Shown here: positions 1 through 64,000 of the stretch, piece after piece
How the letters are laid out: each line of letters starts with the position of its first letter
Numbering within the stretch: the first letter of the stretch is position 1
Program-made: the position numbers and the translations under genes
The notes under the pieces: generated by a model
The model's database searches: none
Told to the model about the DNA's origin: nothing
The model's input: the letters and a program-made list of their open reading frames with translations, nothing else
Assembly: GCF_014137945.1 (NCBI RefSeq)
Contig: NZ_JACGWX010000002.1
Location: 124,001 to 188,000 of the forward strand
Source of the DNA: Microcella alkalica
GTDB lineage: Bacteria > Actinomycetota > Actinomycetes > Actinomycetales > Microbacteriaceae
DNA: 64,000 nt
Direction: 5' to 3'

Positions 1-261
1 ACGGCGTCGAACCTTCTATTCACCGACCTGCAGCTCTCGACCGCGCAACGACTCGGCGCCTCGGAGCTGCCCCTTCTCGGCGCGCAGGGCTACGGCGCGG
101 CCATCGGGAACCTCATCGCGCCTGGCAACATCGTCGCGGCCGCGGCGACCGTCAACCTCACCGGACGCGAGGGGGATGTTCTGCGCAGGACTCTTCCGTG
201 GGTGCTGCTGTGCACGGCGCTGGGAGGCGGGCTCGCGCTCATCCTGACGCTCGCCGGCTAG
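1..261 (+). CDS. lldP: L-lactate permease, C-terminal part (5' end outside window)
   Basis: Reading frame 1 is open from the first base to TAG at 259-261 (86 residues). It contains SNLLFTDLQ, then a glycine-rich GYGAAIGNLIAPGNI stretch and TGREGDVLRRTL, the order seen at the end of LctP/LldP permeases (SNVLFG..LQ, GG..GK.ISPQNI, GKEGD..R.TL), and closes with a hydrophobic segment. The family imports lactate or glycolate by proton symport. The rest of the gene lies upstream, so completeness cannot be judged. The family call comes from motif resemblance only. Confidence 0.75.
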   Translation, partial: TASNLLFTDLQLSTAQRLGASELPLLGAQGYGAAIGNLIAPGNIVAAAATVNLTGREGDVLRRTLPWVLLCTALGGGLALILTLAG

Positions 262-379
262 GCGCGCGTGCCGCTCCGCGATCGCGGGGCGGGGGCACCA
301 GGACCAAACCTCTGCCGTGACCGGGTCCGAACAGGGGACGGGCCTCCTTTCCGGCCCGCCGAGACAGGAGACCGTTCGC

Positions 380-604
380 ATGGAGACTCTGGTTCAACTG
401 CTGCCCCGACGCGGAGTGTGGATCGTTCGGGTCGAGGGACGCTCGCAGAGCATTCACGACAGCGAGGACGGGGCCCTGGAATCGGCGCGTGCCGTGCTGG
501 AGCGCACGGGCGGAATGATCCTCGTCCACAGCGCCACGGGAGCGATCGTGCACCGGGAGACCGTGGAGACCGCCATCGTTCATCGGGTACTCGCCCGGGT
601 GTGA
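380..604 (+). CDS. Small DUF2188-like protein
   Basis: A 74-residue protein starting METLVQLLPRRG. The chosen ATG has a purine-rich AGACAGGAGA sequence about 8 nt upstream; an in-frame upstream extension lacks one. It has the DUF2188 layout: an N-terminal strand with GVWIVRVEG, a SIHDSEDGALESARAV helix, and a LVHSATGAIVHRETV ending. Proteins of this type are small, soluble and of unknown function. It lies between the lactate permease gene and the integrated element, so it belongs to the chromosome rather than the element. Confidence 0.6.
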   Translation: METLVQLLPRRGVWIVRVEGRSQSIHDSEDGALESARAVLERTGGMILVHSATGAIVHRETVETAIVHRVLARV

Positions 605-624
605 GCGGCTGGAGGCCGACGAGG

Positions 625-655
625 AGTGCGGAAGGAGGGACTTGAACCCTCACGC
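625..655. repeat. Left attachment site (tRNA-Leu 3' end copy)
   Basis: 31 bp identical to 12602-12632. In the minus orientation it spells the T-arm and acceptor 3' strand of tRNA-Leu without the rest of the gene. This is the tRNA 3' fragment displaced when the element integrated, so the intact copy was rebuilt at the other end from element DNA. Confidence 0.9.
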
Positions 656-686
656 GGGCCTATTTCTGGCCTCAATCTAGAGCAAG

Positions 687-770
687 TTCCGCATGTTTCC
701 GGGCCTTTTGGGTCACGTTCGCTCACGTCGGCGTCAGCGATTGTATGGGGTTTGTGGGGTTTTCGTGGGG
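687..770 (+). repeat. Integrase arm-type repeats, left end
   Basis: Two motif classes seen again near the right end in the same orientation. The first, 687-712 (TTCCGCATGTTTCCGGG...), matches 12565-12590 at 22 of 26 positions. The second is a run of three GTGGGGTTT-like units at 744-770, matching the two units at 12511-12531. Repeats beside an att core on both sides fit arm-type binding sites for a tyrosine integrase. This is inferred from position and repetition only. Confidence 0.55.
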
Positions 771-796
771 AGCAGATGCCGCCGAACGCAGAAACC

Positions 797-823
797 GGGC
801 GAGCTGATCCGAAGACCAACCCG
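797..823 (+). repeat. 27-bp direct repeat flanking cargo cassette, copy 1
   Basis: GGGCGAGCTGATCCGAAGAC plus 7 more bases recur at 2140-2166 with two mismatches. The pair brackets exactly the three genes at 841-2087. Confidence 0.7.
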
Positions 824-840
824 CCCGCTCTGCACTTCAG

Positions 841-1251
841 CTAGTAGCGCTCGAGATCCATCTGGTACAGCGCCTCGAGGTGCTCGGGGCAGTATGACGG
901 CACCGCCGCGAGCGTCAGGGCCTCCGCCCGCATTGTGTTCGTCACGCTCTCTACGAATGCGTAGATGTTTCCCTCTTGCGAGATGAGACCGCACGCAGCT
1001 TGACCGAGGGAGACCAGATCGGCAGGCGACGAACTTGCGTACAGGCCGGGATCGAGGAGGCGCAACGACTCGAGGAATGCGTCGTCGTCGCCATTGTCGA
1101 TCGAGGGTGACTGCTCCGGGGCCGATGATGCCTGCGTGGGCTCAACGGCGTCCAGTGCGGGTGTCGGTTGAGCATCGGGGGTCTCAGAGACGATCGTGCA
1201 ACCCGCAGTCACCAAAACCAGTAGCGCCACGAAGTGAAGAGATCTCCTCAT
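841..1251 (-). CDS. DUF732-like lipoprotein (element cargo)
   Basis: A 136-residue protein. It opens MRRSLHFVALLVLVTAGC: two arginines, a hydrophobic core and a lipobox V-T-A-G-C, so it is a predicted lipoprotein exported by Sec and anchored to the outer face of the membrane. A Thr/Pro/Ser-rich linker follows. The C-terminal half (DDAFLESLRLLDPGLY, LVSLGQAACGLISQEGN, YCPEHLEALY) has the DUF732 pattern with two conserved cysteines. The ATG is preceded by TACTGT at 6 nt (minus strand), a leaderless-type -10, and no ribosome binding site. Function is unknown; surface-exposed lipoproteins on prophages sometimes act in superinfection exclusion, which is only a possibility here. Confidence 0.75.
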   Translation of the reverse strand: MRRSLHFVALLVLVTAGCTIVSETPDAQPTPALDAVEPTQASSAPEQSPSIDNGDDDAFLESLRLLDPGLYASSSPADLVSLGQAACGLISQEGNIYAFVESVTNTMRAEALTLAAVPSYCPEHLEALYQMDLERY

Positions 1252-1359
1252 GGCTGCACAGTACCTCTCAGGAAACGAATAGCCCAGCGCAGGACGGCGA
1301 CCCGGCGTAGCCTTCTCTCGCAGTAGGCCGGACTGGTCCACACCCTCGAGGAGCACACC

Positions 1360-1707
1360 GTGACCGCCTGGCACCCCGTACTAGCCGCCCACGAGCAAAC
1401 ACCCGGCGTGTGGTTCCTGACCGCGCAGACGGGCGCGTACGCCGCCGTGCGGCTGATTGAGATCGCGGGGGATCGCGGATACCGGGCCACCACCTACGCA
1501 CAACCGCGGCGTTTCATCGGCTACCGACGCACCCTACGCAGCGGGTGCGAGCTCGCACACCAAAACTGGATCAAACAACACGGGCCACACCCCGACCCGG
1601 CAACTATCTATCCGAACCTAAACGGCGACCGTGGCGCGGTACTCGCCAGCGGCGCTAGCCTCACGACATGGGAAGAATCGGCCTCATCTTTGGAGGAGCG
1701 GCGCTAG
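1360..1707 (+). CDS. Conserved hypothetical protein, element cargo
   Basis: A 115-residue protein from GTG, with GAGGAG 6 nt upstream. The N-terminal 75 residues (WHPVLAAHEQTPGVWFL, YAAVRLIEIAGDRGYRATTY, FIGYRRTLRSGCELAH) resemble a small protein I associate with actinobacterial integrated elements and of unknown role. The region after about residue 76 looks unstructured. The last 40 bases overlap the next gene. No transmembrane segment or catalytic motif is visible. Confidence 0.6.
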   Translation: MTAWHPVLAAHEQTPGVWFLTAQTGAYAAVRLIEIAGDRGYRATTYAQPRRFIGYRRTLRSGCELAHQNWIKQHGPHPDPATIYPNLNGDRGAVLASGASLTTWEESASSLEERR

Positions 1708-2087
1708 GTGCTCTTGTGGGCGCGGGAGCAACGATCGGACTGTACGACGCCTCGGTAGTTGCCACGCAGCGGGAGCAACTGGAAAGCCTCTCGATTTTGG
1801 CTCGTGGGTACAGTGACACTCTCGACGAAGTTTATGAGGATGCGTATCGAGCTCTCGACGATTGTCACGTCATCATCGGCGACGCAGTCGATGCGGGTGC
1901 CGAGATGGCCGCGGCTTACGAAGACAGTCGACGAGCAGTGGATGACTTCTTCACCCCAGGCCTATTCCAAGCGGGCGACGCGGACTTTCTTTATTTTTCG
2001 CTGTCACTCGCAGACGAACAGCGATACGGAGCGGACTCGTTAATCGAAGCGATTCGCTTCACTGATTCAGATTGCTTCTCATTCTGA
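1668..2087 (+). CDS. Membrane-anchored hypothetical protein, element cargo
   Basis: A 139-residue protein with a single N-terminal hydrophobic segment rich in glycine and alanine (residues about 4-25, IGLIFGGAALGALVGAGATI), then a soluble, mostly helical acidic domain (YSDTLDEVYEDAYRALDDC, AEMAAAYEDSRRAVDDFF). It is probably tethered to the membrane with the C-terminal domain outside, though topology is not certain. TAGCCT ends 6 nt before the ATG, the leaderless pattern seen elsewhere in the window. Base composition is lower in GC than the flanking chromosome, in keeping with acquired cargo. Not recognised as a known family. Confidence 0.65.
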   Translation: MGRIGLIFGGAALGALVGAGATIGLYDASVVATQREQLESLSILARGYSDTLDEVYEDAYRALDDCHVIIGDAVDAGAEMAAAYEDSRRAVDDFFTPGLFQAGDADFLYFSLSLADEQRYGADSLIEAIRFTDSDCFSF

Positions 2088-2139
2088 TGGATGCAAGGCG
2101 GTCATGCACGGCAATACATCCGGTAAACCTCGAAAAGGC

Positions 2140-2166
2140 GGGCGAGCTGATCCGAAAACCGACCCG
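2140..2166 (+). repeat. 27-bp direct repeat flanking cargo cassette, copy 2
   Basis: 25 of 27 positions match 797-823 in the same orientation. It lies in the otherwise featureless 153 bases between the plus-strand cargo genes and the convergent SHOCT gene. Confidence 0.7.
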
Positions 2167-2240
2167 AACCGGCGCTTCCGCCCCCTTTCGCTGCGAGCAC
2201 CACTCGCGACCATGGAGGTCAACCGGATGTAGACAGCCAC

Positions 2241-2762
2241 CTACATCCGCGCAAGAAGCTCGGTCTTCTTCGCGGCGAACTCCTCTTCTGTGAGGACACC
2301 AGCATCCCGAAGACTCGCAAGCTTTTCTAGTTGAGCTGCAACGTCGACGAGCGGCGCAGCTACCGCAGCTGCCACTGGCTCCGCCGGCGCAAGCTGGCCG
2401 TCCAAGGGCCGACCCAAAATCAGCCGAGTGAGAGTGTCCTGCACGGTCTTCGCTTCAGCGTGCGAAACGCGGAAATCGACTGTGTTGCCCGCCGTGATGA
2501 CCGACACACGAGAATTGAGCATCCCATCCCGCGCGGTCGTCACCGACGTAATCGACTTGATTGGGATCATCTCGGAGCCCGCCTTGCCGTTCTTCACGCC
2601 GGTGGCAAGCATTGAAAGCCCCACGGTCATAATCCCAGCCGTCACCTTGGCGCCCGAAACACCGCGGGCAACATTCCACTCAACCCGATCCGCGTAAATG
2701 CTGACCTTCGCATTCTTCCCCGCAACATGTGATGTGAACTGGTGCAACGGTGAGTCAGTCAT
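2241..2762 (-). CDS. SHOCT-domain protein with PH-like N-terminal domain
   Basis: A 173-residue protein. The start ATG is chosen for the AGGGGAA sequence 6-7 nt upstream. The N-terminal part (VAGKNAKVSIYADRVEWN, SEMIPIKSITSVTTARDG, NTVDFRVSHAEAKTVQDTL) looks like a bacterial PH-type beta domain. A short Ala/Pro linker leads to a C-terminal SHOCT motif (LEKLASLRDAGVLTEEEFAAKKTELLAR), a short helical oligomerisation module found at protein ends. A hydrophobic stretch (VTAGIMTVGLSMLAT) sits within the N-terminal domain. This architecture is widespread in actinobacteria and their phages; the role is unknown. It is the last minus-strand gene of the element. Confidence 0.7.
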   Translation of the reverse strand: MTDSPLHQFTSHVAGKNAKVSIYADRVEWNVARGVSGAKVTAGIMTVGLSMLATGVKNGKAGSEMIPIKSITSVTTARDGMLNSRVSVITAGNTVDFRVSHAEAKTVQDTLTRLILGRPLDGQLAPAEPVAAAVAAPLVDVAAQLEKLASLRDAGVLTEEEFAAKKTELLARM

Positions 2763-2999
2763 AGCGGTTCCCCTATCGGTGGTTTGCGCTGAGCGTAGCC
2801 GAGCGATTGTCGGCTCGCACCTGGTGAATGAGGAACCTCGACAGAAGACGTGCCGCGATGTCTGATTCGCCGCACACTCTGACCGAAAGGTCACATCGCC
2901 TAGAGCCCACCACGGGCACACCCGGAACCACTTACGACCCGGGCACCCACCCCCCAGCCCCCCTCACGCGGAGCGGCCACAGCACACCCTCACAGGGGC

Positions 3000-3260
3000 C
3001 TAAACGGGCTCGATACCGGGGTCCCACGGACGATCCGCGAACACGTAACACTCCTCGAAGAACCGTTCCAACTCGCCACCCGGCCAGCCATGCACTTCCG
3101 CGAACAGTTGGCGCTGCTCCAACCAGTCATCCCGTCGAGCCGTCCATTCATCCCACGCCGCCACGCGCTCCCAGTACGGGGCAGAGAAGTCATCTACGAA
3201 CGGCTTGAACGTGCGCAACCCCTGGTTGTCACCCTTGAACACCGCAACGCGGCGTCTCAC
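3000..3260 (-). CDS. Small phage protein coupled to the terminase-like gene
   Basis: An 86-residue protein starting MRRRVAVFKGDNQGLRTFKP. The GTG start overlaps the TGA of the preceding gene as GTGA, which decides the start; the frame stays open upstream but that part is low-complexity shadow sequence. It is rich in aromatic residues (WERVAAWDEWTARRDDWLEQRQLF), ends acidic, and has no membrane segment. Short proteins of this composition occur next to small terminase genes in actinophages. A role in packaging or head assembly is only guilt by association. Confidence 0.65.
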   Translation of the reverse strand: MRRRVAVFKGDNQGLRTFKPFVDDFSAPYWERVAAWDEWTARRDDWLEQRQLFAEVHGWPGGELERFFEECYVFADRPWDPGIEPV

Positions 3261-3601
3261 GACACGCTCCTCAGCGCGTACACGCCCCGCACGCCCCTCG
3301 AGCGCGGCAAAGCGTCCTCCTCCAACCCGGGAACCTGCAACGTCGCCAGAAGCCGCGCAAGCGCCAACTGCTGCTGACGGATCTCCGCCACCGCCGGATG
3401 CAGGCGTGAGCCCTGCGACGAATCCAACATCAACCCGTCCCCCTCCAGCCGGGCACGCAAGGTCGCGATCGTGTCCCGAACCCGGCACGCCTCCTCCAAC
3501 TGAGCCGCCTCATGCTCCGCAGGTTCGAACTCCTCCAACACGGCATCCCACAGCTTCCGCCCGGGCTTCCCCAGACCAACCGGTGCACGTCTGACGCTCA
3601 T
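3257..3601 (-). CDS. Phage terminase small subunit-like protein
   Basis: A 114-residue protein. The ATG follows AGGAATCCTTG; a TTG one codon upstream is an alternative start. Sequence order: GLGKPGRKLWDAVLEEFEPAEHEAAQLEEAC, then a helix RDTIATLRARLEGDGLML, then HPAVAEIRQQQLALARLLATLQVPG. This layout (aromatic helix, charged helix, HP.v.E.r.Q...l.rl) is that of P27/actinophage small terminase subunits, which recognise phage DNA and recruit the large ATPase-nuclease. No large subunit follows; the next coupled gene encodes only 86 residues. In a satellite, a private small subunit would redirect a helper's large terminase to the satellite genome. Confidence 0.65.
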   Translation of the reverse strand: MSVRRAPVGLGKPGRKLWDAVLEEFEPAEHEAAQLEEACRVRDTIATLRARLEGDGLMLDSSQGSRLHPAVAEIRQQQLALARLLATLQVPGLEEDALPRSRGVRGVYALRSVS

Positions 3602-3688
3602 CAAGGATTCCTAACTGTCATTCCAGGGCCGATCGTTTCGGACTTCTGCGGGGGTAAAGGCCTTATGCCGTCGGGGGTGCCGCTGGCA

Positions 3689-3714
3689 GGGGGTGGGGGG
3701 GGTGGGGGGGTGGG
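3689..3714 (+). repeat. G-run tract (G5-T-G8-T-G7-T-G3)
   Basis: Four uninterrupted G runs separated by single T residues on the plus strand, hence C runs in the minus-strand transcript. It lies in the 162-base gap between the tape-measure stop and the terminase-like start. The pattern satisfies the canonical G-quadruplex rule with one-base loops, and the 7- and 8-base homopolymers are prone to slippage. No gene in this gap is well supported. Confidence 0.85.
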
Positions 3715-3763
3715 TGTTATCAGCGGGGGATACTTTTGCCGTTCTCGGCCGTGACAGTTGCCA

Positions 3764-5752
3764 TTAGTAAGCCAACCTTCCGCCCAAGATCTGATCGATC
3801 TTCTGGACAACTACCATCGGGTCAGCGCCGGACACATAGAACGTGTTGCCTTCCTGGCGTTTAGCGCCGCTCGAGCCGATTGCCTCCCCGATCTGGGAGA
3901 GGACGGTCGGGGAAAGGGGGATGACGGCTTCATCGAAGCGGCCCTCTCCGACGTTGACGATGCGTCCACCGGCAGACCGGTTGATGACTGCACCCTGCGC
4001 GAGGCGCGGAATTTTGCCGATCTTCAAGTTGATTGCGCCGCCGGTAGCATTCGACACTGCACCGGCAATACCGTTAATGCCGCCAATAACTCCGTTGATC
4101 AGGTCAATGACAACATTCATTACACCTCGAACGACACCCTTTATGCCTTCGAAGATGCCGGTGAAGATTTGGACGATCCCGGACCATGCTTGTTTCCAGT
4201 TGCCGGTGAACACTCCGGTGATGAAGTCGATGAGGCCGCGCATGATCTGCGTGGCGGCTTGGATTGCTCCGCCGAGCCATACGGCGAGGGATTCGACGAC
4301 GGCCATGATCGGCGGCAGGAGCAACTTGATTGCGGTCAGGAACGGCTTGAGGGCCATTCCGATGAGCATGGCGAACAATCCGATGAGGGGCTGAAGGATT
4401 GTTGCGACCAGCTGCAGCAGGGGTGCGACGAGGGCGAGTATTGGGGGAATTATCGGTGCGATTGCGCCGAGCAGGGCACTGAAGATCGGGACCACCTGGG
4501 TGAGGAGTGCTGCGAGCAGGGGGAGCACCATGTCGATGAGGGGCAGGAGTGCTGCGATGTTGTTCTGCACGATCGGGATAAGTGCGTCCATCACGGGGGT
4601 GAGGGCTGTGACGATCGCAGACACCACTACGAGCACCGCGCCGACGATCGCCCCGAATACTGGGATGAGTGCGTTTATGACGGGCAGGAGCGCTGTGGCG
4701 AGGGTTGCGACGAGGGGGATCACGGCGGCGACGATCTGACTGAATAGGGCCGCGATCTGGGGCATGAGCGGGCCGAGGGTTTGGAACAGGATCGCCAAGG
4801 GTGAGAATGAGGTCACCATTCCGAGGATCTGGCCGAGGTCGACGGTTGTGAGGAACTTCGCGAGGGATTCGATCGCGGGCACGAGGAACGCGCCGATCTT
4901 CTCGCCCACTGATCCGGCGACGGATTCGACGGGTCCGAGCGCTGTTGCGATCGCGGCGAACAGGGGTGGCAGGGCTGAGAAGGTGGGGCCGAGGAACCCG
5001 GCACCGATCCGGCCTAGTGCGGCTCCGACGTTCGCCATCGCGCCTGAGAATGTGGCACCGGACGAGAGAGCAGCGCCGCCGAGCCCGCCCTCCATAGCTG
5101 CCTGGAAGGTCGCGAAGTCGATCTCACCCCGCGACGCCATCTCAGACGCCTTCTCCGCAGTCACGCCGAGCTGATCGGCAATCAGAGCCAACGCGGGCAC
5201 ACCCGCGTCCTGCAGCTGGTTGATGACATCCATTTGCACCTTGTTCGATGCGGCAACCTTGCCAAAGATGGCGCCCATCGAACCAAGGTCCGTGCCGGCG
5301 ATCGTGGCAGAGTCCGCAACGAGTTTCAGGGTGCGCTCGAGATCCTTACCGGGCTTCACGCCAGCCGCCACAGCAGACGCGGCAACCTGCCCCGCATCAC
5401 CCAAACCGAACGCGGTGCCCTTCACGGACGCGAGAGCGTTCGCCATGATCTGATCCACAGACTCGGCGGAGTGCCCCAACCCGGTAAGGGTCGCGTTCGC
5501 CTGATCCAGTGCGGACAGGCGTCCGAACCCTTTCACGAGGCTTGCAGTGATGCCGCCGGCCACAACTGCGCCGATGCCGAGCGCGCCGCCCTTGAGTACG
5601 CTCCCGACGGAGGAGAGCAGCTTGGAGCCGAGAGTGCTGCCACCCTTGGACGCCTCCTTGCCGGACGCGTCGAATGCTTCCCGGACGGACTGTTTCAGGT
5701 CACCCGTAGAGGCAACGACGCTGATGTAGGCAGTGGCTAGCTCTATGGCCAT
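3764..5752 (-). CDS. Phage tail tape-measure protein
   Basis: A 662-residue protein, MAIELATAYISVVASTGDLKQ. The N-terminus has the typical tape-measure start (strand, then a long Ala/Gly/Ser helix region). Residues about 60-300 match the phage tape-measure core (ATLTGLGHSAESVDQIMANALASVKGTAFGLGDAG, GVPALALIADQLGVTAEKASEMASRGEIDF). Then comes a long hydrophobic section of alternating Ile/Leu/Ala helices. The C-terminal 50 residues carry a short strand region with DPMVVVQKIDQILGG. The family sets tail length and is ejected with the DNA; at roughly 0.15 nm per residue this predicts a tail near 100 nm. It is the only tail gene seen, and it lies upstream rather than downstream of the terminase-like gene. 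Confidence 0.88.
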   Translation of the reverse strand: MAIELATAYISVVASTGDLKQSVREAFDASGKEASKGGSTLGSKLLSSVGSVLKGGALGIGAVVAGGITASLVKGFGRLSALDQANATLTGLGHSAESVDQIMANALASVKGTAFGLGDAGQVAASAVAAGVKPGKDLERTLKLVADSATIAGTDLGSMGAIFGKVAASNKVQMDVINQLQDAGVPALALIADQLGVTAEKASEMASRGEIDFATFQAAMEGGLGGAALSSGATFSGAMANVGAALGRIGAGFLGPTFSALPPLFAAIATALGPVESVAGSVGEKIGAFLVPAIESLAKFLTTVDLGQILGMVTSFSPLAILFQTLGPLMPQIAALFSQIVAAVIPLVATLATALLPVINALIPVFGAIVGAVLVVVSAIVTALTPVMDALIPIVQNNIAALLPLIDMVLPLLAALLTQVVPIFSALLGAIAPIIPPILALVAPLLQLVATILQPLIGLFAMLIGMALKPFLTAIKLLLPPIMAVVESLAVWLGGAIQAATQIMRGLIDFITGVFTGNWKQAWSGIVQIFTGIFEGIKGVVRGVMNVVIDLINGVIGGINGIAGAVSNATGGAINLKIGKIPRLAQGAVINRSAGGRIVNVGEGRFDEAVIPLSPTVLSQIGEAIGSSGAKRQEGNTFYVSGADPMVVVQKIDQILGGRLAY

Positions 5753-5794
5753 GGTGGTGCTCCCTCTGTAGTTGTGCCGCGCCCGACAGGGGCG

Positions 5795-6067
5795 CTAGAT
5801 GCTCATTGCTTCCGTGCGGATCAGGTCGAGTTGCCGTTCGGCCTCGACGAGCCCTTCCGGGGATGCGTTACGCAGTGCGATCGCCAAATGCGTTTGATAG
5901 CCGAGCGCGTAGCTGAGGATCGCGACCGCATCGGGTCGGTTCGTCAGGTGAAATACGGCGATGTTCTCGGCGTCCTCGGGATGCTCGAGGAGCTGCACGA
6001 CCATCGCGGCGGCAATCGCGTATGCGTCGCGCGCATCCGGTTTCCGGTGGAACAGGTGCCGGATCAC
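5795..6067 (-). CDS. Hypothetical protein upstream of tape measure
   Basis: A 90-residue protein, MIRHLFHRKPDARDAYAIAA. The GTG start overlaps the TGA of the preceding gene (GTGA), so translation is coupled. Mostly helical, with one region of mixed hydrophobicity (AYAIAAAMVVQLLEH). Not recognised. By position it could be a tail-assembly chaperone, but no slippery frameshift arrangement with its neighbour is visible. Confidence 0.6.
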   Translation of the reverse strand: MIRHLFHRKPDARDAYAIAAAMVVQLLEHPEDAENIAVFHLTNRPDAVAILSYALGYQTHLAIALRNASPEGLVEAERQLDLIRTEAMSI

Positions 6068-6606
6068 TGCGGCGGCTGATACGCGAGCTCGCGCGTCAGA
6101 TCGAACGGGGTATCCCGGAACGCCGTCAGCGCGGTGAGGTCCCGCAACGCTTCCGCCTTGCTCGGATCGGACTTCTCGAACGCCTCGAGAGTTCCGAGGA
6201 ACCGCATCGCCACTGCTCGACGCACCACCGCTGTTGCGAGCCCCTCATCGCGGGTCACCTTCGCCCGCTCGAACAAGCGCAGAGCCTCAGCATCCGACTC
6301 GAGCTGTTCGGCACGGTCCGCAGCGTCGCGAATCGCGATCACATCACTGCTGGAGGACACTTCACCGAACACGCGTCGCTCCAGCGACAGGATCCGTTCG
6401 TCGACGATCTTCTCCTCCTGGGCGCGGAGAGCTTTGATCGCGGCTATCGCCTTCTCGCGGTCGCCGCGAATCTGGTCATCCTGCCCCTCGACGCTCAGCA
6501 GAGCATTCGCGCGAACCGCGTTCAACAGCGTCCAAACGTTGTCTCGATGTTTCTGCGCCTGATTCCGCAACGCGTCGAGCTGCTTATCAATATCTGTGAG
6601 TGCCAT
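6064..6606 (-). CDS. Coiled-coil hypothetical protein of the element
   Basis: A 180-residue protein. The start is fixed by a strong AAGGAG 7-8 nt upstream. It is almost entirely helical and charged (DIDKQLDALRNQAQKHRDNVW, EKAIAAIKALRAQEEKIVDERILSLERRVFG, DAADRAEQLESDAEALRLFERA), so a coiled coil is likely. There is no membrane segment. It precedes and overlaps the 90-residue gene upstream of the tape measure. Family unknown; a structural or chaperone role is inferred from place only. Confidence 0.65.
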   Translation of the reverse strand: MALTDIDKQLDALRNQAQKHRDNVWTLLNAVRANALLSVEGQDDQIRGDREKAIAAIKALRAQEEKIVDERILSLERRVFGEVSSSSDVIAIRDAADRAEQLESDAEALRLFERAKVTRDEGLATAVVRRAVAMRFLGTLEAFEKSDPSKAEALRDLTALTAFRDTPFDLTRELAYQPPQ

Positions 6607-6607
6607 A

Positions 6608-7006
6608 TCATTGTCTCCTTGACCGCCAGTGGGCGAGTTCTTCCCGCGAAATCCGATAACGTCCGTCCGGGCATTCCGCAACCAGATCGCCGCGCCCAAT
6701 TGCTGCGCGGACTCCTCGGTCTGTGATTCCCGTTATGGCTGCCACTTGTGTGGTTGACAGCCAGTTCAATTGTGGGTCGAGTTCCGGTTTAGCCGCTTCA
6801 CTGGTTCCGGTTACGGAAACACGCCACTGTAAATCTGCTCTCCGCATGGCAAGCAGCACCGCGTCAACCTCGGGGTCAAATCCGCGATGCGCTAAACGGA
6901 ATTCGTCCAATTTGGCGTGACGGTTCAGCACGGCGGCGACTCTCGCCGGCATGATGACGACCATCCCGTCGGCGTGCACGTAATGCTCCGGGGTGCGGTT
7001 CACCAT
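6608..7006 (-). CDS. Helix-turn-helix DNA-binding protein of the element
   Basis: A 132-residue protein. The C-terminal third (WLSTTQVAAITGITDRGVRAAI, then GRGDLVAECPDGRYRISREELAHW) is an excisionase/MerR-like winged HTH: a helix-turn-helix followed by a short wing and the RISREEL helix. The N-terminal 75 residues have no recognised motif. Its start overlaps the end of the preceding small gene and its stop abuts the next start. It could be a second recombination-directionality factor or a regulator of the downstream tape-measure genes. Confidence 0.7.
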   Translation of the reverse strand: MVNRTPEHYVHADGMVVIMPARVAAVLNRHAKLDEFRLAHRGFDPEVDAVLLAMRRADLQWRVSVTGTSEAAKPELDPQLNWLSTTQVAAITGITDRGVRAAIGRGDLVAECPDGRYRISREELAHWRSRRQ

Positions 7007-7191
7007 GAGCGCACCGCATACGTTGCACGGAACTGGTCGATCTTTCGAGCCTGCTCACGCTCCCGCCTACGCTCCTCGTCCCGGTTGCGCCACTTCGCCC
7101 ACTGCTGGTGAAGATCCGCCGCCATCGCATCGAACGAGCTCCGCTCGAACCTCACTGCCCGCGTTTGTTCCGAATGGGTTCTACGAGGCAT
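7000..7191 (-). CDS. Small basic helical protein of the element
   Basis: A 63-residue protein, MPRRTHSEQTRAVRFERSSF. The ATG at 7191 is chosen because GAGGAG sits 7 nt upstream; a GTG 12 codons earlier lacks a comparable site. The middle and end are a highly charged helix (WAKWRNRDEERRREREQARKID). The stop overlaps the start of the HTH gene by 7 bases. Unknown function. Confidence 0.5.
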   Translation of the reverse strand: MPRRTHSEQTRAVRFERSSFDAMAADLHQQWAKWRNRDEERRREREQARKIDQFRATYAVRSW

Positions 7192-7320
7192 TGGGCGGCT
7201 CCTCAATGTGCAGGAGGCTGTATTCACGATTCAATCCCTCACAAGCAACACAGCGCGGCAAGAAAACTTCGCCATAATGCCGATAACAGCGAGCACCTTT
7301 GTCATTGTGTCCACCAAGCA

Positions 7321-7644
7321 TCAGTGCCCTCCTCTCATGCGAAACTCGATACTCCGTAAATGGATGTCCAATAGGCGCGCCTGCGTTTGCAGGTTGCTTT
7401 GTTGCGCCTCCAGATCCCGGCCGCGCTCTTTCGCGGCCTTGAACCGGGCGGTGTCGAGGGTGGCCTGTTGCTTGCGTTCCTCGATCGAGCCGCTAGCGCG
7501 CTTGTATGCGTTCGCGTACTCCGTCGCGAATGACTCCGCTTCGGTGACCGCGCGTAGCTCGAGCTCGCGGACTTCGGTTGCGTTCCGGGCGATCTGAATC
7601 CGTATGGCGTCGAGCTCCGTGATGATCTGGTCAGGCGTCTTCAC
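7321..7644 (-). CDS. Coiled-coil phage protein of the replication operon
   Basis: A 107-residue protein starting at GTG with GGGAGG 7 nt upstream; an ATG five codons earlier is the alternative. The sequence KTPDQIITELDAIRIQIARNATEVRELELRAV is followed by a charged helix, SIEERKQQATLDTARFKAAKERGRDLE, and LQTQARLLDIHLRSIEFRMR. It resembles small helical proteins encoded beside replication or recombination genes in actinophages. It overlaps the WhiB-like gene and is the last member of the coupled early run. Specific function unknown. Confidence 0.6.
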   Translation of the reverse strand: MKTPDQIITELDAIRIQIARNATEVRELELRAVTEAESFATEYANAYKRASGSIEERKQQATLDTARFKAAKERGRDLEAQQSNLQTQARLLDIHLRSIEFRMRGGH

Positions 7645-7876
7645 GTCCCGGCCTCCCATTGCTTCTCTTGCCTGCCCAGACGCCCGCAGCAGGTCGCGCG
7701 ATCCTTCGGTACTGCTCGCATTGGGCGAAGACGGGGCACTCGGCGCAGACGGCCGCGCACGCCGCAACGTCGGCCCTGGTCAAGTCGTCGGCCGTGAACA
7801 AATAGAGGTCACGGCACGCGGGCCGGTAATCCTCCATCGCGTCGACGAGGGCTTCCCACGCTTCTGCGACCCTCAT
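7631..7876 (-). CDS. WhiB-like iron-sulfur protein of the element
   Basis: An 81-residue protein. Four cysteines are arranged as in WhiB proteins: Cys21, then Cys44-x2-Cys47-x5-Cys53, followed by GVWAGK, the WhiB G[VI]W.G turn, and a basic tail. An extra Cys40 is present. WhiB/Wbl proteins bind a [4Fe-4S] cluster and modulate the principal sigma factor; actinophage versions can repress host whiB genes. The ATG overlaps the ATPase stop codon as ATGA, so both are made from one transcript. Here it could switch host or helper-phage transcription, which is inference. Confidence 0.75.
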   Translation of the reverse strand: MRVAEAWEALVDAMEDYRPACRDLYLFTADDLTRADVAACAAVCAECPVFAQCEQYRRIARPAAGVWAGKRSNGRPGREDA

Positions 7877-8907
7877 GCCGCGAAGTCACTCTCTAGAGGG
7901 AGTGAGATTTGTGGGATGTTGTGACTTTCAGAGCCCGAAAGTCTCAAAGTCCCACTTGTCACAGGCGCATATAGACCGCGCTCCAACTTCCTGATCCGCT
8001 CGGCTTCGACGGCCCTACGCAGGTACTCGTTCAAGTTCGGCTGACCGGGCAGGAGCTGTCGGAGCGCCCCCGCCTTGATGCCTTCGGGGAACCGGTTCAC
8101 CGTTTCGATCAGCTCGAGCATCGGTTCCCCGACGCTCTTGTTCGCCTTCACGATCCGGGCGTTGTTCTGCGCCTGCTCGAGTGATTCGCCGTCGAGGGTC
8201 CAGACGCCGCTCTCGGACATGGTGAGGGCGTACTCCCCTTCGGCTGCGTCGCGGGAAGTGACGTTCAAGATCGCGCGCTTCTCGAGTCGTTCACGTCGGA
8301 GAACCAGTACCGAATCGGCGGCTCCTGCGATGCCCTGCGTTCCGCTCACTGCGTCCAGGAAGTCGCCTGCGTCGCTCTTTCGCGTGTGGTGCACGATTAG
8401 GAGGGATGAGCCGGGTACGGCGTCACAGGTCGCCTTGAGCTCGCTGAGCACCTTGTAGTCGTGTGCGTAGGCGTTGCTGTTGCCTGCAGGCGGCATGACC
8501 TTGCCGAGCGTGTCGAGGATGACGACTGGATCGCTGCCGGCGAAAGCGTTGATGTAGTTGCTGATCGTGCGGAGCACTTGCCCCGGCTGAAGCTCCGTAA
8601 CGAATTGCAGACGTGCGTCGAGTCGCCCTGCGCCCATGCTGTGAATGCGCGACTGAAGTCGGCGGTGTCCGTCCTCGAGTGCGAGGTAGAGCACCGGCCT
8701 CGGTGAGCCGACCGGGAGCACTCCGAAGGCGTCGCCGCCTTGAGAGAGAGTGATGCCGAGACCGAGCACCATCCAGCTCTTGCCGATCTTCGGTGCCGCG
8801 ACGAGAAGGGACATGCCTTCGGGGATGATCCCCGGCACTACGTACTGGAGCGGCGGGAACTCCTGCTGCATGAGCCAGTCGGCACCGAACATCTTCGGCG
8901 CGCTCAC
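7873..8907 (-). CDS. AAA/RepA-like replication or repair ATPase
   Basis: A 344-residue protein of the AAA_25 (RecA-fold, RepA helicase-like) family. Walker A AAPKIGKS is at about 37-44; LALEDG (acidic residues about 78-79) and Walker B VVILDT (about 128-133) follow, then IVHHTRK and GTQGIAGAADSVLVLRRER, characteristic of this family. The GTG start forms a GTGA overlap with the previous gene; upstream in-frame sequence is shadow. The C-terminal 80 residues (ELIETVNRFPEGIKAGALRQLL) look like a winged-helix tail. It is probably the replication ATPase that lets the element multiply after excision. Confidence 0.8.
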   Translation of the reverse strand: MSAPKMFGADWLMQQEFPPLQYVVPGIIPEGMSLLVAAPKIGKSWMVLGLGITLSQGGDAFGVLPVGSPRPVLYLALEDGHRRLQSRIHSMGAGRLDARLQFVTELQPGQVLRTISNYINAFAGSDPVVILDTLGKVMPPAGNSNAYAHDYKVLSELKATCDAVPGSSLLIVHHTRKSDAGDFLDAVSGTQGIAGAADSVLVLRRERLEKRAILNVTSRDAAEGEYALTMSESGVWTLDGESLEQAQNNARIVKANKSVGEPMLELIETVNRFPEGIKAGALRQLLPGQPNLNEYLRRAVEAERIRKLERGLYAPVTSGTLRLSGSESHNIPQISLPLESDFAA

Positions 8908-9284
8908 GCGGCCGCCTCCGATCCCTGGCGCCACAGCTCGGACTCGGCGTGACGCTCCCAGTTCAGCCGCGGGTTCGCGTGGCGGAAGTACCAGTAATTT
9001 GCCTCGAAGTTCAGTCGAGCCACCTCGTGATCGCGAGACTCCCGGCCTTGAATCCACGCGCGCACGTAGAACCAATGCAACGAATCGGGAAGCTGCCAAA
9101 GCTCGAGCAGACCTGCCGCGAGCCCGTTGGAGAGGCCGTCGATGAAGGCTGCGCCCTGCTCGGAGATCTCGATCTTCTGGGGCTCGGGTTCGGCGGCGGC
9201 GGTAGAATTGGAATGGCTGCCAGGCCTAAGAGTGTGTACGGATGCCCCGCCTCGTGCGGGGTTTTCGTCGTTTCGTCGGGTCAT
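8904..9284 (-). CDS. Hypothetical protein upstream of the ATPase
   Basis: A 126-residue protein, MTRRNDENPARGGASVHTLR. The ATG has AGGGAGA about 9 nt upstream. The first 45 residues look disordered. The remainder is a compact aromatic domain (AAFIDGLSNGLAAGLLELWQLPDSLHWFYVRAWIQGRES, FEANYWYFRHANPRLNWER). The end overlaps the ATPase start. Not recognised; the aromatic-rich domain and coupling suggest a partner of the ATPase. Confidence 0.65.
   Translation of the reverse strand: MTRRNDENPARGGASVHTLRPGSHSNSTAAAEPEPQKIEISEQGAAFIDGLSNGLAAGLLELWQLPDSLHWFYVRAWIQGRESRDHEVARLNFEANYWYFRHANPRLNWERHAESELWRQGSEAAA
9245..9265 (+). terminator. Intrinsic-terminator-like hairpin antisense to the element operon
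   Basis: CCCCGC (9245-9250), loop CTCGT, GCGGGG (9256-9261), then TTTT. The U-run is on the plus strand, opposite to the genes here. It lies within the first codons of the minus-strand gene at 8904-9284. It could stop antisense transcription, or the hairpin may simply encode ENPARGG. Confidence 0.5.
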
Positions 9285-9375
9285 GTGCTCGTCTCCCTGA
9301 AATGACAAAAGCGCCGGCCCCGCGGGTACGGGACAAGCGCTTCTGTCTGGATCGTATGAAGTTGTGGGGGTACTG

Positions 9376-10203
9376 CTACTCGCCGTCGTCGAGGATGCTC
9401 TCGTACAGATCGGCCATTGCGGAGATGCCCTTCGCCAGGTCACGCAGACCGCCCGGCGTCACGGCGGGGTCGTGCCGGCGAGGCTGCTCGACCGAGACAA
9501 CCGGCCGCGGCTCGTCAGCGCGGAGCACGTCACCGTTGGCGCCGAACTCGACGAACTGCTCGATTGCGACATACGCGCCCCAGACCGGTTCGCTCTCGCA
9601 CAGGAACCCGGCACGGCTGTAGGTGATGCTGAACTCCTCGTCGCCGTCATCGCTGATGCAACGCAGAGTCGGCTCGTCGGCCCAGATGGGCTTCGCGGCC
9701 ATCGCGAAGGGGCGGTACTTCTCCAGCCCTGCCATATCCCGACGCATGACCTCCTGGTACGTGATCGTTTCGAATGCGCGCTCACCGTCCACGACCGTCT
9801 CGGCGGTCACGTAGTAGTCCCCGCGTCCGACGATGAGGTAGTTGTGGCCAAGGCGGTGCACCGCGTTCGGAGTGAAAAGAGCCCACGCGCTCGGTGTGGT
9901 CTCGAACTGCTCCGCCCACCACCCGTCAGGGCGCTCCTCGAGCGGGATCAGTCGGCCGTCGAGGTCGTAGATCTCGGAGTAGTGCACGAGGTAGCTGCGG
10001 TTGCCGACGTTCTGAGCGACCTCATCCGGGTTGCGGAAGTAGCGCGCCGGACGGACCCACACGTCGACAGGCGCCGTGAAGAAGGGGCTGTCCTCCTCGA
10101 CGGTCAGGTAGTAGCCCGGCTCGACGGCGTCGATCTCCGCGAGGAGCTGCTCGACGTCGAGGGCGGTGGGGGAGCCGACGAGAGTAGAATTGGCGCTGTT
10201 CAT
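9376..10203 (-). CDS. Hypothetical element protein, 275 residues
   Basis: Starts MNSANSTLVGSPTALDVEQL, with AAAGGCAAG about 5 nt upstream. It is an acidic, beta-rich protein with many aromatic residues (YYLTVEEDSPFFTAPVDVWVRPARYF, YLVHYSEIYDLDGRLIPLEERPDGWWAEQF, HNYLIVGRGDYYVTAETVVDG). There is no signal peptide, membrane span or recognisable catalytic motif. Located in the early operon between small genes and the 126-residue gene. Family not recognised; it is the largest unassigned early protein of the element. Confidence 0.6.
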   Translation of the reverse strand: MNSANSTLVGSPTALDVEQLLAEIDAVEPGYYLTVEEDSPFFTAPVDVWVRPARYFRNPDEVAQNVGNRSYLVHYSEIYDLDGRLIPLEERPDGWWAEQFETTPSAWALFTPNAVHRLGHNYLIVGRGDYYVTAETVVDGERAFETITYQEVMRRDMAGLEKYRPFAMAAKPIWADEPTLRCISDDGDEEFSITYSRAGFLCESEPVWGAYVAIEQFVEFGANGDVLRADEPRPVVSVEQPRRHDPAVTPGGLRDLAKGISAMADLYESILDDGE

Positions 10204-10237
10204 TGTCTTGCCTTTCGTGAGTTGAGTGATGAACCTG

Positions 10238-10266
10238 CCCCCGGCCTGCTCCAACAGGTGCGGGGG
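10238..10266. terminator. Stable hairpin in the early operon
   Basis: CCCCCG at 10238-10243 pairs with CGGGGG at 10261-10266, with an inner CCTG/CAGG pair. On the plus strand TATTTAT follows; on the minus strand, the direction of the genes, no U-run follows. It separates the coupled xis pair from the 275-residue gene, so it may act as a processing or partial termination point. Weak call. Confidence 0.4.
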
Positions 10267-10281
10267 TATTTATGTCGCGGA

Positions 10282-10548
10282 CTACGCAGCCCGCTTGAGG
10301 TGAGCGCGGATTCGCTTCCGGCTCGGCTTGAGGATGAAGTACTGCCGCAGAATCAGCTTCATGTCTTCCGCTTCGACATAGATCGGCAGGTCGGGCGAGT
10401 TCTCGAAGTAGATGACGCAGACGCCGCGCATGTTTTGAACGGCCTGCTCACCCGTGGGGTCGGCGTACCAGAGCGGCCCGTCTTGGTTGTCCGGCGACCT
10501 CTTGTCAGCCCGACTGATGTTCGCGACGTGCGCGACTGTTGGGGTCAT
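10282..10548 (-). CDS. Small hypothetical protein coupled to excisionase
   Basis: An 88-residue protein, MTPTVAHVANISRADKRSPD. The ATG overlaps the stop of the excisionase-like gene (ATGA). The central part (LWYADPTGEQAVQNMRGVCVIYFENSPDLPIYVEAEDMK) looks like a small beta domain, and the C-terminus is basic (ILKPSRKRIRAHLKRA), possibly nucleic-acid binding. Not recognised. Confidence 0.6.
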   Translation of the reverse strand: MTPTVAHVANISRADKRSPDNQDGPLWYADPTGEQAVQNMRGVCVIYFENSPDLPIYVEAEDMKLILRQYFILKPSRKRIRAHLKRAA

Positions 10549-10754
10549 GCGACCTGCCCGGTTCGCGTCTGGGCGCTGCCCTCGATCCAGTCGATGATGT
10601 CCTGGCGCTTGTACAGGACCGTCTTCGGCGTCGGCTTGTAGAACCGCGGCGGCAAGCCCATGTACCGGCGCTGCGCGAGCTTGCCCTCGGTCATCCCGGA
10701 GACCATCGCTGTCACCTGCTCAGGGTTCAGATAGTCGTTCTCGCCGTTGTCCAT
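10545..10754 (-). CDS. xis: Excisionase/AlpA-like HTH protein
   Basis: A 69-residue protein starting MDNGENDYLNPEQVTAMV, with GGAGG 5 nt upstream of the chosen ATG (an ATG fused directly to GGAGG is the alternative). The pattern YLNPEQVTAMVSGMTEGKLAQRRYMGLPP.FYKPTPKTVLYKRQDIIDWI is the DNA-binding winged helix of phage excisionases: HTH, a YKPTP.TVLY wing, and a DI..WI helix. As the first gene of the minus-strand operon it probably directs integrase toward excision. Confidence 0.75.
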   Translation of the reverse strand: MDNGENDYLNPEQVTAMVSGMTEGKLAQRRYMGLPPRFYKPTPKTVLYKRQDIIDWIEGSAQTRTGQVA

Positions 10755-10870
10755 GTCATCCTCCAAGTTGGTGTCGAAGCGACTCCTACATCGTTTCGGT
10801 GATTCCAGTGTGCCTCACATTTATTTGATTTGCAAGACCGTTTCTAACATTTTTGGCTTACACTCGCACC
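10755..10870. promoter_or_regulatory. Divergent switch region between repressor and excisionase
   Basis: AT-rich for this genome. For the repressor (plus), TACACT at 10859-10864 ends 6 nt before the ATG with no ribosome binding site, so the transcript is probably leaderless. For the early operon (minus), TTGCAA at 10835-10830 and CACACT at 10812-10807 are separated by 17 nt. The octamer A(T/C)CGTTTC occurs at 10790-10797 and 10837-10844 and could be operator half-sites. All of these are sequence predictions. Confidence 0.55.
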
Positions 10871-11443
10871 ATGGAGGAATTGAAGACCTACGCCGTCGTT
10901 GATGACACGTTTGGCGCAGCGGTTCGAGAAGCAAGAGAGCGCTCACGCATGACACAGGCGCAGCTTGCGGAAGAGATGAAGTACCGAGGCTTCGACTTTC
11001 ATCAGCAGACCGTCTACCGGATCGAGTCCGGGAAGAGGAAAGTGACTGTCGGAGAGGCGCTGGCCCTGTCGGAGCTCGTCGAAGTGCCGCTCGACGTGCT
11101 TGCGGCACGCAGTGAGGACTCGCTCCAGCGGCGTCGCCAGACGCTCCGATTCATGGCTCGTCAGACGGTTCAATACATCGAGGAAGTCGCCGCCGCGGCC
11201 GAAGAGGCCAAAGAGAAGCAGAGTGAGCTACGTGACTCGGCTGCCCTGCTGGACAAGATTACTACGGGCACCGATCGAGCTATCGATGGGAAGGCGGAGA
11301 GCTGGGTCGAGCATTACCGGCCGATCTTCGATCATCCTGTTGCGCGACACGCTACCGAGGGGTTCGAGGACCTGCTGTGGCGGCTCGACTACGACTGGGT
11401 AGACGACGAGTGGAAGCGAGGCCCCGAGGATGGGGAGCGTTGA
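10871..11443 (+). CDS. XRE-family repressor of the element
   Basis: A 190-residue protein, MEELKTYAVVDDTFGAAVRE. The N-terminal XRE helix-turn-helix (residues about 15-75: AVREARERSRMTQAQLAEEM, FHQQTVYRIESGKRKVTVGEALALSELV) is followed by a helical linker (ARQTVQYIEEVAAAAEEAKEKQ) and a C-terminal part with no peptidase motif. It lacks the LexA/CI Ser-Lys autocleavage signature, so induction would need an antirepressor, as for satellites that respond to a helper phage, rather than RecA-driven self-cleavage. It diverges from the early operon and overlaps the integrase gene start. Confidence 0.75.
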   Translation: MEELKTYAVVDDTFGAAVREARERSRMTQAQLAEEMKYRGFDFHQQTVYRIESGKRKVTVGEALALSELVEVPLDVLAARSEDSLQRRRQTLRFMARQTVQYIEEVAAAAEEAKEKQSELRDSAALLDKITTGTDRAIDGKAESWVEHYRPIFDHPVARHATEGFEDLLWRLDYDWVDDEWKRGPEDGER

Positions 11444-12563
11444 GGGGTACAAGGTCGGCAACTCTCAGAGGTACCGCGTCCGCTACCGCGACCCTGACCG
11501 GCGCCAGCGCGAGAAGGCCGGGTTTACTCGGAAGATCGACGCCGAAGAGTACCTAGCTGCCGTCACGATCAACATTCGCCGCGGAGAGTTCATCGACCCC
11601 GGCGAAGCGCGCGCCACCATCCGCGACCTCGGCTCCACTTGGCTGGCCGCGCAGACCCACCTCAAGCCGTCATCTATCCGGCCGCTCGAAACGTCATGGC
11701 GCGTCCACGTCGAACCCCAATGGGGTGACCGGCGAGTATCCGAGATCCGGCACAGCGAGATCCAAACATGGTGTTCGCAGCTCTCCGCCGAGAAGTCCGC
11801 CACGGTCGTCCGCCGCGCGCACGGCATCCTCGCGAGCGTGCTCGAGGTCGCCGTCCGCGACCGCCGCATCTCGACAAACCCGGCGCGAGGTATCGGCCTG
11901 CCGCGGAAGCTGTCAAAGCAACGCTCCTACCTGACCATGCCGCAGATCGAACGGCTCGCCCACCATGCCGGGCAGCACGGGGCGCTCCTCATGCTCCTCG
12001 CGTACACGGGCCTCCGATGGGGTGAAGCGACCGCCCTCCGAGTTCAAGACATCGACATGCTCCGCCGCCGCGCAGTCGTCCGAGAGAACGCCGTCCGCAT
12101 CGGCCGCGAGATCCACGTCGGCACTCCGAAGACACACCGGGTTAGGTCGGTTCCCTTCCCGACGTTCATGTCCGAGCCGATCGCTCGAGCATGCGAGGGG
12201 AAGGGTCGTGACCGGCTGGTCTTCGGTGACGGCCTGACGCACGTCCGAGCGACCTACGGGGAGCGGGGATGGTTCGCTAATGCTGTTCGAGCTGCACAGG
12301 CCGAAGACGCCGACTTCCCACGCCTGACGCTGCATGATCTGCGGCACTCGGCCGCGAGCCTCGCGATCAGTGCCGGGGCGAACGTCAAGGCCGTGCAAGC
12401 GATGCTCGGACACGCCTCCGCAACCATGACCCTCGACACCTACGCCGACCTCTTCGACGACGACCTCGAGGCCGTGGCGACGCGACTCGAGGATGCACGC
12501 TCTCGGCAGAGTGTGGGGTTTTTGTGGGGTTCTGCTCCTCAGGAGCGCTCCGGGAGCATCTAA
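11430..12563 (+). CDS. int: Tyrosine integrase of the element
   Basis: A 377-residue tyrosine recombinase. It has an N-terminal arm-binding AP2-like region, a core-binding helical domain (SSIRPLETSWRVHVEPQWG), then the catalytic domain with Arg196 in TGLRWGE, His302 and Arg305 in LHDLRHSAA, His328 in LGHAS and nucleophile Tyr338 in TLDTYAD. All expected catalytic residues are present. The ATG lies within the last codons of the repressor gene, so expression is coupled to it. The gene ends 38 bp before the attR core, and its last codons contain arm-type repeats. Integration target is tRNA-Leu(UAG). Confidence 0.95.
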   Translation: MGSVEGYKVGNSQRYRVRYRDPDRRQREKAGFTRKIDAEEYLAAVTINIRRGEFIDPGEARATIRDLGSTWLAAQTHLKPSSIRPLETSWRVHVEPQWGDRRVSEIRHSEIQTWCSQLSAEKSATVVRRAHGILASVLEVAVRDRRISTNPARGIGLPRKLSKQRSYLTMPQIERLAHHAGQHGALLMLLAYTGLRWGEATALRVQDIDMLRRRAVVRENAVRIGREIHVGTPKTHRVRSVPFPTFMSEPIARACEGKGRDRLVFGDGLTHVRATYGERGWFANAVRAAQAEDADFPRLTLHDLRHSAASLAISAGANVKAVQAMLGHASATMTLDTYADLFDDDLEAVATRLEDARSRQSVGFLWGSAPQERSGSI

Positions 12564-12590
12564 CTTCCGCGTGTTTCCGGGGGTTTTGAG
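12511..12590 (+). repeat. Integrase arm-type repeats, right end
   Basis: Two GTGGGGTTT units at 12511-12531, inside the integrase 3' end, and TTCCGCGTGTTTCCGGG at 12565 onward, the counterpart of 687-712. Same orientation as at the left end. Putative arm sites. Confidence 0.5.
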
Positions 12591-12601
12591 CCCTCGACTA
12601 C

Positions 12602-12632
12602 AGTGCGGAAGGAGGGACTTGAACCCTCACGC
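12602..12632. repeat. Right attachment site within tRNA-Leu
   Basis: 31 bp identical to 625-655 and part of the intact tRNA-Leu at 12604-12685. The strand exchange therefore took place inside the T-arm/acceptor sequence and the element restores the gene. Confidence 0.9.
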
Positions 12633-12685
12633 CCGAAGGCACAGGAACCTAAATCCTGCGTGTCTGCCGATTTCACCACTTCCGC
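12604..12685 (-). tRNA. tRNA-Leu (anticodon UAG)
   Basis: The 82-nt minus-strand gene begins GCGGAAG, which pairs with CTTCCGC before discriminator A. The anticodon stem CAGGA/TCCTG encloses loop TTTAGGT, giving anticodon TAG. A variable arm TGCCTTCGGGCG and a T-arm with GGTTCAAGTCC are present, as expected for a class II tRNA-Leu. CCA is not encoded. The 3' half is supplied by the integrated element. Confidence 0.95.
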
Positions 12686-12772
12686 GGGCGCTCGCAGTCT
12701 ATCGACGGGCGTCCCTCAGACCCGTCCCTCAGACCCCTCGCCGCGACGCCGCCGCGGGCGTACGATGCGCGC

Positions 12773-12976
12773 ATGGACGGCAGCGAGCCGCACAGCGGCA
12801 CCACGGAGAACCACTCGGATAGCCACGGCGCATGCCCTCTGTGCGCGCACCCCATGAGCGAGCACCGCGTCGACCATTCGGGCCGCGACGGGATCCTGCA
12901 CTGCCCCGTCGATCACCTGCCCGCGCCGGACGACCGGCGACCGCTCAACGAGCTCGGGATGACCCGGAGCGACTGA
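12773..12976 (+). CDS. Small putative zinc-binding protein
   Basis: A 67-residue protein with CPLC, then HPMSEHRVDH and LHCPVDH: two Cys of a CxxC, a further Cys and several His, which could hold one zinc ion. The rest is acidic and probably flexible. First chromosomal gene right of the tRNA. Function unknown. Confidence 0.5.
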   Translation: MDGSEPHSGTTENHSDSHGACPLCAHPMSEHRVDHSGRDGILHCPVDHLPAPDDRRPLNELGMTRSD

Positions 12977-12991
12977 TCAGCGCTCGCGAGC

Positions 12992-13204
12992 TCAGCGCGC
13001 GCCCGGCGGCAGCTTCGGCAGGCCGTCGATGTCGGGGCCCTCGTGCTGCGCGGCGGTGGCGTCGCTGATGACGTCACGCGAGTCGGGTTGCGCGCCGTCG
13101 TTCCCGGGGTAGCGCTGGTCCGTCGTGCGGTCGTCGCCGTCCTCGCGTTCGTCGCGCGGCGGCAGGTGGTCGGTGGGCCTCTTCGGTTCGCGGTGGTCGC
13201 TCAT
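12992..13204 (-). CDS. Small disordered hypothetical protein
   Basis: A 70-residue protein, MSDHREPKRPTDHLPPRDER. Highly charged with many Asp, Arg, Pro and Gly and no hydrophobic core, so it is probably unstructured; it ends IDGLPKLPPGAR. GGAGGA lies about 11 nt before the ATG. Such short acidic ORFs are common in Microbacteriaceae; function unknown. Confidence 0.45.
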   Translation of the reverse strand: MSDHREPKRPTDHLPPRDEREDGDDRTTDQRYPGNDGAQPDSRDVISDATAAQHEGPDIDGLPKLPPGAR

Positions 13205-13319
13205 GCGCACACTGTCCTCCGGGCATCGGTCGTCGTCAACGGGGTCGACCCAGCGCGAGGCCGCATGTTCGCGCCGTCCGCTCTATCGAGGCGACGGATG
13301 CTCGACTAGCGTTCGTCGC

Positions 13320-13574
13320 ATGATCGCGCGCGTCGTGCTCCCGCTCCTCGGCCTGCTCCTGCTGGGCGCAGGTGTCTGGCTCCTCGCCGAGTACCCGATC
13401 GGTGTCAGCTGGTTCGGATGGGTGCAGCCGGACGATGCGGGCGAGCTCGACATCACGACGCAGATCTCGGCCATCACGCAGACCGGGCTCGCTATGCTCG
13501 TCGTCGGAGGGGCGCTCGTCGGAGCCGCGATCGGCTTCGCGCTCGGCCGACGGCGCACGCGCACTCCCGCCTGA
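13320..13574 (+). CDS. Small two-span membrane protein
   Basis: An 84-residue protein starting MIARVVLPLLGLLLLGAGVW, with hydrophobic segments at about 4-22 and 54-75 and a basic C-terminus RRRTRTPA. Between them is a short, probably external loop. Unknown function, convergent with the pucR-like gene. Confidence 0.6.
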   Translation: MIARVVLPLLGLLLLGAGVWLLAEYPIGVSWFGWVQPDDAGELDITTQISAITQTGLAMLVVGGALVGAAIGFALGRRRTRTPA

Positions 13575-13605
13575 CCTCTCGAGCGGCGACGGGCGGATGC
13601 CCCGC

Positions 13606-15084
13606 TCAGGCCCGGCCGGCCGTGACGAGCGCGGCCCACAGCTCGGCGCGCGCCGGGAACGACCCGAGGTCGCGCCCGAGCAGCTGCTCGGCCCGCTTGA
13701 CGCGGGCACGGAGGGTGTGACGGTGGATTCCGAGCCGGGTCGCCGCCGCCTCGGCCACGGCGTCGGCCGCGAGCCACTCGCTGAGCGTGCGCACGAGCTC
13801 GTCGCGCGAGCGCGCGTCGTGCTCGTCGAGCGGCGCGAGCACGGAGGCGGCGATGCGGCGCGTGTCGTCGCCCGAGAGCGACGCCAGCACCCCGTCGTCG
13901 CGCAGCATCGCGTAGTCGACGAGCCGATGGTCGGCGTGAGCGCGGTCGGCGGCGCGCCCCGCCTCGTCGACGGCCGTTGCGAGCGACGAGTAGCGGGCAC
14001 CGCGCACGAGGCCGCCGGTGAGCCGCACGCGGTCGGCGAGGTAGTCGAGCACCGGGGTCTCCGCCTCGGGCACGATGACGACGACGCGCTGCCCGTCGCG
14101 TGCGTGGAACACCGCGCCCCGAGCCCGCTCGGCCCGCGATTCGAGCAGCTCGAGGAGGGCGGCCCGTCGCGCGCCGCGCGCATCCATCACCGCGATGGTG
14201 AGCGGCTCGGTCGGAAGGGCTCCCCACAGCGCCCGGGAGGTCGAGGCGACGAGGTCGCGCTCGCCGCGCATGAGGGCGGCGAGCAGGCCCGTGCGGAGGT
14301 GGTCGAGGGTTCGGGCGAGCGTGCGATCCTGCTCGAGAGCGAGGCCCGTCATGGCGACGACGCTCGTGATGACCGCGCGGACGGCGTCGTCGTGCTGGCT
14401 CGCCGCGCCGACGACGAGCACGCCGCGCAGCGACTCCGAGCGGCCGACTGTCTGCAGCGCGACCCCGTCGGCGACGACGGCAGCGCGGCGCGCTTCGGCG
14501 AGCATGCGCCGCGCCTCCTCCTGCGCCTCGGGCGTCACGGGCCCGCCGTGCACGATCTCGGCGTCGGTGCCGAGCAGCGCGACGGGAGCGTCGACGCGGC
14601 GCGCGAGCTCGGCGATGACCTCGGCGAGCCCGCCCGGCTTGAGGGCAGCGACGGCGATCGCGCGCTGCGCCTCGAGCGTCCAGCGCAGGCGGGCGTAGCG
14701 CTCGCGCGACTGGGCGTCGGCGACCGCGCGGGCGACGGCGATGAACGGCGTGCGGTACGGAACCTCGAACAGGGCGATCCCGGCGGCCTCGCACGCGGCG
14801 GCGAGCGGCTCGGGGGTTCCGGCGCGCACGACCTCGGTGCCGAACCCGATCGCGGGCACGCCGCGCTCGGCGAGACGGGCGACCCACGGCGCGATCGCGT
14901 CGTCGTCGGACCACTGCGTGCCGGTTGTGAGCAGGGCGTCGCCGGGGGAGAGGAAGGGCGTCGGATCCGCGAGATCGCTCGAGTGCACCCACGCCCACGG
15001 TCGGGCGAGCGCCGGCTCGTCGGCCCACACGGTGCGGAGGGCGAGGTCGCGATCGGCGAGCACCGTGTGCAGGGAAACGGGCAT
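13606..15084 (-). CDS. gabR: PucR-family regulator of GABA catabolism
   Basis: A 492-residue protein. The ATG is chosen for GGAGGG about 4 nt upstream. The N-terminal PucR domain (residues about 1-125, HTVLADRDLALRTVWADE, LSPGDALLTTGTQW) is followed by a GAF-like/GGDEF-related middle and a C-terminal HTH_30 (LSEWLAADAVAEAAATRLGIHRHTLRARVKRAEQLLGRDL). PucR proteins bind small nitrogen metabolites. It is divergent from gabT with 101 bp between starts. In Corynebacterium glutamicum a PucR-type regulator, GabR, controls gabTDP, so the same role is inferred here. The symbol is by analogy. Confidence 0.75.
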   Translation of the reverse strand: MPVSLHTVLADRDLALRTVWADEPALARPWAWVHSSDLADPTPFLSPGDALLTTGTQWSDDDAIAPWVARLAERGVPAIGFGTEVVRAGTPEPLAAACEAAGIALFEVPYRTPFIAVARAVADAQSRERYARLRWTLEAQRAIAVAALKPGGLAEVIAELARRVDAPVALLGTDAEIVHGGPVTPEAQEEARRMLAEARRAAVVADGVALQTVGRSESLRGVLVVGAASQHDDAVRAVITSVVAMTGLALEQDRTLARTLDHLRTGLLAALMRGERDLVASTSRALWGALPTEPLTIAVMDARGARRAALLELLESRAERARGAVFHARDGQRVVVIVPEAETPVLDYLADRVRLTGGLVRGARYSSLATAVDEAGRAADRAHADHRLVDYAMLRDDGVLASLSGDDTRRIAASVLAPLDEHDARSRDELVRTLSEWLAADAVAEAAATRLGIHRHTLRARVKRAEQLLGRDLGSFPARAELWAALVTAGRA

Positions 15085-15137
15085 GCGGCCCTCCAGAAGG
15101 GGATGTCCACGCCGTACAGAGCGGGACTCCACATTGT

Positions 15138-15178
15138 ACTGACCGGACAGTCTCGATCGCGAGCCCCCGCCCTACGCT
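15138..15178 (+). promoter_or_regulatory. gabT promoter with palindromic candidate operator
   Basis: ACTGACCGGACAGT at 15138-15151 is palindromic except for the two symmetric A positions. It overlaps the expected -35 zone of TACGCT at 15173-15178, which ends 7 nt before the gabT ATG with no ribosome binding site. Candidate binding site for the divergent PucR-type regulator; prediction only. Confidence 0.5.
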
Positions 15179-15185
15179 GGCCGTC

Positions 15186-16547
15186 ATGAGCATGACCGTC
15201 ACCGCGCCCGAGCACCTCGCCGGCGGGCCCTTGCTGCCGCAGGAGCGACGCCTCGTCACGAGCATCCCCGGACCGCTCAGTGAGCAGTGGATCGCGCGCA
15301 AGCAGGCCGCGGTCTCCTCCGGCGTCGGCACGATGATGCCCGTCTACGCGGTGGCCGCGGGCGGCGGCGTCGTCGTCGACGTCGACGGCAACTCGCTCAT
15401 CGACCTCGGCTCGGGCATCGCCGTGACCAACGTCGGCAACGCCGACCCGTTCGTGACCGAGGCCGTCATCGAGCAGGTGCGCCGCTTCACCCACACGTGT
15501 TTCACGATCACGCCGTACGACGGCTACGTCGAGGTCGCCGAGGCGCTCAACCGGCTCACTCCCGGCGACCACGAGAAGCGCACGGCGCTGTTCAACTCGG
15601 GCGCCGAGGCCGTCGAGAACGCGATCAAGATCGCCCGCTACTACACGGGCAAGTCGGCCGTCGTCGCGTTCGACCACGGCTACCATGGCCGCACCAACCT
15701 GACGATGGGCCTCACCGCGAAGGCCATGCCGTACAAGGCGGGCTTCGGGCCGTTCGCCCCCGACATCCACCGGGCGCCCATGTCATACCCGTACCGCGAC
15801 GGGCTGAGCGGCGCCGAGGCTGCCGAGCGGGCGATCCACATGATGGAGCGCCAGATCGGCTCCGACCGCATCGCCGCGATCATCATCGAGCCCATCCAGG
15901 GCGAGGGCGGCTTCATCGTCCCGGCCGCCGGATTCCTCCCGGCGCTGCAGACGTGGGCCAACGAGAACGGCGTCGTCTTCATCGCCGACGAGGTGCAGAC
16001 GGGCTTCGCCCGCACCGGGCGGATGTTCGCGAGCGAGGATGAGGGCGTCGTGCCCGACCTCATCACCCTCGCGAAGGGCATCGCGGGCGGCCTCCCGCTC
16101 GCCGCCGTCACCGGTCGCGCCGAGATCATGGACGCTCCGCACGCCGGCGGGCTCGGCGGCACGTACGGCGGCAACCCCATCGCGACGGCCGCGGCGCTCG
16201 GCGCCCTGCGCGCCTACGTCGAGCACGACCTGCTCGCGCGGGCTCGCGAGCTCGAGGGGATCATCCGTGACGAGCTCACCGCGCTGCAGTCGCGCGACGC
16301 GCGCATCGGCGACATCCGCGGGCGCGGCGCGATGATGGCGATCGAGCTGGTCGACGCCGACGGCCGCCCCGACGCCGCCCTCACCGGCCGCGTCGCCAAG
16401 CACTGCCACACCGCCGGCGTCATCGTTCTGACGTGCGGCACCGACGGCAACGTGATCCGCCTGCTGCCGCCGCTGTCGATCAGCGACGCACTGCTGCGGG
16501 AGGGCATCGGCGTCATCGCCGAGGCCCTTGCCGCGAACGCCGCCTAG
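15186..16547 (+). CDS. gabT: 4-aminobutyrate aminotransferase
   Basis: A 453-residue class III PLP aminotransferase. It transfers the amino group of GABA to 2-oxoglutarate, giving succinate semialdehyde and glutamate. Seen: FNSGAEAVENAIKIARYYTG (phosphate-binding start), FDHGYHGRTNLTMGLTAK, the IADEVQTGFARTGRMFA segment with the PLP-binding Asp, and TLAKGIAGGLPLAAV with the Schiff-base Lys. Length is normal. It is 70 nt upstream of gabD. The pair converts GABA to succinate; no GABA permease is adjacent. Confidence 0.9.
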   Translation: MSMTVTAPEHLAGGPLLPQERRLVTSIPGPLSEQWIARKQAAVSSGVGTMMPVYAVAAGGGVVVDVDGNSLIDLGSGIAVTNVGNADPFVTEAVIEQVRRFTHTCFTITPYDGYVEVAEALNRLTPGDHEKRTALFNSGAEAVENAIKIARYYTGKSAVVAFDHGYHGRTNLTMGLTAKAMPYKAGFGPFAPDIHRAPMSYPYRDGLSGAEAAERAIHMMERQIGSDRIAAIIIEPIQGEGGFIVPAAGFLPALQTWANENGVVFIADEVQTGFARTGRMFASEDEGVVPDLITLAKGIAGGLPLAAVTGRAEIMDAPHAGGLGGTYGGNPIATAAALGALRAYVEHDLLARARELEGIIRDELTALQSRDARIGDIRGRGAMMAIELVDADGRPDAALTGRVAKHCHTAGVIVLTCGTDGNVIRLLPPLSISDALLREGIGVIAEALAANAA

Positions 16548-16617
16548 CACCACCATCGGAACCGAACCGCGGATCGCCACCACCGCATCCCCGCACAAGA
16601 CAGATCAGGGAGACGAC

Positions 16618-18078
16618 ATGATCAGCGAAGCAGACCTCCTCGCGAAGGTGCCCCGCGGGCTCTACATCGACGGGCAGTGGGTCGACGCCGAAGGTGGCGC
16701 GACGATGGCCGTCACCGACCCCAGCACGGGCGAGACGCTCGTCGAGATCGCGAGCGCGTCTGTCGCCGACGGCACGCGCGCGATGGACGCCGCCGCGAAC
16801 GCGCAGGCGAGCTGGGCCGCGACCGCCCCCCGCGTGCGCGGCGAGCTGCTGCGCCGCGCCTTCGACCTCGTCATCGAGCGCGCCGACGAGTTCGCGCTGC
16901 TCATGACGCTCGAGATGGGCAAGCCGCTCGCCGAGTCGCGCGGCGAGGTCACCTACGGCGCCGAGTTCCTGCGCTGGTTCAGCGAGGAGGCCGTGCGCAT
17001 CACCGGCCGCTTCGGCCAGAATCCCGAGGGCACCGGCCGGATCGTCGTCTCGCACGCACCCGTCGGCCCGTCATTCCTCATCACGCCCTGGAACTTCCCG
17101 CTCGCGATGGCGACGCGCAAGATCGCGCCCGCGCTCGCCGCCGGCTGCACCTCGATCATCAAGCCCGCCGCGCTCACGCCGCTCACGACGATGTACTTCG
17201 TGAAGACGCTCGAGGACGCGGGGCTGCCCAAGGGCGTCGTGAACGTCGTCACGACGGCGAAGTCGGGCGCGCTGTCGGCCGAGATCATCGCCGACCCGCG
17301 CCTGCGCAAGCTGAGCTTCACCGGGTCGACCGAGGTCGGGCGCATGCTCATGAAGCAGGCCGCTGACGGGATCCTGCGCACCTCGATGGAGCTCGGCGGC
17401 AACGCCCCCTTCGTCGTCTTCGAGGATGCCGACCTCGACAAGGCGATCGACGGCGTGCTGCTGGCGAAGTTCCGCAACATCGGCCAGGCCTGCACGGCGG
17501 CGAACCGCATCCTCGTCCAGGCGTCCGTCGCCGAAGAGTTCGGCCGCCGCGTCACCGAGCGCGTGAGCGCCATGAGGATGGGCCGCGGCACCGAGGAGGG
17601 CGTGCAGATCGGCCCGCTCGTCGACGACAACGCCGTGCAGGGCTCGCACGAGCTCGTCGAGGACGCCGTCGCGAAGGGCGCGACCGTCACGACCGGCGGC
17701 GTCATCCCCGACCGCGTCGGCTCGTTCTACCCCGCGACGGTGCTCACGGGCGTGCAGCCCGGCACCCGCCTGCTGACCGAGGAGATCTTCGGGCCGGTGC
17801 TCGCGATCGTCCCGTTCGACACCGAGGATGAGGCCGTCGAGCTCGCCAACGCGACCGAGTACGGACTCATCAGCTACGTGTACACCGCCGACCTCAACCG
17901 CGGCATGCGCATGATCGACCGCCTCGAGACGGGGATGATGGGTCTCAACGCCGGCGTCATCTCCAACGCCGCAGCCCCCTTCGGCGGCGTCAAGCAGTCG
18001 GGCATCGGTCGCGAGGGCTCGCTCGAGGGCATCGACGAGTACCTGACGACGAAGTACACGTTCATCCCGAAGGCCTAG
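16618..18078 (+). CDS. gabD: Succinate-semialdehyde dehydrogenase
   Basis: A 486-residue aldehyde dehydrogenase, MISEADLLAKVPRGLYIDGQ. CAGGGAGA lies just upstream of the ATG. Catalytic features are NFPLAMATRKIAPALAAG (cofactor region), LSFTGSTEVGRML, the general-base Glu in MELGGNAPF, the nucleophile Cys in NIGQACTAANRI, and EIFGPVLAIVPF. It oxidises succinate semialdehyde to succinate with NAD(P)+, completing the GABA shunt begun by the preceding gene. A strong hairpin follows the gene. Confidence 0.88.
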   Translation: MISEADLLAKVPRGLYIDGQWVDAEGGATMAVTDPSTGETLVEIASASVADGTRAMDAAANAQASWAATAPRVRGELLRRAFDLVIERADEFALLMTLEMGKPLAESRGEVTYGAEFLRWFSEEAVRITGRFGQNPEGTGRIVVSHAPVGPSFLITPWNFPLAMATRKIAPALAAGCTSIIKPAALTPLTTMYFVKTLEDAGLPKGVVNVVTTAKSGALSAEIIADPRLRKLSFTGSTEVGRMLMKQAADGILRTSMELGGNAPFVVFEDADLDKAIDGVLLAKFRNIGQACTAANRILVQASVAEEFGRRVTERVSAMRMGRGTEEGVQIGPLVDDNAVQGSHELVEDAVAKGATVTTGGVIPDRVGSFYPATVLTGVQPGTRLLTEEIFGPVLAIVPFDTEDEAVELANATEYGLISYVYTADLNRGMRMIDRLETGMMGLNAGVISNAAAPFGGVKQSGIGREGSLEGIDEYLTTKYTFIPKA

Positions 18079-18100
18079 ACCTCGTCGCGGAACATCGGTT

Positions 18101-18138
18101 TCCGCCGCCGGGCGCTGTGGTGGCCGCCCGGCGGCGGA
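18101..18138 (+). terminator. Hairpin terminator after gabTD
   Basis: A perfect 14-bp stem: TCCGCCGCCGGGCG (18101-18114) with CGCCCGGCGGCGGA (18125-18138) and a 10-nt loop. No T run follows, as is usual for actinobacterial hairpins. Confidence 0.7.
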
Positions 18139-18178
18139 TCTCTCCGCGTCGTCCACTCGCAGGCGATAGCCTGATCGC

Positions 18179-18946
18179 ATGCCCGATCCGACGCCGTCGT
18201 CGTCTCCGTTCCCGCCCGCCGTCCTCGTCGTGCAGCACGACGTCGACGACAACCTCGGCGAGCTCGCGCCGCCGCTCGCGGAGGCGGGCATCCGCATCGT
18301 GATGTGGGATGCCGGGCGCGTGCCCGACGGCGCCCCGGCGACTCTCGACGCGTTCAGCGGCATCGTCTCGCTCGGCGCCTACGCGGGCGTCCGCGACGAG
18401 GCGACGACGCCCTGGATGCCGGTCGAGAAGGCGCTCATGCAGCAGGCGATCGAGAAGGGGATGCCCGTCCTGGGTCTGTGCTTCGGCGCGCAGCTGCTCG
18501 CAGCCGCGGCCGGCGCCGCGTTCCGCCCCTCGCCCGTCCCCGAGCTCGGCTGGACCCGCGTGACTCCGACGCCGGAGGCGGCTCTCGACCCCGTCGTCGC
18601 GCCGCTCGCGTCGGAGAGCGACGCTGACGGCGCCCTCGACGTCTTCCACTACCACTTCGACTCCTTCGAGCTGCCGGAGGGCGCGACCCTGCTCGGCGAG
18701 ACCGACGGCATCATCGAGGCGTTCCGCGTGGGTGAGTGCGCGTGGGGCCTGCAATTCCACCTGGAGGTGGGTCTCGCGACGCAGCTCGCGTGGATCGCCG
18801 GCGACCGCCCGGGCTTCGAGCGCGTCGGGGCCGACCCCGCGCGACAGGAGGCGCTGAGCCACGACAAGTGGCTCGCCTACCGCGACCGCGCGCACGCGGT
18901 CGGCGCGGCCTTCGCGCGCCAGGTGCACCGGTTCGCGGAGGCCTGA
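18179..18946 (+). CDS. Class I glutamine amidotransferase-like protein
   Basis: A 255-residue GATase-1 fold protein. The nucleophile elbow GLCFGAQLLA carries the catalytic Cys; His and Glu are in WGLQFHLEV. It resembles stand-alone GMP-synthase-type amidotransferase domains with no synthetase partner. TAGCCT ends 6 nt before the ATG (leaderless). The substrate is unknown. Its place after gabTD invites a link to gamma-glutamylated amines, but the key region is more GuaA-like than PuuD-like. Confidence 0.75.
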   Translation: MPDPTPSSSPFPPAVLVVQHDVDDNLGELAPPLAEAGIRIVMWDAGRVPDGAPATLDAFSGIVSLGAYAGVRDEATTPWMPVEKALMQQAIEKGMPVLGLCFGAQLLAAAAGAAFRPSPVPELGWTRVTPTPEAALDPVVAPLASESDADGALDVFHYHFDSFELPEGATLLGETDGIIEAFRVGECAWGLQFHLEVGLATQLAWIAGDRPGFERVGADPARQEALSHDKWLAYRDRAHAVGAAFARQVHRFAEA

Positions 18947-18974
18947 GCCGGGCATCCGCCCGATCGACATTCGC

Positions 18975-19304
18975 TCAGCGCCGTTGACCCGCGCGCGATC
19001 GCAGGCGCGAGAGGCGGTTGGCGGTGACGACGGCGACGATCGCGGCGAGCCAGAGCAGCCCGGCGCCGACGAGCAGGAGCTCGGATTCGAGCGAGGTGGC
19101 TGAGATCGCTTCGGCGAGGCGGCGCGGCGTGGGAGCCCCGGAGAGACTTATGAGGGTGAGGGCGCGCGCGGTGGCGATCGCCCAGATGATGAGGGTGATG
19201 GCGGCGCCGATGATGGCCGACCCGATCGCGATCGGAAAGCCGCGGCGGAGGGCGGCCTCGCGGCGGCGCAACTCCTCGACGGTGAGGATGCGCGTTCTGG
19301 CCAG
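18975..19304 (-). CDS. Two-span membrane protein, possible CTG start
   Basis: About 109 residues (ARTRILTVEELRRREAALRR...). Hydrophobic spans are IAIGSAIIGAAITLIIWAIA and LLLVGAGLLWLAAIVAVV. No ATG, GTG or TTG lies in a sensible place: the frame has GGAGG followed 7 nt later by CTG (19304-19302), proposed here as the start. Initiation inside the previous gene, 15 nt upstream, is the other option. Unknown function. Confidence 0.5.
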   Translation of the reverse strand: MARTRILTVEELRRREAALRRGFPIAIGSAIIGAAITLIIWAIATARALTLISLSGAPTPRRLAEAISATSLESELLLVGAGLLWLAAIVAVVTANRLSRLRSRAGQRR

Positions 19305-19318
19305 CGTCGCGCCTCCGG

Positions 19319-19537
19319 TTAGCGGCCGACGCTGTCGGCGGCGAGCGTCTCGTCGCGCTCGGTCGTTGCCCGGGCCGCGGCGTCGGGGCTGATGGCCGTC
19401 TCGAGCTGGTGGCCGATGCGCCACATCCACACGAGCAACACGATGACCCCGATGCCGAGGACGACGGCGAGAACGCTCGTGAGCCCGCTGAGGTCGAGGT
19501 CGATCGCCTCGGCGGAGGACACCGCGAACACGCTCAT
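19319..19537 (-). CDS. Single-span membrane protein
   Basis: A 72-residue protein, MSVFAVSSAEAIDLDLSGLT. One hydrophobic span (SVLAVVLGIGVIVLLVWMW) is followed by an acidic, probably cytoplasmic tail with many Ala and Thr residues. It is divergent from the Tad pilus operon, about 130 nt away, and could be an accessory gene of it, but this is only position. Not recognised. Confidence 0.55.
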   Translation of the reverse strand: MSVFAVSSAEAIDLDLSGLTSVLAVVLGIGVIVLLVWMWRIGHQLETAISPDAAARATTERDETLAADSVGR

Positions 19538-19669
19538 GTTAGGCACCTTCGGGAGTCGGGAGCCGCCGGGGGGAGGCGGGGAATAGTCAATAAGACCACA
19601 TCGGGGCGTAGAACGCACGGGTTTTCTCGAACCTTGCAGAACGCCGACACGACTGTGGAAAAACGGGGG

Positions 19670-20929
19670 ATGCGCGGGGCGCTTCGGGCGACCATGTCGC
19701 GCATGTCGACCGCCGTCTCCGCCATCACCGACCGGGTCCGAGAGCGCGTGCGCGCGGAGCGTCTCGATCTGCACCGTGACCCCGAGACTGCCGAGCGGCT
19801 CGTCCGCGAGGAGCTCCGGTCGTACGCCGAGCGTTCGCTCGCCGGCTCGCTGCCGCGCATTGCCGACGAGGCCCACGCCTTCGGCCAGGTGCTCGCGGGC
19901 CTCACCGGCTACGGCCCGCTGCAGCCGTTCTTCGACGACCCGAGCGTCGAGGAGATCTGGATCAACCGACCGGACGCGGTCTTCATCGCCCGCGCCGGCA
20001 TCAGCGAGCGGACCGATGTCCGCCTCACCGACGAGCAGGTCCGCACCCTCGTCGAGCGCATGCTGCAGGCGACCGGCCGGCGCGTCGATCTCAGCTCGCC
20101 GTTCGTGGACGCCTCCCTCCCCGACGGCTCGCGCCTGCACGTCGTCATCCCCGACGTCACACGCTCGCACTGGGCCATCAACGTTCGCAAATTCTCTCAG
20201 CGCATCCGCGATCTCTCCCGTCTGGTGGAGCTCGGCTCGCTCACGCCGCAGGCCGCCGAGTTCCTGCGGATGGGCGTGCTCGCCGGCTGCAACGTCCTCG
20301 TCTCGGGGGCCACTCAGTCGGGGAAGACGACGATGCTCGGCGCGCTGCTCGCCGGCGCCCGCCCTCGCGAGCGCATCGTCACCGTGGAGGAGACCTTCGA
20401 GCTCGACCTCCACGCAGCGGACTGCGTCGCGATGCAGTGCCGGAGCCCCAATCTCGAGGGGACGGGCGAGATCTCCCTCCGACGCCTGATCAAGGAGGCT
20501 CTGCGCATGCGCCCCGATCGGCTCGTCGTCGGCGAGGTGCGCGAGGCCGAGTCGCTCGACCTGCTCATCGCTCTCAACAGCGGACTCCCCGGCGCTTGCA
20601 GTCTCCACGCGAACAGCGCCCGCGACGCGCTCATCAAGCTCTCGACACTGCCTCTGCTCGCCGGACGCAACATCGACGCATCGTTCGTCGTGCCGACGGT
20701 CGCGAGCGCGATCGACCTCGTCGTCCACTGCGAGCTCGTCGCCGGGGGTCAGCGGCGGGTCGCGGAGATCGCGGCACCCACGGGGAAGGTCGTCGCGGAA
20801 CGTATAGAGGTCGACACGATCTTCCACCGCGTGGAAGGGCGTCTCGAACCCACGGGCCTCCTGCCGACCCGCGACGAGAAGTTCGCAGCGGCCGGGCTCG
20901 ACCCGAGACTTGTGACGTCGGCGGCATGA
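19670..20929 (+). CDS. tadA: Tad pilus secretion ATPase TadA/CpaF
   Basis: About 419 residues; ATGs at 19694 and 19703 are alternative starts. The N-terminal helices are followed by GYGPLQPFFDDPSVEEIWIN, then Walker A GATQSGKTT at about 212-220, an Asp box and the RMRPDRLVVGEVREAESLDLL Walker B region, and HANSARDALIKL. The hexameric ATPase powers assembly of Flp-type pili at the cytoplasmic face. It overlaps tadB by ATGA. No CpaE/TadZ ATPase gene precedes it, unlike many actinobacterial loci. Confidence 0.9.
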   Translation: MRGALRATMSRMSTAVSAITDRVRERVRAERLDLHRDPETAERLVREELRSYAERSLAGSLPRIADEAHAFGQVLAGLTGYGPLQPFFDDPSVEEIWINRPDAVFIARAGISERTDVRLTDEQVRTLVERMLQATGRRVDLSSPFVDASLPDGSRLHVVIPDVTRSHWAINVRKFSQRIRDLSRLVELGSLTPQAAEFLRMGVLAGCNVLVSGATQSGKTTMLGALLAGARPRERIVTVEETFELDLHAADCVAMQCRSPNLEGTGEISLRRLIKEALRMRPDRLVVGEVREAESLDLLIALNSGLPGACSLHANSARDALIKLSTLPLLAGRNIDASFVVPTVASAIDLVVHCELVAGGQRRVAEIAAPTGKVVAERIEVDTIFHRVEGRLEPTGLLPTRDEKFAAAGLDPRLVTSAA

Positions 20930-21786
20930 CGGTCATCGCCGCGCTGCTCATGGGTGCCGGGGTGCTTCTCATCGCGGCCCCCTGGCTGTGGCCGCGTCGG
21001 AGCGATGCCTCGACTTCGCGCCGCGCACTGAAGCCGTTGGCCGAGCTCCTGGCCCGCGCGGGTCTCGTGCACGCGAGCCCGCTCGCTCTGCTCGGCGTCG
21101 TCGCGCTCGTCGGCGTCGTCGGCGCCGCCATCACCGTCCTCCTCGTGCCCGTCGCCGCGCTCGCCCCCGTGGCAGGCCTCGTCTCGGCCGCCCTCCCGAT
21201 TGTCGCCCTGCGGGCGCGAGCCGCCGCGCGCCGCAGGGCGTTGCGGCAGGTGTGGCCCGATGTCGTCGACCATCTCGTGTCCGGCTTCCGCGCCGGTCTC
21301 GGGCTGCCCGAGGCGATCGGCTCGCTCGCCGAGTCGGCGCCGGATTCCGTCCGACCCGCTTTTCGCGAGTTCCGTCGCGAGTACGCGCGAACCGCCCGCT
21401 TCGGCGACGCACTCGACGACCTCAAGGCCGCCCTCTCCGACCCCGTCGCCGATCGGATCATCGAGACGCTCCGCATGGCGCGCGAGGTCGGGGGCACGGA
21501 ACTGCCCGGCGTGCTGCGCGCGCTCGCGCAGTACCTTCGCACCGACGCCGCCGTGCGGGCGGAGGTGGAGGCGCGGCAGTCGTGGGTGCGGAACGCCGCC
21601 CGGCTCGGCGTCGCCGCTCCGTGGGTCGTCCTCCTCCTGCTCGGCACTCGGCCCGAAGCAGCCGCTGCCTACAACTCGGCGGGCGGCGCGGCGCTCGTGC
21701 TCATCGGGCTCGGTGTCACGCTCGTCGCCTACCGGCTCATGGTCGCGCTGGGGCGCCTCCCCGAGGAAGGGAGGTGGTTCCGGTGA
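20926..21786 (+). CDS. tadB: Tad pilus inner-membrane protein TadB
   Basis: A 286-residue protein with N-terminal spans (MTVIAALLMGAGVLLIAAPW and ALLGVVALVGVVGAAITVLL), then a GspF-type cytoplasmic domain (VWPDVVDHLVSGFRAGLGLPEAIGSLAE, LRMAREVGGTELPGVLRALA) and C-terminal spans. TadB and TadC form the platform on which pilin is extruded. The ATG overlaps the tadA stop. Confidence 0.85.
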   Translation: MTVIAALLMGAGVLLIAAPWLWPRRSDASTSRRALKPLAELLARAGLVHASPLALLGVVALVGVVGAAITVLLVPVAALAPVAGLVSAALPIVALRARAAARRRALRQVWPDVVDHLVSGFRAGLGLPEAIGSLAESAPDSVRPAFREFRREYARTARFGDALDDLKAALSDPVADRIIETLRMAREVGGTELPGVLRALAQYLRTDAAVRAEVEARQSWVRNAARLGVAAPWVVLLLLGTRPEAAAAYNSAGGAALVLIGLGVTLVAYRLMVALGRLPEEGRWFR

Positions 21787-22721
21787 CGCCGACCATCGCT
21801 CTCGCCGCGCTCGTCGGCGCGGCCCTCGGCACCGGCCTGTGGCTCCTCGCGAGCCTTGCCCCCCGCGTCGGTCGTCCGCGGCTCACCATCCGGCTGGCCC
21901 CGTACCTCGTGGACGTCTCGAGCGAGGCGCGCGCAATGACGAGGCCGCGCAGCGCGGATCCTCTGCCCCTCGTCGGTGCGATGATGGCTCCTGTCGCCGA
22001 GTCTCTGGGGGGTGCGCTCGAGTCCGTTCTCGGCGGAACGTCGGTCATACACGCGCGGCTCCGGCAGTCCGGCTCGGCGCTGACCGTGCAGGGGCACCGC
22101 GCGAGACAGCTCCTCGGGGCCTTCCTCGGCGGCGCGTCCGGAGCCGCAGCCGCACTCCTCGCCAGCCGCGAGGCCGGGCTCGTCATCCCGGTGGGAGCAG
22201 CGGGTCTGGTCGCGGGTGCCGTCGTGGGCATCGGGGCGACGGATGCCCTGCTCGCGCGCGCCGCCTCGAGACGCGTCGCGCGCATGACGCAGGAGTTCCC
22301 CACGGTCGTCGAGTTCCTCGCCCTCAGCGTCTCGGCGGGGGAGTCCATCCTCGACGCGCTGCGTCGCATCGCGACCACGGGGTCGGGTGAACTCGCTGGG
22401 GAGTTCTCGCGCGTCGTGTCGCGCACGACCGCCGGCCAGCCGCTTCCGCGATCACTCGCCGAGCTGCGCGACGACCTCGCGATGCCCGCCGTGTCGCGCC
22501 TCGTGGATCAGATCCTCGCCGCCCTCGAGCGCGGCACCCCGCTGGCAGAGGTGCTCAGGGCGCATGCGCTCGACGCACGGGAGGAGTCGAAGAGGTACAT
22601 CCTCGAAGCGGCCGGCACCCGCGAGGTCGCCATGCTCGTGCCCCTCGTGTTCCTCATCCTCCCCGTGACCGTCCTCTTCGCGGTTTGGCCGGGCCTCATG
22701 GTGCTGCAGGTGGGGCTGTGA
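21783..22721 (+). CDS. tadC: Tad pilus inner-membrane protein TadC
   Basis: A 312-residue protein. The GTG start overlaps the tadB stop as GTGA. The GspF domain carries FPTVVEFLALSVSAGESILDALRRIA and LPRSLAELRDDLAMPAVSRLVDQILAALERGTPLAEVL. A terminal span, LVPLVFLILPVTVLFAVWPG, follows. It is the second half of the Tad platform. Confidence 0.85.
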   Translation: MTPTIALAALVGAALGTGLWLLASLAPRVGRPRLTIRLAPYLVDVSSEARAMTRPRSADPLPLVGAMMAPVAESLGGALESVLGGTSVIHARLRQSGSALTVQGHRARQLLGAFLGGASGAAAALLASREAGLVIPVGAAGLVAGAVVGIGATDALLARAASRRVARMTQEFPTVVEFLALSVSAGESILDALRRIATTGSGELAGEFSRVVSRTTAGQPLPRSLAELRDDLAMPAVSRLVDQILAALERGTPLAEVLRAHALDAREESKRYILEAAGTREVAMLVPLVFLILPVTVLFAVWPGLMVLQVGL

Positions 22722-22823
22722 AGTTCTCCGGCCGGCTCGTGCCGACCGGGCTGTGGAGAGCGCGCGACGCCCTCAATCGCGGATGCGCATCCTGTCCGCG
22801 GTCATCGAACGAAAGGATCCATC

Positions 22824-23000
22824 ATGTCCCGCTGCACGGCACTCGCGTCACGCCTTCGCTCCGAGGAGCGGGGGGACGTGCCTGGCTGGGTGCTCATCAC
22901 GCTCATGACCGCCGGGCTCGTCGTCGTGATCTGGGCACTGGCCGGGCCCGCGCTCAGCGGCGTCTTCCAGCAGGCGATCGACCGGGTCACCGGATTCTGA
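22824..23000 (+). CDS. Small Flp-like pilin candidate
   Basis: A 58-residue protein, MSRCTALASRLRSEERGDVP. A short basic leader ends in ERGDVP and is followed by one hydrophobic segment (GWVLITLMTAGLVVVIWALAG) and a short tail. AAAGGA lies 8 nt before the ATG. The size, single span after a charged leader, and position between tadC and the tadE genes fit the major Flp-type subunit or a pseudopilin. A prepilin peptidase gene is not in the window. Too short for routine gene calling and easily missed. Confidence 0.7.
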   Translation: MSRCTALASRLRSEERGDVPGWVLITLMTAGLVVVIWALAGPALSGVFQQAIDRVTGF

Positions 23001-23005
23001 CGCCG

Positions 23006-23386
23006 ATGCGCGGCGACGATCGCGGCTCTGCACCGGTCGAGTTCGTCCTCGTGGGCACGCTGCTCACGCTCGTCGCGCTGTCCGTGCTGCAGATCGCCCT
23101 CGCCTCCCACATCCGCTCCACCCTCATCGACGCCGCGGCGGAGGGCGCTCGGCACGCCTCTCTCGCCGACACCTCGCTCGAGGCCGGTGTCGACCGCACG
23201 CGAGATCTCATCTCCACCGCGCTCGGCCCGGGCTACGCGCGAGCGGTGACCGCGACGACGAGCGAGTTCGCCGGAGCGCCCGTGGTGGTCATCACGGTGC
23301 GGGCACCTCTGCCGCTGCTCGGCATGGCGGGTCTCGACGACGGGCTGGAGGTGTCGGGCCGTGCGGCGATCGAGCCGCGCGACTGA
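23006..23386 (+). CDS. tadE: TadE-like pseudopilin 1
   Basis: A 126-residue protein. It begins MRGDDRGSAPVEFVLVGTLL, the TadE signature of a short charged leader, G-S-x-x-V-E-F and one hydrophobic segment. An external domain with VVVITVRAPLPLLG follows. Starts 5 nt after the pilin-like gene. Confidence 0.8.
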   Translation: MRGDDRGSAPVEFVLVGTLLTLVALSVLQIALASHIRSTLIDAAAEGARHASLADTSLEAGVDRTRDLISTALGPGYARAVTATTSEFAGAPVVVITVRAPLPLLGMAGLDDGLEVSGRAAIEPRD

Positions 23387-23810
23387 CGACGCCGGCTCGG
23401 CATCGATCGAGTTCTTGACAGCAGGGATGCTCCTGCTCGTCCCCATCGTCTATCTCGTGATCCTCGTCGCGAGCGTGCAGTCCGCCGCGCTCGCGACCGA
23501 GGGGGCCGCCCGACAGGCCGCGCGCGTGTTCGTGCAGGCCCCATCGATCGAGGCGGGCGAGGCGAGCGCGGCCCGGGCGCTCGAGCTCGCCCTCGCCGAT
23601 CACGGTGTGAGCGCCGAGACCAGGGTGACCATCACCTGCACGCCCGACCCTGCCGACTGCCTCGCCCGGCGTAGCTGGGTGACGGTGCGGATCGACGCCC
23701 GTGTCCCGCTGCCGCTCGTCCCGCCATTCCTCGACGTGCGAGCCCCTCTCGTCGTCCCGCTCGAAGCGGCCTCGACGCAGCAGGTCTCGCGCTTCGGCGG
23801 TGCGCCGTGA
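23361..23810 (+). CDS. TadE-like pseudopilin 2
   Basis: A 149-residue protein from GTG, overlapping the previous gene by 26 nt. DDAGSASIEFLTAGMLLLVPI is the TadE motif; the exported domain contains two Cys (TCTPDPADCL) that could form a disulfide. Ends overlapping the next gene by GTGA. Confidence 0.8.
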   Translation: MRRSSRATDDAGSASIEFLTAGMLLLVPIVYLVILVASVQSAALATEGAARQAARVFVQAPSIEAGEASAARALELALADHGVSAETRVTITCTPDPADCLARRSWVTVRIDARVPLPLVPPFLDVRAPLVVPLEAASTQQVSRFGGAP

Positions 23811-24286
23811 CCGCGCGACTGCTCGGAAGCAGGTCGACCAGGCGCCGGTCCGTGCCCTGGCGCGACGAGGAGGGCTCGATCCTCCCGCTGATCGCCGGAT
23901 TCGCGAGCCTCGGCCTCGTGGTGGTCCTCCTCGTGACCGCGGCGACGTCCCTCTATCTCGAGCGCAAGCGCCTTCTGTCGCTCGCCGACGGGGCGGCGCT
24001 CGTCGGCGCCGAGTCGTTCGCGCTCGAGGACGTCGAACGGATGGAGGAGGGACTGCGGCCTCGTCTGACCTCAGACGCCGTCGCGCGCGATGTCGTCGCC
24101 TATCTGCGCGAGGCGCCGATCGGCGGGCTCGAGGGTGTCCAGCTCGAGCGGGCGGCGACCGACGATGGAACGACCGCGGTCGTGAGTCTCTCCTCCTACT
24201 GGCGCCCGCCGGTCGTCACTCTGCTCGTCCCGGAAGGCATCCGAATCGACGTGACCGCGGAAGCACGAAGCGTGCTTCTCCCGTGA
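23807..24286 (+). CDS. tadG: TadG-like pilus assembly protein
   Basis: A 159-residue protein. The leader WRDEEGSILPLIAGFASLGLVVVLLV has the Gly-Ser motif before a single membrane span, then SLYLERKRLLSLADGAALVGAESFA, typical of TadG/Flp-associated proteins of actinobacteria. It lacks the von Willebrand domain of proteobacterial TadG. Last gene of the coupled Tad operon. Confidence 0.75.
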   Translation: MTARLLGSRSTRRRSVPWRDEEGSILPLIAGFASLGLVVVLLVTAATSLYLERKRLLSLADGAALVGAESFALEDVERMEEGLRPRLTSDAVARDVVAYLREAPIGGLEGVQLERAATDDGTTAVVSLSSYWRPPVVTLLVPEGIRIDVTAEARSVLLP

Positions 24287-24349
24287 GCCCGCGTCAACCC
24301 CTGTCGTTCGCGCCGTTGCCCCCCGGTCGGGTGTGGTTAGGTTGCTTCC

Positions 24350-25564
24350 ATGGCTGAACTGGCTGGCTCCTCGATCCTCATCCTCGGCGCGACCGGGGGA
24401 TTGGGTCGGCATCTCGCTCGACAGCTCGCGGATGCGGGCGCCAACCTCGTCCTGAGCGGCCGCTCGCAGCAGGCCCTCGACGAGCTCGACGTCAGCGCGA
24501 TCTCCATCGCCGGCGACCTCCGCGACCCCGAGCTGCCCCGCACCCTCGTCGCGACCGCGATCATGGCCTACGGCCGCCTCGACGGCGTCATCAACGCCTC
24601 CGGTGTCGTCGCCTTCGGACCCATCGCCGAGACGAGCGACGAGGTGCTCGACGAGCTCTGGCAGGTCAACGCCCTCGCCCCCATGCGCATCGTGCGCGCC
24701 GCCGCCCCGGCGTTCGCCGAGGCGAAGACCGAGGGCTCCACGCCCTTCATCGTCCACTTCAGCGGGCTCGTCAGCGAAGCCCCTACCTCCGGCCTCGGCG
24801 CCTATTCGGCGGTGAAGTCGGCGCTCGCGGTCTACCAGCAGGTCGCCGCCCGCGAGCTGCGTCGGCAGGGCATCCGCGTTCTGGACGCCCGACCCGGCCA
24901 TACCGAGACTGAGCTCTCCCGCCACCCGATCGCCGGCGAGGCACCCAAGCTCCCGACGGGCTACGAGCCGGAGGGCGTCGCGCGCCGCGTGATCGCCGCT
25001 ATCGTCGCCGACGAGAAGGACCTCCCCTCGAGCGCCTTCACCGAGGTGCCGGCCGCCGAGTCGGAGATGATCCCCGTCGAGCCCGCCGACGTCAACACCG
25101 GCGCGCACCCCGCCGTGCGCATGGCGGCGCAGATGCCTCTCGAGGCCTCCGCTCCCGTGAGCAGCTCGTCCGAGCCGTCCTCCGCGACCGAGGGCGCCGC
25201 AGCTGAGGCCGAGCCGGCCGGCGACGACCAGCCGACGCTCGAGCAGCCCGCCGCCGAGCAGCCGCCCGCCGAGCCCGCGAGCCCGGCGTCTGTCGACAGC
25301 CCCGCCTCCGTGGAGAGCGCCGATTCGGCCGAGAGCGCGGCATCGGTGCCGAGCCCGCCCGCGGAGGAGCAGCACGGTCAGGCCGAGCAGACCGAGGCCG
25401 CCGCGGAGGACGACGAGTCCCAGGTCGTGCACGCGGAGGCCGTGGAGTACGTCGCGCCCGAGCCGCTCGTCGAGCCCAGCCAGGGCGAGCAGGAGCAGGG
25501 CGAGCAGCACGACGGTGAGCAGCACGACGAGGGCCACCAGCCCGAGCACGCCGGGCACCGCTGA
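24350..25564 (+). CDS. SDR-family oxidoreductase with long acidic tail
   Basis: A 404-residue protein. Residues about 1-235 are a classical short-chain dehydrogenase: cofactor motif GATGGLGRHLA, NASG (INASGVVAFG), catalytic Ser in VHFSGL, and Tyr-x3-Lys in YSAVKSAL. From about residue 240 a 165-residue tail of Glu, Ala, Ser, Pro and Gln begins, ending in His/Gln/Glu-rich repeats (EQEQGEQHDGEQHDEGHQPEH). Such a tail is not part of the SDR fold and is predicted disordered. TAGGTT ends 6 nt before the ATG (leaderless). Substrate unknown. Confidence 0.8.
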   Translation: MAELAGSSILILGATGGLGRHLARQLADAGANLVLSGRSQQALDELDVSAISIAGDLRDPELPRTLVATAIMAYGRLDGVINASGVVAFGPIAETSDEVLDELWQVNALAPMRIVRAAAPAFAEAKTEGSTPFIVHFSGLVSEAPTSGLGAYSAVKSALAVYQQVAARELRRQGIRVLDARPGHTETELSRHPIAGEAPKLPTGYEPEGVARRVIAAIVADEKDLPSSAFTEVPAAESEMIPVEPADVNTGAHPAVRMAAQMPLEASAPVSSSSEPSSATEGAAAEAEPAGDDQPTLEQPAAEQPPAEPASPASVDSPASVESADSAESAASVPSPPAEEQHGQAEQTEAAAEDDESQVVHAEAVEYVAPEPLVEPSQGEQEQGEQHDGEQHDEGHQPEHAGHR

Positions 25565-25613
25565 GTCGACCCCGCTGAACCGACAGCGCGGAGCCGCCGG
25601 TCGTCCGCCCGGC

Positions 25614-26837
25614 TCAGCCCTCGTCGCGGGGCAGCTGGCGCGGGATGTACCGGGCGAGCAGCACGGCTCCGCCGAGCCCGATGACGCCGAGGGCGGCCGA
25701 GGCGACGGAGAGGCTCGCGACAGCGGTGATCGCCGACAGCAGCAGCGGGGCCGTCGCGCCTCCGGCATCCATCGTGAACCGCCACGCGCTGAGGAACGGC
25801 GCCGGGTTCTCGCGGCCCGCGAGATCTGAGCCCATCGTCATGACGACGCCCGCGCCGATGCCGTTCGCGAGCGAGAGCCACAGGGCGACGGCGATGAACC
25901 ACGCGACGGAGTTCGCGTTCCCGGCCGAGAGCGCGAGGCCGATGAGCCCGAGGCCGAGGCCGATCATCGACGGCACGGCGGTGTAGAGGCGGCCGAAGCG
26001 GTCCATGAGCCAGCCGCCGAGGTAGAACAGGGCGAAGTCGAGGCCGCCGGCGATGCCGATGATGAGCGCAGTCTCGGCGCCGCCGAGCCCGATGCTCACC
26101 GCCCACAGGGGCAGGATCACCTGCCGCACCGACCGCGTCGCCGCGATCGTGAGCGCCCCGAGGCCGAGGCGCGAGAGCACCGAGCGCCGTGCCGCGATCG
26201 TGCGGAACACGGCCCCGAGCCCGACCTGCGCTCCCTTCGGCGTCGACCGGTGGTGCAGCATGCGCTCCGGATCGGGCAGCAGCAGGATGCTCGCCGCGAC
26301 CACGGCGCACATGACGAGCGAGAACCACAGCACCGAGGTGAGCTCGCCGGTCAGGGCGATGATGCCCGCCGCGACGAACGGCCCGATGAGAAGACCGAGG
26401 CGGAACGAGCCTCCGAGGGTGGAGAGAGCTCGAGCGCGGAAGGCGGCGGGGGTCACGCTCGTCAGGAGCGCGTGGCGCGCGAGCCCGAAGACGGCCGCGG
26501 CGAAGCCGATCATCGCCATCGCGGCCCCGAGCACCACCGGGGTCGGCGCGACGAGCGCGAGCAGCACGCCGGCAGCCGCGAGCGCCGAGGCGCCGAGCAT
26601 CGTCGCGCGCTCTCCGAGTCGGCCGACGATCCAGCCGGCGGGGATGTCGCCGAGCAGCACGCCGACGACGACCATCGCCGCGACGAGGCCCGCTCCGGCG
26701 AGGTCGGCGCCGAGCCTGCCCGCGAGCGCGGGGATGAGGGGAAGGATCGCGCCCTCGCCGATGATGAAGAGCGTCGACGGCACGAACGCGGGGGCGGCCA
26801 TCGTCCTCCAGCGGAAAACGGGCTCGTCGGTCGACAT
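25614..26837 (-). CDS. MFS transporter, 12-span
   Basis: A 407-residue major facilitator protein. The motif-A equivalent is GDIPAGWIVGRLGERATMLG after the second span; a second-half counterpart is GGWLMDRFGRLY. Resembles drug-efflux-type MFS proteins. An internal ATG 12 codons on (26801) has GGAGG close by; the longer form is kept because TAGCCT lies 10 nt before it. Substrate cannot be read from sequence. Convergent with the SDR gene. Confidence 0.8.
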   Translation of the reverse strand: MSTDEPVFRWRTMAAPAFVPSTLFIIGEGAILPLIPALAGRLGADLAGAGLVAAMVVVGVLLGDIPAGWIVGRLGERATMLGASALAAAGVLLALVAPTPVVLGAAMAMIGFAAAVFGLARHALLTSVTPAAFRARALSTLGGSFRLGLLIGPFVAAGIIALTGELTSVLWFSLVMCAVVAASILLLPDPERMLHHRSTPKGAQVGLGAVFRTIAARRSVLSRLGLGALTIAATRSVRQVILPLWAVSIGLGGAETALIIGIAGGLDFALFYLGGWLMDRFGRLYTAVPSMIGLGLGLIGLALSAGNANSVAWFIAVALWLSLANGIGAGVVMTMGSDLAGRENPAPFLSAWRFTMDAGGATAPLLLSAITAVASLSVASAALGVIGLGGAVLLARYIPRQLPRDEG

Positions 26838-26896
26838 CTCGAGGTCAAGGCTACGCCCGGGAAGCGCACCCGCCCCGCCGGTAGGCTGGGGTAGAC

Positions 26897-28006
26897 ATGA
26901 TCGAACTCGACATCGCCGAGCGCATCGCCGCCGCCCGCTCCACCTTCCGCGACATCAAATCGGTCGTCGACGTCGAGCGCCTCGCGGCCGCCGTCGCCGA
27001 GCTGAGCGAGCAGGCGAGCGCCCCCGACCTGTGGGACGACACCGAGAAGGCGCAGAGGATCACGAGCGCCCTCAGCCACCGCCAGACCGAGCTGCGCCGC
27101 ATCACCGAGCTCGAGCAGCGCCTCGACGACCTCGACGTGCTGCTCGAGATGGCGAAGGAGGCCGACGACGAGGACGCGACGGCCGAGGTCGCGAGCGAGC
27201 TCGACGCGATCGAGAAGACCCTCGGCGACATGGAGGTGCAGACCCTCCTCGACGGCGAGTACGACGACCGCCCGGCCGTCGTCACGATCCGCTCCGGCGC
27301 GGGCGGCGTCGACGCCGCCGACTTCGCCGAGATGCTCATGCGCATGTACCTGCGCTGGGCCGAGAAGCACGGCTACGGCGCGACCGTCATGGACACCTCC
27401 TACGCGGAGGAGGCGGGCATCAAGAGCGCCACGTTCCAGATCGACGCGCCCTACGCCTTCGGCACCCTGAGCGTCGAGGCCGGCACGCACCGTCTCGTTC
27501 GCATGAGCCCCTTCGGGGCGGCCGGCAAGCGTCAGACGAGCTTCGCCGCGGTCGAGGTCATCCCCCTCATGGAGGAGACGGCCGAGATCGACATCCCCGA
27601 GTCGGACATCCGCGTCGACGTCTTCCGCTCCTCCGGTCCCGGCGGGCAGAGCGTCAACACGACCGACTCCGCCGTCCGCATCACCCACCTCCCGACGGGC
27701 ACGGTGGTGTCGATGCAGAACGAGAAGAGCCAGATCCAGAACCGCGCCGCCGCGATGCGCGTCCTCCAGTCGCGACTGCTGCTCATCCAGAAGGAGCAGG
27801 AGGCCGCCACGAAGAAGGAGCTCGCCGGCACGATAACCGCGAGCTGGGGCGACCAGATGCGCTCGTACGTGCTCGCGCCGTACCAGATGGTGAAGGACCT
27901 CCGCACCGAGTACGAGGAGGGCAACCCCTCGAAGGTGTTCGACGGCGACCTCGACGGGTTCATCGCCGCGGGCATCAAGTGGCGCAAGCGCCCGCAGGAC
28001 GACTAA
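26897..28006 (+). CDS. prfB: Peptide chain release factor 2
   Basis: A 369-residue class I release factor. The SPF tripeptide ([10 protein letters not shown], about residue 204) recognises UGA/UAA, and GGQ ([16 protein letters not shown], about 248) triggers peptidyl-tRNA hydrolysis. The frame is continuous: the programmed +1 frameshift of enterobacterial prfB is absent, as usual in actinobacteria. Possibly leaderless (TAGGCT, 9 nt before the ATG). First gene of the prfB-ftsE-ftsX-smpB set. Confidence 0.95.
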
Positions 28007-28070
28007 GAGCACTCCCGCTTCCGGGTGTCGCTCCTCGCGGCCCCGGGCCCCCGGCTTAGGCTGACGCGCG

Positions 28071-28820
28071 ATGATTCGATTCGACGAGGTCACCAAGGTC
28101 TACCGCGGAACCGCGAAGCCGGCGCTGAACAGCGTCAGCCTCGAGGTGCTCAGCGGCGAATTCGTCTTCATGGTCGGCGCCTCCGGCTCCGGAAAGTCGA
28201 GCATGCTGCGCCTCGTCCTCAAGGAGGACCGCCCTTCGTCCGGCGCGATCCACGTGCTGGGGCAGGACCTCAATCGCATCTCCAGTCGCAAGATCCCGTA
28301 CTTCCGCCGCAACCTCGGCGTCGTCTTCCAGGATTTCCGGCTGCTGCCGAACAAGACCGTCTTCGCGAACGTCGCCTTCACCCTGCAGGTGATCGGCAAG
28401 AGCAAGGGCTTCATCCACGAGGCCGTGCCCGACGTGCTCGCCATGGTCGGGCTCGAGGGCAAGGCCGAGCGGTTCCCCCACGAGCTCTCCGGCGGCGAGC
28501 AACAGCGCGTCGCGATCGCGCGCGCCGTCGTCAACAAGCCGTCGATCCTGCTCGCGGACGAGCCGACCGGAAACCTCGACCCGACCACGAGCATGGGCAT
28601 CATGACCCTGCTGGAGCGCATCAACGCCAACGGCACGACCGTCATCATGGCGACGCACGACGCCGGCATCGTCGATCGCCTGCAGCGCCGTGTCGTCGAG
28701 CTCGTCGGCGGCCGCGTCGTGCGCGACGAGCGCGGTGGCGGCTACGTGACGCAGGCCATCCCGCACGTGCAGCCCGACATCGTGATCCCCGCCGCCGGCC
28801 CGAGGGAGGGCCTGCGATGA
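28071..28820 (+). CDS. ftsE: Cell-division ABC ATPase FtsE
   Basis: A 249-residue protein. Walker [10 protein letters not shown] is at about 36-44; [12 protein letters not shown] has the Q-loop, LSGGEQQR is the signature at about 139, and ILLADEPTG is Walker B. With FtsX it activates peptidoglycan hydrolases at the septum. TAGGCT ends 8 nt upstream of the ATG. Overlaps ftsX by ATGA. About 20 residues longer than the E. coli protein at the C-terminus. Confidence 0.93.
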
Positions 28821-29731
28821 GGCTCGCGCTCGTCCTCGGCGAGGTCGGACAGGGCCTCCGCCGCAATCTCTCGATGGTCGTCTCGGTCGTGCTCGTGACC
28901 TTCATCTCGCTCACCTTCGTCGGCACCGCGATCCTCCTGCAGGCCCAGATCAACCAGATGAAGTCGTACTGGTACGACCGCGCCCAGGTCGCCGTCTACT
29001 TCTGCACCGACTTCTCGAGCGTCGGCACGTGCAACCAGACCGCCGCGACGCCCGAGCAGGTCGCCGCCGTCGAGGCGCAGCTCGACTCGGCGACCCTCGC
29101 CCCGTTCATCGACGCCTACTACTTCGAGGATCGCGACCAGGCCTTCGAGAACTTCCAGACGCAGTTCGAGGGCAACGCGATCGCCTCCCTCGTCACGCCC
29201 GAGCTCATGACCGAGGCGTACTGGGTCAACCTCGTCGACCCGACGCAGAGCCAGATCCTGGCGGATGCCCTCTCCGGGCTCGCGGGCGTCGAGAGCGTCG
29301 TCGACCAGCGCAGCTACCTCGATCAGATCTTCGACATCCTCAACGCATCAAGCTTCACCGCGATCGGGATCGCCGCCCTCATGCTCGTCGCGGCGGCCCT
29401 CCTGATCGCCACGACCATCCGGCTCTCGGCGTTCTCCCGCCGGCGCGAGCTCGGCATCATGCGCCTCGTGGGCGCCTCGAACCGCTTCATCCAGACGCCG
29501 TTCGTGATCGAGGGCGTCGTCGCGGCGCTCATCGGCTCGATCCTCGCGGCGGGCGCCGTCGTCGCGATCGTCGAGTTCTTCGTCCAGGGCTATCTGTCGC
29601 AGACGCTGCCCCAGACATCCTTCGTCGGGCTCGACGACGCCCTCCTCGTCGTGCCCGTCCTGCTCGGGGTCGGCGCGCTGCTCGCCGCCCTGTCGGCGAA
29701 CGTCGCCATCTCGCGCTACCTGCGCGTGTAG
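28817..29731 (+). CDS. ftsX: Cell-division ABC permease FtsX
   Basis: A 304-residue protein with four spans: one near the N-terminus ([23 protein letters not shown]) and three in the C-terminal half. An extracellular domain between the first and second contains a Cys pair ([14 protein letters not shown]). The C-terminal half includes [20 protein letters not shown], the cytoplasmic coupling helix. It transmits FtsE ATPase action to external hydrolases. Confidence 0.92.
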
Positions 29732-29811
29732 CGCGGGCCCTCTGCGGGTATGCTGGAGGGCTGCCCCGCACCCGCGGGGAGCATCCGACAGCCGAACCGG
29801 AGGTGATGGCA

Positions 29812-30288
29812 GTGCCCAAGGAGCAGGGTCGCAAGGTCGTCGCCACCAATCGCAAGGCGCGTCACGACTACACGATCGAGGACACCTTCGAGGCCGGCCT
29901 CGTGCTGAGCGGCACCGAGGTCAAGTCGCTGCGCATGGGCCGCGCGAGCCTCGTCGACGGCTACGGCTTCATCGACGGGGGCGAGGCGTGGCTCGACGCC
30001 GTCCACATCCCCGAGTACTCGCAGGGCACGTGGACGAACCACCCGCCCCGCCGCAAGCGCAAGATGCTGCTGCACAAGGCGCAGATCATCAAGATCAGCC
30101 AGAAGACGAAGGAGGGCGGGTACACGCTCGTCCCCCTGAGCATCTACTTCAGCGACGGCCGCGCCAAGGTAGAGCTCGCGGTCGCGAAGGGTAAGCGCGA
30201 GTACGACAAGCGCCACGCGCTGCGCGAGCGGCAGGACAAGCGCGAGGCCGATCGCGCGATGTCGAGTCGCAAAAACCTCGGCGACTGA
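29812..30288 (+). CDS. smpB: tmRNA-binding protein SmpB
   Basis: A 158-residue protein. GTG at 29812 is preferred: GGAGG is 8 nt upstream and it yields [20 protein letters not shown], the usual start; the ATG two codons earlier is only 2 nt from GGAGG. The core ([46 protein letters not shown]) is the SmpB OB fold. The C-terminal basic tail ([18 protein letters not shown]) enters the empty mRNA channel. It works with the tmRNA encoded 2.5 kb downstream. Confidence 0.95.
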
Positions 30289-30380
30289 CCGCGCCGACCT
30301 CGGGCGCCGCGCGCCGGCGAGGTTCAGGGTGAGCCCAGGCTGAGCGTCGCGCGCCGCCACGGCGCGTAGGCTCGTCGTTC

Positions 30381-31886
30381 GTGACCGCACGACCGAGCGC
30401 CCCCGTATCCGCCTCAGGCGAGGCCACCGGCGGCGACGCGATCGGAGCGGATGGAGTGAGCGAGCGCACCCGCTGGCAGGCCTTCGCGGTCGCGGTCGCC
30501 GTCGCCTCGCTCACGATCCTCGACCTGTCGAAGGTCAACGTGGGCATCCCCGCCATCGAGCAGGCGTTCGGAGCGAGCCCGACGCAGATCCAGCTCATCG
30601 TCGCCGGCTACGTGCTCGCCTTCGGCATCGTGCTCGTGCCCTCCGGCCGCTTCGGCGACCTGCACTCGCGGCGGCGGATGTTCCTCATCGGCCTCGTGGT
30701 GTTCCTCATCGCGAGCCTGCTGTGCGCGATCGCGCCGACCGTCGAGCTGCTCGCCGCCTCGCGCATCCTGCAGGGCGTCTCGGCGGGACTGCTCATGCCG
30801 CAGGTGCTCGGGCTCACCCAGCAGTTGTTCACCGGGGCGGCGCGCGGCCGCGCCTTCGGCATCTTCGGTGCCGTGATCGGGCTCTCGACGGCGTTCGGGC
30901 CGACGCTCGGCGGGCTGCTCATCGGCGTCGGCGGGCCCGAGCTCGGGTGGCGGCTCATCTTCTGGATGAACGTGCCGCTCGTCATCGGGCTCTTCCCGTT
31001 CGCCTACAAGCTCCTGCCGCGCGCGCAGCCCGACGCCCACGGCCCGCGCGACCTCGATCTTTTCGGCACCGCGCTGCTCGGCGGCACCGTCCTGAGCCTC
31101 ATGCTGCCGTTCGTGCTCACGACCGGCGCGCCCGACGACGATCCCTCCCGCTGGTGGTGGCTCGCCGCGTTCGTCGCGCTCGCCGTCGCGTTCGTCGCCT
31201 GGGAGCGCCGCTACACCGGCCGCGGCCGCGCCGCGATCGTCGACTTCGCCCTGTTCCGCATCGGCGCGTACCGCAACGGCACCCTCATCGCGACGGCCTA
31301 CTTCGCGGCGATGCCGGCGACCTTCCTGACGCTGTCGCTCTTCCTGCAGTTCGGCCTCGGCCTCGAGCCGGTCTACGCGGGCATGGTGACTATCCCGTTC
31401 GCCCTCGCCTCGGCCGTGACCTCCTGGTACAGCGGCCGCGTCGCGACGACGATCGGTCGGCCCGTCGTCGTGTGGGGCCTCGTCGGCGTCGTGCTCGGGC
31501 TCGCAGGCACGATCGCGTCGGCCTTCCTGCTGCCCGCGGGCATCTCACCGTGGGTCGTCGCGGGCTTCATGGCCCTCGCGGGCGCGGGCGGCGGAGCCGT
31601 CATCGCCCCCAACCAGACGCTGACCCTGGCGGATGTCCCGCTCACCTCCGCGGGCGTCGCCGGCTCGATCGGGCAGGTAGGCCAGCGCGCCGGCACCGCG
31701 GTCGGCATCGCGGCCGCCACCGCGGCCTTCTACGCGACGATCTACGCCGAGGAGGGGAGGGCGGGCCGGGTCGACGTCTACCAGGACGCCTTCCTGCACG
31801 CGTCCCTCGTCATCCTCGCCTTCGTGGGTGTCGCGCTCGTGCTCGCGCTGCTCGATCTGCGGGCGCGCAGCACAGACTCGCTCTAG
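30381..31886 (+). CDS. DHA2-type MFS efflux transporter
   Basis: A 501-residue, 14-span transporter. Span 1 carries LTILDLSKVNVGIPAIEQAFG, motif A is SGRFGDLHSRRRMF, and span 5 has the antiporter motif C (AVIGLSTAFGPTLGGLLIG). The family exports drugs or metabolites by proton antiport (EmrB/QacA type). GTG start with TAGGCT 8 nt upstream; no regulator gene is adjacent, so the inducer is unknown. Confidence 0.85.
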   Translation: MTARPSAPVSASGEATGGDAIGADGVSERTRWQAFAVAVAVASLTILDLSKVNVGIPAIEQAFGASPTQIQLIVAGYVLAFGIVLVPSGRFGDLHSRRRMFLIGLVVFLIASLLCAIAPTVELLAASRILQGVSAGLLMPQVLGLTQQLFTGAARGRAFGIFGAVIGLSTAFGPTLGGLLIGVGGPELGWRLIFWMNVPLVIGLFPFAYKLLPRAQPDAHGPRDLDLFGTALLGGTVLSLMLPFVLTTGAPDDDPSRWWWLAAFVALAVAFVAWERRYTGRGRAAIVDFALFRIGAYRNGTLIATAYFAAMPATFLTLSLFLQFGLGLEPVYAGMVTIPFALASAVTSWYSGRVATTIGRPVVVWGLVGVVLGLAGTIASAFLLPAGISPWVVAGFMALAGAGGGAVIAPNQTLTLADVPLTSAGVAGSIGQVGQRAGTAVGIAAATAAFYATIYAEEGRAGRVDVYQDAFLHASLVILAFVGVALVLALLDLRARSTDSL

Positions 31887-32554
31887 CGGGCGACGAACCG
31901 CGCGTCGACGGCGATCTCGACCACGATCGGTTCGGGGCGCAGCGAGAACGCGCCGCCCCGGGCATCCGACGCCATCATCGCGACGCGCTCCATGCGCGGC
32001 TGCGGGCCCGTGCCGGCACCGGGGTCGCCGAGCATGCCGGGGTCGGCGAGGGCGACCGCGTGCACGCTGCCGAGACCGATGCTCTGGGCGTAGATCGTCG
32101 CCTTGGTCACGGCGTCCTTCACGGCGCGCGAGCGCACCTCGGTGAGCACCGACGTGCGGCGGCTCTCGCTGAGCGACCACTCGAGGCCGTCGATCGCCGC
32201 GAGTTCCTCCGCCGCGAGCGCCTCGACCAGCTCTGGGAGGGCGTCGAGGCCCGTGACGGTCGCTCGGCCCGAGACGGCCGCGCGATGCACGACGGGGGCG
32301 ACGGAGCCGTCGTTCGTCCACGGGCGCTGCGCGGTCACCGAGACGCGGTCGGCCGACCAGGCGGTGACGGGGCCGGCGTCGACGTCGTGCCGGGCGGCGA
32401 TCGCGGCGCTCACCCGGTCGAGGGCGGCGGCCGCGCGCTCGACGGCGTCACTGCGGTCGTGCCCGTCGGCGGCGATCGTGAAGCGCAGGATGCCGCGCTC
32501 GGGTGCGTACTCGGCGCGGGCCTTTCCCTGCACGGTGATGACGGTCTCGGTCAC
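31883..32554 (-). CDS. SIMPL-domain (DUF541) protein
   Basis: A 223-residue protein. MTETVITVQGKARAEYAPERG has the G.a...PD-type first strand; AVKDAVTKATIYAQSIGLGSVHAVAL is the hallmark A....A..YA..LG..lG segment. No signal peptide, whereas many relatives are periplasmic. Function of the family is poorly known. The 5' end and upstream DNA are repeated in diverged form at 37653-37800. Convergent with the MFS gene by a 4-nt overlap of stop codons. Confidence 0.8.
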   Translation of the reverse strand: MTETVITVQGKARAEYAPERGILRFTIAADGHDRSDAVERAAAALDRVSAAIAARHDVDAGPVTAWSADRVSVTAQRPWTNDGSVAPVVHRAAVSGRATVTGLDALPELVEALAAEELAAIDGLEWSLSESRRTSVLTEVRSRAVKDAVTKATIYAQSIGLGSVHAVALADPGMLGDPGAGTGPQPRMERVAMMASDARGGAFSLRPEPIVVEIAVDARFVAR

Positions 32555-32640
32555 GGGCTCCTCCTCGGTGCGGCCGAACCCGTCTCTGGGCGGAACGTCA
32601 GCGGTGAGCTATACTGTAGGGCTGCGCCATGACAGGCGCT
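32467..32640 (+). repeat. Diverged duplicate segment, copy A (SIMPL 5' end and ssrA upstream)
   Basis: Two blocks align to 37653-37800. GGCGGCGAT(C/G)GTGAAGCGCAGG leads into a CTCGGGTGC stretch; then CGGAA...GAGCT(A/G)TACT...CGCCATGAC(A/C)GGCGCT. It includes TATACT at 32610-32615, a possible -10 for the ssrA precursor, although no good -35 lies 17 nt upstream. About 80 percent identity by eye over the blocks. Confidence 0.7.
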
Positions 32641-32683
32641 GGATGCGCTCCCAGGCCCGCCCGGTGAGCGATTCACAACTCCA

Positions 32684-32701
32684 CAGCGCGTGATGACGAC
32701 C
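32684..32701 (+). repeat. Inverted repeat upstream of ssrA
   Basis: CAGCGCGTGATGACGACC is the exact reverse complement of 33137-33154, just beyond the tmRNA 3' end. In the precursor RNA the two would pair and close a stem around the whole tmRNA. Confidence 0.85.
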
Positions 32702-32763
32702 CACCTCAGCGCCCATCCACCGCCTCGTGCCCTGCACGACGCGAGGGGGGCGAGGTGACGCAC

Positions 32764-33134
32764 GGGGATGATCGGTTTCGACATTGCCTGCGAAACGATG
32801 AGGAGCGGGTCGAGGATGCAGGGTTATCTCGTTAACGATCTCTGCAAACAACAGGTGCCAATGCTAAGCGCACCGACTTCGCTCTCGCCGCCTAAGGCAG
32901 AGTAGACAGTCCGTCAGTCCGGGTTCGCCTCCGCCCCGGTCACTGGCGTCATCAAGGAGGCTCGCTGCGTGTGTGCGTCTCAGGTGCACGCGGGACTCGA
33001 ACTGAGGCTGGGCTCGTCGACCTAGGGGTCTGCAACAAAGGTCGGAGCCGAGCAGAACGTCTCAGCAGACTACGCCCGTAGAAGGCATCGGATCACAGCA
33101 GTGGACGGGGGTTCGATTCCCCCCATCTCCACCA
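32764..33134 (+). ncRNA. ssrA: Transfer-messenger RNA (tmRNA)
   Basis: The 371-nt RNA begins GGGGATGATCGGTTTCGACA and ends GGTTCGATTCCCCCCATCTC plus CACCA. GGGGATG pairs with CATCTCC to form the tRNA-like acceptor stem; the T-arm GGGTTCGATTCCC is clear. The resume codon GCC at 32857 opens the tag frame ANAKRTDFALAA and ends at TAA 32893-32895; the hydrophobic ALAA end is the usual protease signal. It rescues stalled ribosomes together with SmpB. CCA is encoded. Confidence 0.96.
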
Positions 33135-33136
33135 CT

Positions 33137-33154
33137 GGTCGTCATCACGCGCTG
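33137..33154 (+). repeat. Inverted repeat downstream of ssrA
   Basis: GGTCGTCATCACGCGCTG starts 2 nt after the encoded CCA and is fully complementary to 32684-32701. Likely part of the tmRNA 3' trailer. Confidence 0.85.
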
Positions 33155-33191
33155 TCGGTTCGCTCGGGTCCGCGTGCGACGGGTGTCGCCC

Positions 33192-35167
<1,976 letters not shown>

Positions 35168-35407
35168 TCAGCCGCCCTGCGCGGCGCCGAGGATCTCGAC
35201 GGAGTCGCCGTTCGCGACGGCCGTGTCTACCCACCGGCTTCTCGGCACGACTTCGGAGTTCCTCGCCACTGCGAGACCAAGCCCGCCGCCATCCATCGCG
35301 CGACCGTCGGCGCGCAACGGCCTGCCGGTGACTTCGGCGACCAGCTCGGCGACCGTCGAGGCACCAGGCAAGCAGTGCGGTCGGCCGTTGAGGGTGATGT
35401 CGATCAT
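35168..35407 (-). CDS. thiS: Sulfur carrier protein ThiS
   Basis: A 79-residue ubiquitin-like protein starting MIDITLNGRPHCLPG. A GTG five codons earlier would give a GTGA overlap with thiO and is an alternative start. TVAELVAEVTGRP, GLAVARNSEVVPRSRWVDT and DSVEILGAAQGG show the fold and the C-terminal Gly-Gly needed for thiocarboxylation. Confidence 0.92.
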   Translation of the reverse strand: MIDITLNGRPHCLPGASTVAELVAEVTGRPLRADGRAMDGGGLGLAVARNSEVVPRSRWVDTAVANGDSVEILGAAQGG

Positions 35408-35418
35408 GGGTTCTCTTC

Positions 35419-36645
35419 TCACGAGTGTCCGAAGCGGTCTGGCCGGTAGGCATCCCAGCGCGCGTCGCGCGCACCCTCGATGAGGCCGCAGCAGATCTCT
35501 GCGGCGATCGGGGCGAGAAGCACGCCGTGGCGGAAGAATCCAGTTGCTATGACGAGACCTGCGACATGTGCTCCTCCCGACATGGCGACGCGGCCGAGTA
35601 AGGGGGCGTTGTCCGGGGTTCCCGGCCGCGCCCGAGCCGTTACCTCGATGAGATCGAGCTCAGCGACGGCAGGCACGATCTCCTGGGCATCGCGCAGCAG
35701 CCGGTACACGCCACCGGCTGAGACACGTGCGGAGTCGTCCTCGCGCTGGGTGGCGCCAACGACGATCGTTCCGTCGTCGCGAGGTACGAGGTACACCGGC
35801 TCGCCGCGCACGAGTCCCCTCACGGTCGAGGTGATCAGGGGGTGAAGTCGCTCGCCGACGCTCAGCCGCAGGATTTCACCGTGCACGGGGCGCATCGAGA
35901 GAGCCAGCGAAGGGGGAAGGCCAACGAGGCCCGGGGCGCTCAGCCCGTTGGCGACCACCACCTCGGTCGCCATGATGCGCGTTCCGTCGACGAGTTCCAC
36001 CCCCACGACCATCGAGTCATCGTCCTCCACCTCCGCATGGATGAGGCCGGCGGCCCGCTGCCTCACGACCCCACCTGGCAGTCCCGCTTGCTCGGCAATG
36101 GACGTGAGAGCCTTGAGGAGCCCTGCGGCGAGCAATCGCGGGTCGAGGTGGTGATCATGCCGCACCCGATAGGCGCACGACACACCGGGGCTCAGCATCG
36201 GCTCTCGCGACCGGGCCTCGCGCAGGGTGATCGGTTCGACGAGTAGCCCGTTCCGTTGCTGCGCGTCGTGCAGATCCGCGAGCGACTGGCGGTCAGCGGA
36301 ATCGATCCCCACCACGATTGTCTCGCTCGCTCGATAGCCGGTGCTGCAGCCGACCTCGGACAACGCGCCTAAGAAGGCGGGATACAGGGCCGCTGAAGCG
36401 AGCATCAGCTCGAGGAGATTCTCCTCCCGATAGTGGAACTCGCTCACGGGGGCGAGCATGCCCGCAGCCGCGAACGTCGCACCGCCGGCCGGATCGGGGT
36501 CGATCACGCAGACAGCGCGTCCCGCCCGCGCGAGCGACCAGGCGATCGCGAGGCCGATGACCCCAGCGCCGACGACTGCGACGTCGACGGTGCGCGGCCA
36601 CGCGTCGTGTGATTGTGCCGTCTCGGATTCGTGCTCGGACACCAT
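35419..36645 (-). CDS. thiO: Glycine oxidase ThiO
   Basis: A 408-residue FAD oxidase. Dinucleotide motif VAVVGAGVIGLAIAWSLARAG is at about 21-41; the family blocks GGATFAAAGMLAPVSEF, MRPVHGEILRL and a C-terminal GLVIATGFFRHGVLLAP follow. It converts glycine to dehydroglycine for ThiG using oxygen. GGGAAGGAGCA precedes the ATG. First gene of the riboswitch-controlled operon. Confidence 0.92.
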   Translation of the reverse strand: MVSEHESETAQSHDAWPRTVDVAVVGAGVIGLAIAWSLARAGRAVCVIDPDPAGGATFAAAGMLAPVSEFHYREENLLELMLASAALYPAFLGALSEVGCSTGYRASETIVVGIDSADRQSLADLHDAQQRNGLLVEPITLREARSREPMLSPGVSCAYRVRHDHHLDPRLLAAGLLKALTSIAEQAGLPGGVVRQRAAGLIHAEVEDDDSMVVGVELVDGTRIMATEVVVANGLSAPGLVGLPPSLALSMRPVHGEILRLSVGERLHPLITSTVRGLVRGEPVYLVPRDDGTIVVGATQREDDSARVSAGGVYRLLRDAQEIVPAVAELDLIEVTARARPGTPDNAPLLGRVAMSGGAHVAGLVIATGFFRHGVLLAPIAAEICCGLIEGARDARWDAYRPDRFGHS

Positions 36646-36652
36646 TGCTCCT

Positions 36653-36745
36653 TCCCTACGCCGGTACTAACCGGATCAGGTCAAGCGGTCGGCGCCGAAC
36701 GCCCTCTCAGCCCGGCTCGAAATCGAACGGCGGGCTCCCGCAGTG
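36653..36745 (-). promoter_or_regulatory. TPP riboswitch upstream of thiO
   Basis: On the minus strand, GGGAGCCCG leads to a variable stem, then GGGCTGAGAGGG (the THI-box core), and ACCGCTTGACCTGATCCGGT followed by TAGTACCGGCGTAGGGA. These are the two conserved sensor helices that bind the pyrimidine and the pyrophosphate of thiamine pyrophosphate. The 3' end lies only a few nt from the GGGAAGGAG ribosome binding site of thiO, so control of translation start is likely. No separate terminator is visible in the gap. Confidence 0.95.
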
Positions 36746-36809
36746 CTTCCACTGTAGAGGGTGGCTCCGGGCGACGATCGCACGTTCCGCCCGTGGATAG
36801 GCTTCTCGC

Positions 36810-37496
36810 ATGGAGATCGGCGAATCCCGGCTGTACCTCTGCACGGACGCCCGAACTCGCCAGGCCGACTTCGCACAGTTCGTGGACGCAGCCTTCGCGG
36901 GCGGCGTCGACGTCATCCAGCTGCGCGACGCGAGCCTCGAGGCCGCCGACGAACTCGAGGCACTGGTCGTACTCGCGGAGACGGCAGAACGACACGGCAA
37001 ACTCTGGGCGGTCAACAATCGGGCCGACATCGCGGCAACCTCGCATGCACCCGTCCTGCACCTCGGTCAGAGGGACCTGTCGCGTGCCGCCGCCCGGTCG
37101 GTCATACATCCGACCACGGCAATCGGGCTCTCCACCCACTCTCGGGCGCAAGTGGATGCCGCGCTCGCGGACGACCTGCTCGACTATTACTGCGTGGGTC
37201 CGGTGTGGGCCACCCCGACGAAACCCGGCCGCGATGCGGTCGGGCTCGAGCTCGTCGAGTACGCCGCGTCGCGCGAGGTCATCCCCGAGCGAGACCGACC
37301 GTGGTTCGCCATCGGTGGAATCGATCTATCTACGGTGTCGCACGTCGTCGATTCCGGAGCGCGCCGCATCGTCGTCGTGCGGGCGATCACCGAGGCGAGC
37401 GACCCCGCTGACGCCGCGCAGCGGCTGTGCGCGGCCCTGCCGACTCCCGAGCGGGCAGTGGCGACGAACTCGTCCCCGTCCTGCGTGAGCGAGTAG
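36810..37496 (+). CDS. thiE: Thiamine-phosphate synthase ThiE
   Basis: A 228-residue TIM barrel. YLCTDAR, GVDVIQLRDAS (pyrophosphate-binding Arg), WAVNNRADIAATSHAPVLHLGQRDL, then IGLSTHSRAQ, CVGPVWATPTKPG and FAIGGIDLSTV are all family blocks. Joins the pyrimidine and thiazole phosphates. TAGGCT ends 6 nt before the ATG and no ribosome binding site is present, so it is probably leaderless and outside the riboswitch, which controls the divergent operon. The last about 20 residues are non-conserved. Confidence 0.92.
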   Translation: MEIGESRLYLCTDARTRQADFAQFVDAAFAGGVDVIQLRDASLEAADELEALVVLAETAERHGKLWAVNNRADIAATSHAPVLHLGQRDLSRAAARSVIHPTTAIGLSTHSRAQVDAALADDLLDYYCVGPVWATPTKPGRDAVGLELVEYAASREVIPERDRPWFAIGGIDLSTVSHVVDSGARRIVVVRAITEASDPADAAQRLCAALPTPERAVATNSSPSCVSE

Positions 37497-37507
37497 CTGC
37501 GGTTTGC

Positions 37508-37542
37508 AGGAGCGGGCGGGTGAACTTCACGCGCCCGCTCCT
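37508..37542 (+). terminator. Hairpin terminator after thiE
   Basis: Perfect 11-bp stem AGGAGCGGGCG (37508-37518) with CGCCCGCTCCT (37532-37542) and a 13-nt loop. It begins 12 nt after the thiE stop. No long T run. Confidence 0.75.
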
Positions 37543-37652
37543 TCGAGCTGATGGTGCCGAGGCCCGGCGAACCAGTTTCGCCATCGACTGTCTGTCGCGA
37601 GGAGAACGTGTCGCTGCTCCCACGCCCGAGCCGGCCGATCACAACGGGGCCC

Positions 37653-37800
37653 CGGCGGCGATGGTGAAGCGCAGGATGCTGCTCTCGGGTGCATGTTCGG
37701 CCAAGAAGTCCTCTTCGACGGGGCCGTACTCTCTTCTGCGCGGAAAGGCATCGGCGAGCTGTACTCTCGGGTTACGCCATGACCGGCGCTCGACGCCCTC
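37653..37800 (+). repeat. Diverged duplicate segment, copy B (SIMPL/ssrA-upstream remnant)
   Basis: In the 357-base gap between thiE and yccF. Matches 32467-32640 in the same orientation in two blocks, but the SIMPL frame is not maintained, so this is a decayed partial copy. Its ATG at 37780 (CGCCATGACCGGCGCT) is in frame with yccF and would add about 25 residues. Confidence 0.65.
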
Positions 37801-37853
37801 CCGAGTCGCTGTGCGAGTCGCCCTCCGCCCACCTCACCGGATCGAGTCCTTCC

Positions 37854-38228
37854 GTGCGCACGCTCCTCAACATCGTCTGGCTCGTGCTCTCGGGCTTCTG
37901 GCTCTTCCTGGGCTACGCGCTCGCGGCCGTCATTATGTTCGTGCTCATCGTCACGATCCCGTGGGGCATCGCCGCGTGGCGCATCGGCGTGTACTCGCTG
38001 TGGCCGTTCGGGAAGGACGTCATCGACCGTCCGACCGCGGGCATCGGCTCCGCGATCGGCAACGTCGTCTGGGTCGTGCTCGCCGGCTGGTGGCTCGCGC
38101 TCGGGCACATCGCCTCGGCGATCGCGCTCGCGATCACGATCATCGGCATCCCGTTCGCCTGGGCGAACCTGAAGATGGTGCCCGTCGCGCTCCTGCCGCT
38201 CGGCAAGCAGATCGTCGAGCAGCGCTAG
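37854..38228 (+). CDS. yccF: YccF-family membrane protein
   Basis: A 124-residue protein. GTG start chosen so that it begins MRTLLNIVWLVLSGFWLFLG, the conserved family N-terminus; an ATG at 37780 in the duplicated upstream DNA is in frame. Two DUF307 repeats: TIPWGIAAWRIGVYSLWPFGK and IGIPFAWANLKMVPVALLPLGK. Four membrane spans. Function of the family is not established. Confidence 0.85.
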   Translation: MRTLLNIVWLVLSGFWLFLGYALAAVIMFVLIVTIPWGIAAWRIGVYSLWPFGKDVIDRPTAGIGSAIGNVVWVVLAGWWLALGHIASAIALAITIIGIPFAWANLKMVPVALLPLGKQIVEQR

Positions 38229-38234
38229 CCGACG

Positions 38235-40364
<2,130 letters not shown>

Positions 40365-40450
40365 GCCCTCGACGCTATCGAGAGCGGCGGAACGGCGTCG
40401 CGGTTCGCTCGCACGCGCATCCCCCTTGCCGTCAGCGGCGCGATCGGCCG

Positions 40451-41932
40451 TCAGCCGCCCGCGGGGATCTCGCCGCGAGATCGCTCGGGCGAGTGCAGTC
40501 GACTGAGGATGCGGTCGGTGCTGACCGGGGTCCGGCCGTCGGCGAGCGAGACGATGACGCTCGTGAGCGTCGCGGCCGAGATCGTCCAGATGCCCGGCTG
40601 GGCGAGGATAGTGGAGGGCACCCCCGCGCTGGAGCCGATCACCGTCGAGGCGATGAGCGAAGCCGCGCAGAGACCCGCGCCGACGATCATGCCCGCGATC
40701 GCGCCTCGGGCGGTGAGGCGTCGCCACCATATGCCCAGCAGAATGACCGGCGAGAGCGAGGACGCCGCGAACACGAACACCGTGCCGACCGAGGTCACGA
40801 GGCCCTGCGGCGCGGTCGCGAGCGCGACCGCGAGCGGCACGAGCGTGCAGATCACGGCCGCCCAGCGGAACGAGCTGACTGTGCCGTGGAAGAGATCCTG
40901 GCTGACAGCGCTCGAGAGCGAAACGACGAGCCCCGATGAGGTGCCGAGGAAGGCCGCGAGAGCCCCGGCGATCACGAGTGCCGTGAGCAGATCGCCGACC
41001 GGACCGGGCACGAGTCGCGACGGCAGCTGCAGGGCGACCGTGTCGGCGACGCCGGGGGTCGCAAGGTCGGGCGCGGCGATGCGGGCGACGAGCCCGATCG
41101 TGCTCGAGGCGATGTAGAAGGCGCTGATGAGCACGATGACGCCCACGGTCGTCCAGCGCGCCGAGCTGCCCGTCGGGCTCGTGTAGAAGCGGACGAGAAC
41201 GTGGGGGAGGCCCACGGTGCCGAGCAGGAGCCCGATGAGCAGGGAGGTCGTCGCATAGGGGTCGAGACCGGCGGGGCCCAGATCGGGCGGGAAGACGAGC
41301 GCGGGGTCGATCTCGGGTTCGACTCCGCTGAGGGTGATGACGAAGAAGATCGCCGGGACGGCGAGCGCGGCGAACTTCAGCCAGAACAGGAACGCCTGCA
41401 CGAACGTGATCGAGCGCATGCCGCCGGCCGCGACCGATCCGCCGACGACGAGCGCGACCGTCGTGGCGCCGACCCAGGGCGGGATATCGGCGACGACCGT
41501 GAGCGCGAGCGACGCGCCATGCAGCTGGGGTACGATGTAGAGCCAGCCGATGATGAGCACGAGCGCGCTCGTGAGACGTCGAGCGATGAGCGAGTCGAGC
41601 CGCGCGTGGATGAAGTCGGGAATCGTGTACGCGCCGCTTCGCCGAAGCGGGGCGGCGACGAGCATGAGCACGAGCAGGTACCCGGCGGCGTAGCCGATCG
41701 GGAACCAGAACGCATCGGATCCGGAGAGCAGCACGAGCCCGGAGAGACCCAGGAACGTGCCGGCCGAGAGGTACTCGCCGCTGATCGCCGAGGCGTTCCA
41801 CACGGGGCGCACGGTGCGGGAGGCGACGAAGAAGTCGCTCGTCGTGCGCGAGATGCGCAGGCCCCAGATGCCGATGATCGCGGTGATCACGACGACCGCG
41901 ACGATCGCGCCGATCGACAGTGCCGCGCTCAC
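40451..41932 (-). CDS. Sodium:solute symporter (acetate/pyruvate type)
   Basis: A 493-residue SSF transporter with about 13 spans. SGEYLSAGTFLGLSGLVLLSG and GYAAGYLLVLMLVAAPLRRSGAYTIPDFIHARL are SSF motifs, and VLVRFYTSP continues them. Closest in style to the ActP/MctC group that imports acetate, propionate or pyruvate. It is 13 nt downstream of the DUF485 gene, the usual partner of this group, and ends the cstA-headed operon. Confidence 0.85.
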   Translation of the reverse strand: MSAALSIGAIVAVVVITAIIGIWGLRISRTTSDFFVASRTVRPVWNASAISGEYLSAGTFLGLSGLVLLSGSDAFWFPIGYAAGYLLVLMLVAAPLRRSGAYTIPDFIHARLDSLIARRLTSALVLIIGWLYIVPQLHGASLALTVVADIPPWVGATTVALVVGGSVAAGGMRSITFVQAFLFWLKFAALAVPAIFFVITLSGVEPEIDPALVFPPDLGPAGLDPYATTSLLIGLLLGTVGLPHVLVRFYTSPTGSSARWTTVGVIVLISAFYIASSTIGLVARIAAPDLATPGVADTVALQLPSRLVPGPVGDLLTALVIAGALAAFLGTSSGLVVSLSSAVSQDLFHGTVSSFRWAAVICTLVPLAVALATAPQGLVTSVGTVFVFAASSLSPVILLGIWWRRLTARGAIAGMIVGAGLCAASLIASTVIGSSAGVPSTILAQPGIWTISAATLTSVIVSLADGRTPVSTDRILSRLHSPERSRGEIPAGG

Positions 41933-41945
41933 CGCGCCGCCCCGC

Positions 41946-42356
41946 TCACTCGGGCTCCACGAGCTGGCTGAAGCGGCGCTCGAGCCGCTGGCAGGCGAGC
42001 GTGTACCCGATCGCCCAGACGATCATGAGCGGGTAGAAGCCGTATGCGTGGATGAGCCACGACACCGGGACGCCGCCGACCTCCAGGGCGTCGAGGAGCG
42101 GCATGCCGCTCATGACGACCGTCACGAGCACGAGCGCGGCGCCGAACGACAGCAGGCACGCGATCGCGAGCCGGCCGTGCGCGAGCATGAGGCTGCGCGT
42201 GAAGAGCGTCTCGGCCTCGCCGACCGCCCATCGACTCGTGCGCGGCGCAGGCTCCGTGCGCGCGTTCGCCGCGTCGACGGAGGTGACGCGCTCGCGCGCC
42301 GGCCGCGTGCCGCCGCGACGGCGCTCGCCGCCGCTCGGCCCGAGGTGCTCGGTCAC
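41946..42356 (-). CDS. DUF485 membrane subunit of the symporter
   Basis: A 136-residue protein from a GTG overlapping the response-regulator stop (GTGA). After about 55 charged residues come two spans (GRLAIACLLSFGAALVLVTVVMSG and FYPLMIVWAIGYTLACQRL), in the DUF485 arrangement. DUF485 genes precede ActP/MctC symporters and are needed for them in some species. The extended N-terminus is longer than usual. Confidence 0.75.
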   Translation of the reverse strand: MTEHLGPSGGERRRGGTRPARERVTSVDAANARTEPAPRTSRWAVGEAETLFTRSLMLAHGRLAIACLLSFGAALVLVTVVMSGMPLLDALEVGGVPVSWLIHAYGFYPLMIVWAIGYTLACQRLERRFSQLVEPE

Positions 42357-43120
42357 CGACCGGCCTCGCGCGGCTGGAGCATCGCCTCGCGCACGATTGC
42401 GATCGACCGTCGACTCACGGGGACCTCCTCGCCGGCGACCGTGAGGGTGGGATGCGCGCCCACGAGCCTCACGGCGCTGATCGCGTCGCGACGCACGAGG
42501 TACGAGCGGTGCACGCGGATGAACCCCGCCCCCTGCCACCGCTGCTCGAGCTCGGAGATCGGCTCGCGGACGAGATGGCTCTCGGTGTCGGTCACGAGGC
42601 GCGAGTAGTCTCCCTGCGCCTGGACCCAGCGCACCTCGCTGCGGTGCACGACGCGCAGGAGGTTCCCGACCCGCACGGGGATGCTCTCATCGGGTGGCGC
42701 ATCCGGACCGGTCGGGCTGTCGCGCAGGGCGAGAATCCTGCCGACGGCGCGCTGCAGCCGCTCGCGCCGGATCGGCTTGAGGATGAAGTCGACCGCCTGC
42801 ACGTCGAACGCCTCGATCGCGCCCGCCTCGTCGGCTGTGACGAACACGATCGCCGGAGGAACGGCGAACCGCGAGACCGCCCGCGCGAGGTCGAAACCGG
42901 AGAGCCCCGGCATGTGGATGTCGAGGAAGGCGGCGTCGACCTCGCGCTCGGCGAGGAGGCGGAGCGCCTCCGACCCGGTCGCCGCGCGCAGGATCTCGCG
43001 CACGCGCGGATCGGCGCGGAGGAGCGTCTCGAGCTCGTCCAGCACGCGCCGCTCATCGTCGGCTATGAGCACGTCGATCGAGCGCGTCGCCCCGCCCGCG
43101 GCGTCGGGACTGGCCGTCAC
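42353..43120 (-). CDS. LytTR-family response regulator
   Basis: A 255-residue protein. The receiver domain runs from about 12 to 130 with acidic pocket DVLIADDE, phospho-acceptor Asp in AFLDIHMPG, and Lys in FILKPIRRERL. The C-terminal LytTR domain (VRWVQAQGDYSRLVTDTESHLVREPISELEQRW, FIRVHRSYLVRRDAISAVR) binds pairs of direct repeats. Resembles BtsR/YpdB of E. coli, which activate CstA-type transporter genes. Start overlaps the kinase stop. Confidence 0.9.
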   Translation of the reverse strand: MTASPDAAGGATRSIDVLIADDERRVLDELETLLRADPRVREILRAATGSEALRLLAEREVDAAFLDIHMPGLSGFDLARAVSRFAVPPAIVFVTADEAGAIEAFDVQAVDFILKPIRRERLQRAVGRILALRDSPTGPDAPPDESIPVRVGNLLRVVHRSEVRWVQAQGDYSRLVTDTESHLVREPISELEQRWQGAGFIRVHRSYLVRRDAISAVRLVGAHPTLTVAGEEVPVSRRSIAIVREAMLQPREAGR

Positions 43121-44355
43121 GGGACGGCCGTCCGTTCGGTCTCGTTGAACGGCTGCGACTTGGGGATGCGCATACGCACCATCGTCCCCGCCCCCTCATT
43201 GGTCTCGATCACGAGCGCGTGGTCGTCGCCGTAGATGCTGCGCACGCGCGCGTCGACGTTCCGCAGCCCTATGTGGTCGGTTCGCCCCCCGGCCGTGAGG
43301 AGCGCCCGCAGCGCCGACGGCCGCATCCCGACGCCGTCGTCGTCGACGGTGATCTCGGTGTGGGTGCCGTCGTCGCGCGCGGCGATCACGACCGTGCCGC
43401 CGGCCTCGCGCGGTTCGAGCCCGTGCCGGATGGCGTTCTCGACGAGCGGCTGCAGACTCAGGAACGGGATGACCGTGGCCAGGGTCTCCGGCTCGATCCG
43501 CAGCGTCACGCTCAAGCGCTCCTCGAAGCGCGCGCGCTCGAGCTCGACGTACGAGTGAACGCTCGTGAGTTCGTCGGCGAGCGTTGTGAACTCGCCCTGC
43601 GAGCGCAGCGTGTAACGGATGAAGTCGGCGAAGTCGAGCAGCAGGTCGCGCGCTCGCTCCGGGTCGGTGCTGGTGTATGACGCGATGACGCTGAGCGCGT
43701 TGTAGATGAAGTGCGGGCTGATCTGCGCGCGCAGCGCCCGCAGCTCGGCCTCGGCGAGGGCCGCGCGGGAGGTCTCGAGCTCGCCGAGCTCGATCTGCGC
43801 GCCGCACCAGGCGGCGACCTCGGTCGTCGCCCGCACGAGCGGCGCCTGCACCCGGTTCGCGAACGCGACGATCGCGCCGACGACGCGTCCGTTCACGAAG
43901 ACGGGCGCTCCGACCGCCTGAAGTGCCCCGTCGCTGGGCGCCTCCTCGTCGCCGGCGAGCGTCTCGCGCCGCGCATCCGCCCCCGCCGACCGCCCTGTCA
44001 GCAGCTGGCGCTGACCCGTGTCGATGACGCTCGCCGCGACACGGGCGGCGACGGCGCTGAGCTCGCCGCGCCCGTCGATCGAGACGACACCGGTGCGATC
44101 GGCGACCGCGATCGCCTCGCTGCCGAGAAGGGTGCGCAGGTAGCGGCTGGCCCGGTGTGCCCCCTCCCCGTCGAGCCCGCCGCGCAGGTGGACGGCCGCG
44201 CGCGAGGCGAGCGAGAGGGTGCGGAACGTCGCGCGCTCGGCGTCGCTCCCGAGGTCGCCGACGCCGCGCGCCTGCCGTCGGATGAGCTGGGCGAGCAGCG
44301 TCACGGCGATCCCGAGGGCGAAGGCGGCGACGGCGAGGAGCGCGGCGTCAGGCAT
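43117..44355 (-). CDS. LytS-type sensor histidine kinase
   Basis: A 412-residue protein. One N-terminal span (LLAVAAFALGIAVTLLAQLI) is followed by a GAF-like sensor region (residues about 60-190), the His_kinase domain with ALRAQISPHFIYNALSVIASY (phospho-His) and the HATPase motif PLVENAIRHGLEP, DDDGVGM. It lacks the multi-span LytS/5TM sensor of BtsS, so signal entry differs. Pairs with the adjacent LytTR regulator. Confidence 0.88.
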   Translation of the reverse strand: MPDAALLAVAAFALGIAVTLLAQLIRRQARGVGDLGSDAERATFRTLSLASRAAVHLRGGLDGEGAHRASRYLRTLLGSEAIAVADRTGVVSIDGRGELSAVAARVAASVIDTGQRQLLTGRSAGADARRETLAGDEEAPSDGALQAVGAPVFVNGRVVGAIVAFANRVQAPLVRATTEVAAWCGAQIELGELETSRAALAEAELRALRAQISPHFIYNALSVIASYTSTDPERARDLLLDFADFIRYTLRSQGEFTTLADELTSVHSYVELERARFEERLSVTLRIEPETLATVIPFLSLQPLVENAIRHGLEPREAGGTVVIAARDDGTHTEITVDDDGVGMRPSALRALLTAGGRTDHIGLRNVDARVRSIYGDDHALVIETNEGAGTMVRMRIPKSQPFNETERTAVP

Positions 44356-44378
44356 GGGTGCTCCTCGTCACGTCGTCG

Positions 44379-44626
44379 TCAGCAGCAGCGGGCCCCGGGA
44401 TTCTGGTCCTGCTCGTCCATTCTGCCCCGCCAGAACTCCCGCTCGGTGAGGGGCTCCACCTCCGCGCCGTGCGTGGCGGCGTGGTGCTCGAGGTAGGTGC
44501 GGTACGCGGTGTCTCCCATGAGCTCGCGCACGTACCAGGTGACGGCCCTGCCCGCTCGCCCGAGCGCGGCGGCGCCCGCCCGGACCGAGAGGGTCCGGGC
44601 GGAGCGCCGCGATGCGATGGCGGTCA

Positions 44627-44627
<1 letters not shown>
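44379..44627 (-). CDS. ybdD: YbdD/YjiX-family small protein
   Basis: An 82-residue protein overlapping the cstA stop by ATGA. YVRELMGDTAYRTYLEHHAATHG, then LTEREFWRGRMDEQDQNPGARCC: the W.Y.R...GD..Y..Y..H pattern and terminal Arg-Cys-Cys are the family marks. YbdD and YjiX genes follow cstA and btsT in enterobacteria and support transport. The N-terminus here is longer than in E. coli. Confidence 0.85.
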
Positions 44628-46912
<2,285 letters not shown>

Positions 46913-47001
46913 CGTTCTCCTCCAGGGGGTCGCGTCGTTGCGTGAGGTCACCCTAGAAAGCGGAGCACGACCTTGGCGGGCACCGCCGACGGGCGGACGT
47001 T

Positions 47002-47037
47002 CGGTGCGACGAACGGCGGATCCGTGCGACGAACAGC
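47002..47037 (-). promoter_or_regulatory. Candidate LytTR binding site (direct repeat) upstream of cstA
   Basis: On the cstA strand GTTCGTCGCAC occurs twice, at 47034-47024 and 47014-47004, exactly 20 bp apart, about 90-125 bp upstream of the cstA ATG. LytTR regulators bind two direct repeats spaced about two helical turns. Predicted target of the response regulator encoded in the same operon. Confidence 0.55.
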
Positions 47038-47136
47038 GAGCCGAGCTGCAGCCCCGACGCGCGGCCGACGGGGGCGTCGGCCAGCCGGACGCGCGCGGCC
47101 GACGAGGCCCGCACATCCCGGACATGTAAACAATCA

Positions 47137-47188
47137 TTGACAGGATGTCCGTCGCGCTTTACCTTGAGCGTGTCAGATATTCTTGACA
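47137..47188 (+). promoter_or_regulatory. Promoter and palindromic operator of the membrane/XRE pair
   Basis: TTGACA (47137-47142), a 17-nt spacer, and TACCTT (47160-47165) form a near-consensus promoter. TGTCA-N8-TGACA at 47171-47188 lies at the predicted start site, and CGGACAT/ATGTCCG arms (47119-47125, 47145-47151) enclose the -35. These could be sites for the XRE protein encoded by the operon. Together with the LytTR site, they fill most of the 306-base gap between cstA and this operon. Confidence 0.65.
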
Positions 47189-47218
47189 TTCGCATCGATC
47201 GATCAAAGGGAGCGCATC

Positions 47219-47647
47219 GTGGCCTATGAGGAAAAAGTGGCCTGGATCGGCCTCGTCGTCGGCATCGTCACGGGCGTGGTCTACGGCGCCGTGATCGCCG
47301 CGCGCGCGGCCGGCGGCCCGCTCGTCGACGCCCCCTACGTCGACGCGATGCTGTGGAGCATCGGCATCGGCATCGTCGTGACCGTCGTCGTGACGATCGT
47401 CGTCGCCATCCTGACCCGCCGCGACGGGTACGGCACCGACGTGCGCGACCGGCAGATCAGTGCGCGCGCCGAGCACACCGCGCGCGCCGTGCTCGTGATC
47501 GGCGCGCTCGCCGCCCTCGTCCTCGCGATGCTCGAGGCCGACCACTTCTGGATCGCCCACGCGCTCTTCGTCGGCTTCTACGCCTCGGCCGTGCTCGAGG
47601 GCATCACGAAGGTCGCGCTCTACCGCGGGGGAGTGCCGTCATGGTGA
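47219..47647 (+). CDS. Four-span membrane protein paired with XRE regulator
   Basis: A 142-residue protein; AAGGGAG is 6 nt before the GTG. Spans: WIGLVVGIVTGVVYGAVIAA, MLWSIGIGIVVTVVVTIVVAI, TARAVLVIGALAALVLAML, and HALFVGFYASAVLEGI. A DRQISARAEHTARA loop separates spans 2 and 3. Resembles the DUF2178-type partner of small XRE regulators in many Gram-positives. Role unknown. Confidence 0.75.
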   Translation: MAYEEKVAWIGLVVGIVTGVVYGAVIAARAAGGPLVDAPYVDAMLWSIGIGIVVTVVVTIVVAILTRRDGYGTDVRDRQISARAEHTARAVLVIGALAALVLAMLEADHFWIAHALFVGFYASAVLEGITKVALYRGGVPSW

Positions 47648-47862
47648 AGCCCACGAGGGTCGAGAACCGCATCCGCGCCCTCCGCTTCGCCCACGGCGAG
47701 CTGACGCAGGCCGAGCTCGCCGAGCGCATCGGCGTCACGCGGCAGACCGTCATCGCGATCGAGCAGGGTAAGTACTCGCCCTCGCTCGAGGTCGCGTTCC
47801 AGATCGCGCGCGTCTTCGGGGTCCCGCTCGACGACGTGTTCCAGTACCCGGACGGCGCCTGA
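47641..47862 (+). CDS. Small XRE-family regulator
   Basis: A 73-residue protein consisting almost only of an HTH: NRIRALRFAHGELTQAELAERIGVTRQTVIAIEQGKYSPSLEVAFQIARVFGVPLDDVFQY. Overlaps the membrane gene by 7 nt. This size is that of the widespread YgzD/YozG-like regulators that sit with a membrane protein. Predicted to repress its own operon at the palindrome upstream. Confidence 0.88.
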   Translation: MVKPTRVENRIRALRFAHGELTQAELAERIGVTRQTVIAIEQGKYSPSLEVAFQIARVFGVPLDDVFQYPDGA

Positions 47863-47902
47863 GCGCCGCATCCGCCCCACCCGACGACGAGACGAGACGA
47901 TC

Positions 47903-48922
47903 ATGACCACGACCACAACCCCCGCGACCATGCGGGCCCTTCTGCAGACCGGCTACGGCGGCGTCGAGATGCTGCGCGACGGCGAGGCGCCCGCGCCCGC
48001 TCCGCGCGCCGGTCGCGTGCTCGTGCGCGTCGAGGCGATGAGCCCCGACTCGGGCACGATCCATCTGCTGACCGGTCGGCCGCTGATGGTCCGTCCGTTC
48101 CTCGGACTGCCCCGTCCCCGTCAGCCGATCCCGGGTCTCGCGTTCGCGGGACGCGTCGAGGCCCTGCCGCCGGGCGCGACACCCGAGCAGGTCGGGTTCG
48201 CCGTCGGCGACCGCATCGCCGGATCCGCGCCTGGGGCGTTCGCCGAGCTCGTCCTCGCGCGGCCCCACAAGCTCGCACGCATCCCCGACGGAGTCCCGAC
48301 GACCGACGCCGCGGCCCTCCCGATCTCCTCCGTCACGGCGCTGCAGGCCGTTCGCGACGTCGCTCGCGTGCGCGAGGGGCAGAGAGTGCTCGTCATCGGC
48401 GCGGGCGGCGGCGTGGGCTCGGCGCTCGTGCAGCTCGCGGTGCTCGCGGGCGCGCGCGTGACGGGCGTCGCGAGCGCGAGCAAGGCGGCGTTCGTCCGCT
48501 CGCTCGGTGCCGAGCGGACGATCGACTACCGCGCCGAGCCGGGCCCCGACGGTTGGGGGCGCTACGACGCCGTCATCGACACCGCCGACGGCCGCACTCT
48601 CTCGGTCCTACGGCGACTACTCACCGAGCGCGGCGCGCTCGTCATCGTCGGTGCCGACCACGTCGGCGGGCCCGTTCTCGACGGCTTCGATCGTTCGCTG
48701 CGGGCGGCGCTCCTCGGCCCGTGGGTGCGCCACCGCGTCGCGATGGTCATGCAGAAGGAGTCGGGCGCCGATCTCGCGATCGTGCTCGATCACGTCGCGG
48801 CGGGGCGGATGTCCGCCGCCGTCGACGAGGTCGCGCCGGTCGAGGGCGCCCGCGACGCGATCGACCGGCTCGCGCGCCGAGAGGTGCGGGGCAAGGTCGC
48901 GATCGCGATGAGCCCGCGCTGA
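47903..48922 (+). CDS. MDR-family NAD(P)-dependent oxidoreductase
   Basis: A 339-residue protein of the quinone-oxidoreductase branch of the medium-chain family. An N-terminal GroES-like domain (GRVLVRVEAMSPDSGTIHLLTG, GDRIAGSAPGAFAELVL) is followed by a nucleotide-binding domain with VLVIGAGGGVGSALVQLAVLAGARVTG and LGAERTIDY. It has no zinc-binding Cys/His set, so a reductase rather than an alcohol dehydrogenase. Substrate not predictable. Confidence 0.8.
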   Translation: MTTTTTPATMRALLQTGYGGVEMLRDGEAPAPAPRAGRVLVRVEAMSPDSGTIHLLTGRPLMVRPFLGLPRPRQPIPGLAFAGRVEALPPGATPEQVGFAVGDRIAGSAPGAFAELVLARPHKLARIPDGVPTTDAAALPISSVTALQAVRDVARVREGQRVLVIGAGGGVGSALVQLAVLAGARVTGVASASKAAFVRSLGAERTIDYRAEPGPDGWGRYDAVIDTADGRTLSVLRRLLTERGALVIVGADHVGGPVLDGFDRSLRAALLGPWVRHRVAMVMQKESGADLAIVLDHVAAGRMSAAVDEVAPVEGARDAIDRLARREVRGKVAIAMSPR

Positions 48923-48952
48923 GCCTCGGCCCGCGCTGAGCCTCGGCCCGCG
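48913..48952 (+). repeat. 17-bp tandem duplication over a stop codon
   Basis: CCCGCGCTGAGCCTCGG is repeated twice in tandem with a partial third copy, covering the TGA of the oxidoreductase gene. A small slippage duplication; coding is unaffected because the first copy contains the stop. Confidence 0.7.
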
Positions 48953-48987
48953 CGGGGCTCTCGCGCGCCGCGCTCAGCTCGAAGCGG

Positions 48988-49500
48988 TCAGCTCGCCGAG
49001 CCCTCGAGGCTTCCCGTCACGGGACCGGCCGGGTCGTAGATGACGCAGAGGATCTCACGGTCGCCCTCGCCCCAGCTGCCCTCGGTCGGGAAGTAGTAGC
49101 TGAAGTCGTAGGGCGAGTCGTCCCAGCTGCCGCCGACGAACGCCTCGAACTCGGTGAGGCACTCGACGTCGGCGCGCTCGAGGATGGCTTCCTGCCTCGG
49201 GTAGTCGTCCTCCGTCATGATGACCGAGGCGTACACCTCGCTGTCGTGCGGCTCGTCGCACGGCGTCGTCGGCACGGTCTCGACCTGCTCGGTCGCCCCG
49301 GAGTCGTTGAGGCAGTCGCCGACGCGGAGGGTGAAGACGTCGGTCGATTCGTTGCCCTCGACGACCTGGCCCTCGGTGTCGCGCTGCGCCTCACCGGCGC
49401 CGGTGAACTGGGAGAGGAAGGCGCAGCCCGACAGCGCCGCGGTCGCCGAGGCGACCGCGAGCACACCGAGGGCGCGGCGGAGCGGAGCGGGGGCGGGCAT
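48988..49500 (-). CDS. Septum-formation-type lipoprotein
   Basis: A 170-residue protein. Signal peptide with Arg-Arg, a hydrophobic core and lipobox ALSGC (Cys at 26) places it outside on the membrane. The mature domain has LRVGDCLND, VPTTPCDEPHDSEVYA, CLTEFEAFVG and ILCVIYDP, the four-cysteine septum-formation domain (PF13845 type). Named for a streptomycete protein; actual role unclear. 3 nt downstream of hisN. Confidence 0.78.
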   Translation of the reverse strand: MPAPAPLRRALGVLAVASATAALSGCAFLSQFTGAGEAQRDTEGQVVEGNESTDVFTLRVGDCLNDSGATEQVETVPTTPCDEPHDSEVYASVIMTEDDYPRQEAILERADVECLTEFEAFVGGSWDDSPYDFSYYFPTEGSWGEGDREILCVIYDPAGPVTGSLEGSAS

Positions 49501-49503
49501 GGG

Positions 49504-50388
49504 CTAATCTTCGTGGTCGGATGCGGAGTCGGGTGCTGTGCGGGATCCGGCGCCGAGTGCGCAGGGGGGAGCCGCGCGCGCGACGAGCGCGAGTACGGCG
49601 TCGTGGAGGTGGCCGTTGGTGGCGAGCGCGCTACCGTGCCACGGCCCCGTCTCGCCGTCGACCGAGCTGAAGCGGCCACCGGCCTCCTCGATGATCGGCT
49701 GCAGGGCCGCCATGTCGTACGGCTGGAGGTCGAACTCGCCGGCGACGTCGATGACGCCCTCGGCGACGAGCATGTATGACCACATGTCGCCGATCGCGCG
49801 CGAGCGCCAGGCGGCGCGCGTGAGCGCGAGCAGGTCGTCGAGGCGGCCCTCGTCGTCCCACCCGGGGAGGCTGTTGTAGGAGATCGACGCGTCGGCGAGG
49901 TCGCGCACGCCGCTCACGCGCAGCGGGCGGGCATCCGTCTCAGGAGCGGGGCCGGTGCGTAGCACGAAGGCGCCGAGACCGCGGGCTGCCCACCAGCGGC
50001 GCTCGAGAGCGGGAGAGCTCACCACGCCGACGAGGGGCTCGCCGTCGATCGCGAGCGCGATGAGGGTGCCCCAGATCGGCATGCCGCGCAGGAAGTTGGC
50101 CGTGCCGTCGATGGGATCGATGATCCACTGGCGGTGGGCGCCGTCGCCCGTGCCAGTCGCGGCGCCGTACTCCTCGCCGAGGATGCCGTCGTTCGGTCGC
50201 GCCGCGGCGAGGCCATCGCGGATGACGCGCTCGACCGCCCGGTCGGCGTCGGTCACGGGCGTGCGGTCGGGCTTCGTCGTCACCTCGAGGTCGACCGCGC
50301 GGAACCGGTCGAACGAGACCGAATCCGCGCGTACTGCGAGCTCGAGCGCGAGCGCCAGGTCGGCGGCGAGGTCGGTCACGGCTCTCAC
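49504..50388 (-). CDS. hisN: Histidinol-phosphatase (inositol monophosphatase family)
   Basis: A 294-residue protein. Metal sites: DRTPVTDADRAVE, GEEYG, and IDPIDGTANFLRGMPIWGTLIAL; the second-half motif is GDMWSYMLVAEGVIDVAGEF. The pattern after IDG and the linkage to aroA-rsgA are those of actinobacterial HisN, which hydrolyses histidinol phosphate. The last 25 residues are a low-complexity extension. GTG start. Confidence 0.85.
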   Translation of the reverse strand: MRAVTDLAADLALALELAVRADSVSFDRFRAVDLEVTTKPDRTPVTDADRAVERVIRDGLAAARPNDGILGEEYGAATGTGDGAHRQWIIDPIDGTANFLRGMPIWGTLIALAIDGEPLVGVVSSPALERRWWAARGLGAFVLRTGPAPETDARPLRVSGVRDLADASISYNSLPGWDDEGRLDDLLALTRAAWRSRAIGDMWSYMLVAEGVIDVAGEFDLQPYDMAALQPIIEEAGGRFSSVDGETGPWHGSALATNGHLHDAVLALVARAAPPCALGAGSRTAPDSASDHED

Positions 50389-50409
50389 AGTAGCGGTCGC
50401 GATCCCCGC

Positions 50410-51456
50410 TCAGTACGCGGACCTGGTGAGGGTCGTCAGCAGTCGCTGGAGCGAGTCGAGCCGTTGCGGGCCGAGGTCGCCGAGCTCGCCGCGCGCGGCC
50501 GCCTCGACGAGCTCGCAGTCGGGCGCATCCGTCAGGTGCGTGCAGCCGCGCGGGCACGAGCGCGCGACCTCGGCGAGATCCTCGAAGGCGATGAGGATGC
50601 TGTCGGGGTTCACGTGTCCGAGGCCGAACGAGCGCACGCCGGGGGTGTCGATGATCCAGCCGCCGTCGGGCAGGCGGAGAGACACGGTCGAGCTCGAGGT
50701 GTGGCGCCCGCGGCCGGTGACTGAATTGACGCGACCGATCGCGCGATGGGCGGTTGGCACGAGCGCGTTGACGAGGGTCGACTTGCCCACTCCGGAGTGC
50801 CCGACCGCGACGGTCGTGCGATCGCGCAGCAGCGCGTGCAGAGCATCGAGCGGCGGATGCTCGGCCGAGCTCGTGATGACGCGCACGTCGAGCCCCGCGA
50901 AGTGGGCGAGGAAGGCCGTCGGGTCGGCGAGGTCGGTCTTCGTCACGACGAGCAGCGGAGAGATGCCGGCGTCGAACGCGGCCACGAGGTAGCGGTCCAC
51001 GAGCCGGGGCCGCGGCTCGGGGTTCGCGGCGGCGACGACGATCATGAGCTGGTCGGCGTTCGCGACGACGATGCGCTCGACGGCATCGGTGTCGTCGGCG
51101 CTGCGCCGCAGGAGCGTGCGGCGCTCGTGCACGCTCACGATGCGGCCGAGCGCGCCCTCCTCGCCGCTCACGTCGCCGACGACGTCGACGCGGTCGCCCG
51201 TCACGATCGCGGTCTTGCGCAGCTCGCGGGCGCGGGTGCAGATCACCGCGCGCTCGGTGGGCTCGCCCTCGTCGATGAGAGCGAGGTAGCGGCCGCGGTC
51301 GACCGTCACGATGCGGCCCACGACGGCGTCGTCGTGCGCGGGGCGCTGCTTCGAGCGGGGGCGGTTCGCCTTCGGGTTGGGCCGCGAGCGCACGGCCGAC
51401 TCGTCGTACGCGCCGTAGGGCTCGTCCTCGTCGTCGTCGGGCGGCAGCCAGCTCAT
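50410..51456 (-). CDS. rsgA: Ribosome small-subunit GTPase RsgA
   Basis: A 348-residue circularly permuted GTPase. Order of motifs: VVTKTDL (G4) before GHSGVGKST (G1), then TPGVRSFGL (G3). The N-terminal part is an OB fold (VVGRIVTVDRGRYLALID, ATG start), the C-terminal zinc knuckle is CPRGCTHLTDAPDC. Helps mature the 30S subunit. Overlaps the aroA stop by ATGA. Confidence 0.92.
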   Translation of the reverse strand: MSWLPPDDDEDEPYGAYDESAVRSRPNPKANRPRSKQRPAHDDAVVGRIVTVDRGRYLALIDEGEPTERAVICTRARELRKTAIVTGDRVDVVGDVSGEEGALGRIVSVHERRTLLRRSADDTDAVERIVVANADQLMIVVAAANPEPRPRLVDRYLVAAFDAGISPLLVVTKTDLADPTAFLAHFAGLDVRVITSSAEHPPLDALHALLRDRTTVAVGHSGVGKSTLVNALVPTAHRAIGRVNSVTGRGRHTSSSTVSLRLPDGGWIIDTPGVRSFGLGHVNPDSILIAFEDLAEVARSCPRGCTHLTDAPDCELVEAAARGELGDLGPQRLDSLQRLLTTLTRSAY

Positions 51457-52868
51457 GCGGGGGCGGGGCCCGGCGCTCGCGTCGATGCGACCAGGCGCCA
51501 CCACAGCTCGGGGAACTCGGGCAGCGTCTTGGAGGTCGCGCGGATGTCGTCGATGTCGACCCCGTCGACCGCGAGGCCGATGATCGCGCCGGCGTGAGCC
51601 ATGCGGTGATCCTCGAACGCGCCCCAGTCGGCACCGTGCAGGGTGCGCGGCTCGAGCGAGATGCCGTCGTCGAGCTCCGTCGCGGCGCCGCCGACGCGCG
51701 TCAGATCGTCGGCGAGGGCAGCGAGGCGGTCGGTCTCGTGGCCGCGGAGGTGCTCGATGCCGGTGATGCGGCTCGGCGAGTCGGCGAGGGCCGCGAGCGC
51801 CACGAGAGCGGGCGCGAGCTCGCCGCCGCGCGAGAGGTCGAGCTCGATTCCGGCCATCGGGCGGCCGCCGAGTAGACCCTCGCCGCCGTCGACGACGAGC
51901 GCGTCGCCGTCGCGGCGCACGGTCGCGCCGAAGCGGGGGAGGATCTCGATGAGGTCGGCGCCGACCTGCGTCGTGCTCTCCGGCCAGCCCTCGATCGCGA
52001 CGGTGCCGCCCGCGACCACCGCGGCGATGAGGAACGGAGCCGCGTTCGACAGATCGGGCTCGATGTCGACGTCGCGCGCCGCGATCGGGCCGGGCTCGAC
52101 GACCCACACGCCCTCGTCGGGGCTCGAGACCGTCACGCCGCGCGCCGCGAGTGCGGCGATCGTCATCTCGATGTGGGGCATCGACGGCAGGCGCTCACCC
52201 GTGTGCCGCAGCGTGAGCCCCTCGGTGAGCCGCGGGGCGGCGAGCAGCAGCCCGGAGACGAACTGGCTCGACGCGCTCGCGTCGATCGCGACCTCGCCGC
52301 CGCGCACCGCCCCCGAGCCCCACAGGCTGAACGGCAGAGCGCCGCGGCCGTCGTCGTTGACGTCGACGCCGAGCGCGCGCAGCGAGTCGATCGTCGTGCG
52401 CATCGGGCGCCGCCGCGCGGCATCGTCGCCGTCGAACGCGACCGGCCCGAGAGCGAGCGCCGCGACGGGAGGCAGGAATCGCATGACGGTGCCCGCAAGA
52501 CCGACGTCGATGCTCGTCGAGCCGGTCAGCTCGGCCGCGGGAGTCACGCGCAGGTCGGGCCCGTAGGCGCCGTCGCCCGGCACCTCCTCGACGCCGACGC
52601 CGAGCGCGCGCAGTGCGGCGATCATGAGCGCCGAGTCTCGCGAGTGCAGCGGCCGGCGCAGCAGAGAGGGGCCGTCGGCGAGGGCGGCGAGAACGAGTTC
52701 GCGGTTGGTGAGGCTCTTCGATCCGGGCAGGGTGAGGCGAGCATCCAGCGGGCCGGTTGCTCGGGGCGCGCGCCACGGCCCCTCGTCGTCGTCCGTCGTC
52801 GCCGCGTGGTCGGCGCTGTCGTCGTCGTAGGGGCTGAAACGGGGTGAGGAATAGCCGAATACCTGCAT
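51453..52868 (-). CDS. aroA: EPSP synthase
   Basis: A 471-residue 3-phosphoshikimate 1-carboxyvinyltransferase. An acidic 35-residue N-terminal extension precedes [17 protein letters not shown]. Then [26 protein letters not shown] (PEP site), [16 protein letters not shown] and [19 protein letters not shown]. Shikimate pathway. TACCCT lies 7 nt before the ATG (leaderless pattern). Divergent from sigR. Confidence 0.93.
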
Positions 52869-53015
52869 CGGTTACAGGGTATCGGCAGCACGAGCGAAGG
52901 GAGCCGCCGCATGACGAGCGCCGTCCTCGATCGCGTGAGCACCGCATCCGCTGTCCTCGACCCCTGGCCGCGCACCGGCGCGACCGCAGAGGCGCCGGTC
53001 GTAGACTCGCTCACG

Positions 53016-53618
53016 ATGACTGACGAGCTCGCCGAACGCCGCCAGCTGTTCCAGGAGCAGGCGCTCCCGTTCATGGACCAGCTCTACGGCGCCGCCATGC
53101 GCATGACCAAGAACCCCGCCGACGCCTCCGACCTCGTGCAGGAGACGTTCGTGAAGGCGTTCGCCGCGTTCGGCCAGTTCGAGCAGGGCACGAACCTCAA
53201 GGCGTGGCTGTACCGGATCCTCACCAACACGTTCATCAACGTGTACCGCAAGAAGCAGCGCGACCCGTATCAGGGCTCGACCGACGAGCTCGAGGAATGG
53301 CAGCTCGGCAACGCGCAGTCGGCGACGTCGAGCTCGAGCCGGTCGGCCGAGGCCGAGGCGATCGACCGGATGCCCGCGAGCGCCGTGAAGGACGCCCTTC
53401 AGTCGATCCCGGAGGACTTCCGTCTCGCCGTCTACTTCGCCGACGTCGAGGGCTTCTCGTACCAGGAGATCGCCGACATCATGAAGACCCCCGTCGGCAC
53501 CGTGATGAGCCGGCTCCACCGCGGCAGGCGACTGCTGCGCGACCTGCTCGCCGACTACGCCCGCGAGCGCGGGATGACGTTGAAAGAGACCACTACCACC
53601 ACGAGGAGCGCGACATGA
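53016..53618 (+). CDS. sigR: ECF sigma factor SigR/SigH
   Basis: A 200-residue protein. Region 2: [62 protein letters not shown]. Region 4: [48 protein letters not shown]. Matches the thiol-oxidative stress sigma of actinobacteria. An upstream in-frame ATG at 52911 would add 35 residues, like the long SigR' form; TAGACT ends 8 nt before the chosen ATG. Confidence 0.92.
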
Positions 53619-53857
53619 GCGACTGCGGCTGCGACAAGGCCAAAGCCGAGCTCGAGGAGTTCCTGCACAACGAGCTCAGCGCCGAGCAGTGCCAGGACAT
53701 CCGCGAGCACATGGCCAACTGCGACGACTGCTCGGCCGAGCATCTCGTCGGCATCACCCTCACCACCAAGGTGAAGGAAGCCTGTCAGGAGAAGGCGCCC
53801 GACGAACTGCGGGCGATGATCCTCGGCACGATCGAGAAGCTCGACGCCACGGCGTAG
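53615..53857 (+). CDS. rsrA: Zinc anti-sigma factor RsrA
   Basis: An 80-residue protein overlapping sigR by ATGA. The ZAS motif HMANCDDC provides His32-x3-Cys36-x2-Cys39; Cys4/Cys6 near the N-terminus supply the redox partner. Under disulfide stress RsrA releases SigR, which controls thiol repair genes. A hairpin terminator follows 14 nt later. Confidence 0.9.
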
Positions 53858-53871
53858 TACCCCCGCTCACG

Positions 53872-53914
53872 CGAACGGGCCCGCCCCTCCTGACGGAGGG
53901 CGCGGGCCCGTTCG
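53872..53914. terminator. Bidirectional hairpin between rsrA and kgd
   Basis: CGAACGGGCCCGC (53872-53884) pairs with GCGGGCCCGTTCG (53902-53914), continuing through CCCTC/GAGGG with a bulged C. Lies between convergent genes. Confidence 0.75.
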
Positions 53915-53926
53915 GCGTTCTGCGAC

Positions 53927-56900
53927 CTAGTCGCTCAGGGCGGCGTCCATGATCGCGGCGTGCTCCTGCGCGCTGCGCTTGGTCGATCCGGTCGCGGGCG
54001 ACGCGGATGCCGGGCGCGAGATGACGCGGACCGGCCGGCCCTCGCGCTTGGCGCTCTCGAGCGCGAAGAAGGGCCAGGCGCCCTGATTCTCGGGCTCGTC
54101 CTGGACCCACACGAGCTCGGCGCTCGGGTAGCGGTCGACGACCTCCTGCAGCTCGGCCTCCGGCAGCGGGTAGAACTGCTCGAGCCGCACGAGCGCGACA
54201 CCCTGCGTGCCGCGCTTCTCGATCTCGCTCTTGAGGTCGTAGTGGATCTTGCCGGCGTGCAGGAGGACGCGGCGCACCGACTGCGGGTCGGTGACGTTCG
54301 CGTCGTCGAGCACGGGCTCGAAGCGGCCCTCGGTGAAGTCGGCGACCTCGCTCGTCGCGCCGCGCAGTCGCAGCATCGCCTTCGGGGTGAAGACGATGAG
54401 CGGCCGGCGCGGGCGCGCGTAGGCCTGACGGCGCAGCAGATGGAAGTACGACGCGGGCGTCGAGGGGCGCGCGACCGTCATGTTGTCCTCGGCCGCGAGC
54501 TGCAGGTAGCGCTCGATGCGCGCGGACGAGTGGTCGGGCCCCTGGCCCTCGTAGCCGTGCGGCAGCAGCAGCACGACGCTCGAGCGCTGGTTCCACTTCT
54601 GCTCGGCGGAGGAGATGAACTCGTCGATGATCGTCTGAGCGCCGTTGGCGAAGTCGCCGAACTGCGCCTCCCACAGCACGAGCGAGTCGGGGCGCTCGAC
54701 CGAGTAGCCGTACTCGAAGCCCATCGTCGCGTACTCGCTCAGGAGCGCGTCGTAGATCCAGAGCTTCGCCTGGTTCTCGGCGAGGTTCGCGAGCGGCAGC
54801 CATTCCTGGCCGTTGGTGCGGTCGTGCAGGACGGCGTGACGCTGCACGAACGTGCCTCGGCGGGAGTCCTGGCCGGACATGCGCACGGGCGTGCCCTCCA
54901 TGAGGAGGGAGCCGAGCGCGAGCAGCTCGCCGAAGCCCCAGTCGATGCCGCCGTTGCGGCTCATCTCGACGCGCTTCTTGAGCATCGCCTGCAGCTTGCC
55001 GTGGATGCTGAAGCCGGCGGGCGGGTTGTCGTGCGCGTCGCCGATGTGCTGGATGACCTCCACGGGCACGCCCGTCGTCTCCGGCTCCGCCGCGATGGTC
55101 TCCATCGCGGGGGACGTGACCGCGGCGGCTCCGACGACGGGGATCTGCCCCGTCTGCGCGGCGTGGGTCTCGGCGAACGCGACCTCGAGCCGTTCCTGGA
55201 AGTCGCGGTGCGCGGCGTCGAACTCGTCCGGGGTGATGTCGCCGCGGCCGACGAGCGACTCGGTGTAGAGCGTGCGCACCGAGCGCTTGGCCTCGATGAG
55301 GTTGTACATGAGCGGCTGCGTCATCGAGGGGTCGTCGCCCTCGTTGTGCCCACGGCGGCGGTAGCAGACGAGATCGATGACGACGTCGCGCTTGAACTCC
55401 TGCCGGTACGCGAACGCGAGCTCCGCGACGCGCGTGACGGCCTCGGGGTCGTCGCCGTTGACGTGGAAGATCGGCGCCTGGATGGTCTTGGCGACGTCGG
55501 TCGAGTAGTTCGACGAGCGCGCCTCGCCGGGGGGCGTGGTGAAGCCGACCTGGTTGTTGACCACGACGTGGATCGTGCCGCCCGTGCGGAAGCCGCGCAG
55601 CTGCGACAGCTGCAGCGTCTCGAGCACGACGCCCTGCCCGGCCATCGCAGCGTCGCCGTGGACGAGGACGGGGAGCACGCCGAACTGGCCGTCGCCCTTG
55701 CGGTCCTGCTTGGCGCGGACGATGCCCTCGAGCACGCCGTTGACGGCCTCGAGGTGCGAGGGGTTCGCCGCGAGGTAGACGGGGATCTGCTTGCCGCTCA
55801 TGGCGGTGAAGACGCCCTCGGTACCGAGGTGGTACTTCACGTCGCCGGAGCCCTGGACGCTGCGCGGATCCTGCGTGCCCTCGAACTCGCGGAAGATCTG
55901 GCCGTAGGTCTTGCCCGCGATGTTGGCGAGCACGTTGAGGCGGCCGCGGTGCGCCATGCCGATGGCGACCTCGTCCATCTCGGCCTCGGCCGCGCCCTGC
56001 AGGATCTCATCGAGCAGCGGGATGACGGACTCGCCGCCCTCGAGGCTGAAGCGCTTCTGGCCGACGTACTTGGTCTGCAGGAACGTCTCGAACGCCTCGG
56101 CCTGGTTGAGCTTGCCGAGGATGCGCATCTGCTCGTCGTGCGTCGGCTTCTGGTACGGCCGCTCGAGGCGGTCCTGGAACCAGCGGCGCTGGGCCGGGTC
56201 GGCGATGTGCATGTACTCGAGGCCCACGGTGCGGCAGTACGAGTCGCGCAGCACGCCGAGGATCTCGCGGAGGAGCATCGTGCGACGGCCGCCGAAGCCG
56301 CCCGTGACGAACTCGCGGTCCAGATCCCAGAAGGTCAGCCCGTGGCTCGCGATGTCGAGGTCGGGGTGCGAGCGCTGACGGTACTCCAGCGGGTCGACAT
56401 CGGCCATGAGGTGGCCGCGGACGCGGTACGAGTTGATGAGCTCCTGCACGCGCGCGGTCTTCGACACTGCGTCGGAGAGATCGACGTGGATGTCCTGAGC
56501 CCAGTGGATCGGGTCGTAGGGGATCCGCAGGTCGGCGAAGATGTCCTCGTAGAAGCGACGCTGCCCGATGAGCAGCTCGTGCACCTTCTTCAGGAACTCG
56601 CCCGAACCGGCGCCCTGGATGACGCGGTGGTCGTACGTGCTCGTGAGCGTGATCGTCTTGCCGATGCCGAGCTCGGCGAGCGTCGCGGGCGAGGAGCCCT
56701 GGAACTCGGCCGGGTACTCGAGCGCGCCGGCGCCGATGATCGCGCCCTGCCCGCGCATGAGGCGGGGGACGGAGTGCACCGTGCCGATGCCGCCGGGGTT
56801 CGTGAGCGAGATCGTGTTGCCCTGGAAGTCGCCGGCGGCGAGCTTGTTGTCGCGGGCGCGCTTGACGACGTCCTCGTAGGCGGTCAGGAAGTCGCCGAAG

Positions 56901-57697
56901 CCCATCGACTCGCACTTCTTGATGCCGGGGACGAGCAGCGCGCGCGAGCCGTCGGGCTTCGGCAGGTCGATCGCGATCCCGAGGTTGATGTGCGCGGGGG
57001 TGACGACGACGGGCTTGCCGTCGACCTCGTCGTAGAAGACGTTCTGGCTCGGGAACTCGCGCAGGGCGCGGACCATGGCCCACGCGATGAGGTGCGTGAA
57101 CGACACCTTGCCGCCGCGGGCGCGCTTCAGGTGGTTGTTGATGACGATCCGGTTGTCGATCATCAGCTTCGCCGGGATGGTCCGGACGCTCGTCGCCGTC
57201 GGAACGCTCAGCGAGGCGTCCATGTTCGCGGCGAGGGACTTCGCCATGCCCTTGAGCGGAGTGACGGTGTCCTCCGTCGGCTCCTCGGTCTCGGTCGCGG
57301 CGGCGGGCGCGGAGGACGCAGCAGGGGCCTGCGCCGGGATGGGCTGACGCTGCGGGGGAGCGGAGGTCGTCCGTGCGACCGGCTGGCTGCCCGTGATCGG
57401 GACGGAGGCCGGCGGAACGGAGGACGCCGAGGGGGAGGAGGCGGGCGCGGCCTCGGGCGCATCCATCGCCACGGGGGCGGGGGAGGGCGCCGGCGCGGGC
57501 TCCGAGCCCGACGCGGGCGGCGGGGCGTCGGCGAGCGCCGACTGGTGGTACTTCTCGAGGATCGGCCACCACGACGGATCGACCGAGCTCTTATCGGCCT
57601 TGAACTGCTCGTACATCTCGTCAACGAGCCACTCGTTGGCACCGAACTCGCCCGCGGCGCCGCCGTCGGGGCTCACTCCGGTCACTTGGCTTGACAC
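53927..57697 (-). CDS. kgd: Multifunctional 2-oxoglutarate dehydrogenase E1/E2 (Kgd/OdhA)
   Basis: A 1256-residue actinobacterial fusion. N-terminal helix ([24 protein letters not shown]), a Pro/Ala/Ser linker, then an E2-like acyltransferase with [17 protein letters not shown], then a ThDP-dependent E1 ([45 protein letters not shown]). It lacks a lipoyl domain, so needs an external lipoylated E2. TCA cycle step from 2-oxoglutarate. GTG start [12 protein letters not shown]. Confidence 0.95.
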
Positions 57698-57828
57698 AGC
57701 CGACCGCCCACTTCCGTTTCGCTAGATGCTCGGATCGCTCGGGAACCCTCGCTGGCCCCCAGCCCGACAAGCCTACCCACTGAAGACCCGTCCCCCGTCC
57801 CCGCGAGGCCCGCCGTAGGCTGAAAGAT

Positions 57829-59268
57829 GTGCGATTCTTCGACGAACGGCCCGCCCACGATCTGACGTACTCCGACGTGTTCCTCGTCCCGGGTCGATCG
57901 GATGTCGGAAGCCGCCTGAGCGCGGACCTCGCCGTCGACGACCCCACCGCGCTCGGCATCCCCATCGTGGCCGCCAACATGACCTCGGTCACCGGCCCGC
58001 GACTCGCGGCGGCGCTCGCCCGCCGCGGCGGTCTCGGCGTCCTGCCGCAGGACACCCCGCTCGGTGAGCTCGACGCCGCGATCCGCGCCGTGAAGAGCGC
58101 TCCCGTCATGCTCGACCCGCTCATCACCGTGGGCGCGGAGACCACGATCGCCGAGGCGCTGCGCCTCGCGCCCGACACCCAGGGGGCCCTGCTGACCGTC
58201 GTCGACGCCGACGGCGCGCCCGCGCGGTGCATCCCCGTCAGCCGCCTGCGCGGGGCGATGCCCGACTCGCGCATCGGCGACCTCGTCGGCGACCCCGTCC
58301 CCGCCCTCGACGACGAGGACGTCACCGACCCGCGTCAGGCCTTCGACCTCATCGATGCGGCCGGCGTCGAGGCCGTCGCGGTCATGCACCACGGGCGGAT
58401 CATCGGATCGCTGAGCGCGCGCAGCGCCGTCCGCGCCACGCTCTACTCCCCGGCGACGGATGCCCGCGGCCGCCTCCGCGTCGCCGTCGCGGTGGGCGCG
58501 AACGGCGACCCGGCGGCACGAGCAGAGGCGCTCGTGCAGGCGGGCGTCGACGTCATCGTGCTCGACACCGCGCACGGCCACCAGGAGTCGATGCTCGCGG
58601 CCGTGCGAGCCGTGGCTGGCAAGAAGCTGGGGGTCCCGCTCGTCGCGGGGAACGTCGTCACGCCGGAGGCCGTGCACGACCTCATCGAGGCGGGAGCGGA
58701 CATCCTCAAGGTCGGTGTCGGCCCGGGCGCGATGTGCACGACGCGCATGATGACCGCGGTCGGCCGTCCGCAGTTCTCGGCCGTGCTCGACACGGCTCAG
58801 GCGGCGAGGGAGAAGGGCGCGCACGTCTGGGCGGACGGCGGCGTGCGCTATCCGCGCGACGTCGCGCTCGCGCTGGCCGCGGGAGCCTCCGCCGTGATGA
58901 TCGGCTCGTGGTTCGCGGGAACGCTCGAGGCCCCCGGCGAGATCGAGGTCGACGAGGAGGGGCGCTGGTTCAAGAGCTCATGGGGCATGGCGTCGACGCG
59001 CGCGGTCGAGCAGCGCTTCCGCCGGCTCGACGCGTTCGACCGAGCGAGGAAGACGCTCTTCGCCGAGGGCATCTCGAGCTCGCGCATCCTGCTCGATCCG
59101 CAGCGGCCCTCGATCGACGACCTGCTGGACATGATCACCTCGGGCCTGCGGTCGTCGATGACGTACGCGGGCGCGGCGACGCTCCCGGAGTTCCACGAGC
59201 GGGCCGTCGTCGGCGTGCAGTCGGCTGCGGGATACGAGGAGGGGAAGGCGCTGCCCGTCTCGTGGTGA
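57829..59268 (+). CDS. guaB1: GuaB1-family IMP dehydrogenase-related protein
   Basis: A 479-residue protein. Barrel start [37 protein letters not shown], a CBS pair (residues about 95-215), [11 protein letters not shown], and [20 protein letters not shown] with the catalytic Cys loop. The MCTTR loop and C-terminal part match GuaB1, shown in mycobacteria to be a CBS-domain GMP reductase rather than an IMP dehydrogenase. TAGGCT is 7 nt before the GTG. Confidence 0.9.
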
Positions 59269-59404
59269 GCGCGCGCTCGCCGCGGTGGATCGCGCGCTCA
59301 GCCGGCCCGGGCGCGCCTGGTTATACTTCGTCGCATCATGGATGACCCGCCGTCTTCGCCGTCCGACCCCAGTCATAGTCCCTCGCCGGTGAACGGGGGC
59401 TCCC

Positions 59405-60727
59405 GTGGGCACTGAGTGGATCCTCCTCGGCGTCGGCGTGCTCCTCACCATCGGCACCGGCTTCTTCGTCGCGAGCGAGTTTGCGCTCGTCAATCTCGAC
59501 AGATCCGACCTCGAGGCGCGCCAGGCGCGCGGCGAGAAGCGGCTCGGGCCCACCATCGCGGCCCTCAAGATCACCTCGACGCACCTCTCGAGCGCGCAGC
59601 TGGGCATCACGCTCACCACGCTCCTCACGGGCTACACGATGGAGCCCGCGATCTCGATGATGCTCGCCGGCCCGCTCATGGCGATCGGCCTGCCCGAGGC
59701 CGCCGTGGGCATCGTCGGCACGATCATCGCCGTCGTGATCGCGACGCTGCTGTCGATGATCGTCGGCGAGCTCGTCCCGAAGAACTTCGCACTCTCCCTC
59801 CCGCGCCAGACGGCCAAGTTCGTCATCCCCTTCCAGGCGCTCTTCACGACGGTCTTCCGGCCCGCGATCACGCTGCTCAACAACACCGCGAACGCCATCC
59901 TCCGCTCGGTGGGCATCGAGCCCAAGGAGGAGCTCAGCGGCGCACGGACCGCAGAGGAGCTCGCCTCCCTCGTCCGGCGCTCCGCCCAGCACGGCTCCCT
60001 CGGGGCGAACACCGCGACGCTGCTGTCGCGCACGCTCGCGTTCTCGCAGCACTCCGCGTCCGACGTGATGACGCCGCGCCCGCGCGTGGCGAGCGTCGAC
60101 CGCTCCGACTCCGCGCTCGCCGTCATTGAGCTCGCCCGCCGAACGGGCTTCTCGCGCTTCCCCGTCACCGACGACTCGATCGACGACATCGTGGGCATCG
60201 TGCACGTGAAGCAGGCCGTCGCGGTGCCGCACGACCGACGCTCCGACGTCCCCGTCTCGGCGCTGCAGAGCGACGCGCTGCGGGTTCCGGAGACGATGAT
60301 GCTCGACACCCTCCTCGCCGAGCTGCGCGGCCGGGGCTACCAGATGGCGATCGTGGTCGACGAGTACGGAGGCACCGCGGGCGTCGCCACGCTCGAGGAT
60401 CTCGTCGAGGAGCTCGTCGGAGAGGTCTCCGACGAGCACGACCGCGTCCTCGTCGGCGTCGTCCGCTCGCGCGACTGGCTCACCTTCCCCGGCATGCTCC
60501 GGCCCGACGAGCTCCGCGACCGCGCCGGGGTCTCCGTGCCCCACGACGGCCCGTGGGAGACCGTGGGCGGCTGGATGATGTCCGAGCTCGGTCGCCTCCC
60601 CGCCGTCGGCGACGTCGTCGAGATCGACGCGGGCGGCTTCCGCGTCGAGCGGCTCGACGGCCGGCGCATCGACCGGGTCCGCTACACGCCGCGACCGCTC
60701 ACCGAGGACGAGGAGGCCGGCCGATGA
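59405..60727 (+). CDS. CNNM/CorC-HlyC family transporter 1
   Basis: A 440-residue protein. N-terminal CNNM membrane domain ([60 protein letters not shown]), a CBS pair with [35 protein letters not shown] and [23 protein letters not shown], and a C-terminal CorC_HlyC domain. Linked to magnesium efflux in several bacteria. Confidence 0.87.
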
Positions 60728-61773
60728 TCAGCGAATCCGACTGGTGGGGCCTCGCCTGGCTCGTCGTGCTGCTCGCGGGCAACGCGTTCTTCGTCGGCGC
60801 CGAGTTCGCGGTCATCTCCGCGAAGCGCTCGCAGATCGAGCCGCGCGCCGAAGCCGGATCCCGAGCGGCGAAGACCGCGCTGTGGGCCATGGAGCACGCG
60901 ACGCTCATGCTCGCGACGAGCCAGCTGGGCATCACGGTGTGCTCGCTGCTCATCCTCAACGTCTCCGAGCCGGCCATCCACCACATCCTCGAGATCCCGC
61001 TCGAGCTCACCGGCCTTCCGTACGAGGTCGTGAGCGGCATCGCGTTCACGATCGCGCTCCTGCTCGTGTCGTTCCTGCACGTCGTGCTCGGCGAGATGGT
61101 GCCCAAGAACATCTCGTTCTCGCTGCCGACGCGATCGGTGCTGCTGCTCGCGCCGCCGCTCGTCGCCGTCGCGCGCATCTTCGGCTTCGTCATCGTCGCC
61201 CTCAACGCCGTCGCGAACGGCGTGCTGCGCCTCTTCCGCGTCGAGCCCAAGGACGAGGCGACGAGCGCGTTCACGCTCGAGGAGGTCGCGACGATCGTCG
61301 AGCAGTCCCAGCGCGAGGGTCTGCTGCACGACCGCTCAGGAGCGCTCACTGCGGCGTTCGAGTTCACGGCCAAGAAGGTGCACGACGTCGCCGTGCCGAT
61401 GGACGAGCTCGTCCAGCTGCCGGAGGACGCCTCGCCCTCGGACGTCGAGCGGGCCGTCGCGCAGCGCGGCTTCAGCCGCTACGTGCTCGTCGACGAGGAG
61501 CGCGAACCGACGGGCTACGTGCACCTGAAGGACGTCATCGACCTCGACGAGGACGAGTTCGACGACCCCGTGCCCCCGAAGCGCATCCGTCGCCTCGTGT
61601 CGATCCTCGCGAGCGCCGACCTGGAGGACGGCCTCGCGGTGATGCGCCGCTCGGGGGCGCACCTCGCGCGCTCCGTCGACGCCGAGGGTCGCACGACGGG
61701 CGTCCTCTTCCTCGAGGACATCATCGAGGAGCTCGTCGGCGAGGTGCAGGACGCCACGCGGCGCCGCCTCTAG
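60724..61773 (+). CDS. CNNM/CorC-HlyC family transporter 2
   Basis: A 349-residue paralogue overlapping the first by ATGA. CNNM domain (FFVGAEFAVISAKRSQIEPRA, QLGITVCSLLILNVSEPA, LGEMVPKNISFSLPTRS) and a CBS pair ending VLFLEDIIEELVGEVQDA, but no CorC_HlyC domain. The two may form a heterodimer. Confidence 0.87.
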   Translation: MISESDWWGLAWLVVLLAGNAFFVGAEFAVISAKRSQIEPRAEAGSRAAKTALWAMEHATLMLATSQLGITVCSLLILNVSEPAIHHILEIPLELTGLPYEVVSGIAFTIALLLVSFLHVVLGEMVPKNISFSLPTRSVLLLAPPLVAVARIFGFVIVALNAVANGVLRLFRVEPKDEATSAFTLEEVATIVEQSQREGLLHDRSGALTAAFEFTAKKVHDVAVPMDELVQLPEDASPSDVERAVAQRGFSRYVLVDEEREPTGYVHLKDVIDLDEDEFDDPVPPKRIRRLVSILASADLEDGLAVMRRSGAHLARSVDAEGRTTGVLFLEDIIEELVGEVQDATRRRL

Positions 61774-61821
61774 GCCGGCGGAAAGCCCCGCCCCTGTCTC
61801 GTCCGTGCGGGGGATGCGCCC

Positions 61822-62916
61822 CTAGAAGAACGCGCGACGGTACTGCGGCGGCACGAGCTCCTGCAGCGCGGCCTCATCGCCGAGGTCGCGCGCGAAGCTC
61901 AGCGCCGCATGCGGGTCGCGCATCCACTTGCGCCCCATGAGGATGGCGTCGGCCTGCCCGGTCTCGATGATCTGCTCGGCCTGCGCGGCCTCCGTGATGA
62001 GCCCGACGGCCGCGACCGGCACGTCGCCTTCCGAGCGCACGTGCGCCGCGAGCGGCACCTGGTAGCCGGGACCGACGGGGATCTTCGCGCGCACGAGACC
62101 GCCGCTCGAGATGTCGAACAGGTCGGCACCCGCCTCGAGCGACCAGGCGGCGACCAGCGCGGTCTGCTGCTCGTCCCAGCCGCCCTCCGTCCAGTCGGTC
62201 GCCGAGAAGCGCACGAGCACGGGCACATCGACGGCCGCGCGCACCGCGCGCACCGTGTCGAGCACGATGCGGGCCCGGTTCTCGAGCGAGCCGCCCCACG
62301 CGTCGTCGCGCGTGTTCGACAGCGGCGAGAGGAACTGGTGGAGGAGGTAGCCGTGCGCGGCGTGCACCTCGACGAGATCGAAGCCCGCCGCGACGGAACG
62401 GCGGGCGGCGTCGGCGAAGGCGGCCACGACATCCGCGATGCCCTGCTCATCGAGGGCCGCCGGGGTGTCGTATCCGTCGAAGGCGATCGCCGACGGGGCG
62501 ACCGTCTGCCAGCCGCCCTCGCTCGCGGGCATCGTGCCGCGGCCCGAGAAGCCCTCGCGCGTCTCGCCCCACTCGGGGTAGATGCTCGCCTTGCGGCCCG
62601 CGTGCGCGAGCTGGATGCCCGCGGCCGAGCCCTGCGAGTGGATGAAGTCGACCACGCGCGCCCAGGCGTCGGCCTGATCGTCGTTCCAGATGCCGGTGTC
62701 GTGCGGGCTGATGCGACCCTCGGGCGTCACGGCCGTGGCCTCTGCGATCACGAGGCCCGCGCCGCCGCGGGCGAACGAGCCCAGGTGCACGAGGTGCCAG
62801 TCGGTGGGCACGCCGTCGCGCTCGACGACGGAGTACTCGCACAGCGGGGCGACCCACAGCCGGTTGCGCAGCGTGAGGGAGCGGACGGTCAGCGGGGAGA
62901 ACAGGGCAGAGGTCAC
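61822..62916 (-). CDS. NADH:flavin oxidoreductase (Old Yellow Enzyme, YqjM/NamA type)
   Basis: A 364-residue FMN TIM barrel. LRNRLWVAPLCEYS is the YqjM-type N-terminus with the FMN-proximal Cys; IQLAHAGRKAS carries the substrate His pair region, FDLVEVHAAHGYLLHQFLSPLSNTRDDAWGGSLENRAR is diagnostic. Reduces activated alkenes with NADPH. Ends with Arg-rich RRAFF, also typical (arginine finger). Confidence 0.9.
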   Translation of the reverse strand: MTSALFSPLTVRSLTLRNRLWVAPLCEYSVVERDGVPTDWHLVHLGSFARGGAGLVIAEATAVTPEGRISPHDTGIWNDDQADAWARVVDFIHSQGSAAGIQLAHAGRKASIYPEWGETREGFSGRGTMPASEGGWQTVAPSAIAFDGYDTPAALDEQGIADVVAAFADAARRSVAAGFDLVEVHAAHGYLLHQFLSPLSNTRDDAWGGSLENRARIVLDTVRAVRAAVDVPVLVRFSATDWTEGGWDEQQTALVAAWSLEAGADLFDISSGGLVRAKIPVGPGYQVPLAAHVRSEGDVPVAAVGLITEAAQAEQIIETGQADAILMGRKWMRDPHAALSFARDLGDEAALQELVPPQYRRAFF

Positions 62917-62976
62917 GAGTCAGTGCAAGCCGAGGGCGGTCTGCGGTATTCCTAGCGCGGTCGATAGGGTGGCCGC

Positions 62977-63822
62977 GTGACCGGCCCGACGCAGTTCCTC
63001 CCCGACGACGCCGCCGAGCTCATCGCCGTGCCGGGCGAGAACGACGACAAGTACCGACGCGGAGTCCTCGGCGTGGTCACGGGCTCGGCCCAGTACCCGG
63101 GCGCCGCAGTGCTCGGCGTCGAGGCGGCCCTCCGCACCGGGGTCGGCATGGTGCGCTACCTCGGGCCCGCTCGCGCCTCCGACTTCGTCCTGCAGCGGCG
63201 CCCCGAGGCGGTCACCGAGTCGGGGCGCGTCCAGGCGTGGCTTCTGGGCAGCGGGATGCCCGTGCCCGGCCAGGGCGCGGACCGCGACGCCGCGACGCGC
63301 GATCGCTTCCACCACGCGCTCGAGTCGGGGCGCCCCCTCGTGCTCGACGCCGGCGCCCTCGACCTCGCCGCATCGTCGACGGCGCCCACCGTCATCACTC
63401 CGCATGCGGGCGAGCTCGCCCGGCTCATGGGCGTCGAGGCGGACGCGGTTCGCGCCGACCCGCTCGGCTCCGCCCGGCGCGCGGCCGAGCGCTTCGGGGT
63501 CAGCGTGCTGCTGAAGGGGCACACGACGCACGTCGTGGGCGCCACCGGCGAGGAGCTCGTGGCGCGGACGGCGCCCGCGTGGCTCGCGACCGCGGGGGCG
63601 GGGGATGCCCTCGCGGGCATCCTCGGAGCGCTCGTCGCGACGCACGGCGACGCCGTCGTCGACGAGCCGGCGCTGCTCGGGCGGCTCGCGGCGGCCGCCG
63701 CGGTCATCCACGGACTCGCGGCGCAGCGCGCCTCGGCCGGCGGCCCGTTCACGGTGCTCGACCTGTGCCGCGAGCTCGGTCCGACGATCGCGCAGCTCGT
63801 GAGCACCCGCCCGCCCGTGTAG
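62977..63822 (+). CDS. nnrD: ADP-dependent NAD(P)HX dehydratase
   Basis: A 281-residue carbohydrate-kinase-fold protein. KYRRGVLGVVTGSAQYPGAAVLGVEAALRTGVGMV is the conserved start; ITPHAGELARLMG, LLKGHTTHVV and TAGAGDALAGILGAL bind nucleotide. Repairs hydrated NADH and NADPH. It stands alone: the epimerase domain (NnrE) usually fused in E. coli is not here. TAGGGT ends 6 nt before the GTG. Confidence 0.9.
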   Translation: MTGPTQFLPDDAAELIAVPGENDDKYRRGVLGVVTGSAQYPGAAVLGVEAALRTGVGMVRYLGPARASDFVLQRRPEAVTESGRVQAWLLGSGMPVPGQGADRDAATRDRFHHALESGRPLVLDAGALDLAASSTAPTVITPHAGELARLMGVEADAVRADPLGSARRAAERFGVSVLLKGHTTHVVGATGEELVARTAPAWLATAGAGDALAGILGALVATHGDAVVDEPALLGRLAAAAAVIHGLAAQRASAGGPFTVLDLCRELGPTIAQLVSTRPPV

Positions 63823-63842
63823 CCCGCCGCCGCGCGCCCCGC

Positions 63843-64000
63843 GCCACTTCGATGACAACGCAGCACTTTGCCCCGCACCTGCGCGCGGATCTCGTCCTCG
63901 CGCTCCTTCTCGGCGGCGACGACCTCCTCCGCGGTGCGACCGCCGCGCAGCGCCGGATCGAGGTACTTCGCCCTGCCGTCGAACTCGAGCACGAAGTCCT
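63843..64000 (-). pseudogene. Partial gene at window edge, C-terminus apparently lost
   Basis: Minus-strand frame open from the window edge: DFVLEFDGRAKYLDPALRGG, RTAEEVVAAEKEREDEIRAQ, VRGKVLRC. This resembles the C-terminal nuclease-like (DUF559/AbiEi-associated) segment of actinobacterial proteins that normally continues to an R.vW ending. Here the frame departs after VRGKV into non-homologous sequence and runs on antisense to nnrD, so a frameshift or 3' truncation is likely. The 5' part is outside the window. Confidence 0.45.

Follow-up and report, generated by a model that had tools for sequence, protein, structure and literature searches.

An element of 12.0 kb is integrated at a tRNA-Leu gene of Microcella alkalica, inside the 64,000-nt stretch of DNA analyzed here (the window). 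It encodes both a small terminase subunit (TerS) and a tape measure protein (TMP), the ruler for phage tails. Is this locus a phage satellite with a ruler of its own, or the leftover of a prophage? The gene content and its recurrence suggest that the element is probably a helper-dependent phage satellite whose TMP would replace that of the helper; the helper, the packaging, and the chimeric tails are all predictions from sequence.

Structure and Gene Content of the Element

The element is bounded by exact copies of a 31-bp direct repeat (Table 1), in agreement with the intact att repeats claimed in the initial annotation. The right copy sits in a tRNA gene, since it overlaps tRNA-Leu (12603-12685, minus strand), which stays whole. 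Over 1-kb intervals, G+C content is 59-67% inside the element vs. 69-77% to its right. A clean empty site was not demonstrated: three genomes (G074, G366, and G405) carry one att core along with the tRNA-Leu sequence and some of the right flank, yet the left flank of the window does not adjoin it. In the genome G413, two att cores flank another island.

Table 1. Features of the integrated element (positions in the window)
Feature	Position	Strand	Evidence
att copy, far end	625-655		Exact 31-bp repeat of 12602-12632
Possible cargo cassette (DUF732 protein and two small ORFs)	796-2166		Between 28-bp direct repeats 796-823 and 2139-2166
SHOCT-domain protein	2241-2762	-	PF09851 4.2e-10, above cut-off
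Small protein after TerS	3000-3260	-	Cluster C16; relatives in L096 and L101 likewise after TerS
TerS	3257-3604	-	phrog_1496 1.9e-17; Pfam Terminase_4 E 0.011, below cut-off
TMP, 662 aa	3764-5752	-	PF20155 6.7e-17, above cut-off; PHROG tape measure families, down to 2.7e-53 (phrog_10780)
orf5795, 90 aa, between orf6064 and TMP	5795-6067	-	No Pfam or PHROG match
orf6064, 180 aa, predicted all-helical	6064-6606	-	Co-occurs with TMP
HTH_17 DNA-binding protein, satellite core	6608-7006	-	PF12728 4.7e-8; relatives aligned
WhiB-like protein	7631-7876	-	PF02467 7.2e-7, above cut-off
AAA_25 ATPase, RepA-like (putative replication role)	7873-8892	-	PF13481 3.3e-25
Small excisionase-like DNA-binding protein (putative role)	10545-10766	-	phrog_2528 1.7e-5 (unnamed PHROG only); no Pfam match
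HTH repressor-like regulator	10853-11443	+	HTH_31 1.3e-9, HTH_3 3.1e-9; phrog_3 5.4e-10
Tyrosine integrase	11430-12563	+	PF00589 1.2e-19; phrog_1 9.3e-67
att copy within tRNA-Leu	12602-12632		Exact 31-bp repeat of 625-655; overlaps tRNA-Leu 12603-12685 (-)

The integrase, WhiB-like protein, ATPase, and 662-residue TMP named in the initial annotation were all recovered by Pfam matches, and its coupled frames are seen in three adjacent gene pairs that overlap by 4 bases (5795-6067/6064, 7631-7876/7873, and 10282-10548/10545). Two other assignments also stood, with limits. For the small terminase, the PHROG match has an E of 1.9e-17 and the Pfam match falls below cut-off. For the repressor/excisionase switch, a repressor-like HTH gene and a divergent excisionase-like gene are present near the integrase, with the excisionase assigned through an unnamed PHROG family and both roles being putative. 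The excisionase-like protein falls into cluster C0, a mixture with HTH17-like proteins that reaches 30 of 33 loci. The AAA_25 ATPase was found in 5 of 249 genomes of the family, its own genome counted. The sibling element L139 encodes a SHOCT-domain protein with 99% identity over 128 aa to that of the window, and has one copy of the 28-bp repeat without the stretch corresponding to the possible cargo cassette.

Translations of the 20 ORFs of the element were scanned singly against Pfam and PHROG (E ≤ 0.1). As the initial annotation had stated, large terminase, portal, capsid, tail tube, and lysis families were not matched by these ORFs; the sole exception is phrog_971, a family labeled "endolysin," which is the best PHROG match of the TMP and is also matched by three other TMP-like proteins in the survey. 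Structural genes hidden among the unassigned ORFs had been named as evidence against a satellite, and this profile search recognized none. Thus, no prophage genes for head, portal, large terminase (TerL), or tail tube were found within profile reach, whether whole or as fragments. In the same scans, no tail chaperone or baseplate hub was matched beside the TMP, where orf6064 and orf5795 occupy the chaperone position and might be read as a slippery-site tail chaperone, and no capsid-size gene was recognized in the element.

Genome G000 was searched for the PF05065 capsid and PF03354 large terminase families and has no match to either, so no resident helper was detected. In G398, a genome of the same genus, a relative of the TMP sits among other long ORFs.

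Related Elements and the Possibility of a Reduced Prophage

A set of 45 TerS rows, less 4 duplicates, gave 41 distinct loci, the window counted. A TMP was found near TerS in 20 of them, one (L089) resembles a complete prophage, and no TMP was detected in the other 20. The element is thus not a lone oddity. The TMP families vary among the loci (PF20155 in the window and L087; PF10145 in L080 and L083-L086), as does gene order: the TMP is upstream of TerS in the window element and downstream of it in the other 19 TMP-positive loci. Also observed were a 10.7-kb metagenome contig (L163) that has a 111-bp terminal repeat and contains genes for an integrase, TerS, and a TMP-like protein, and tandem arrangements of satellites at L164 and L165.

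Searching by orf6064 gave 23 loci, the window counted. The TMP is intact in 10 of these, split in one, a remnant in one, lost with its region to an insertion sequence in one, and undetected in 10. Six of the 10 intact-TMP loci (L140, L144, L147, L151, L152, and L154) have no match to the window TerS profile. As judged by these profiles, the linkage of TerS and TMP is not constant across relatives.

These loci bear on the alternative that a phage, once complete, was stripped of its genes for head, tail tube, and lysis, leaving the TMP and TerS behind. The TMPs are ordinary phage proteins, with stretches of the N-terminal half of the window TMP 56-72% identical to TMPs of phages or viral contigs. 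Decay does occur: in L139 the TerS-TMP region was lost to an IS3-type insertion, the TMP of L083 is split, and that of L149 is a remnant. (An alternative cassette replacing TerS-TMP in L139 was rejected, because the gap contains an IS3-type transposase gene.) The probable complete prophage L089 also resembles the window element in places: in TerS, distantly (32%); in an excisionase-like protein (54% along 59 aa); and in a portion of the integrase (45% along 97 aa). It is without the ATPase and orf6064.

However, the same reduced set recurs, in 20 of the 41 TerS loci, with different TMP families and TMP positions. The initial annotation had pointed to relatives combining this backbone with full morphogenesis genes as the counterevidence to look for. 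None were found among the relatives examined: for 146 otherwise unlabeled proteins of 16 TMP-positive elements, 25 of the 31 matched Pfam families are listed, and large terminase, portal, capsid, and tail tube are not among these (25 of 88 families are listed in the PHROG scan of the same proteins), and L089 shares only the distant TerS and integration parts. Moreover, the core is absent from the 97 viral loci chosen by TMP, and two satellite-to-satellite TMP pairs are constrained (see below). A reduced prophage is therefore unlikely, and less likely than a satellite.

A test of att-bounded element size (4 TMP-positive vs. 9 TMP-negative elements, p 0.003) is not relied on; it omitted L097 (15.3 kb, TerS, no TMP), L091, L099, L139, L145, and L153.

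Tape Measure Protein

The TMP of the window retains the architecture of such proteins, with a TMP domain at the N-terminus (PF20155) and a C-terminal half similar to a chain of a solved structure: residues 321-645 match chain J (FtbJ) of PDB 9j1k (3.4e-21). It is related to families found in long-tailed actinophages. In a megablast comparison of the whole element with the phage collection, one record was matched, along a 4% stretch inside the TMP. Twelve relatives in viral contigs have a closed ORF and are at least 45% identical along their best segment. Of these, 11 are 904-1349 aa long and one (L053) is 230 aa, but a full-length relative in viral contig L025 (43% identity) has 603-609 aa, and a shortened ruler is not claimed. 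With 662 aa, the window TMP falls inside the phage TMP size range, which gives no sign of an unusual tail length. If the TMP sets the tail length of hijacked virions, as the initial annotation suggested, a rule of roughly 0.15 nm per residue would predict a tail of about 100 nm.

Codon positions show protein-level constraint on the TMP in two satellite-to-satellite pairs; between the satellites L085 and L159, 26% of second codon positions differ vs. 61% of fourfold sites. In addition, weak matches of spike-like or beta-helix type are seen for proteins of a few TMP-positive elements.

A TMP could also act as a decoy, made to spoil helper tail assembly for interference or host defense rather than to build satellite tails. 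Defenses of satellites and prophages that target tail assembly are known (PMC11364771; PMC10884400; Rta in PMC12987554). Against this role stand the retained TMP architecture, the spike-like and beta-helix matches, which fit tail building better, and the incorporation of the TMP of PLE11, a Vibrio satellite, into virions (PMC12987554). We consider a decoy improbable.

orf6064

Among the TerS loci, orf6064 is present in 12 of the 20 with TMP vs. 1 of the 20 without (Fisher p 4e-4; the loci are not independent). No match to it was found by tblastn in 50,697 phage records, nor in viral contigs with two single proteins as queries. A set of 97 viral loci was selected through their TMP and trimmed to ~10 kb on either side; none contains orf6064, the window TerS, or the window ATPase, and 70 match the TMP profiles of the survey. 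A predicted model (mean pLDDT 86, 7 sequences) has no fold match in PDB or BFVD at E ≤ 0.001, and the best match of the sequence profile to PDB chains has an E of 0.022. By these searches, orf6064 is a satellite-linked protein; more speculatively, it may be a partner in a tail step.

That the TMP, and perhaps TerS, is functionless cargo acquired by chance recombination with helpers would agree with the lack of a TMP in half of the TerS loci and in 10 of the 23 orf6064 loci, but is very improbable given its repeated presence beside TerS, the association with orf6064, and the protein-level constraint.

Comparison with Known Phage Satellites

Well-studied satellites mostly alter the capsid or packaging of their helper, and we know of no TMP carried as a trait of the SaPI/PICI type. 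The window element has several features of that type: an integrase and att repeats at a defined site, a divergent repressor-like/excisionase-like pair near the integrase, and a putative packaging redirector (TerS) without TerL, portal, or capsid. Also shared are the size range and the presence of TerS, which some members have (PMC10690885); the AAA_25 ATPase may correspond to their replication gene. It differs in that no capsid-size gene is recognized and no inducing phage is known. The initial phage-satellite reading is thus supported by gene set and recurrence, and the element is PICI-like in these features. Among the capsid, portal, and both terminase genes carried by cf-PICIs, only TerS was found in the window element (PMC10690885).

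A private TMP had been regarded as an unusual trait. It is already known in the Vibrio PLEs, where private TMPs make chimeric tails (PMC12987554, Nature 2026), and a sampling of cf-PICIs is said to contain putative tmp genes (PMC12987554, Extended Data Fig. 10 legend). The TMP of PLE11 enters virions, and TMP deletion in PLE11, PLE1, and PLE4 lowers transduction by about 99.9, 96, and 99%, respectively (PMC12987554). The Vibrio cholerae PLEs resemble the window element in encoding a TMP, a likeness in gene content; provision of the capsid and most tail parts by a helper was shown for PLE11, whereas here we infer it (PMC12987554). PLEs have a Vibrio host and exploit the contractile-tailed ICP1, while the TMPs of the window group match families of long-tailed actinophages and the host belongs to the family that includes Frigoribacterium, Frondihabitans, Cryobacterium, and Leucobacter. 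Next to its TMP, PLE11 has genes for a tail chaperone and a baseplate hub (PMC12987554); neither was recognized in the window element, where TerS is present.

Candidate PICIs of Mycobacterium are likewise actinobacterial, integrase-bearing, and often located at tRNA genes, but they are defined by a major capsid gene, and the term "tape measure" is absent from the main text describing them (PMC10654092). The Streptomyces satellites MulchRoom and MiniFlayer are actinobacterial as well, but have their own genes for terminases, portal, and capsid, and the main text on them likewise lacks the term "tape measure" (PMC10690885). No description of actinobacterial satellites with a TMP was found in the part of the open-licence literature searched.

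Predicted Role of the Satellite TMP

The best reading is a group of helper-dependent actinobacterial satellites in which TerS would redirect packaging and helper tails would be built on the satellite's own ruler. Infection by a siphovirus helper would lift repression, and the element would excise and replicate. Its TerS would steer the helper large terminase onto satellite DNA, and its TMP would take the place of the helper TMP, so that chimeric tails would form from the tube and tip of the helper on the satellite ruler. Possible gains are a tail fitted to the satellite particle, evasion of interference aimed at the helper TMP, or changed DNA delivery.

More tentatively, at somewhat less than an even chance, these elements may form a second, independently arisen group of tail-rebuilding satellites, actinobacterial and marked by TerS and/or orf6064. 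TMPs would be swapped in from different phage families, with orf6064 used in the swap, and some members would add their own spike-like protein, so that the satellite would choose the ruler and, in part, the tip that recognizes the host.

If actinobacterial satellites with TerS and TMP form a broad, modular group, tail remodeling would have arisen more than once, and related backbones, some with a TMP and some lacking one, would offer natural sets for a direct test of why a satellite should need a ruler of its own. The different rulers of similar elements elsewhere suggest that these phage parasites form a group that remakes the tails of hijacked viruses.

Element boundaries and gene content

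The genome carrying the window consists of 13 contigs (2.74 Mb). Exact direct repeats at tRNA-Leu bound an element of 12,008 bp, in which the G+C content of 1-kb windows is 59–67% versus 69–77% on the right side. A repressor-like protein and an integrase are encoded rightward. The leftward core run starts with an excisionase-like gene, two unknown genes, a small gene, and genes for an AAA_25 ATPase and WhiB; it continues with a coiled-coil-like protein, a small gene, HTH_17, the satellite-linked orf6064, and orf5795, and ends with the tape measure protein (TMP), the small terminase subunit (TerS), a small gene, and a SHOCT protein. Past the latter, a small cargo region carries genes in both orientations.

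Translations of 20 element ORFs were individually scanned against Pfam and PHROGs (E ≤ 0.1). TMP and TerS were the sole morphogenesis genes recognized. The gene content and att boundaries proposed in the initial annotation are confirmed. TerS matched a PHROG at 1.9e-17 and a Pfam family at E = 0.011, under the cut-off of that family.

Coordinates of features in the element and in related loci
Feature	Location	Strand	Description
Left att repeat	window 625-655		31-bp exact direct repeat
Right att repeat	window 12602-12632		31-bp exact direct repeat
tRNA-Leu	window 12603-12685	minus	Holds the right-hand att copy
Cargo repeats	window 796-823, 2139-2166		28-bp direct repeats (2 mismatches) around 1.3 kb with DUF732 protein and two small ORFs
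TerS	window 3257-3604	minus	
TMP	window 3764-5752	minus	662 aa
orf5795	window 5795-6067	minus	90 aa
orf6064	window 6064-6606	minus	180 aa
Second satellite-like element	L139:7903-17393 (G000:C1)		Own genome, at tRNA-Val
Island of a congener	L191:1697-10622 (G413)		~8.9 kb between two att cores, same tRNA-Leu
TMP in two frames	L083:10700-13449		162 + 744 aa, split or frame-shifted
250–276-aa family	L094:9059-9877, L101:9181-9933, L081:9992-10822		Directly before TerS
Beta-helix match	L085:13446-15167		Weak (1.3e-5, just below cut-off)
Tail-spike matches	L149:7490-9376, L154:11313-12695		Weak (6.7e-6, 7.8e-5)
Repetitive fibre-like proteins	L081:11331-12131, L097:10581-11201, L101:8041-8700, L098:114-818		
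Protease-like protein	L163:4006-4620		Weak similarity (28%/175 aa) to phage Elener capsid maturation protease

The second element of this genome, L139, is 93% identical to the window element across 2.0 kb and 99% across 0.5 kb, and has an IS3-type insertion at the place occupied by TerS and TMP in the window. At position 8904 it has one 28-bp repeat without the 1.3-kb stretch; the left context of this repeat resembles one window copy and the right context resembles the other, so the stretch at 796-2166 appears to be a cargo cassette that was gained or lost. The island of the congener is a different one, its integrase being 76% identical to that of the window across 358 aa.

Distribution of the element genes

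TerS searches found 11 loci in 10 of 249 genomes of the same family (own genome included), 22 loci in named genomes (Arthrobacter, Demequina, Microbacterium, Herbiconiux, Leucobacter, Agrococcus, Frigoribacterium, Frondihabitans, Cryobacterium, and others), and 12 viral contigs. With four duplicate rows dropped (L104, L106, L108, L111), the set contained 41 loci, including the window. TMP was found near TerS in 20 of them: the window, L080, L083 (split), L084-L087, L096, L098, L102, L112, L113, L156, L157, L159, L162, L163, L164, L165, and L166. L163 was counted from PHROG matches only, with the named TMP family at 7e-7. No TMP was found in another 20 loci, some of them on contigs cut short. 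The 20 loci include L160, which has a large terminase, L094, in which a protein of 760 aa had no match in PHROGs, and L115, which from its ORF sizes looks like a prophage. In L094, L101, and L081, all without TMP, the 250–276-aa family takes approximately the position of orf6064 in other elements.

The remaining locus, L089, looks from ORF sizes like a complete prophage (TerL, portal, and capsid were labelled there by guess, not from profile results), and the beginning of a TMP is present at its cut end. Its TerS is distantly related to that of the window (32%), and the two loci also have in common an excisionase-like protein (54%/59 aa) and a segment of the integrase (45%/97 aa); neither the ATPase nor orf6064 was found in L089.

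The orf6064 profile (A2) found 23 loci, counting the window, in 21 of 398 family genomes. Ten of these loci have an intact TMP (window, L084, L085, L086, L140, L144, L147, L151, L152, L154); in L083 the gene is split, L149 retains a remnant, and L139 has lost TMP to the IS. TMP was not detected in L090, L092, L141, L142, L143, L145, L146, L148, L150, and L153. Six of the ten loci with intact TMP (L140, L144, L147, L151, L152, L154) had no match to the TerS profile, and thus TMP can occur without this TerS. Within the TerS set, orf6064 was found in 12/20 loci with TMP versus 1/20 without (Fisher p = 4e-4, a guide only, since the profile was partly built from the same loci, the loci are non-independent, and some contigs without TMP are short). 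The predicted structure of orf6064 is all-helical, with shorter helices after an initial pair of long ones. No fold match was found for it, nor any match among 50,697 phage records.

Tape measure protein

The window TMP looks whole from its sequence: PF20155 covers residues 80–248, and residues 321–645 match the solved structure of FtbJ (PDB 9j1k chain J, 622-aa chain; 3.4e-21). Relatives were found in 762 of the 50,697 phage records (E ≤ 1e-10), none covering 80% of the window TMP in one place. The viral contig L025 encodes a full-length relative (603–609 aa); viral-contig relatives with a closed ORF and a best segment of at least 45% identity have 904–1349 aa in 11 of 12 cases.

Codon differences between the TMPs of L085 and L159, both with satellite core and TMP, are 29, 26, and 56% at first, second, and third positions, with 61% at fourfold sites and 60% protein identity; orf6064 and TerS follow the same pattern. 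For L152 and L156 the TMP values are 33, 23, and 53%. Both comparisons indicate constraint on the TMP protein sequence. Two of the loci compared, L156 and L159, are on short contigs from metagenomes, and all these figures are simple counts, not fitted dN/dS, with synonymous sites close to saturation.

Satellite or prophage remnant

The phage-satellite reading in the initial annotation is supported by the recurrence of the TMP/TerS gene set with differing TMP families and positions. PF20155 was found in the window and L087, and PF10145 in L080, L083, L084, L085, and L086. TMP precedes TerS in the window and follows it in the other 19 loci with both, including L096, whose TerS is, among the loci with TMP, nearest to that of the window (73%; integrase 53%, TMP 42%/269 aa). 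Repeated gain of TMP would explain these differences better than shared loss, which speaks against a remnant. None of the 97 viral loci picked by TMP contained orf6064, this TerS family, or this ATPase; the TMP profiles used match 70 of them.

In 16 elements with whole, split, or remnant TMP, most with ends not fixed by att, 146 otherwise unlabelled proteins of at least 85 aa were jointly scanned, omitting those already labelled or in large clusters. No large terminase, portal, capsid, or tail tube occurred among the best 25 of 31 Pfam families, the other six being apparently single matches weaker than ~1e-5, and no head or tail family among the best 25 of 88 PHROG families, the rest of which may include isolated matches of that kind. 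Ten of these proteins, mostly large, were scanned singly; the matches obtained were weak, to tail spikes in L149 and L154 and to head-decoration, tail, or minor-head families in L096 and L080.

The proteins with weak spike or beta-helix matches in L085, L149, and L154, all elements with TMP, may alter host recognition. Three of the four fibre-like proteins are in elements without TMP; in the viral contig L047, relatives are located after TMP.

Possible free forms and tandem arrangements

In L163 (10,693 bp) the two ends share the same 111 bp, as expected of an assembled circle; the contig contains genes for an integrase, a regulator, an excisionase-like protein, TerS, and a TMP-like protein. 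The protease-like protein is encoded on this circular-looking contig. L160 (9,844 bp) likewise has 127 bp in common between its ends and encodes TerS together with its large terminase, and L164 and L165 each contain two satellites in tandem. The terminal repeats and tandem arrangement suggest mobile, possibly excised forms; packaging is not proven by them.

Possible mechanism

TMP of PLE11, a Vibrio cholerae satellite, is reported to be present in virions with tails 10 nm shorter, and TMP loss to lower transduction by ~99.9% in PLE11, 96% in PLE1, and 99% in PLE4 (PMC12987554). The same source describes PLEs as the first satellites known to use TMP in this way, and according to a figure legend there, PLE-like elements and capsid-forming phage-inducible chromosomal islands (cf-PICIs) have putative tmp genes. 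No comparable report from Actinobacteria was found in the literature searched. Because of the PLE precedent, we propose that helper infection would lift repression of the element, which would then excise and replicate; its TerS would redirect the motor of the helper to satellite DNA, and its TMP would take the place of the helper TMP. Control of the tail by the putative ruler of the element is plausible.
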